This document shows, piece after piece, positions 1 to 23,331 of a DNA stretch of 23,331 nucleotides. How positions within the stretch are numbered: position 1 is the stretch's first letter; the number at the start of each line of letters is the position of its first letter. The notes beneath the pieces are model-generated. The model ran no database searches, was not told the DNA's origin, and saw nothing but the letters and a program-made list of their open reading frames with translations. The position numbers and the translations under genes were made by a program. This stretch comes from a virus: the IMG/VR virus record IMGVR_UViG_3300039018_000265, positions 1-23,331 of that record; one strand, given 5' to 3'.

Positions 1-19
1 GTCTTAATGCAACAATTAT

Positions 20-33
20 ACACTTGCAAGTGT
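20..33. promoter_or_regulatory. Perfect 14-bp palindrome (candidate operator)
   Basis: ACACTTGCAAGTGT is a perfect inverted repeat directly upstream of the small terminase gene. It covers the proposed -35 hexamer TTGCAA (24-29), so a bound dimer would block or modulate that promoter. No regulator for it is identified in the window. Confidence 0.45.
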
Positions 34-51
34 CAAAAAAACTGTTAGATT
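24..51 (+). promoter_or_regulatory. Candidate leaderless promoter for the packaging genes
   Basis: TTGCAA (24-29), a 16-nt spacer and an extended -10 (TG at 43-44, TAGATT at 46-51) lie just before the GTG at 59. Only 7 nt separate the -10 from the start codon, so transcription should begin at or next to the GTG. There is no Shine-Dalgarno sequence. The -10 is part of the recurrent CTGTTAGATTT motif, which is also seen at 2349-2359. Confidence 0.5.
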
Positions 52-58
52 TGCGCTT

Positions 59-607
59 GTGAAAGATATAACTAGAACGGTTTCAAAAAGCACAGACGTA
101 GGAGCGCAAGACGTAGCAATTATCCTTAATATCACGCCAAAAAGGATTGCGGAGCTAACAAAAAAAGGAGTGCTAACAAAGAACGCGAATAGAAAATACG
201 CGATCCCACAATCGGCGACTGACTACATAAGATATTTGCAAGGAATCACAGGAAAGGAAATCCCAGTCAGCGCGGACGTTCCATCGCTTGAAGAATCAAA
301 AGCAAAGAAAATGTATTTCGACGCGCAGCTGGCAGAGGCAAAACTGGCAGAAGCAAAGATGGATTCAATCCCACTTTCGACCGTAGTAGAGCGAGACTCT
401 AAAATTGGAGTAGCAGTCAGAACCGCAGTAATGCGTATTCCTAACGACATGCCAGGACAGCTAGAGGGACATGCTCCCGCTCAGATGAAAAACATTCTTA
501 CCGATTGCGTCCGCTCGATCCTAGAGGAACTCTCAGACGATCAATCGGAGCTATGGACAAACATAGAAAAACGCAGAACCGCTCAAGAGGAGGCTAGTCA
601 TGAGTAA
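59..607 (+). CDS. Terminase small subunit (Nu1-like)
   Basis: A 182-residue protein directly upstream of, and overlapping by 8 nt, the GpA-type large terminase. Residues about 15-60 look like a winged helix-turn-helix (recognition segment around ILNITPKRIAELTKKGVL), as in Nu1-type small subunits that bind cos DNA. A charged, Ala/Glu/Lys-rich helical stretch at about 75-105 suits oligomerisation or contact with the large subunit. The start is GTG at 59; it has no ribosome binding site but lies immediately after a promoter-like sequence, so leaderless translation is plausible. The role is to recognise phage DNA and recruit the large subunit. The family call rests on position plus the HTH pattern; the exact family is not certain. 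Confidence 0.75.
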   Translation: MKDITRTVSKSTDVGAQDVAIILNITPKRIAELTKKGVLTKNANRKYAIPQSATDYIRYLQGITGKEIPVSADVPSLEESKAKKMYFDAQLAEAKLAEAKMDSIPLSTVVERDSKIGVAVRTAVMRIPNDMPGQLEGHAPAQMKNILTDCVRSILEELSDDQSELWTNIEKRRTAQEEASHE

Positions 608-2318
608 TGAGTTCCGCCGCGCAATTAGACCGCCGACGAGTCTAAGCGTTTCTGAATGGTGCATGAAAAACGTGAAGGTGATGGGAAGCGAACGCGCTCC
701 ATTCTTTGACGTAAACCAGTTTCCATGGTGGCGTTTTCCGCTAGATGCAATGGGAAATCCAGAGATAAAAAAGGTCATCGTTGTAGCTCCAACGGGGGCG
801 GGTAAATCAACAGCAATCGAGGCGTTACATTCCTACATCGTTGCGGAAGACCCAGGCAGAAGTCTCTACGCTTGCCAGTCAAACGACAAGGCGAAGATAT
901 TTGTTGAGACGCGATTGAACCCGTCACTAAAAGCGTGCAAAGCGTTAGATGGTTTATGGGCTGAGGATCGACACGCGAGCCGTAAACACGACATCATTTT
1001 CCCTCATATGGCGATGAGTTTCGGCGGGGCTAACATGTCAAATTTCCAAGAGGTTTCTTGTCGCTATCTATTCGGAGATGAAACGTGGACTTGGACGGAA
1101 GGGCTGATTAAAGAGTTTTTCGCTAGGCATCATGATCGGTGGAATCGAAAAGGCTATCTGATCTCACAAGGCGGCAAGAAGCAATCAGAGTTTTTTAAAG
1201 AGTGCCAAAAAGGCGATGAATACCACTTGCATTTTGCATGTCCGCAATGCGACATTTTACAGCCGTTCACGGACGCCGGCATAGTTGTCGATCTAACAAA
1301 AAACGAGCATGGAGAAATTGACTACCTAGCTACAAAGCAAACGGCGCGGGTAAAATGCGCGAATTGTGAGCATGAGATTTCGGACACAAGCAGGAATCGC
1401 AGGTCGCTATCGAACGCGTCTCAATACATTCTAACGAGAAAAGGCACGGAAGAAGGAACGATTTACTGCACCTTTAACCGCATGGCGATCTGGTGGGTAG
1501 AATGGGGCGATATGTGGGAGCGTAGGACGCGCGCTCTCGAAGCGTTAAAGCGCGGCGTGTATGATCCTTACCGGCAATACAAGCAGAAAGATATGGCAGA
1601 GTTCTGGGATGATGAATACATCCAAGAGAAAGTCGATATTATCGGCGGCGGCTACGAGAAATCAGAGATGACATCCGAGAAACTGCCAAACGAGATTTCA
1701 AGATTTATAACGTGCGACCGCGGACAAGATCATTACTGGCACATCGCGCAAGCAGGGACAAGCGATGGCAAACTGCACGTTTTAAGCGAAGGTTATTTGC
1801 ACGACGAGCGCAACATTAGAGACGTGCAAGCAACTCTAGGAGTGCCTAACAACTGCGTTTATGTCGATAGTTCATGGAACTTTGACGAATCTTTAGACAT
1901 CTGCGAACGCAACGGATGGATCGGAATACGCGGAGACCAACGCGATTTCTTCCCGCATAAAGACAGGGACGGAAACCCGATCCAGAAAACGTATAGCAAA
2001 TACAACTTTAAGAAATGCCGCAACGGAAAGATTGCGAAATACTTCTTTGTCAGCACGAGAATTTACAAAGACATGATGCAAAGATTGCGGCAACATTCGC
2101 AAATTGTCACGCCAGATGACGTTTCAACCGCTTACAAGTCGCACATGGAAAGCGAAATAAAAGTTGATTCAGTCAATGCCAAGACGGGAGAGGTTACGCA
2201 CTACTGGAAACAGATTAAAAAGCAAAACCATTTGCTCGATTGCCAGTATTACGGAGTCGCCGTGGGTGACTTAAAAGGCGTATTTGCGCACCACGTAGAA
2301 ACAGAATTGTTAGACTAA
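600..2318 (+). CDS. terL: Terminase large subunit, GpA family
   Basis: A 572-residue packaging motor. The ATPase half shows Walker A APTGAGKST (63-71) and Walker B ending in RYLFGDE (155-161, D160 and E161). Two CxxC pairs (C214/C217 and C253/C256) form the zinc-binding insert typical of the lambda GpA family. The nuclease half has candidate metal-binding acidic residues at D373 (TCDRGQDHYW), D423 (VYVDSS) and D547 (HLLDCQYY). The ATG at 600 overlaps the end of the small subunit and has a good GGAGG ribosome site. It pumps DNA into the prohead and cuts it, in GpA phages usually at cos sites. The length is somewhat below that of lambda GpA. Confidence is high because motifs and context agree. 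Confidence 0.95.
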   Translation: MSNEFRRAIRPPTSLSVSEWCMKNVKVMGSERAPFFDVNQFPWWRFPLDAMGNPEIKKVIVVAPTGAGKSTAIEALHSYIVAEDPGRSLYACQSNDKAKIFVETRLNPSLKACKALDGLWAEDRHASRKHDIIFPHMAMSFGGANMSNFQEVSCRYLFGDETWTWTEGLIKEFFARHHDRWNRKGYLISQGGKKQSEFFKECQKGDEYHLHFACPQCDILQPFTDAGIVVDLTKNEHGEIDYLATKQTARVKCANCEHEISDTSRNRRSLSNASQYILTRKGTEEGTIYCTFNRMAIWWVEWGDMWERRTRALEALKRGVYDPYRQYKQKDMAEFWDDEYIQEKVDIIGGGYEKSEMTSEKLPNEISRFITCDRGQDHYWHIAQAGTSDGKLHVLSEGYLHDERNIRDVQATLGVPNNCVYVDSSWNFDESLDICERNGWIGIRGDQRDFFPHKDRDGNPIQKTYSKYNFKKCRNGKIAKYFFVSTRIYKDMMQRLRQHSQIVTPDDVSTAYKSHMESEIKVDSVNAKTGEVTHYWKQIKKQNHLLDCQYYGVAVGDLKGVFAHHVETELLD

Positions 2319-2359
2319 CAGAATTTTTGTTGACTAACTGTTAGATTTCTGTTAGATTT
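2308..2359 (+). promoter_or_regulatory. Candidate leaderless promoter embedded in five TCTAAC half-sites
   Basis: TTGACT (2330-2335), a 17-nt spacer and an extended -10 (TG at 2350-2351, TAGATT at 2353-2358) lie 6 nt before the ATG at 2365. The stretch also holds a diverging pair TGTTAG-A-CTAACA (2308-2320), a converging pair CTAAC-T-GTTAG (2334-2344) and a fifth half-site at 2349-2359. The last two form a direct repeat of CTGTTAGATTT with an 11-bp period. Binding of a regulator here would cover the whole promoter. Confidence 0.6.
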
Positions 2360-2364
2360 CGCGC

Positions 2365-2646
2365 ATGGGAAGTGCTTCGACATCATTAAGCATTGCGAAA
2401 GCTATACGCTATGATAGCGCAGCGATTAGCAATTTACGCGCGGAGTATTCGAGACTAGCGCAAGAAATCGCTATCGACGGTGGCGGAGAAATCACAAGCG
2501 CAACTGTCAACGGGCAGTCATTTTCCAAGCAGCCAACAATGACAAAAACCGAGCGTTTATATGTCATCGAACGTTCATTGTGGCACATCGACAACAACAA
2601 TTTTTATCAGTCACGCAGAACATATTACAGCGGAGGGTATCAATAA
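2365..2646 (+). CDS. gpW-like head-tail joining protein (tentative)
   Basis: A 93-residue protein between the large terminase and the portal, the position of gpW in lambda. It has an N-terminal helix with LRAEYSRLAQE, a short beta hairpin (about 42-58, TSATVNGQSFSKQP) and a second helix (TKTERLYVIERSLWHI); this helix-hairpin-helix layout resembles gpW, which plugs the portal side of the filled head. The C-terminus is Tyr-rich. No sequence-level identity to gpW can be shown by eye. The ATG is 6 nt after a -10-like element, and no ribosome site is visible. Confidence 0.5.
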   Translation: MGSASTSLSIAKAIRYDSAAISNLRAEYSRLAQEIAIDGGGEITSATVNGQSFSKQPTMTKTERLYVIERSLWHIDNNNFYQSRRTYYSGGYQ

Positions 2647-2649
2647 ATT

Positions 2650-4137
2650 ATGCTAGTCGATCAATTTGGAAACGCTATTAAATTTGCACATGCGGCGACT
2701 AGATCACCGCGGAGAGGGCCGGTATTGCCAACGCCAAACACGGACATAAATAAACTTATTCCGCTTCATGATCGAAACATCTTGTGTGGATTATCGCGCA
2801 GATTGTTCGTGAATATGGGAGTTCCAAGGGCGGCAATTTTACAAAAAGCAGATTTCAGCATCGGTGAGGCATGGCTTCCAAGCTACACTGGAAAAGTTGA
2901 CAAAGCAGACGGCGAATTCGTTGCTGAGTATTTCCGCAATGTTTGGTTTCCAAATTGTGAAGTTCGCGGCGGTGGCAGAGATTGGCAGTCAATTTTGACA
3001 AATGCCAGTATCGGGATGGATAGGGACGGCGACGCTTTCTTGCTCCTAACAGCCGATCCAAGCGGAGAATTTCCACAGATTCAGCAGATACCTGGGCATT
3101 GCGTAATGACTAAGGGCAACTCTATTGACCGCATGAAACTTGAGGAAGGTGAATACAAGGGGCGCGTTATAAATGACGGCATTATTTATGGCGAGCGCAA
3201 CCGCCCGATTGCTTATCGTGTTTCAACTGGAGATGACGACATGGATTTCTATGACGTTCCCGCGTATTCAATGATTCATCTCATGGAGGATTGCTACCAA
3301 GAGCAACGCCGAGGTTTGCCAGCATTCACACATGCCTTAGAAGATTTGAAACACTGCTTGCAATCAAGCGAATATGAGCGAGTGCGGCAAATGATTATTT
3401 CATCCATAGGATTGATAGAGCACAATGAATCAGGCGGGGCAGATTTAGAAGACCCAGCAATGGAGGGAGTGCAAACTGGCACTTGTCCAGTAAACGGACT
3501 ATTTACCGAGACTTACGAGCAAGGACAGATTCGATATTTCAAAGCTAATAGCGGATCGAAAATGGAGCAATTACGGCATGAGAACCCAGGCGAGATTTGG
3601 GAATCATTCCATGATCGCATGATTCGCGCGGCTCTTGTCGGCATTAAGTGGAGCTACTCGATGGTATGGAAAGCGGCGGGGCAAGGCACAGCAGAACGTG
3701 CAGACGTATTGAGAGCAAGACGTGCCATCGTTTCCCGCCAAAAAACATTACGCTATGCGGCGAAAAGAATGTTAATTTACGCATATTCGGTGCTTCAAAA
3801 ATCAGGCAGAATTCCGCAAGTCGATGCGCCTTTCTCGTGGGTGTTTTCAACACCCCCGATTCTAACCGTAGATGACGGACGCGAGCAGCAAGCAATGCGC
3901 GAAGGTTATCGCTTAGGCAGCATCAACATGACCGAGGTGCAGTCATCTAACGGAAAACCAATCGACGAATTTTACCGTGAACGTGCGGAGGAAATTGCAT
4001 TGCGGAAAATGATTGCGCTAGAAGTATCCACAAAATACGACGTGACAATTGAGGATCGCGAAATGGTAATGCTAACACCTAACGACATGTCAACGGCAAC
4101 AGCCACGACACCAGAACCAACAACTCCAACAGAATAA
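2650..4137 (+). CDS. Portal protein, lambda family
   Basis: A 495-residue protein after the gpW position, matching lambda-family portals in length and general character. These form the dodecameric DNA gate at one head vertex. Supporting segments are the N-terminal part with LIPLHDRNILCGLSRRLFVNMG (about 38-59), the conserved acidic stretch MDRDGDAFLL (about 124-133), IIYGERNRPIAYRV and MIHLMEDCYQEQRRGLPAF (about 208-226). The C-terminus ends in a Thr/Pro-rich tail. It starts 3 nt after the upstream stop; GGAGGG lies rather far upstream. The lambda portal is processed, but no cleavage site can be claimed here. Confidence 0.9.
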   Translation: MLVDQFGNAIKFAHAATRSPRRGPVLPTPNTDINKLIPLHDRNILCGLSRRLFVNMGVPRAAILQKADFSIGEAWLPSYTGKVDKADGEFVAEYFRNVWFPNCEVRGGGRDWQSILTNASIGMDRDGDAFLLLTADPSGEFPQIQQIPGHCVMTKGNSIDRMKLEEGEYKGRVINDGIIYGERNRPIAYRVSTGDDDMDFYDVPAYSMIHLMEDCYQEQRRGLPAFTHALEDLKHCLQSSEYERVRQMIISSIGLIEHNESGGADLEDPAMEGVQTGTCPVNGLFTETYEQGQIRYFKANSGSKMEQLRHENPGEIWESFHDRMIRAALVGIKWSYSMVWKAAGQGTAERADVLRARRAIVSRQKTLRYAAKRMLIYAYSVLQKSGRIPQVDAPFSWVFSTPPILTVDDGREQQAMREGYRLGSINMTEVQSSNGKPIDEFYRERAEEIALRKMIALEVSTKYDVTIEDREMVMLTPNDMSTATATTPEPTTPTE

Positions 4138-4141
4138 GATC

Positions 4142-4504
4142 ATGGCAAACGAAGGATATTTAACAGTCAATCTAAAGGCTAACAAGTCAGGCGCAAACAT
4201 CGCTCAGAACTATTCAGCGTCATTTAGCATGACGGGGAATGAGATGATGCAAGGAACACAGAACATTGGCACGACTGCCGAGCTTGTTGGATTTGGAAAC
4301 ATCACAGGCGCGCCGCAAATGGTTTCAGTTCGAAATCTTGATGCTACGAATTACGTAGAGCTTGGCGGTGATAGTGGTCTAACAGTTTTTAAGATCGTAG
4401 TTCCAAAAGGTGGAATTGCAGTATTCAAAGCAGCAAGCGCAACGCTATATGCTAAGGCAAACACGGCAGCCGTAAACATTTTAGTGCAAGCAGTAGAAAT
4501 CTAA
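4142..4504 (+). CDS. Small beta-rich virion protein, function unknown
   Basis: A 120-residue acid-poor protein between the portal and the prohead protease. The second half alternates beta-like segments around VSVRNLDATNYVELGGDSG and VPKGGIAVFKAASATLYAKA. This pattern recurs, from memory, in small uncharacterised phage proteins of the capsid or tail region. A decoration or head-vertex role would fit the position, but no family is firmly recognised. It begins 4 nt after the portal stop and ends 4 nt before the protease start, so it is part of the same transcript. Confidence 0.6.
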   Translation: MANEGYLTVNLKANKSGANIAQNYSASFSMTGNEMMQGTQNIGTTAELVGFGNITGAPQMVSVRNLDATNYVELGGDSGLTVFKIVVPKGGIAVFKAASATLYAKANTAAVNILVQAVEI

Positions 4505-4508
4505 CATA

Positions 4509-5255
4509 ATGAAGAATCAATTAGTAAATCACATAGCAACAAAGCAAATTTTCGCTTGTGACTTCAGGCAATTATCACAAGCAATCAACGCATCGCTAGA
4601 TGATATTGAAAGGGACGACTTTTTCCAACTGCGTCCAGAGTCTAAAATAGAAAACGGTATCGGCATGATTTGGATCCAAGGATTGCTTACAAATGACGTT
4701 CCTAAAATCTACGAAAAAGCGGGAATTGTTACCACATACGACACCATTAAAAGCGAAATCGAAGGATTGATTTTAGCGGGGGCGCAAGCGATTCAGATCA
4801 ATATAAATAGTGGCGGTGGAAGCGTGAACGGAGCGATTGAATTATCACGCTGGATCGCGTCTCTGCTGGTCTCTACGGCGGCACTTGTTACCTCTTGCGC
4901 ATGTAGCGCGGCTTATATGATCGCGGCGGCTACAGACCGCATCACAGCGTCAGAAACGGCAATGGTAGGAAACATCGGAACGATAATGACATGGACTGAC
5001 TACACCACGCTGGATGAGCGTACGGGAATTGAAGAAAAGGCTCTGACTAACGAAGGAGCAACTCTTAAATCAACTTTTCATATTGAACCAAACGAGGAGC
5101 AGCTAGCATTTTTACAAGAAACGCTAAACCAGCACGGGCAAGAATTCGGAAACTTTATCATTTCACGCCGCGAGGTTGATTCAGAAGTATTCCGCGCTGG
5201 CTGGTATAGCGGTCAAAAAGCGTTAGATTTGGGACTCATTGACAATCTAACATAA
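4509..5255 (+). CDS. Prohead protease, S49/SppA-ClpP-like
   Basis: A 248-residue serine protease of the SppA/S49 type used by lambda-like phages to mature the prohead. The oxyanion-loop segment SGGGSVNGAIELSRWI (101-116) is typical. The nucleophile is predicted to be S133 in CACSAAYMIA. K187 in the EGATLKSTFHIEP segment matches the catalytic lysine of bacterial SppA-type Ser/Lys dyads, and VGNIGTIMTWTDYT (153-166) matches the core fold. The C-terminal WYSGQKALDLGLID is the usual closing motif. It directly precedes the scaffold and capsid genes, as expected. In lambda, the protease gene contains the scaffold as an internal start; here the scaffold is a separate gene. Its last codons and stop lie within the first ATCTAACA repeat. 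Confidence 0.92.
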   Translation: MKNQLVNHIATKQIFACDFRQLSQAINASLDDIERDDFFQLRPESKIENGIGMIWIQGLLTNDVPKIYEKAGIVTTYDTIKSEIEGLILAGAQAIQININSGGGSVNGAIELSRWIASLLVSTAALVTSCACSAAYMIAAATDRITASETAMVGNIGTIMTWTDYTTLDERTGIEEKALTNEGATLKSTFHIEPNEEQLAFLQETLNQHGQEFGNFIISRREVDSEVFRAGWYSGQKALDLGLIDNLT

Positions 5256-5308
5256 ATCTAACAAAAATCTAACAGAAAAAGATTTGACAATCTAACAGAA
5301 ATCTAACA
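5245..5308 (+). repeat. Five direct ATCTAACA repeats with 11-bp phasing
   Basis: ATCTAACA begins at 5245, 5256, 5267, 5290 and 5301. Steps are 11, 11, 23 and 11 bp, close to whole turns of DNA, so the copies would lie on one face of the helix. The first copy overlaps the protease stop codon, and the last two fill the spacer of the promoter at 5284-5312. This looks like a cooperative protein-binding array. Confidence 0.85.
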
Positions 5309-5312
5309 TAAT
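5284..5312 (+). promoter_or_regulatory. Strong sigma70-like promoter for scaffold and capsid, predicted leaderless
   Basis: TTGACA (5284-5289) is followed by exactly 17 nt and CATAAT (5307-5312). The ATG of the scaffold gene is at 5320, 7 nt after the -10, so the expected transcription start is at or one base before the ATG. The 17-nt spacer consists of one ATCTAACA copy and most of a second. A dedicated promoter here would supply the high capsid expression that virion assembly needs. Confidence 0.7.
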
Positions 5313-5319
5313 TATCCGC

Positions 5320-5757
5320 ATGAAGAATCTCTTCGCCAATAAACACGATTTGGAAGCAGCACAAAGCAAAATTGTTTCGCTAGAAACTGATCTTACCGCG
5401 CTTCAAAATGAACTAACAGAATCACAATCGGCATCAGCTTCTCATGTAGAAGCACTTTCCGCATTGCAAACAGAAAAAGCCGAAGCCATTTCTTCGCTAG
5501 AAAATCTAACAGTTAGATTTGAAGCGTCGCAAAATGAAATCGCTCAACTGAAAGACGCTGTAAAACTTGCTGAGGAATCGGCAACTAGCAAAGCTGTTTC
5601 GATTTTAGCTGAACACGGTCACGAACCAATTCAGTTAGAGACGGACGGCAAAGAAACTTTATCAGCGGAGCAAATCCGCTCGAAAATCGCAACAATCCCA
5701 GATGCGAAAGCTCGCCTTGAGGCAACGCTTAAAAATTGGGATAAACTCAACAAATAA
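5320..5757 (+). CDS. Candidate capsid scaffolding protein
   Basis: A 145-residue, highly charged protein between protease and capsid gene. Residues about 8-90 form a long predicted coiled coil with heptad-like Leu spacing (SKIVSLETDLTALQNELTES and onwards). The C-terminal part (about 95-145) is a short charged helical region that could contact the coat protein. Position, size and coiled coil fit a scaffold that organises coat subunits and is then removed by the S49 protease. The start follows a promoter with almost no leader. A palindromic operator-like sequence lies within the gene (5502-5520). Confidence 0.7.
   Translation: MKNLFANKHDLEAAQSKIVSLETDLTALQNELTESQSASASHVEALSALQTEKAEAISSLENLTVRFEASQNEIAQLKDAVKLAEESATSKAVSILAEHGHEPIQLETDGKETLSAEQIRSKIATIPDAKARLEATLKNWDKLNK
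5502..5520. promoter_or_regulatory. 19-bp palindrome of two ATCTAAC half-sites
   Basis: AAATCTAACAGTTAGATTT reads the same on both strands except for its central base. It is two copies of the recurrent half-site facing each other, as a dimeric repressor operator would be. It lies inside the scaffold reading frame, about 200 bp downstream of the promoter at 5284-5312, so it could act as a downstream operator or transcription block. Confidence 0.55.
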
Positions 5758-5776
5758 TTTCAACTAACTAACTAAT

Positions 5777-6640
5777 ATGGCTAATACATTTGACGCATCA
5801 TTGGTGGTAGACGTGCTTCGCGATTCAGCGATCACCGTTCTCCAATCTCGCCTTGCTCCGCTGAACGTCTTCACAAAAGACTTTTCCGCTGATACCATCG
5901 CTCCACGTAAAACTGTTCTCGTTCCTCTTGCTACTGCTGGCGGCACGACTCAGACCAACGCGACTAACTTCGAGTCTGGAAACAGCACTTTGGGAGTTTC
6001 TACCGTTGTCGTGGATCAATACTCCAACTCGTTCGCTTTGACCAACGCAGAAATCAATCAAGGTTTCCGCATTGAGAACATCGCGAAAATCAACCTCCAT
6101 AATTTGGCTAACAAGATTATGGACATCGCGCTTGCTCCAGTTACAACGACCAACTTCGGCGCCGCTGTAGTTGACGTTGACACCGCGGCTCTCGTTACCG
6201 CTGCTGAACTCAGAACGCTTTGGGCGGCTCTTAAAGATGGCGACGTTCGCAACCTTGTTGTTGACGGTAGCATCTATGCAAACTTCCTTCCTTCTAACCT
6301 GGAAGCGTTCAATCTTGCAACTGGCGGTCGCAACACTGGCATTTATGGCTATGACTTCTTCGGTTACAACAACCGTTGGACGGGTGCCGGCGCAACCATC
6401 AAAGGTTTCGCATGTTCTCCACAAGCCATTGCTTGCGCTTCGGGTGTTCCTCAGAACTCTCCAGCATCTAGCGACATGATCTCTCAGGAGAACGTGGTTA
6501 TTCCTGATCTTGGACTGACCGTCCAAATGAACATGTGGGTATCTCGCGCAACTCGCGATTTGTGGTGTTCGTATGATGTAATGTTCGGCGCAGCAGTTGC
6601 CGACACTACCGCTCTTAAAATCATCAAACTTACTCCTTAA
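5777..6640 (+). CDS. Major capsid protein
   Basis: A 287-residue protein in the coat-gene position after protease and scaffold. The sequence is Ala/Asn/Thr-rich with few charges, begins MANTFDASLVVDVLRDSAI and carries FALTNAEINQGFRIENIAKINLHNLANKIMDIAL (about 84-117) as a long backbone-type helix. Residues about 240-287 (LGLTVQMNMWVSRATRDLW) end in strands expected of a HK97-type fold. Codon choice differs sharply from neighbouring genes: no CTA leucine codon was found by eye, and AAC, CTT, CGC and GTT are preferred, as expected for the most highly translated phage gene. There is no Shine-Dalgarno sequence; the leader is a CTAA repeat. The exact coat family is not determined. Confidence 0.82.
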   Translation: MANTFDASLVVDVLRDSAITVLQSRLAPLNVFTKDFSADTIAPRKTVLVPLATAGGTTQTNATNFESGNSTLGVSTVVVDQYSNSFALTNAEINQGFRIENIAKINLHNLANKIMDIALAPVTTTNFGAAVVDVDTAALVTAAELRTLWAALKDGDVRNLVVDGSIYANFLPSNLEAFNLATGGRNTGIYGYDFFGYNNRWTGAGATIKGFACSPQAIACASGVPQNSPASSDMISQENVVIPDLGLTVQMNMWVSRATRDLWCSYDVMFGAAVADTTALKIIKLTP

Positions 6641-6882
6641 TGCTTCTAACTGGAAAACTTCTTTTAGCTTTCGCGGATGGCACAATTAAACTTGTGTCAT
6701 CTGCCAAGGAAGCGTCGGAATTTGCAAAAGGAAGAAAGGCTATTGGTTACTCTCTAAACGTAGCCATGACTTTCGGACACAACAAAGCCGATCAACCAAA
6801 AGAGGAAGCAGCAGAAGTAAAAGAGGAAGTGAAAAAAGATGATTCATTGCCAGTAAAAACGGCAAAGAAAAAAGCAAAGTAA
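6640..6882 (+). CDS. Small basic/acidic protein after the capsid gene, unknown
   Basis: An 80-residue protein whose ATG shares one base with the capsid stop (TAATG), which implies translational coupling. The N-terminal half (LLTGKLLLAFADGTIKLVSSAKEASEFAKGRKAIGYSL) could form a small folded domain. The C-terminal half is Lys/Glu-rich and low in complexity (about 50-80, ending KTAKKKAK), so it is probably disordered. It may be a capsid-associated or head-completion protein; no family is recognised. It ends the capsid unit, and a stable hairpin follows 30 nt later. Confidence 0.6.
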   Translation: MLLTGKLLLAFADGTIKLVSSAKEASEFAKGRKAIGYSLNVAMTFGHNKADQPKEEAAEVKEEVKKDDSLPVKTAKKKAK

Positions 6883-6911
6883 TTTTCTGTATTGTGTGTG
6901 ATTCGTAGCAT

Positions 6912-6939
6912 GGCGGGGGAGGGTAAAAGCTCTCCCGCC
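6912..6939 (+). terminator. GC-rich hairpin downstream of the capsid unit (weak or partial terminator)
   Basis: GGCGGGGGAG (6912-6921) pairs with CTCTCCCGCC (6930-6939), 10 bp with one G-U, around an 8-nt loop. No U-run follows; the downstream bases are TAACTAAAAAAC. It is therefore not a classical intrinsic terminator. It could cause partial termination or protect the 3' end of the abundant capsid mRNA, setting a step down in expression before the connector genes. Confidence 0.5.
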
Positions 6940-6954
6940 TAACTAAAAAACAAA

Positions 6955-7290
6955 GTGCCAAGTGAACTACAAAATTTCGTATCTAACGCATTTTCCGACG
7001 CTCGTTCAACGATAGGCGGGGAATCATTAGTTATTGGAACGGGTGCAACACTAAGCGCAGTTTTATCGGAAATCACATCGGCAGACACTTATGGCAATAC
7101 GGGATTTATTCCATCGGCATTGTTTCAGGCGGTCGTAGATTCAGACGAGTTCACCACCGCTTATCCTCTTGAGTCTAAAAACTACGTTGGGAAAAAAGTT
7201 ACGGCGCGCGGCATTGTTTTTCGTCTAACGGAAGTCATGAACGGCGCATCATTTGTGACGCTAAAACTCGAATCAATTACTAAGTCGTGA
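6955..7290 (+). CDS. Head-tail connector/completion protein (gpFII-like position)
   Basis: A 111-residue protein in the place of lambda FI/FII-type head completion proteins. It shows alternating beta segments (ESLVIGTGATLSAVLSEI at about 23-40; KKVTARGIVFRLTEVMNG at about 79-96), consistent with the small beta-barrel folds of this group, but no motif proves it. The predicted GTG start at 6955 lies 15 nt after the hairpin and has no ribosome binding site; a start further downstream is possible but would remove the N-terminal helix. The stop overlaps the next GTG (GTGA). Confidence 0.55.
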   Translation: MPSELQNFVSNAFSDARSTIGGESLVIGTGATLSAVLSEITSADTYGNTGFIPSALFQAVVDSDEFTTAYPLESKNYVGKKVTARGIVFRLTEVMNGASFVTLKLESITKS

Positions 7291-7976
7291 AAGCCACATT
7301 AGATCACAAATTGTTAGAGAAAAACTTGAAGAAAGCGTCAAAGGTTTTCGGAGACTCGACAGCACAAAGCACCTTCCGTTGGGGAGTCCAGATCGCGCGT
7401 GATTTATCAGGAGCGACTCAAGCATTTGGACGCGGGAAAAAAGCACAAGAAGTGCAGATTTTAGCTATTTGGAATGACGCTCTAAAAGTCATTAACCGAG
7501 TAGCAGACGGGAAAAAAGCAAGTCTAACAAATCCGCAAATGGTCATTTCATGGATCGACCAAAACAGAACGAAAAAAGGGAAAAGAACTCGACTGCTCCC
7601 AGATTCAGCAAAGAAAAGCGCAACAGAAACAGTATTACGTGAAGCAGTCAAAATTAAATCTGCTAGGGCTGGTATGGCAAAAGGCGCATGGATCGGCGCG
7701 GGAATGGACATCGCAAAACGCCAAGAGGGAATGCAGAAAATAAGCATCGGGAAAAACTTTCTTGGCTATGCGCAAAAGTATTCTTCACTAGGAAATACAT
7801 CGGTGAAAAAAAAGATTTTCGATTGTGACGCAATCCTGAACAACGACACAAAACAATCAGCTTCGGGCTACGTTTTGCGCGATAATCAGAAACAAAAAGC
7901 GGTAAAAACTGGATTGCAGAAAACGATCAAGTGGTATGAAAAAGCGGGAACGGCAAAACTTGCAAAACTAAAATGA
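7287..7976 (+). CDS. Tail completion-type protein (gpZ/HK97 gp10-like position)
   Basis: A 229-residue strongly basic, Lys/Ala-rich protein translated from a GTG that overlaps the previous stop and ends in ATGA with the next gene. A helical N-terminal part (about 1-75) is followed by a central region rich in basic residues (NRTKKGKRTRLLPDSAKK, about 93-110). The C-terminal third contains KNFLGYAQKYSSLG and ends in a Lys-rich stretch. Gene order places it where lambda Z-type and HK97 gp10-type proteins lie, between the head connector and the tail terminator. The assignment is by synteny only. Confidence 0.5.
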   Translation: MKATLDHKLLEKNLKKASKVFGDSTAQSTFRWGVQIARDLSGATQAFGRGKKAQEVQILAIWNDALKVINRVADGKKASLTNPQMVISWIDQNRTKKGKRTRLLPDSAKKSATETVLREAVKIKSARAGMAKGAWIGAGMDIAKRQEGMQKISIGKNFLGYAQKYSSLGNTSVKKKIFDCDAILNNDTKQSASGYVLRDNQKQKAVKTGLQKTIKWYEKAGTAKLAKLK

Positions 7977-8410
7977 CATCAACACTTATACTTAAAGCAG
8001 TTAAAGCATACATCGCTTTCCAAGCGGATTTGCTGAACTATGCGGCATTATTGGAATTGCCAGTATTTATCGATGGCGACGAAGATATATTAGAGCCAGC
8101 ATACATCGCCATCACATGCACGGGAACGGATGAGCATGATATTCTGCGCGGTGTTTACGAGCTAGGAATAGCAGTGGCGATCATCACAATACCAAGAGCA
8201 GATGAGGGGACGACGGTCGCAGAAAAAGACACTCTAGAAGCACAACTTTATAATATCTTAGCTGACAATGTTTCATTTGTCGAATGGTCAGACGATGACA
8301 ACCTAACAAGTAAAATCTTCCAAGTCAGAGAGTTCGATATGAACACTGAAGCTGATGACGAGGTGAGAGCAAGCAAAATTTCATTCACCCTGACTGGGTG
8401 CAAAATCTAA
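7973..8410 (+). CDS. Tail terminator-like protein (gpU position)
   Basis: A 145-residue acidic protein starting in the ATGA overlap with the upstream gene. The order helix (LILKAVKAYIAFQADLLNYAALLEL), strand (EPAYIAITCTGTDEHDILRGVYELGIAVAII), helix (KDTLEAQLYNILAD) and C-terminal strands (ASKISFTLTGCKI) is what is expected of U-type terminators that cap the tail tube. It lies immediately before the tail tube gene, the usual neighbour. It is called from layout and synteny, without a diagnostic motif. Confidence 0.6.
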   Translation: MTSTLILKAVKAYIAFQADLLNYAALLELPVFIDGDEDILEPAYIAITCTGTDEHDILRGVYELGIAVAIITIPRADEGTTVAEKDTLEAQLYNILADNVSFVEWSDDDNLTSKIFQVREFDMNTEADDEVRASKISFTLTGCKI

Positions 8411-8425
8411 CAACAAAATAATACA

Positions 8426-8851
8426 ATGAGCGCAACAATTTATTCAACGGCAAAATTTGGACTAGCAAGCGAGGCTAGTTCAACAGGACTATTCATCGCT
8501 AGTCTTTCCTACGGTGGGACATCTGAAACCGCATTAGCACCTAACCACGTTGGGCAAGATGTGGGTATTGGTGTTTACAACGAAAAGATCGACATCACAG
8601 CGAGCGGAGTGATCGCCGTAAAAGGCGCGGGAATGGTTCCTGGTATCGCTGACTTGCTAGTATTAGCAAACACATCGGTTGACTCTCTAAACGTCTTTAC
8701 AGACCTATTAAAAGTAACACCAGTGGCTAACGCTTCGATAATCATAACGGGAGCAACTCTTGCACGTTCAAACAACGGATTCGAGACTGGCGATCTAACG
8801 GGAATCTTCCTCCCTGGAGTTGACACCACAGTTACCTATACCGCGAGTTAA
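8426..8851 (+). CDS. Major tail tube protein (likely)
   Basis: A 141-residue Ala/Gly/Thr/Val-rich protein with many predicted strands and few charges, which is typical of tail tube subunits. It sits between the terminator and the chaperone genes, the canonical place. The C-terminus FETGDLTGIFLPGVDTTVTYTAS resembles the closing strands of tube folds. The start is ATG with an AT-rich leader (CTAACAACAAAATAATACA) and no Shine-Dalgarno sequence. It is short for the family, and direct homology cannot be checked by eye. Confidence 0.6.
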   Translation: MSATIYSTAKFGLASEASSTGLFIASLSYGGTSETALAPNHVGQDVGIGVYNEKIDITASGVIAVKGAGMVPGIADLLVLANTSVDSLNVFTDLLKVTPVANASIIITGATLARSNNGFETGDLTGIFLPGVDTTVTYTAS

Positions 8852-8863
8852 AGTCTAACAACT

Positions 8864-9406
8864 ATGAAAAATGAAAACAAATTTAGCACAGGCGATTTAA
8901 ACTTCGCGTGTGCTTTAATGTCGCTAGGAATACCGCTTACGGAAAGTAAGCCGTGCAGCATCATTGCGCATGAAAACGGACACACATACTCGCGCTATCA
9001 TTTCGAGAGTCACAGCGTATGCGGGAAGCATATTACCTCCGACATGAATAATGCATGGAGCGATATTTCAAGAGTGCCAGAAAATCACCCTATGCGATTT
9101 CTATCAAATTTCGTTAGAAACGGGCGGGGGAAAATGACCATTAGCGACTGGCTAGAATTAGCGCAAGAAATGTTTGACATTGGAAATGTTAGAAACGAAG
9201 AAACGGCAAAGCATCATATTTCCATGTTTCCAGATAGCGAGGAAAGCTATGCGCTAGCGTTTGTCTATAACCGCGTTGAGCTATACGCATTGCACAACAA
9301 GGCATCAAAAGAAATCTACATGAGCAACGGAGACGCACAAGCATTGATCGACATCGCGCTTCCAAAATATCAACGGCAAGAACTTATTAACAGATTAAAT
9401 AGATGA
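8864..9406 (+). CDS. Unrecognised 180-residue protein inserted in the tail cluster
   Basis: A soluble protein with no family I recognise. A His/Cys-rich part (about 30-58, with AHENGHTYSRYHFESHSVCGKH) could bind metal; the rest is mainly helical (SDWLELAQEMFD; AQALIDIALPKYQRQELINRL). It lies between tail tube and tail chaperone, where lambda-like phages usually have no gene, and its stop overlaps the chaperone start (ATGA), so it is translationally coupled to tail assembly. It could be an extra assembly factor, a tail-tube companion or an accessory gene. It begins 12 nt after the tube gene, preceded by GTCTAACA. Confidence 0.65.
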   Translation: MKNENKFSTGDLNFACALMSLGIPLTESKPCSIIAHENGHTYSRYHFESHSVCGKHITSDMNNAWSDISRVPENHPMRFLSNFVRNGRGKMTISDWLELAQEMFDIGNVRNEETAKHHISMFPDSEESYALAFVYNRVELYALHNKASKEIYMSNGDAQALIDIALPKYQRQELINRLNR

Positions 9407-9783
9407 AAGATAGAAACACAGAATTGTTGGGATCATGGCTAGGCGTGGTCACATTAGGCGAAAGAACATTGCGGCCATTAGGCATCGGATTAACCGTCGT
9501 ATTGCGCAGACTCGATAACGCCAACTTCTCAAAAAGCGACAGAGAAGTAGAGGCGATTGACATTCTAGAAATCGTTTACGTGATGTATTTAACAGGAAAA
9601 GAATTGGCATTATACGTAGCTAAAACAAAAGACGAGCGGGAAGAATTGCTTTCGCTTTTTGCGGCTGAACACGCGGAGGAAATCGACGGCGTAATGACAA
9701 CTGTTATCGAATCAGCAAAACGCATCGCAATAGCAACGATGGAATCTAACAATTCGGGAAAGGAGACGAGCCATGTCTCCTAG
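9403..9783 (+). CDS. Tail assembly chaperone, lambda G-like (zero-frame product)
   Basis: A 126-residue largely helical protein just before the tape-measure gene, the position of lambda gpG. Residues about 44-100 (REVEAIDILEIVYVMYLTGKELALYVAK and onwards) are predicted helices. Six codons from its end the mRNA reads G GGA AAG (9756-9762) exactly in frame, the same slippery heptamer lambda uses. Most ribosomes should read through to the TAG at 9781-9783 and give this short form. The two products would guide tail tube assembly around the tape measure. The start codon overlaps the upstream stop. Confidence 0.82.
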   Translation: MKDRNTELLGSWLGVVTLGERTLRPLGIGLTVVLRRLDNANFSKSDREVEAIDILEIVYVMYLTGKELALYVAKTKDEREELLSLFAAEHAEEIDGVMTTVIESAKRIAIATMESNNSGKETSHVS

Positions 9784-9998
9784 CAGTCGCGGAGTATTTC
9801 GCGCTAAGGCATGGCGTATCGTCGAATCATTTTATTTGGGACATGGATACATCGCGTTTTCTGCAAATCATGTATTGCGAATCTAACAGAAATGGATCAT
9901 ACTTGCGATATGCAAACGCTATCGAATGCGACGAGACAAATAGGAAATTTGAACAACTAGAAAAACAATTTGAATTATGGCAATCGGAACATCAGTAA
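9403..9998 (+). CDS. Tail chaperone GT-like fusion made by -1 frameshift (9403..9762 joined to 9762..9998)
   Basis: The stretch 9784-9976 has no other assigned gene, but in the -1 frame it is open from the slippery site to TAA at 9996-9998. The fusion has 120 zero-frame codons and 78 further codons, 198 residues in all. The added part starts GDEPCLLAVAEYFALRHGVS and is a normal-looking, charged, partly helical domain ending just inside the tape-measure gene. Ending over the next start is usual for T domains. The shift follows the lambda G/GT scheme (Xu, Hendrix and Duda described its wide conservation in long-tailed phages). In the family, the T domain recruits tail tube protein. No downstream pseudoknot was looked for in detail. 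Confidence 0.8.
9756..9762 (+). promoter_or_regulatory. -1 programmed frameshift site GGGAAAG
   Basis: The heptamer is phased as G GGA AAG in the chaperone frame (TCG GGA AAG GAG), so P- and A-site tRNAs can re-pair on GGG AAA. It is identical to the lambda gpG-T site. It is followed at once by GGAGACGAG, a purine-rich stretch resembling a Shine-Dalgarno sequence. The -1 frame after it stays open for 78 codons. Confidence 0.85.
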
Positions 9999-11032
9999 AG
10001 GTAGGATTTGACGGAAGCGAAGTAAAAAAAGGCTTTGCTGGAATTGGCGGCGCGTTTAAGTCAATCGGGAAAGGCATGGCTATGGGTGCCGGGGCAATGC
10101 TTAGTAAGTCACTCATAGATGTAGGGATGAAGCTAGCAACTGGCATTGACCAACTAGCAGACTTCGCGGGGGAAGCGCAAGACACCGCCTTGCAAGTAGG
10201 AGCAACCACAACCGAAATTATCAAACTAGATAGAGCGTTGGCATTGTCTGGAGCGGCTGTCGAGTCTGGGAGATTGCTATCAACAATGACTGACAACATC
10301 TATGACGCATCACACGGAAGCGAGGAATTGCAAAAGACATTCGGCAAGCTAGGTTTGACAATGGCAGATTTGACAGGCAAGAGCGCAATCGACCAATTTA
10401 TGATGATTGGGCAAGCAGTCGCAACAATAGGCGACAATGGCGGAGAAACTGAAAAAGCATTGAAGGACATTTTCGGCGGCAAGATGTATATGCAGTTATT
10501 AAAACTTTTCCGCAACCAAGATGTATTCAAGCAGGCATCCGAAGAAACGCAAATCTTTGGCGAAGAAGTTGAAGCCGTTCAAGACAAGCTAGGGAAAATG
10601 CAGGATCAGTTCCAGCGCGTGCCGTATTTATGGCGATCATTAAACCTGCAACTATTTAAGCAACTGGGGCTTGACGGCAGCACATTAAAAGACTTTTTCG
10701 ACGCAGTATCAGCGGCAATTAACGAAGCCGACTGGTCGAAATTTGGCGATCTTATACGCAAACAATTTCAAGGCGCAATGGATTTTTTCAAAGAAACTGG
10801 AGCGGTTGACGCTGTAAAGGGATTCTTTAATGACATAGGCAAGAGCATCGGTGAGGGTATTAAAAGCGCATTTGGTGGGGAAGATGTAAATCCAGTATTA
10901 AAGGGAGTAATGAAACTAATGAACGTCGGAGGCGGCGGGAAAACTAGCATGATTGATCCAATCTCAGAGATTCAACGCACTAACAGCATCTTGGAAAGAA
11001 TCTATCGCACGGGGGGCGCATTATACGCATGA
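9977..11032 (+). CDS. Tail tape measure protein (short)
   Basis: A 351-residue protein directly after the chaperone pair. It has the Gly/Ala/Met-rich hydrophobic N-terminal segment common in tape measures (GIGGAFKSIGKGMAMGAGAMLSKSLID, about 21-48), long predicted helices (KDIFGGKMYMQLLKLFRNQDVFKQASEE) and another amphipathic region at about 262-300. In this family length sets tail length; at about 0.15 nm per residue it would predict a tail near 50 nm, short for a siphovirus. It begins inside the GT frame and ends in ATGA with the next gene. Position is the main evidence. Confidence 0.72.
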   Translation: MAIGTSVKVGFDGSEVKKGFAGIGGAFKSIGKGMAMGAGAMLSKSLIDVGMKLATGIDQLADFAGEAQDTALQVGATTTEIIKLDRALALSGAAVESGRLLSTMTDNIYDASHGSEELQKTFGKLGLTMADLTGKSAIDQFMMIGQAVATIGDNGGETEKALKDIFGGKMYMQLLKLFRNQDVFKQASEETQIFGEEVEAVQDKLGKMQDQFQRVPYLWRSLNLQLFKQLGLDGSTLKDFFDAVSAAINEADWSKFGDLIRKQFQGAMDFFKETGAVDAVKGFFNDIGKSIGEGIKSAFGGEDVNPVLKGVMKLMNVGGGGKTSMIDPISEIQRTNSILERIYRTGGALYA

Positions 11033-11847
11033 GCAGCACGATTTACGGTTTAGTGGCGAATACCTTAACGCCATCGAAAGATTTCAGAGTCGAAAAAGAC
11101 GCGACAGGAAAATTCACCGGAAGCATGACTTTTTTGTTGCGGCGTGGTGACTATTCAGACGTTGCGACATCTCTAAACAAGGGTGAATTGCTTTCGGCGA
11201 TTTACACGCAACTTGATCCATACTTTACTTCAATTCTAACGATTGACACGCATTCGCTCGAGGAGAACCAAGGTGGGAGCGGTGGCGGCATTGATAACGT
11301 AATTGTCAACTTTATCGGATTTGAGCCAGCAGACGAGGAGCAAAGCGAGCGGGAAAAGATTTACGACTGGAATGGAAGTCTAACAGAATCACCAATTATT
11401 CAGCATCCAAAGTTTTTATTGTTGGATGAACTTTTTAGAAAGCCGATTGTGGCTTGTTTCGAAGGTAAATTCCGCAGCACGGGAGACGGAATCACCGAAG
11501 ACGTTCAATTTTACGACGTTTATTCAGGACTTCCACAGGGCGTGTTGACAGACGAGACCGCGCTTCTTTGGTTTCGCATGATTGTAATTCGAGGTGTTAA
11601 AACGTATCAGAATCCAGCGGGAGAATATACCGAAACGCAAACAGACCTTGGAGGATTGACAGATGCGGAAATAGCAGACTTAGGAAAAATCACCGTTCCT
11701 CCAAACAGCCCAGCAACGCCGCCAGATCGCGTATGGATATTGTCAGGGGCAACGGAAACCAAGTCATCTACGAATCCTATTACGTGGTCGCGCACTTGGT
11801 CAACAATCGAGGATAACGATGATAACCAACTGATTTATGGAGTCTAA
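11029..11847 (+). CDS. Tail tip/distal tail structural protein, unknown family
   Basis: A 272-residue acidic protein starting in the ATGA overlap with the tape measure and overlapping the next gene by 11 nt. It contains a beta-type N-terminal part (DFRVEKDATGKFTGSMTFLLRRGDYSDVA), an EREKIYDWNGSLTESPIIQHPKF segment (about 107-130) and a Thr/Pro-rich C-terminus. By position it should be at the tail tip, in place of the lambda M-L-I-J block, which is not seen here. Family not recognised. Confidence 0.55.
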   Translation: MSSTIYGLVANTLTPSKDFRVEKDATGKFTGSMTFLLRRGDYSDVATSLNKGELLSAIYTQLDPYFTSILTIDTHSLEENQGGSGGGIDNVIVNFIGFEPADEEQSEREKIYDWNGSLTESPIIQHPKFLLLDELFRKPIVACFEGKFRSTGDGITEDVQFYDVYSGLPQGVLTDETALLWFRMIVIRGVKTYQNPAGEYTETQTDLGGLTDAEIADLGKITVPPNSPATPPDRVWILSGATETKSSTNPITWSRTWSTIEDNDDNQLIYGV

Positions 11848-12592
11848 TATTTCAATTCCTGATAATCGCGATCCACGGCGCGGAGATAGAGTTAAAGCCG
11901 ATGACATCGCGTCTATTCACGACTCGATCCGCAGATTGCGTAACAGGATCAAAACGGTTAATTTGCCAGCGTTGCCAATCATCGAAGCACCTTTCATTCC
12001 ATCGCTGAGAATCAAAAACGGAACGACGGACGAATACGAAATAAGCGTATCACGGGGGCTTGTAATTGAGAAAAGACCATCAGCAGATGACGGCGTAGAC
12101 GCGCTTATTTATTGGGAGGCATCGAACGCGCTTACTGATGACGTTCCAACGTGGATTCCAATCGCGCACAATGAATCGATTTTTGCCGTTGTAACAGAAA
12201 CTAACACGGGGACGATTAGACCAATTTTCAGCGTTGAGCTAGAAGTTTTATCATCATCAACGATTTCGACTGCTTACATACCTGGCTCACAAGCTGGATA
12301 TTATGCCTATGAGATTGCAGCATTTACAATCGTTGACGGAAAGCCAGTTATTGAGAGAGGGACGGCGGGAAGTCATATATTCCATGAGGTCGCAATAACT
12401 GGGATTTACGGGACTTATACTTGGACTTTTTTAGATGAGGTGACTGGCTCAGAAAGCAACGAAATGTCAATGGAGTTTGCAAATGGAATACTAGTTGCGT
12501 CAACAGTCACAGTAAGTGGATTCCAAACTGGATCAGGAACATTGGCAGATCCATATTTCACACAATTTAACGCACGAGATACCGATACTTAA
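11837..12592 (+). CDS. Tail tip or baseplate-type protein, unknown family
   Basis: A 251-residue protein overlapping the previous gene by 11 nt. Residues 1-35 (SNISIPDNRDPRRGDRVKADDIASIHDSIRRLRNRI) are polar and helical, a pattern often seen in small phage proteins that anchor fibres. The remainder is Ser/Thr/Ile-rich and beta-like, which is consistent with an elongated structural protein. The gene ends at 12592 just before a promoter-like region, so it closes the tail-tip transcript. Function inferred from position only. Confidence 0.5.
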   Translation: MESNISIPDNRDPRRGDRVKADDIASIHDSIRRLRNRIKTVNLPALPIIEAPFIPSLRIKNGTTDEYEISVSRGLVIEKRPSADDGVDALIYWEASNALTDDVPTWIPIAHNESIFAVVTETNTGTIRPIFSVELEVLSSSTISTAYIPGSQAGYYAYEIAAFTIVDGKPVIERGTAGSHIFHEVAITGIYGTYTWTFLDEVTGSESNEMSMEFANGILVASTVTVSGFQTGSGTLADPYFTQFNARDTDT

Positions 12593-12593
12593 A

Positions 12594-12637
12594 ATCTAAC
12601 AGTTTTTGATTGCAAAAGTCTAACAAGTAATTACAAT
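12594..12637 (+). promoter_or_regulatory. Candidate promoter for the fibre module with two TCTAACA sites
   Basis: TTGCAA (12610-12615), a 16-nt spacer and TACAAT (12632-12637) lie 14 nt before the ATG at 12652, so the leader would be only about 8 nt. One ATCTAACA (12594-12601) lies upstream and one GTCTAACA (12618-12625) lies inside the spacer. The -35 is the same hexamer as in the terminase promoter. Confidence 0.5.
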
Positions 12638-12651
12638 ACACCACAGAATAA

Positions 12652-12993
12652 ATGAGCGCGACATACAATATACTAATTGACATTGGCAGCGACTACGCGG
12701 ACACGTTTACTTTTTATTCCGACGCTTGCAAAACAACAACGATTGATCTAACAGATTATTCGTTTAAAGCGCAAATCAGATCATCATTTACAAGCGCAAC
12801 TGTCATTGAGGAAATTGTAATTAGCACGGCAAATGCTGCTACTGGTCAAATTGATTTAACCATTTCAGCGGCTGACACGTTACCGCTAACTGCGGGAAGC
12901 TACTATTGGGATTTGCGCGTAACCGATGGAGACGGCGCGGTGGATCGGTGGGTGAGCGGATCGGTAACAATTAGCGGAACAGTAACACGATGA
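12652..12993 (+). CDS. Fibre-associated beta-sandwich protein
   Basis: A 113-residue protein just before the fibre gene and overlapping it (ATGA). The pattern of alternating strands, with LPLTAGSYYWDLRVTDGDGAVDRWVSGSVTISGTVTR at the end, is that of small Ig-like or BppU-type N-terminal domains that attach receptor-binding proteins in phage tails. Confidence that it is structural is fair, but the exact family is uncertain. It has no Shine-Dalgarno sequence and follows a promoter-like element. Confidence 0.6.
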   Translation: MSATYNILIDIGSDYADTFTFYSDACKTTTIDLTDYSFKAQIRSSFTSATVIEEIVISTANAATGQIDLTISAADTLPLTAGSYYWDLRVTDGDGAVDRWVSGSVTISGTVTR

Positions 12994-14612
12994 GCGACAT
13001 ACATATTTACGTAGATCGAGAGCAAACAGTCCAAGCAATTACCATTGCGCCAACTGGAGCGAGGGGCGCGCCTGGCACGAACGGCGCAAACGGCACAAAC
13101 GGCGGCTCAACTAACGCATGGAACTATAACGCCAAGACCAACGCAACGAGCGGCTACCCGACCGATGGCCACCTGATCTGGAACAACGCCACGCAGACGA
13201 GCGCGACTAGCATCATTGTTTCGCACCTGACCGATGACGACACCGACATCGAGTTGTTTCTATCATTTTTCGTTCTGAATCAAAAAATCTTCATTCAAAA
13301 TCGGGATGACTCATCGCAGAACCAAGTCTGGCAAATCACAGGCACGCCAACGGTGACAGGTGCAAATACATCGACCGCATACTACACTTTTCCAGTGACC
13401 TTGGTGTCATCGGCAGGAGCGGCATTTACAAACAATCACTCTCTTTTATTCGGTCAAATCGTAGTAGCTACAAACGCCGTAACAAGCGCAACGACCAGCA
13501 ATGGGACTTGTGATCTGGATATCGAATCCTTGACGCTGAATACATGCAATAGCGATTTTATATTTTTAGCTGACGGAGCTTATGACCTCGGAACAGGCAG
13601 TAATTATGTAAGGACGGCGTATATAAACACGGTTTTTTCTGGATCGTTGACAGTTGGCTACGACTCAAATGGTTCAAAATTGGGTCAAATTATAATTTAC
13701 TCAGACACAGAGGGATCTAGCACGACTATTAATCCAACAACTGGCGGGAGTGGTTTACTAACGCTACCATCTGGCACTGGCACTCTCGCGCTAACAAGTG
13801 ACATCACCGTTACTCCTACTAACACTGTCACCCTCACCAACAAAACGCTGACCAGTCCAGCGATCAACTCCGCGACATTTGGCACGGCGGCGACATTTAA
13901 CGCGACGAGCTACACTTATGGAGCGGGGGCGGCGGCAGCGCAGCGAACGGCTTTGGGATTGGTTAGTAACGCAGACACGCTCACCTCGGTTTACGAATGG
14001 ACAAAAGCAACGGGAGATTACACCGCGACAAACGTAGGCACAGGCACATCTTCAACAGCGACCAACGTGATGCAGTTAAACACTCTGTCAACGGCAGGTT
14101 CAAGCGCTTTACTTCGCTCAGACGCAAACGATTTTCGGGCTTGGCAAAAATACTCAGGTAGTCGCCAAGCGGTTGATTGGTCTAAAAAAACAATACATTT
14201 TGTCCGTATTAGCTCTGACGCTTTTTCAGGTGCGGATACAATTTTCCGCATTTACCTTGGACTGCCGTCAACGCTGACAACCGTGCAGGATTTGCAATCG
14301 GCAAACACCGCGATTGGGTTTAAAGTCATAAATGGAGTAATTTTTGTGCAGGTGTCAAACGGCAGCGCGGTGACAACAACAACAACGGGAGTTACTATGT
14401 CGGCTTGGCTTGTGTATGACTGCATGATTCAGTCAAACGGTGACGGCACATGGACGGCTACCGTAAACAGCACAACCGTAACGGGATCGGGTGCGCCATC
14501 CGCTACAAGCGCAGCAAGTAATGCAGCGTTGGTCATGTCAGCAACTAACGGCACTACCGCAGCAGCTAGACGATTTTTTGTAAACAATCAAAAATCGATG
14601 CAATTCGATTAA
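12990..14612 (+). CDS. Tail fibre / receptor-binding protein
   Basis: A 540-residue protein. Residues about 20-35 carry a short collagen-like Gly-X-Y run (GARGAPGTNGANGTNGG). The middle contains the fibre repeat signature TNTVTLTNKTLTSPAINSA (about 273-291). The C-terminal part (about 385-540) is a Ser/Thr-rich beta domain resembling a lectin-type jelly roll, with KTIHFVRISSDAFSGADTIFRIYLG (about 396-420). This order (attachment, shaft, binding domain) is normal for receptor-binding fibres. It would recognise the host surface. Codon usage in the collagen-like part is more GC-rich than that of neighbours, suggesting modular exchange. Confidence 0.8.
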   Translation: MSDIHIYVDREQTVQAITIAPTGARGAPGTNGANGTNGGSTNAWNYNAKTNATSGYPTDGHLIWNNATQTSATSIIVSHLTDDDTDIELFLSFFVLNQKIFIQNRDDSSQNQVWQITGTPTVTGANTSTAYYTFPVTLVSSAGAAFTNNHSLLFGQIVVATNAVTSATTSNGTCDLDIESLTLNTCNSDFIFLADGAYDLGTGSNYVRTAYINTVFSGSLTVGYDSNGSKLGQIIIYSDTEGSSTTINPTTGGSGLLTLPSGTGTLALTSDITVTPTNTVTLTNKTLTSPAINSATFGTAATFNATSYTYGAGAAAAQRTALGLVSNADTLTSVYEWTKATGDYTATNVGTGTSSTATNVMQLNTLSTAGSSALLRSDANDFRAWQKYSGSRQAVDWSKKTIHFVRISSDAFSGADTIFRIYLGLPSTLTTVQDLQSANTAIGFKVINGVIFVQVSNGSAVTTTTTGVTMSAWLVYDCMIQSNGDGTWTATVNSTTVTGSGAPSATSAASNAALVMSATNGTTAAARRFFVNNQKSMQFD

Positions 14613-14628
14613 ATCGATATCATAATTT

Positions 14629-14952
14629 ATGGACACCTCACTAACAACAGCGGAATTTGAAAAGGGTTTGACCCGAAAAGGAATCATCGCAACCAAACAT
14701 TTGGCTGACACTCTCAACGAGTGCTATGCTGATTTTTGGCGGCGTGAACCGCAAGAAATCTTGGACAGCATCAATGGAAATCTTGCAGCCACTCTCGAAC
14801 GATTCGCAGCCAACTCAGAACTAGGCGCGGCGGTAAATTCGCAACTAGCCAAGACCGACATCACCTCTCGCGTTATTGTTGAAATGCCAACTGGCTATAG
14901 TTTCAACGGCACGGAATTTATCTACACCGCACCAATCGAAAATGAAATTTGA
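14629..14952 (+). CDS. Small protein after the fibre gene, unknown
   Basis: A 107-residue protein between fibre and holin-like genes. Helical N-terminal two thirds (EFEKGLTRKGIIATKHLADTLNECYADFWRREPQEILDSI; LAATLERFAANSELGAAVNSQLAK) are followed by a short strand region. The gene end overlaps the next start by 11 nt. Its position would suit a fibre chaperone or virion component, but no family is recognised. Confidence 0.5.
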   Translation: MDTSLTTAEFEKGLTRKGIIATKHLADTLNECYADFWRREPQEILDSINGNLAATLERFAANSELGAAVNSQLAKTDITSRVIVEMPTGYSFNGTEFIYTAPIENEI

Positions 14953-15220
14953 TTTACTAACAGAATTTAGCATCGGCATCTCAAAAACCATCACGCTTTT
15001 TTGCAGCAGCGGATTTAGTTTTTTGCTATCAACCGAAATCCCAGACGAACTCGGCTTGGCAAAATACGCCAGTGCGCTGACAGGCTGGGGATTGGCAATC
15101 GCGTGTATTTTTGTTCTGACCCGCACAGTAAAACACCTATTCGAAAAGCTCGAGAAAAAAGATGACTACATCAAAGAGCTGCACGAAACGGCATTGAAAA
15201 AAGCAGAGGACGGAAAATGA
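14942..15220 (+). CDS. Holin-like membrane protein
   Basis: A 92-residue protein with start taken as ATG at 14942 (MKFDLLTEFSIG); a longer form from TTG 14876 is in the same frame but would overlap the previous gene heavily. Two hydrophobic segments are visible, about 11-29 (IGISKTITLFCSSGFSFLL) and about 44-61 (LTGWGLAIACIFVLTRTV), followed by a charged helical tail ending KKAEDGK. This is the layout of small holins. It lies at the head of the lysis cassette and overlaps the next gene by ATGA. It would open the inner membrane for the endolysin. A role in exclusion is an alternative. Confidence 0.65.
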   Translation: MKFDLLTEFSIGISKTITLFCSSGFSFLLSTEIPDELGLAKYASALTGWGLAIACIFVLTRTVKHLFEKLEKKDDYIKELHETALKKAEDGK

Positions 15221-15690
15221 ATTATCGCATCCTACATCCAGTCAAAGAGGGCAAGCGCAAATATCGCTTTGCTGCGGTTGGTGTAAATTGCACGGCTCTA
15301 AAGGGCAAGCTCTCACAGCATCCAAACGTAGAGTTTTATAGCGCAGATGGTACACTCCGTGCATGGATTAAAAACGGATGGATTTTTGCAACGAACGAGT
15401 ATTTTTGGAATGGGTGCAGCCCGAAAAAATACGTTGGCTTTTATCCGCTGGGTGCATGGATTGGAACGCCAGATTTCGATGGCAGTATCGAAGCGTCATT
15501 TTGGCATGATGTATTATATCAATTTTCAGCGGTCGGAATGTATGACGCGCACGATGCGAACTATCAATTTTTATACCTCATGGAGCGCAATGGATTTTTG
15601 CTTGCCAGTCATTATTTTGACGCGGTGGAAGCATACGGGGATAAGTATTTCGGAAAAGACAAAGACGGCGTTTATGTAAAAATATTATGA
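15217..15690 (+). CDS. DUF1353-like protein of the lysis cassette
   Basis: A 157-residue protein. The block WNGCSPKKYVGFYPLG, followed by FDGSIEASFWHDVLYQ, resembles the conserved core of DUF1353 phage proteins, in which a Ser/Pro-rich turn leads to HDxLYQ. These are found near lysis genes; their function is not established. It is embedded by ATGA overlaps on both sides (holin upstream, lipoprotein downstream), so it is co-translated with lysis genes. No signal peptide or membrane segment is visible. Confidence 0.6.
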   Translation: MNYRILHPVKEGKRKYRFAAVGVNCTALKGKLSQHPNVEFYSADGTLRAWIKNGWIFATNEYFWNGCSPKKYVGFYPLGAWIGTPDFDGSIEASFWHDVLYQFSAVGMYDAHDANYQFLYLMERNGFLLASHYFDAVEAYGDKYFGKDKDGVYVKIL

Positions 15691-15818
15691 AACTACTAAT
15701 TGTAACTATTTTATCAACATTGCTGACATCTTGCGGCGTGGTTTACAAGGGCAAATTCGGCACCTACACCGCATCGCCATCGGGCGTAATTATCATCGAG
15801 CCAGCATACGCTAAATGA
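15687..15818 (+). CDS. 43-residue lipoprotein, candidate outer-membrane spanin
   Basis: A short gene with start and stop overlapping the neighbours as ATGA on both sides. The sequence begins MKLLIVTILSTLLTSCGVV: a short signal sequence with lipobox LTSC, Cys at residue 16. The mature part would be only about 28 residues, ending EPAYAK. Small lipoproteins between holin and endolysin are typical o-spanins, which help disrupt the outer membrane of Gram-negative hosts. No inner-membrane spanin partner is obvious, so a unimolecular or different lysis role cannot be excluded. The strict overlaps support it as a real gene. Confidence 0.65.
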   Translation: MKLLIVTILSTLLTSCGVVYKGKFGTYTASPSGVIIIEPAYAK

Positions 15819-16318
15819 AACCACTACAAGCAGCTATTGTCACGAGAGCGATTGACGAAATCGGCGTGAGAGAATCTCCACGTAACAGTAATCGCGGAGA
15901 TCGGGTTGATTTATACAAGGCGGCGACGAATCTCGATCCAAAACAAGCGTGGCCATGGTGTGCGGCGTTTGTGTGCTACATCGTGCGCGAATCGCTGACT
16001 AAGTGCGGAATCAAACAGACAGCCACTTTTAAGCGACCTACCACGGCGGGGGCATGGGACTTTGTCCGCTGGTCAAAAGAGCAAGACAAGAGCACTAGCA
16101 CGCTCGTATCGCCTAAGGCAAAAGATATCCAACCAGGGGACATTATCGTTTTCAAATTTTCGCATATCGGGATCGCCACTAGTGCCGCAAACACGACTGG
16201 TGAATTCCAAACGTGTGAGGGTAACACGGACGAAAACGGGTCACGCGAAGGCGGCGGCGTTTACAGCAAAAAGCGAGATATTGCATCGGTCAAAGCGAGA
16301 ATTCGCTTCAACGTATAA
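15815..16318 (+). CDS. Endolysin, CHAP-type amidase/peptidase
   Basis: A 167-residue peptidoglycan hydrolase that degrades the cell wall at lysis. It has a Cys nucleophile predicted at C49 in WPWCAAFVCY, the partner His at H117 in FKFSHIGIAT preceded by the characteristic QPGDIIVF, and E135/N137 in TCEGNTDENGSREGGGVY. These are the expected three parts of CHAP/NlpC-P60 folds. It has no signal peptide, consistent with export through the holin. The start overlaps the lipoprotein stop (ATGA). Confidence 0.88.
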   Translation: MKPLQAAIVTRAIDEIGVRESPRNSNRGDRVDLYKAATNLDPKQAWPWCAAFVCYIVRESLTKCGIKQTATFKRPTTAGAWDFVRWSKEQDKSTSTLVSPKAKDIQPGDIIVFKFSHIGIATSAANTTGEFQTCEGNTDENGSREGGGVYSKKRDIASVKARIRFNV

Positions 16319-16328
16319 AATCATCATC

Positions 16329-16622
16329 ATGAAACTACCGCGAACAGTGACAATCGGAGGAATCAAATTCAAGGTTGTCATTGCGGCACTGGATGACGGC
16401 GATTTTGGCCGCATGTGTTTTGATGATAGGAAAATAATCATCAGCGATGAGTGCGCCGATTTCAAGACTCAGCTCGAGACGTTACGCCACGAGATGCTAC
16501 ACGCAGCGTTACACGTCAGCGGGGTGTCATTTTCTCAACGATACGACGAGGAAAACATCGTCAGAGCAATCGAGCATTTATTCTTCCCAGCTTTTCACAA
16601 GGTAACATTTAGCCTAAAATAA
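16329..16622 (+). CDS. Mini-zincin-like metallopeptidase
   Basis: A 97-residue protein. The HEMLH motif (H54-E55-M56-L57-H58) in LRHEMLHAAL is the HExxH zinc site of zincins, and the following YDEENIVRAIEHLF (72-85) supplies the acidic third-ligand helix (E74 or E75). A beta hairpin before it (GIKFKVVIA, DDRKIIISDE) matches the small phage proteins of this type. The natural substrate is unknown. The start used is the ATG at 16329; a longer in-frame reading from 16062 would overlap the endolysin and is unlikely. It starts 10 nt after the endolysin stop. Confidence 0.7.
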   Translation: MKLPRTVTIGGIKFKVVIAALDDGDFGRMCFDDRKIIISDECADFKTQLETLRHEMLHAALHVSGVSFSQRYDEENIVRAIEHLFFPAFHKVTFSLK

Positions 16623-16624
16623 TA

Positions 16625-17419
16625 ATGAAAACGACAAGCAAGTTAATTTTGAACATCAGTGATCTCCACGTAGGATCGACCGTGGGCTTATGGCCTAAAG
16701 ATTTTATAACTAACGAGGGTAACCCCATCGGGCAAAACAATTTCCAGAAATGGCTATGGCTATGCTGGGTCGATATGCAGTCGTGGGCGACAAAGATCAT
16801 AGGAAATGATGAATTTGATATTGTCATCAACGGTGACGCTATCGACGGCATACACCATCGAACTTTGCAAGTGATGACTCCAGACGTAGGAGATCAATTC
16901 GCAGCGGTTAAACATATCCTCGGCGACATGGCAAAGAAATGCAAAAATCTGCACATAATAAAAGGGACGGAGTGCCATACTACTAATTTTGAGATTGCGC
17001 TTGGTCATGCGCTAGGGGCATCGAAAGACAAATCCACGGGTCAACACGCATGGGACAACCTAGACTTAGAAGTTCACGGAACTCTTTACAACTTCGCTCA
17101 CCACATTTCTGCTACGGCAAGAACATACCTTGAGGCGAGCGCACACAGCATCATGCTGGGCAATCTCACGCACTCACGGGCGCGGACAGGGAAACCCATT
17201 CCAAAGGTCATGGTGAGGGCGCACAGGCACCGTCACGGCATCTGGCAAGACGGCAACCAGACAAGTGCGATTTGCGGAGCTTGGCAGGGGTTGACGCGCT
17301 TTGGTCACAAGGTCGTTCCTGACGCGATCCCACAACCTAGCGCAATTATTTTTGACCATCGGGGATTAGATAAAAACGAAACGCCACTAATCCATCAGCG
17401 GGTTTATACCGCAAAATAA
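16625..17419 (+). CDS. Calcineurin-like metallophosphoesterase
   Basis: A 264-residue enzyme. Motifs of the metallophosphoesterase fold appear in order: DLH (D13, H15) in ISDLHVGS; GD (G70, D71) in VINGDAIDG; KGTECHT (113-119) in the GNH/GTEH-type position; H160 after the central strand; and RAHRHRHG (198-205), the terminal metal-binding His cluster. It hydrolyses phosphomonoesters or phosphodiesters with two metals. Phage members may act on nucleotides or DNA, but this protein's substrate is not indicated. It starts 2 nt after the mini-zincin gene. Confidence 0.85.
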   Translation: MKTTSKLILNISDLHVGSTVGLWPKDFITNEGNPIGQNNFQKWLWLCWVDMQSWATKIIGNDEFDIVINGDAIDGIHHRTLQVMTPDVGDQFAAVKHILGDMAKKCKNLHIIKGTECHTTNFEIALGHALGASKDKSTGQHAWDNLDLEVHGTLYNFAHHISATARTYLEASAHSIMLGNLTHSRARTGKPIPKVMVRAHRHRHGIWQDGNQTSAICGAWQGLTRFGHKVVPDAIPQPSAIIFDHRGLDKNETPLIHQRVYTAK

Positions 17420-17428
17420 TCTAACAAA

Positions 17429-17680
17429 ATGAAAACAATCGGCAACAGAAAACAGGTCATGAGCGCACTTGATTTTGCGCTAGAACAAACCGATGCGACA
17501 AAGCGCAAGGATGATGAATTTACATCAGGCGAATATTATCACGCATTGATTGCCAGGGGCGTGAAAATATCCAACTCTGGCGCGATGTATCGGCTAACGG
17601 AAATGGTGGCTAAGGGCGAACTAACAAAACGTAAAATCATGATAAACGGCGCGACCACCAACCTTTACTCTAAGCCATGA
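17429..17680 (+). CDS. Small winged-helix-like protein
   Basis: An 83-residue protein. An N-terminal helix (VMSALDFALEQ) leads to a segment resembling a winged helix (EYYHALIARGVKISNSGAMYRLTEMVAKGELTKRK, about 34-68), where the last strands would form the wing. DNA binding is inferred, not shown. ATCTAACA-type sequence (TCTAACAAA) lies directly before the ATG. The stop overlaps the next gene's start. Confidence 0.5.
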   Translation: MKTIGNRKQVMSALDFALEQTDATKRKDDEFTSGEYYHALIARGVKISNSGAMYRLTEMVAKGELTKRKIMINGATTNLYSKP

Positions 17681-17877
17681 CCGACGACCTGCCAACCTGC
17701 GAGCATTGCAAAAAAAAGCCAGCCCGAATCGTGACGCTAATTGGCGACGACAAAAAAATCCAACGCATGATCGGGCGTGTTTGCGATGATTGCCAACATT
17801 TAATTTGCGGATTTGATTTACCATTTGCGGAAAAGATGCACCTCATGGGGTTGCGTCCGATTAAGTTTGAGCGGTGA
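17677..17877 (+). CDS. Small zinc-ribbon protein
   Basis: A 66-residue protein with two CxxC knuckles, C8/C11 (TCEHCKKK) and C36/C39 (VCDDCQ), spaced as in zinc ribbons. The C-terminal part (FAEKMHLMGLRPIKFER) is basic and helical. It overlaps the upstream winged-helix-like gene (ATGA), so the two are coupled. It could be a regulatory or nucleic-acid binding factor. It is the last gene before a 742-bp non-coding region. Confidence 0.6.
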   Translation: MTDDLPTCEHCKKKPARIVTLIGDDKKIQRMIGRVCDDCQHLICGFDLPFAEKMHLMGLRPIKFER

Positions 17878-18230
17878 CTGAGTATTTTTGTTCAAATCGT
17901 TTGTAGTTGTTTCGTTTTACCTGCTGTTTGTAGTGTCATCAATCATTATCATCTTCCTACAAATAGACCAGAACCAAAAGACAAAGTTCGCCCATTACAG
18001 GCTGAACTCTGTCAAAGTTACTTCCTCATAAATGAGCCGTCACCATTGAACAAATCACTTTCGTGAATCTGATTTCTATCCGTGGGATGCAGCGTATTAC
18101 GGAATCGAACAAAATCAGCGTTCTTACTTTTTCAATCGCGCTTCAGTTGTCGTCGGGCGCGATACCCTTTCACTCTAACACTATCAACTTTGCGTCGGCT
18201 GACTCATGCTTTCTATGTGACTTGATCTAA

Positions 18231-18342
18231 CGAGTGGAAAGAAAAAAGCCGTTCGAGATACCACCTTCGAACGGCTTCTATCACTCGCTGGCTTATTAAG
18301 CTAACTGGTGACGAAAAACTTTCTAGCAAGGTGGTATCTTGC
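18231..18342. ncRNA. Candidate structured RNA with two kissing hairpins
   Basis: Hairpin 1: an 11-bp stem 18246-18256/18267-18277 around loop GATACCACCT, with an outer 6-bp stem CGAGTG (18231-18236)/CACTCG (18282-18287). Hairpin 2: GCAAG (18326-18330)/CTTGC (18338-18342) around loop GTGGTAT. The seven bases ATACCAC (18258-18264) of loop 1 are the exact complement of loop 2, and complementarity extends to 12 bp (18256-18267 with 18328-18339). An RNA of either strand could thus form a kissing complex or switch to a long duplex. Strand is unknown; minus is favoured because hairpin 1 is followed by a U-run there. Confidence 0.55.
18242..18277 (-). terminator. Intrinsic terminator on the minus strand
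   Basis: Read on the minus strand, an 11-bp GC-containing stem with a 10-nt loop is followed directly by six U residues (complement of 18242-18247). This is a good Rho-independent terminator for leftward transcription. On the plus strand the hairpin is followed by CTATCACTCG and lacks a U-run, so it would act weakly or not at all on late-gene read-through. Confidence 0.7.
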
Positions 18343-18404
18343 GAACAAGGGAAAAGTAGCATAACGAGAAAATAAATCAACTCTTTTTTATGTGTATAAC
18401 TTCT

Positions 18405-18417
18405 TCACAGATTGTGA
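18405..18417. promoter_or_regulatory. 13-bp palindrome (candidate operator)
   Basis: TCACAGATTGTGA has perfect 5-bp arms and a 3-bp centre. It lies in the A/T-rich control region directly after a -10-like TATAAC (18395-18400), for which no good -35 is seen. It could be an operator of early genes. Confidence 0.35.
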
Positions 18418-18423
18418 GCAATT

Positions 18424-18463
18424 AACCCTATGCAAGCCCTATATCGGATTAAAAACCCTATGC
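18424..18463. repeat. Short direct repeats AACCCTATGC
   Basis: AACCCTATGC occurs at 18424-18433 and 18454-18463, and its core CCCTAT also at 18437-18442. Core spacings are 11 and 19 bp, 30 bp between the full copies. Such arrays serve as regulator sites or origin iterons; nothing decides between these here. Confidence 0.45.
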
Positions 18464-18543
18464 GTTTCTCTAACAATTCGCACGATTTTTCCCTTTTAGA
18501 ATATAGGAAAATGAAAATAAATGAAAATAATTGCAAAAATAAT

Positions 18544-18572
18544 TTGACGTTTTGTTATTTTTCGCGTATTCC
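18544..18572 (+). promoter_or_regulatory. Candidate early promoter
   Basis: TTGACG (18544-18549), 17 nt and TATTCC (18567-18572) lie 47 nt before the first early gene, in an A/T-rich setting. The -10 is weak, so activation or a different start is possible. The leader contains two CTAAC copies (about 18596-18607). Confidence 0.4.
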
Positions 18573-18619
18573 TTGTGTGTCGCCGCGAGTGACACTAACA
18601 ACACTAACCGAAACACAAT

Positions 18620-18910
18620 ATGACATCCGCCGCACCAACAAGAATCAAGTTGCAAAATCAATCAGCAAACGAAAGGTACCTAACAGCAGAAGAAATTGAA
18701 ACAATCATTGCAGACTGTAAAAAGTTAAGCAAGGGACAAAAGCGAGATGCTGGCACTCCTATGATTTGGGTTCGTGTAGATGCGCAAAGTTTCAACATTA
18801 ATAGCTATTCTGCATTAAAAAGTTTGATCGGAGCCTGCTATATTAATCCATCAGAATTTGAAATGTTTCGCAATTTTAATAAGGGAGTGACCATCAAACT
18901 TGAAAAATAA
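18620..18910 (+). CDS. First early protein, 96 residues, unknown
   Basis: A small protein with an N-terminal polar part, a helix around YLTAEEIETIIADCKKLSKGQK (20-41) and a C-terminal beta-like part (PMIWVRVDAQSFNINSYSALKSLIGACYINPSEFEMFRNF) that could be a compact fold. No family is recognised. It is the first gene after the control region, so its product is probably an early regulator or host-interaction factor. It has no Shine-Dalgarno sequence. Confidence 0.6.
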   Translation: MTSAAPTRIKLQNQSANERYLTAEEIETIIADCKKLSKGQKRDAGTPMIWVRVDAQSFNINSYSALKSLIGACYINPSEFEMFRNFNKGVTIKLEK

Positions 18911-18915
18911 AAACT

Positions 18916-19113
18916 ATGAAACAGCTAACCAAAAAACAAAAAGAACTAGCAAAAACAATTAGCGAGGAATGTGTTGCGCGTGGATTTTGCTCACTGAAAA
19001 TGGCTTGCTTTTTAATGCAGACAACGCCGCAAGCAGTGTCAAGAATGCTTATGATTCTTTCCGCTAATGGGATTGCATATCGAGAATCAAATGGAGACAT
19101 GAGAACATGTTAA
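18916..19113 (+). CDS. Small winged helix-turn-helix protein
   Basis: A 65-residue protein. LTKKQKELAKTISEECVARGFCSLKMACFLMQTTPQAVSRMLMILSANGIAYRESNG reads as a MarR-like small winged helix: helix, then the recognition helix around TPQAVSRMLMILSANG, then a wing. It probably binds DNA. It begins 6 nt after the preceding gene, and its last codons overlap the start of the next gene by 7 nt. Confidence 0.6.
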   Translation: MKQLTKKQKELAKTISEECVARGFCSLKMACFLMQTTPQAVSRMLMILSANGIAYRESNGDMRTC

Positions 19114-19268
19114 ATTTAAAACAAGCAGCGCAAGCAGTCATTGACGCATACATTTCTTGCGACTCACCAGAAGCGTTGCAAATAGCAATTGACAATTTGC
19201 GCGAGGCATTAAAAAACCAAACAATCAAAAACAGGGGCGCGACTGTAACGCGCACAACCACTAAATAA
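19107..19268 (+). CDS. 53-residue small protein, unknown
   Basis: The ATG at 19107 lies within the end of the upstream gene. The product begins MLNLKQAAQAVIDAYISCD; residues about 1-37 form a probable helical hairpin rich in Ala, and the rest (NRGATVTRTTTK) is basic and low in complexity. The C-terminal codons coincide with a 19-bp repeat that recurs upstream of another early gene. No family is recognised; overlap and frame make it likely to be real. Confidence 0.5.
   Translation: MLNLKQAAQAVIDAYISCDSPEALQIAIDNLREALKNQTIKNRGATVTRTTTK
19227..19245 (+). repeat. 19-bp direct repeat, copy 1 (upstream of the 19278 gene)
   Basis: AAAAACAGGGGCGCGACTG, identical to 19534-19552. The following bases are also related (ACGCGCAcAACCACTA here, AACGCGCAaACCAACTA there). 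The copy ends 32 nt before the ATG at 19278. It may be a duplicated leader element or an operator. Confidence 0.7.
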
Positions 19269-19277
19269 ATAAAAAAT

Positions 19278-19532
19278 ATGAAAATTACAATCAGCCATAA
19301 CTCAGCAAGTATTGACCCATCCGCAGTATATAGCGACGAACTTTTTGCAGAGGTGCAAAAGCGTTTAGAGTCAGAATATACGAAAGCGATTTTAGCGGTA
19401 TATCCAGATGCCGAGATTGATTTTAATAACGACGACAATGGTGGCATTGCAATCACAAACGCCGACGATGATGTTCGTTACGACGTGCAAACGATTTGCG
19501 AGACAGTTTTTGAAACTGGTCTTTTTTGGTAA
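19278..19532 (+). CDS. 84-residue acidic early protein, unknown
   Basis: The protein begins MKITISHNSASIDPSAVYSDELFAEVQKRLESEY and is acidic, with a helix followed by a strand (AEIDFNNDDNGGIAITNADDDVRYD) and a C-terminal helix (VQTICETVFETGLFW). It is compact, alpha/beta and without a family I recognise. It starts after repeat copy 1 and ends just before copy 2. An acidic DNA-mimic is one possibility, but this is speculative. Confidence 0.55.
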   Translation: MKITISHNSASIDPSAVYSDELFAEVQKRLESEYTKAILAVYPDAEIDFNNDDNGGIAITNADDDVRYDVQTICETVFETGLFW

Positions 19533-19533
19533 A

Positions 19534-19552
19534 AAAAACAGGGGCGCGACTG
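19534..19552 (+). repeat. 19-bp direct repeat, copy 2 (upstream of the 19575 gene)
   Basis: Same AAAAACAGGGGCGCGACTG as 19227-19245, ending 22 nt before the ATG at 19575. Both copies precede a small early gene, so the repeat may control initiation of these genes or reflect a duplicated leader-plus-gene unit. Confidence 0.7.
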
Positions 19553-19574
19553 ACCAACGCGCAAACCAACTACT

Positions 19575-19778
19575 ATGAAACACACAACGAAATCAAAAAT
19601 ACTGGCCGCATTAAAAAGCGGGAATGCTCGGAGCTTGTCGGCACTGACAAAGCTCACACGCAGCACCAAAGTCGCCACCCGAATCAGCGACCTACGCGCA
19701 GAGGGGCATGACATCAGAAATACCTGCAAGCACCTAAAAAGTGGCGAGGTAAGATCAACCTATCAACTTTTTAACTAA
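19575..19778 (+). CDS. Helix-turn-helix protein (HTH_39-like)
   Basis: A 67-residue basic protein. KSKILAALKSGNARSLSALTKLTRSTKVATRISDLRAEGHDIRN (6-49) fits the small phage winged-HTH family with the closing signature RISDLRAEGHDI. Such proteins occur in early regions and probably bind DNA or replication proteins. The leader shares repeat copy 2. Confidence 0.65.
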   Translation: MKHTTKSKILAALKSGNARSLSALTKLTRSTKVATRISDLRAEGHDIRNTCKHLKSGEVRSTYQLFN

Positions 19779-19785
19779 ATAAAAT

Positions 19786-19974
19786 ATGAACAATAAACTA
19801 CGAGAAAAACAGCGCGAGATTATAGCGGCAAGTATCAAGGAAAAAACACATAGAACGGTTAGTATCAAGCTGCCGATTGCGACAATAACACAACTCAAAG
19901 CGCGAGCAAAAAATCAAGGGCGGTTATTCTCGTCTTTTGTATCGGAGCTTGCGGAAAGGGGGGCGCAGTTATGA
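19786..19974 (+). CDS. Ribbon-helix-helix-like DNA-binding protein
   Basis: A 62-residue basic protein. THRTVSIKLPIATITQLKARAKNQGRLFSSFVSELAERG (21-59) has the order strand, helix, turn, helix of MetJ/Arc/CopG proteins. These bind DNA as dimers, so it is a candidate regulator of the operators in this phage. The stop overlaps the next ATG. Confidence 0.6.
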   Translation: MNNKLREKQREIIAASIKEKTHRTVSIKLPIATITQLKARAKNQGRLFSSFVSELAERGAQL

Positions 19975-20219
19975 GAGTTACCGACAACGGCGGGGCGGCG
20001 TTTCCGGTCGCTGAATTACACATTGGACATGATACAATAGTATCGTGCGACAGCCAAGGCATGACCCTGCGCGACTACTTTGCAGCGGCGGCTTTGTCTG
20101 GTAGTGTTGGTTATGTAAACGAATTTGCACCAGCATATGAGGCATCGCTGAAACACACAGCGCAAGCAGCTTATCGTATTGCAGACGCAATGCTGGAAGC
20201 AAGAAAGGAGGGCGCATGA
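19971..20219 (+). CDS. Conserved small phage protein (GMTLRDYFAAAAL type)
   Basis: An 82-residue protein with the widespread phage signature DNGGAAFPVAE, GMTLRDYFAAAALSG and a C-terminal helix AAYRIADAMLEARK. The function of this family is not established. It overlaps genes on both sides by ATGA, and a G-rich ribosome site precedes it. Confidence 0.7.
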   Translation: MRVTDNGGAAFPVAELHIGHDTIVSCDSQGMTLRDYFAAAALSGSVGYVNEFAPAYEASLKHTAQAAYRIADAMLEARKEGA

Positions 20220-20413
20220 TTCTAGGGCTTGCACTAAGCGGCATCGCATTTGGCTTACTAGGCGCATTTTGCCTATGCAAAGCAGCAGCAATGGAGCCAC
20301 CACAGCGCGGAATCCGTGTGGGCGGTGTTAAGCCATTCGAAAATGATGCTATCAACCGCCGCCTTGCGCTAGGTCTTAAAGCGCAAACATCTAACAAAAA
20401 CAAGAGAAAATAA
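20216..20413 (+). CDS. Small single-pass membrane protein
   Basis: A 65-residue protein whose N-terminus LGLALSGIAFGLLGAFCLCKAAA (3-25) is a likely transmembrane segment, followed by a polar, basic tail (RRLALGLKAQTSNKNKRK). A strong AGGAGGG ribosome site lies before the ATG. Its role is unknown; superinfection exclusion or membrane anchoring are possibilities. Confidence 0.55.
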   Translation: MILGLALSGIAFGLLGAFCLCKAAAMEPPQRGIRVGGVKPFENDAINRRLALGLKAQTSNKNKRK

Positions 20414-20414
20414 T

Positions 20415-20822
20415 ATGAGCGAAAAACAATTTACAGGCAAAGTATCACAAATGAAACAATCATCGAAATTTTTAGCAAGTGAGGATTTTCTAGGGCTAGG
20501 CGATGTCGAAGTGACCATCGAAGGCGTTTACGAACACGCCGACGAAGTTATGCAGGACGGTAAGAAAAAAGGCTTTTTCTCTATCGGCTTTGCTAAATCA
20601 CAGAAACGCATGGTGCTTAACGCGACTAACCGCAAAATGTTAGCAGCGGCGTTTGGCGCGGACGTTCAGAACTGGACTGGTAAAAAGGTGCATATCTTTG
20701 TCAAAGACGGCGTGAGAAACCCTGCTGGCGGCGAGACTGTTTGCGGATTACGCATCAAGGCTAAACCAGATCCAGAACTACTCAAGGCGAAACGGGCTGG
20801 CATGATCGGAGGTGACCAATGA
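20415..20822 (+). CDS. Partner protein of the Exo8-like nuclease, function unknown
   Basis: A 135-residue protein directly upstream of, and overlapping, the nuclease gene. DVEVTIEGVYEHADEV (about 28-43), FSIGFAKSQKRMVLNATNRKMLAAAFGADVQNWTGKKVHIFVKDGVRNPAGGETVCGLRIKA (about 54-115) is a pattern I associate with phage proteins found beside Exo8/RecE-like nucleases. It may be an OB-fold-like DNA-binding partner in recombination. Function is inferred from neighbours only. Confidence 0.6.
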   Translation: MSEKQFTGKVSQMKQSSKFLASEDFLGLGDVEVTIEGVYEHADEVMQDGKKKGFFSIGFAKSQKRMVLNATNRKMLAAAFGADVQNWTGKKVHIFVKDGVRNPAGGETVCGLRIKAKPDPELLKAKRAGMIGGDQ

Positions 20823-21661
20823 GCTTTTTCGGAATCAAACAAGGCTTGCCGTTTGCCCTATACCGATATGACGACATAAACCAGTCCGACACAATCGAAA
20901 CTGTCAAAGGCAAAGCAATCTCCAAATCGCTCATTTGTGACTTTATCAAAGACGCTGGAGCTTGGAAAAACTCACAGCGTAAAGAGCAGACAAAAGCTAT
21001 GCGCGGCGGGAGTGTCTTGGATTGTTTGCTGACTGAGCCGCATCAATTCGATACACGATACGCTATGTCAATCTATGACGAGTTTCGCACCAAAGAGGCG
21101 AAATCATGGCGTGATGAAATGGAAACAGAAGGTCGGCAAGTATTAAAGCAGTCGGAATTTGACTCAGCACAAGCGCAGCTTGACGCGATCAGATCCAAAC
21201 CAGAAGCGGCAGCACTGATCAACGGCGCGCAGTTTCAAATCGCGTTTAGACATGAGACAGCTTACCCCTTCGCGTCAAAAGGACTCATTGACATTTTGCC
21301 CGATGACGGCGAGACAATCGTGGATCTTAAAACGTGCGAACCGAGCGCGTTAGAATCCAAACGCAGCTTGGCGCGTCACATATTCGACTGGGGATATCAT
21401 ATACAAGCGGGGGCGTATTGTGAGGGGATAGCTATTGCAAGCGGCATCGAACGGACACAGTTTAAATTTATCTTTGTGACATCGAAACCGCCTTTCCGCG
21501 TTGCGGTTGTCTCGCTTCCATTTCCAGCCATTTCATACGGCGCGGATTTATACCGTGCTGGCGCGAAACGATTTGCGGAGTGCCTGGAGTCGAATAAATG
21601 GCCGTCAATTTGGGACGGTGAAGTCGAGATTGATTTGCCAGAATATGCTTACGGAGAATAA
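20819..21661 (+). CDS. Exo8/RecE-like PD-(D/E)XK nuclease
   Basis: A 280-residue protein with the order of the RecB/Exo8-type nuclease: FASKGLIDIL (D158), ETIVDLKT (D169, K171) and YHIQAGAY (Q196, Y200). The early segment RGGSVLDCLLTEPHQF (62-77) is the family's N-terminal motif. It probably digests double-stranded DNA ends for recombination or concatemer formation. It overlaps the upstream partner by ATGA, so the two act in the same pathway. Confidence 0.85.
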   Translation: MSFFGIKQGLPFALYRYDDINQSDTIETVKGKAISKSLICDFIKDAGAWKNSQRKEQTKAMRGGSVLDCLLTEPHQFDTRYAMSIYDEFRTKEAKSWRDEMETEGRQVLKQSEFDSAQAQLDAIRSKPEAAALINGAQFQIAFRHETAYPFASKGLIDILPDDGETIVDLKTCEPSALESKRSLARHIFDWGYHIQAGAYCEGIAIASGIERTQFKFIFVTSKPPFRVAVVSLPFPAISYGADLYRAGAKRFAECLESNKWPSIWDGEVEIDLPEYAYGE

Positions 21662-21665
21662 AAAT

Positions 21666-21887
21666 ATGACAAACAGAATACAGAAATTGTTAGATATCGC
21701 CATGTATTGCGAAAACAGGCTCGAGGATCATGAAACGGTGCAAGTTACCGTCGGAGGATTTGCTGAACTGGCGCGAAGCTATATGGCCATCAGAGCGGCA
21801 TTGCAAAGCTCGATTGACGTTACGACACAGCGCATACTTGATGCGGAGGAGACCATCGAAAAAGTAAAAAAACTACTAAACCAATGA
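21666..21887 (+). CDS. 73-residue helical protein, unknown
   Basis: Start taken at ATG 21666 (MTNRIQKLLDIAMYCENRLEDHETVQVTVGGFAELARSY); the longer in-frame reading would overlap the nuclease. It has three helices, the last with charged heptads (RILDAEETIEKVKKLL), so a coiled coil is possible. It begins 4 nt after the nuclease stop and ends in ATGA with the next gene. No family recognised. Confidence 0.6.
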   Translation: MTNRIQKLLDIAMYCENRLEDHETVQVTVGGFAELARSYMAIRAALQSSIDVTTQRILDAEETIEKVKKLLNQ

Positions 21888-22033
21888 ACGAACCAACACA
21901 AGCAGTAGCGATCCTTAACCTAGCCGACAAACTCAACCGCGAGAACGACGAGTGGGAATGGCAGATGAAAATGGATAAGATCGAGCAAAACCACGACTTT
22001 TTATGCGAGAGAGAACAGGAGGAGGAAGAGTGA
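21884..22033 (+). CDS. 49-residue acidic protein, unknown
   Basis: A very small gene with ATGA overlap at its start and GTGA overlap at its end, so it is translationally coupled to both neighbours. The protein begins MNEPTQAVAILNLADKLNREN and ends in a run of acidic residues (EREQEEEE). It is helical and Trp/Met-containing in the middle (DEWEWQMKMDK). The last codons also encode the ribosome site for the downstream resolvase. Confidence 0.6.
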   Translation: MNEPTQAVAILNLADKLNRENDEWEWQMKMDKIEQNHDFLCEREQEEEE

Positions 22034-22500
22034 GAACCATAATCGGCATCGACCCTGGCAACAAGGAAACGGCGTTTGTCGTCATAGAAAACGAAAGAAT
22101 CATTTCGCACTTTTACGAACCTAACGAATCAGCGTTGCAAATACTTAAACCTTGGAAAAACGCAAATGTGGAAATCTATTGCGAGATGATTGCAAGCTAC
22201 GGAATGCCAGTCGGTAAATCAATCTTTGACACTTGCCTATTTATCGGGCGGATCATCGAAGCGTTGCCATCGGTAAAACTCATAACGCGCAACGTTGTAA
22301 AAAACGCAATTTGCCACAGCAGCAAAGCGAAAGACGCAAACATTCGCCAAGCGTTGATCGACATCTACGGCGAGGTAGGGACAAAGAAAAACCAAGGCGG
22401 CACGTTTGGAATGAGCGGCGATAAATGGGCGGCATTGGCAGTTGCGACCGCGGCTCAACGTGGCGCGAAACTTTACGAAATCAGCGAACTAGAATCATGA
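22030..22500 (+). CDS. RuvC-like Holliday junction resolvase
   Basis: A 156-residue protein with the RNase H/RuvC fold. IIGIDPGNKETAF (4-16) carries the first catalytic Asp (D8), VEIYCEMIASYG (47-58) carries the acidic second site (E52), and GDKWAALAVATAAQRG (130-145) is the C-terminal catalytic helix (D131). I take the GTG at 22030 as start: it overlaps the previous stop, has an AGGAGGAGG ribosome site and places the first motif near the N-terminus. An ATG at 22003 is in frame but would add nine residues encoded by the ribosome site. It resolves branched DNA before packaging. Confidence 0.82.
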   Translation: MRTIIGIDPGNKETAFVVIENERIISHFYEPNESALQILKPWKNANVEIYCEMIASYGMPVGKSIFDTCLFIGRIIEALPSVKLITRNVVKNAICHSSKAKDANIRQALIDIYGEVGTKKNQGGTFGMSGDKWAALAVATAAQRGAKLYEISELES

Positions 22501-22703
22501 ACACATCACATTTAATCGAACAAATCGAGGCTATGAGAAACAGCTTTATCGAGGCTTATCAATTCCTCCAACTGAACTTGCCAGAGTCAGCAGCGATGGA
22601 AGAAATCAAAGCTACACGCTCGGCGAATAGACTAATTTTGGAACTGGAAGCGGAACTGAAACAACAACAACAACTAGAGAAAAAATCAACTAACAGAAAA
22701 TAA
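22497..22703 (+). CDS. 68-residue coiled-coil-type protein, unknown
   Basis: Start at ATG 22497, overlapping the resolvase stop (ATGA). It is entirely helical in appearance (LIEQIEAMRNSFIEAYQFLQ; ANRLILELEAELKQQQQLEKK) with a Gln/Lys-rich end. It sits between the resolvase and the candidate ssDNA-binding protein. No family is recognised. Confidence 0.55.
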   Translation: MNTSHLIEQIEAMRNSFIEAYQFLQLNLPESAAMEEIKATRSANRLILELEAELKQQQQLEKKSTNRK

Positions 22704-22707
22704 TAAC

Positions 22708-23079
22708 ATGAGTAATACACTACTAAAACTAAAAATCGACTTACTAAAAGTCATGGGCGCAAAAATCATCAACGCGAAAGACGGCATCGAATACCTGGCG
22801 ATCCCGATCAAAACAAGCGGCATGTTTTATGCTGGCAAAGGCTGCTATCTCGATCTCGACATGCGCGAGAATAAAGATGGCGAAGATCAATATGGCAACA
22901 GTCACATGCTGACAATCTCTCCTACAAAAGAGCAGCGGGAAGCTAAGGAAAGAACGCCGATTGTGGGCAATGCTAAGACATTGACATTTGGTGACAGAGG
23001 GCAGCCAGCAGCGCAAAAGCCAGCATCAAAACATCATAGCACGGTTGATGTTGGCGAAGGTGAAGATTTCCCCTTTTAA
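22708..23079 (+). CDS. Candidate ssDNA-binding protein with SSB-type acidic tip
   Basis: A 123-residue protein. Its N-terminal domain (about 1-85) contains KGCYLDLDMRENKDGEDQYGNSHMLTISPTKEQREAKERTPIVGN, a pattern shared with small phage proteins of early DNA-metabolism regions. The rest is a flexible Gln/Ala/Lys-rich linker ending in VGEGEDFPF, which closely resembles the acidic C-terminal tip of bacterial SSB (DDDIPF) that recruits replication and repair enzymes. No classical OB-fold motif is evident. It lies with resolvase and nuclease genes, consistent with replication/recombination. Confidence 0.55.
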   Translation: MSNTLLKLKIDLLKVMGAKIINAKDGIEYLAIPIKTSGMFYAGKGCYLDLDMRENKDGEDQYGNSHMLTISPTKEQREAKERTPIVGNAKTLTFGDRGQPAAQKPASKHHSTVDVGEGEDFPF

Positions 23080-23082
23080 TAT

Positions 23083-23286
23083 ATGACAACCAACCACCGC
23101 CGCGAACTGGTCGCACTCAAGCAAAAGCTGCACGGGCTAACCAGCACCGACAGCGACACTCAAGCCGCGATTTTATCAACCAGAGCCGCGATTGAAACCA
23201 TTAAAGACCATCCCGAAATGGACAGCTTTATCCTGACAGTTCAGCGGCGGGTGGCTGCGATCTTGGCGCAAACTAAAAAGAAATAA
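23083..23286 (+). CDS. 67-residue helical protein, unknown
   Basis: A Lys/Arg- and Ala-rich protein, HRRELVALKQKLHGLTSTDSDTQAAILSTRAAIETIKDHPEMDSFILTVQRRVAAILAQ, probably two or three helices. It begins 3 nt after the previous gene with a weak ribosome site. It is the last gene seen in the window; function not recognised. Confidence 0.55.
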   Translation: MTTNHRRELVALKQKLHGLTSTDSDTQAAILSTRAAIETIKDHPEMDSFILTVQRRVAAILAQTKKK

Positions 23287-23296
23287 ACACTTTCCC

Positions 23297-23310
23297 CCGT
23301 CGTGTGACGG
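23297..23310 (+). other. Short hairpin near the window end
   Basis: CCGTC (23297-23301) and GACGG (23306-23310) form a 5-bp stem with a 4-nt loop, 11 nt after the last gene. No U-run follows within view, so it is only a possible weak terminator or structure. Confidence 0.25.
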
Positions 23311-23331
23311 AACGGAATAACATAAGCCCTC

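Follow-up and report, generated by a model that had tools for sequence, protein, structure and literature searches.

The heptamer TCTAACA was found to be a selected element in the viral record analysed here, whose 23,331 bases are called the window below. As far as sequence can settle the matter, its copies are regulator-type sites in promoters, together with selected single copies in genes. They may be half-sites for a sequence-specific DNA-binding regulator, and the explanation that we tentatively favour is that they form operators and scattered half-sites for a regulator of the PhoB/OmpR type, most likely that of the host. Copies 11 bp apart, that is one helical turn and on the same face, would be operators inside sigma-70-type promoters of the structural region, so that binding of the regulator should block or modulate RNA polymerase. 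The single copies in genes and short gaps would make up a second, selected class, serving as stoperator-like roadblocks or soaking up the regulator.

Abundance and codon control

TCTAACA was present 22 times on the forward strand of the window and 7 times in reverse (TGTTAGA), and the shorter CTAACA 43 times forward and 8 times in reverse. Under an order-2 Markov model, 1.9 copies of TCTAACA, 0.7 of TGTTAGA and 8.6 of CTAACA would be expected, and no 7-mer of the window was more over-represented than TCTAACA. The estimates of a preliminary description of this DNA (about 20 TCTAACA, about 40 CTAACA and about 7 TGTTAGA) were thus close to the exact counts. More than half of the forward TCTAACA copies (12/22) lay within or touching intergenic DNA, which amounts to just 1,553 bases of the window.

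Within genes, 10 copies of TCTAACA were seen against 2.55 +/- 1.56 after permutation of synonymous codons within each gene, with one of 500 shuffles reaching 10; for CTAACA the figures were 29 against 11.1, and 29 was reached in none of 500 shuffles. All five motif-bearing records that were tested (the window, its close relatives L003 and L004, G002, and the unrelated contig L097) showed the codon-shuffle enrichment, and in seven relatives without the motif TCTAACA was not enriched in genes. Counted in the window and its relatives, the enrichment in motif-bearing records survived both the Markov and the codon-shuffled background. The copies in genes use two reading frames, xxT CTA ACA and TCT AAC Axx, so they are not merely a Leu-Thr codon-pair habit. 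The earlier remark that the motif shapes codon choice, with Leu-Thr written as CTA ACA, holds in that the excess in genes goes beyond codon shuffles, but it does not hold for Leu-Thr only.

The motif had also been called polar. A forward excess was observed in the window (22:7), L004 (20:8) and L003 (14:4), but it is not general, the ratios being 8:6 in L097 and 18:23 in L152, a second unrelated contig.

Conservation in close relatives

A large terminase subunit (TerL) at least 94% identical was found in four IMG/VR contigs, L001/L006, L002, L003 and L004. DNA identity to the window was 96% for L001/L006 and L002 and about 82% for L003 and L004. At the latter level, 15 of the 18 aligned sites were unchanged in L004 (32% expected from 7-mers of matched composition; binomial p about 1e-5), and 10/12 were unchanged in L003, the opposite of the non-conservation that had been named beforehand as grounds for giving up the idea. 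The scattered copies at 1292, 7312, 9187, 9745 and 9882 were among those kept in L004. New copies of TCTAACA have also arisen in L004 (9 gains) and L003 (7 gains), placing the word among the 7-mers gained most often in each, so that copies turn over and get replaced.

The motif was absent from colinear relatives with TerL 44-75% identical (G023, G024, L018, L021 and G038). The capsid cassette at 5703-6897, which shares 96% identity with L005, L007 and L035, contigs without the motif, holds no copy of TCTAACA and looks like a recent exchange.

Sites along the window

The preliminary description had copies clustering at promoters, and they were indeed located between the -35 and -10 of the best sigma-70-type promoters, with start codons falling within about 6-14 bases after the -10. 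The best promoter within positions 1-13000 was TTGACA-N17-CATAAT at 5284-5312 (11/12; forward, the element extending over 5284-5319 to the start codon at 5320), which carries copies at 5291 and 5302, 11 bp apart, between its -35 and -10. The upstream part of this array (5239-5275, forward) is composed of TTGACA followed by copies at 5246, 5257 and 5268, spaced by 11 bp as the direct repeat D1. TTGACA was considered as a third Pho half-site and dropped, the phage spacing being 8 and not 11. A further promoter, TTGACT-N17-TAGATT (2330-2358), stands before gene 2365 (2308-2364, forward). Two reverse copies, 2339 and 2350, lie 11 bp apart in its spacer and -10, and another copy is at 2308; the 2339/2350 pair is kept in L003 and L004, and the -35 hexamer there is not. 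Direct repeats of 11 bp were likewise observed in L003, L004, L097 and L152.

Before terS (start 59), a weak promoter-like TTGCAA-N16-TAGATT with 8/12 matches only was noticed (24-58, forward), whose -10 is overlapped by the reverse copy TGTTAGAT at 43, kept in L003 and altered in L004. Copies at 12595 and 12619 precede gene 12652 (12595-12637, forward), and the latter falls within the spacer of TTGCAA-N16-TACAAT (12610-12637). Promoter-like sites overall numbered 28 against 20.6 +/- 3.8 in shuffles, which is not far above, and this leaves the weaker promoter calls no more than suggestive. All three of the reverse copies named above (43, 2339 and 2350) are promoter copies, and because reverse copies in promoters are conserved, the element probably acts as double-stranded DNA and less probably as an RNA signal; both orientations, the phasing and the overlap with promoters together point to a protein-DNA site.

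The copies said earlier to lie before starts 4509, 8426, 8864 and 17429 were located at 4500, 8406, 8854 and 17420. The first is a single ATCTAACA directly before its start (4500-4508, forward), which overlaps the upstream stop codon; the other three occupy 8406-8412, 8854-8860 and 17420-17426, and one more copy lies shortly before start 20415 (20390-20396), all of them forward. As for the conservation of these gap copies, 4500 is kept in L003 and L004, and 8406 and 8854 are kept in L004. At the 8406 position the word is replaced in sister phages by CTTTAACA or others. At the corresponding promoters, G023 and G024 have TGCAA repeated at an 11-bp interval, and L021 and G038 have TCGAAAATCGA-like words. 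Such different words phased at 10-11 bp in sister phages indicate that the promoter position is common and the word lineage-specific.

Scattered copies in genes were found in TerL (1292-1298, forward), at 4378, 7523, 9745, 9882, 11379 and 12747 (forward) and at 7312, 9187 and 21688 (reverse). A search at +/-11 bp, degenerate partners included, gave no partner for the single copies in genes. Gene 5320-5757 contains the palindromic copy AATCTAACAGTTAGATT (5503-5519), which is identical in L003, L004 and L006.

Unrelated phages with the motif

Two unrelated contigs, L097 and L152, were strongly enriched in an IMG/VR scan for ATCTAACA-N3-ATCTAACA. By reading of its open reading frames, L097 encodes an HK97-type terminase, portal and capsid, and it has in common with the window only the small protein at 4142-4504 (54% identity). 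It holds 14 copies in 8.4 kb against 0.8 expected, with codon-shuffle enrichment on both strands, and TTGACAATCTAACAGAAATCTAACA of the 5284-5319 promoter recurs in it between a terminator-like hairpin, which it directly follows, and the portal gene. None of the relatives of the L097 TerL had the motif. L152 is T4-like by the same kind of reading, with a PhoH-like gene; its 41 copies in 7.5 kb form opposed arrays between small genes, and TTGACA stands directly before two of the arrays. The arrays of L107 and L122 were set aside as unrelated: they adjoin an integrase gene and resemble sites of the arm type.

A Pho box with the same half-site

That the paired word is a bacterial Pho box had been missed in the preliminary description. 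An exact scan of bacterial genome contigs with the 18-mer TCTAACAGAAATCTAACA gave 14 matches, mostly scattered and near chance; one of them (L157), upstream of dnaJ, was treated as chance. Another exact match, chromosomal (L164), lay between pstS (PstS by TIGR02136) and a DUF47/PhoU-like-Pit operon. This chromosomal clue site is the product of a scan with a near-chance number of matches, and it was then tested on other genomes. CTAACA-N5-CTAACA in 95 genomes of the order of genome G051 gave 28 non-redundant loci, each of roughly 3 kb. A phosphate gene (Na/Pi cotransporter, pstS, pstC, VTC or Pit) was present in 14/28 loci against 0/30 of a mirrored control (p about 4e-6). Most reference proteins came from the matched loci themselves; when only recognition by a protein from a different locus is counted, 12 of the 14 phosphate loci remain. 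TA...T was found exactly 9 bp downstream of the box in 6 of 15 such boxes. Taking the locus counts and this 9-bp element together, CTAACA-N5-CTAACA is the Pho box of that bacterial order, newly defined here by comparison.

The half-site of the phage repeats equals the half-site of this Pho regulon, which belongs to the order of G051 and may not be that of the phage host. Both have CTAACA hexamers 11 bp apart, head to tail, and some bacterial loci have the same spacer GAAAT. They differ in position: at the bacterial loci the box stands about 9 bp before the -10 and replaces the -35, whereas the phage pairs are between -35 and -10. The many unpaired copies in genes are a further difference of the phage.

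A host regulator of PhoB/OmpR type would be the most likely binder because the paired word is a bacterial Pho box and three unrelated phage types share the word. Such a host PhoB would explain why the half-site is matched exactly, why copies are phased at 11 bp and why unrelated phages share them; it would also explain why no OmpR-type DNA-binding domain was above cut-off in the motif-bearing viral records, which are incomplete genomes. The phage host would then be expected to use this box, and a winged-helix response regulator of the PhoB/OmpR family would be supplied by it. By itself, a host PhoB leaves two things unexplained, the partnerless single copies and the position of the boxes between -35 and -10. 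That position suggests that binding would repress rather than activate. A more specific scenario seems unlikely, though conceivable: phosphate status would gate late expression of a non-integrating phage through PhoB-dependent repression or roadblocks, or the genome would be a PhoB sponge, and unrelated phages of the same host would have evolved the same device.

Hints at the host are weak. Homologues of the major capsid protein (MCP) were found in 15/388 genomes of the phylum of G051 against 1/301 of another phylum, and the nearest named phage by portal was Verrucomicrobia phage P8625 (28%). The capsid homologues are distant; the closest of them come from genomes other than those sampled from the Pho-box order, and their neighbourhoods of about 3.8 kb were without the motif.

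Other candidate binders

A repressor encoded by the phage is possible as well and is the chief alternative. An Arc-like ribbon-helix-helix (RHH) protein (19786-19974), a helix-turn-helix (HTH) protein (three were found in the window, at 18916-19113, 19575-19778 and 17429-17680) or a protein not seen here would bind operators and stoperators, and the likeness to the Pho box would be convergent. The stoperator idea, already raised in the preliminary description, fits the layout, since sites lie inside promoters in operator position, in short gaps and in genes, mostly in one orientation and under selection; but no repressor was identified, none of these proteins having been linked to the motif, and no integrase was found, a tyrosine integrase profile having no match in the window or 20 other records, both motif-bearing ones and further relatives (21 in total, incomplete). 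A phage repressor would account for the partnerless copies and for the placement between -35 and -10, and since repressors of the L5 type act as monomers on asymmetric sites (PMC9283540), single copies would be explained. The lineage-specific words at corresponding promoters in sister phages are reminiscent of immunity groups, and for most of the small right-arm regulator genes no counterpart was found in non-motif relatives. The RHH protein gave a match to an Arc-like repressor profile (E 4e-4); no relatives of it were found. The presence of the motif in T4-like and HK97-type contigs would need a repressor gene common to unrelated phages.

A DnaA box is asymmetric, ends in ACA and is recognised by a single domain. 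The word could be read as a DnaA-box-like 9-mer (AATCTAACA vs TTATCCACA) by DnaA domain IV proteins, two of which, stand-alone, adjoin terS in L002 (945-1202 and 1199-1471) and exceed the Pfam Bac_DnaA_C cut-off of 31.5 with 45.4 and 44.7 bits. This is improbable: the word and the DnaA box have little in common beyond ACA, and the domain is also present in the motif-free G023 and G030. In L176-L178, the second protein has relatives 64-68% identical with nearly the same recognition helix, yet TCTAACA is not enriched there, so that the motif does not occur wherever a close homologue does, as judged from protein 2 only; no relatives of protein 1 were found.

A boxA-like antitermination signal or a translation-start element in RNA, the former proposed earlier, would agree with the forward bias in the window and with copies 9-25 nt before several starts that have no evident Shine-Dalgarno sequence, but it is very improbable in view of the conserved reverse copies in promoters, the palindromic copy, the 11-bp phased repeats, the overlap with -35 and -10, and the near-equal orientation in L097 and L152. 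A Chi-like recombination signal, likewise proposed earlier, or another signal of host chromosome organisation would agree with a word that is short, asymmetric, mostly on one strand and present in genes of unrelated phages, but it is very improbable, since phased promoter arrays would be unexpected and the mirror image of TCTAACA outnumbers it in 95/95 genomes of the Pho-box order (183 against 33 in G051), an order that may not be the host's.

Known systems and significance

The cyanophages P-SSM2 and S-PM2d have promoters with sites for the host phosphate regulator, as is predicted here. The PhoB-bound promoters are those of pstS in P-SSM2 and of DNA polymerase, a UvsX-like gene and a hypothetical gene in S-PM2d, and for S-PM2d predicted phage Pho boxes were stated to be unreliable without binding tests (PMC10976474). 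Few genes are bound by PhoB in these phages, whereas the sites predicted here are in promoters of the structural region and throughout the genes of a small phage. The intragenic PhoB sites of E. coli have been described as inert and as lacking conservation (PMC10294691), in contrast to the copies in genes here, which are conserved.

With the stoperators of L5 and TipsytheTRex (PMC9283540), the sites have in common that over twenty asymmetric copies are spread genome-wide in promoters and short gaps with an orientation following transcription, which was seen in the window (22:7) and not in L097. They differ in that the half-site is shorter than the 13-bp site, that 11-bp phased arrays and copies in genes exist, that no matching repressor or integrase was found, and that the word is common to unrelated phages.

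If the binder is host PhoB, structural genes, and not only auxiliary genes, would be wired to the phosphate status of the host, and selected half-sites would be spread genome-wide; if it is encoded by the phage, a stoperator-like network would exist outside mycobacteriophages. With either binder, the copies give a precise, testable set of sites.

Promoter words in related phages

Two colinear relatives of the window that lack TCTAACA, G023 and G024 (L195-L198), carried TGCAA repeats spaced 11 bp apart in its place at the same promoters, namely those of the genes matching the window genes that start at 59 (terS), 2365 and 5320. An element related to these repeats was also observed upstream of terS in several lineages.

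In sister phages (L009, L010, L012, L014-L016, L031 and L032), and also in the TCTAACA-free contigs L005, L007 and L035, TTTTTGACAC was located upstream of many start codons at a nearly fixed spacing, mostly 19-22 nt. TTGACAC occurred 31 times upstream of starts in the sister phages carrying TTTTTGACAC, against 1.5 expected, and the distance from TTTTTGACAC to the start codon is too short for a normal -35 box.

Other words and repeat arrays

TTGCCAG and TGCCAGT were over-represented too, on both strands of the window (10 and 4; 7 and 6, respectively). At 19278-19532 of the window a DinI-like match was weak (E 0.001) and below the cut-off.

In the T4-like contig L152, TCTAACA arrays in opposed orientations formed long inverted repeats between small genes (L152:422-2187). 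Arrays of ATCTAACAC adjoined a tyrosine integrase gene in two other contigs (L107:2669-3005 and L122:3130-3466), and these are probably arm-type integrase sites.

Capsid cassette, DnaA domain IV genes and genome end

The capsid cassette (window 5703-6897) was 96% identical to phages having no other DNA similarity to the window, which marks it as an apparent recent modular exchange.

Near terS in L002, a contig 96% identical to the window, two stand-alone genes for DnaA domain IV lie side by side (L002:945-1202 and L002:1199-1471), at a position immediately to the left of where the window begins. G023 also has related DnaA domain IV gene(s) near terS, and in L176-L178, records without TCTAACA enrichment, others adjoined a gene homologous to window gene 23083-23286.

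CAAGTCTCTCG was the common left end of three contigs (L001, L003 and L004), and L002 read through this end point at L002:1871; together, shared ends and read-through make the pattern that a physical end of the genome (cos) would be expected to leave.
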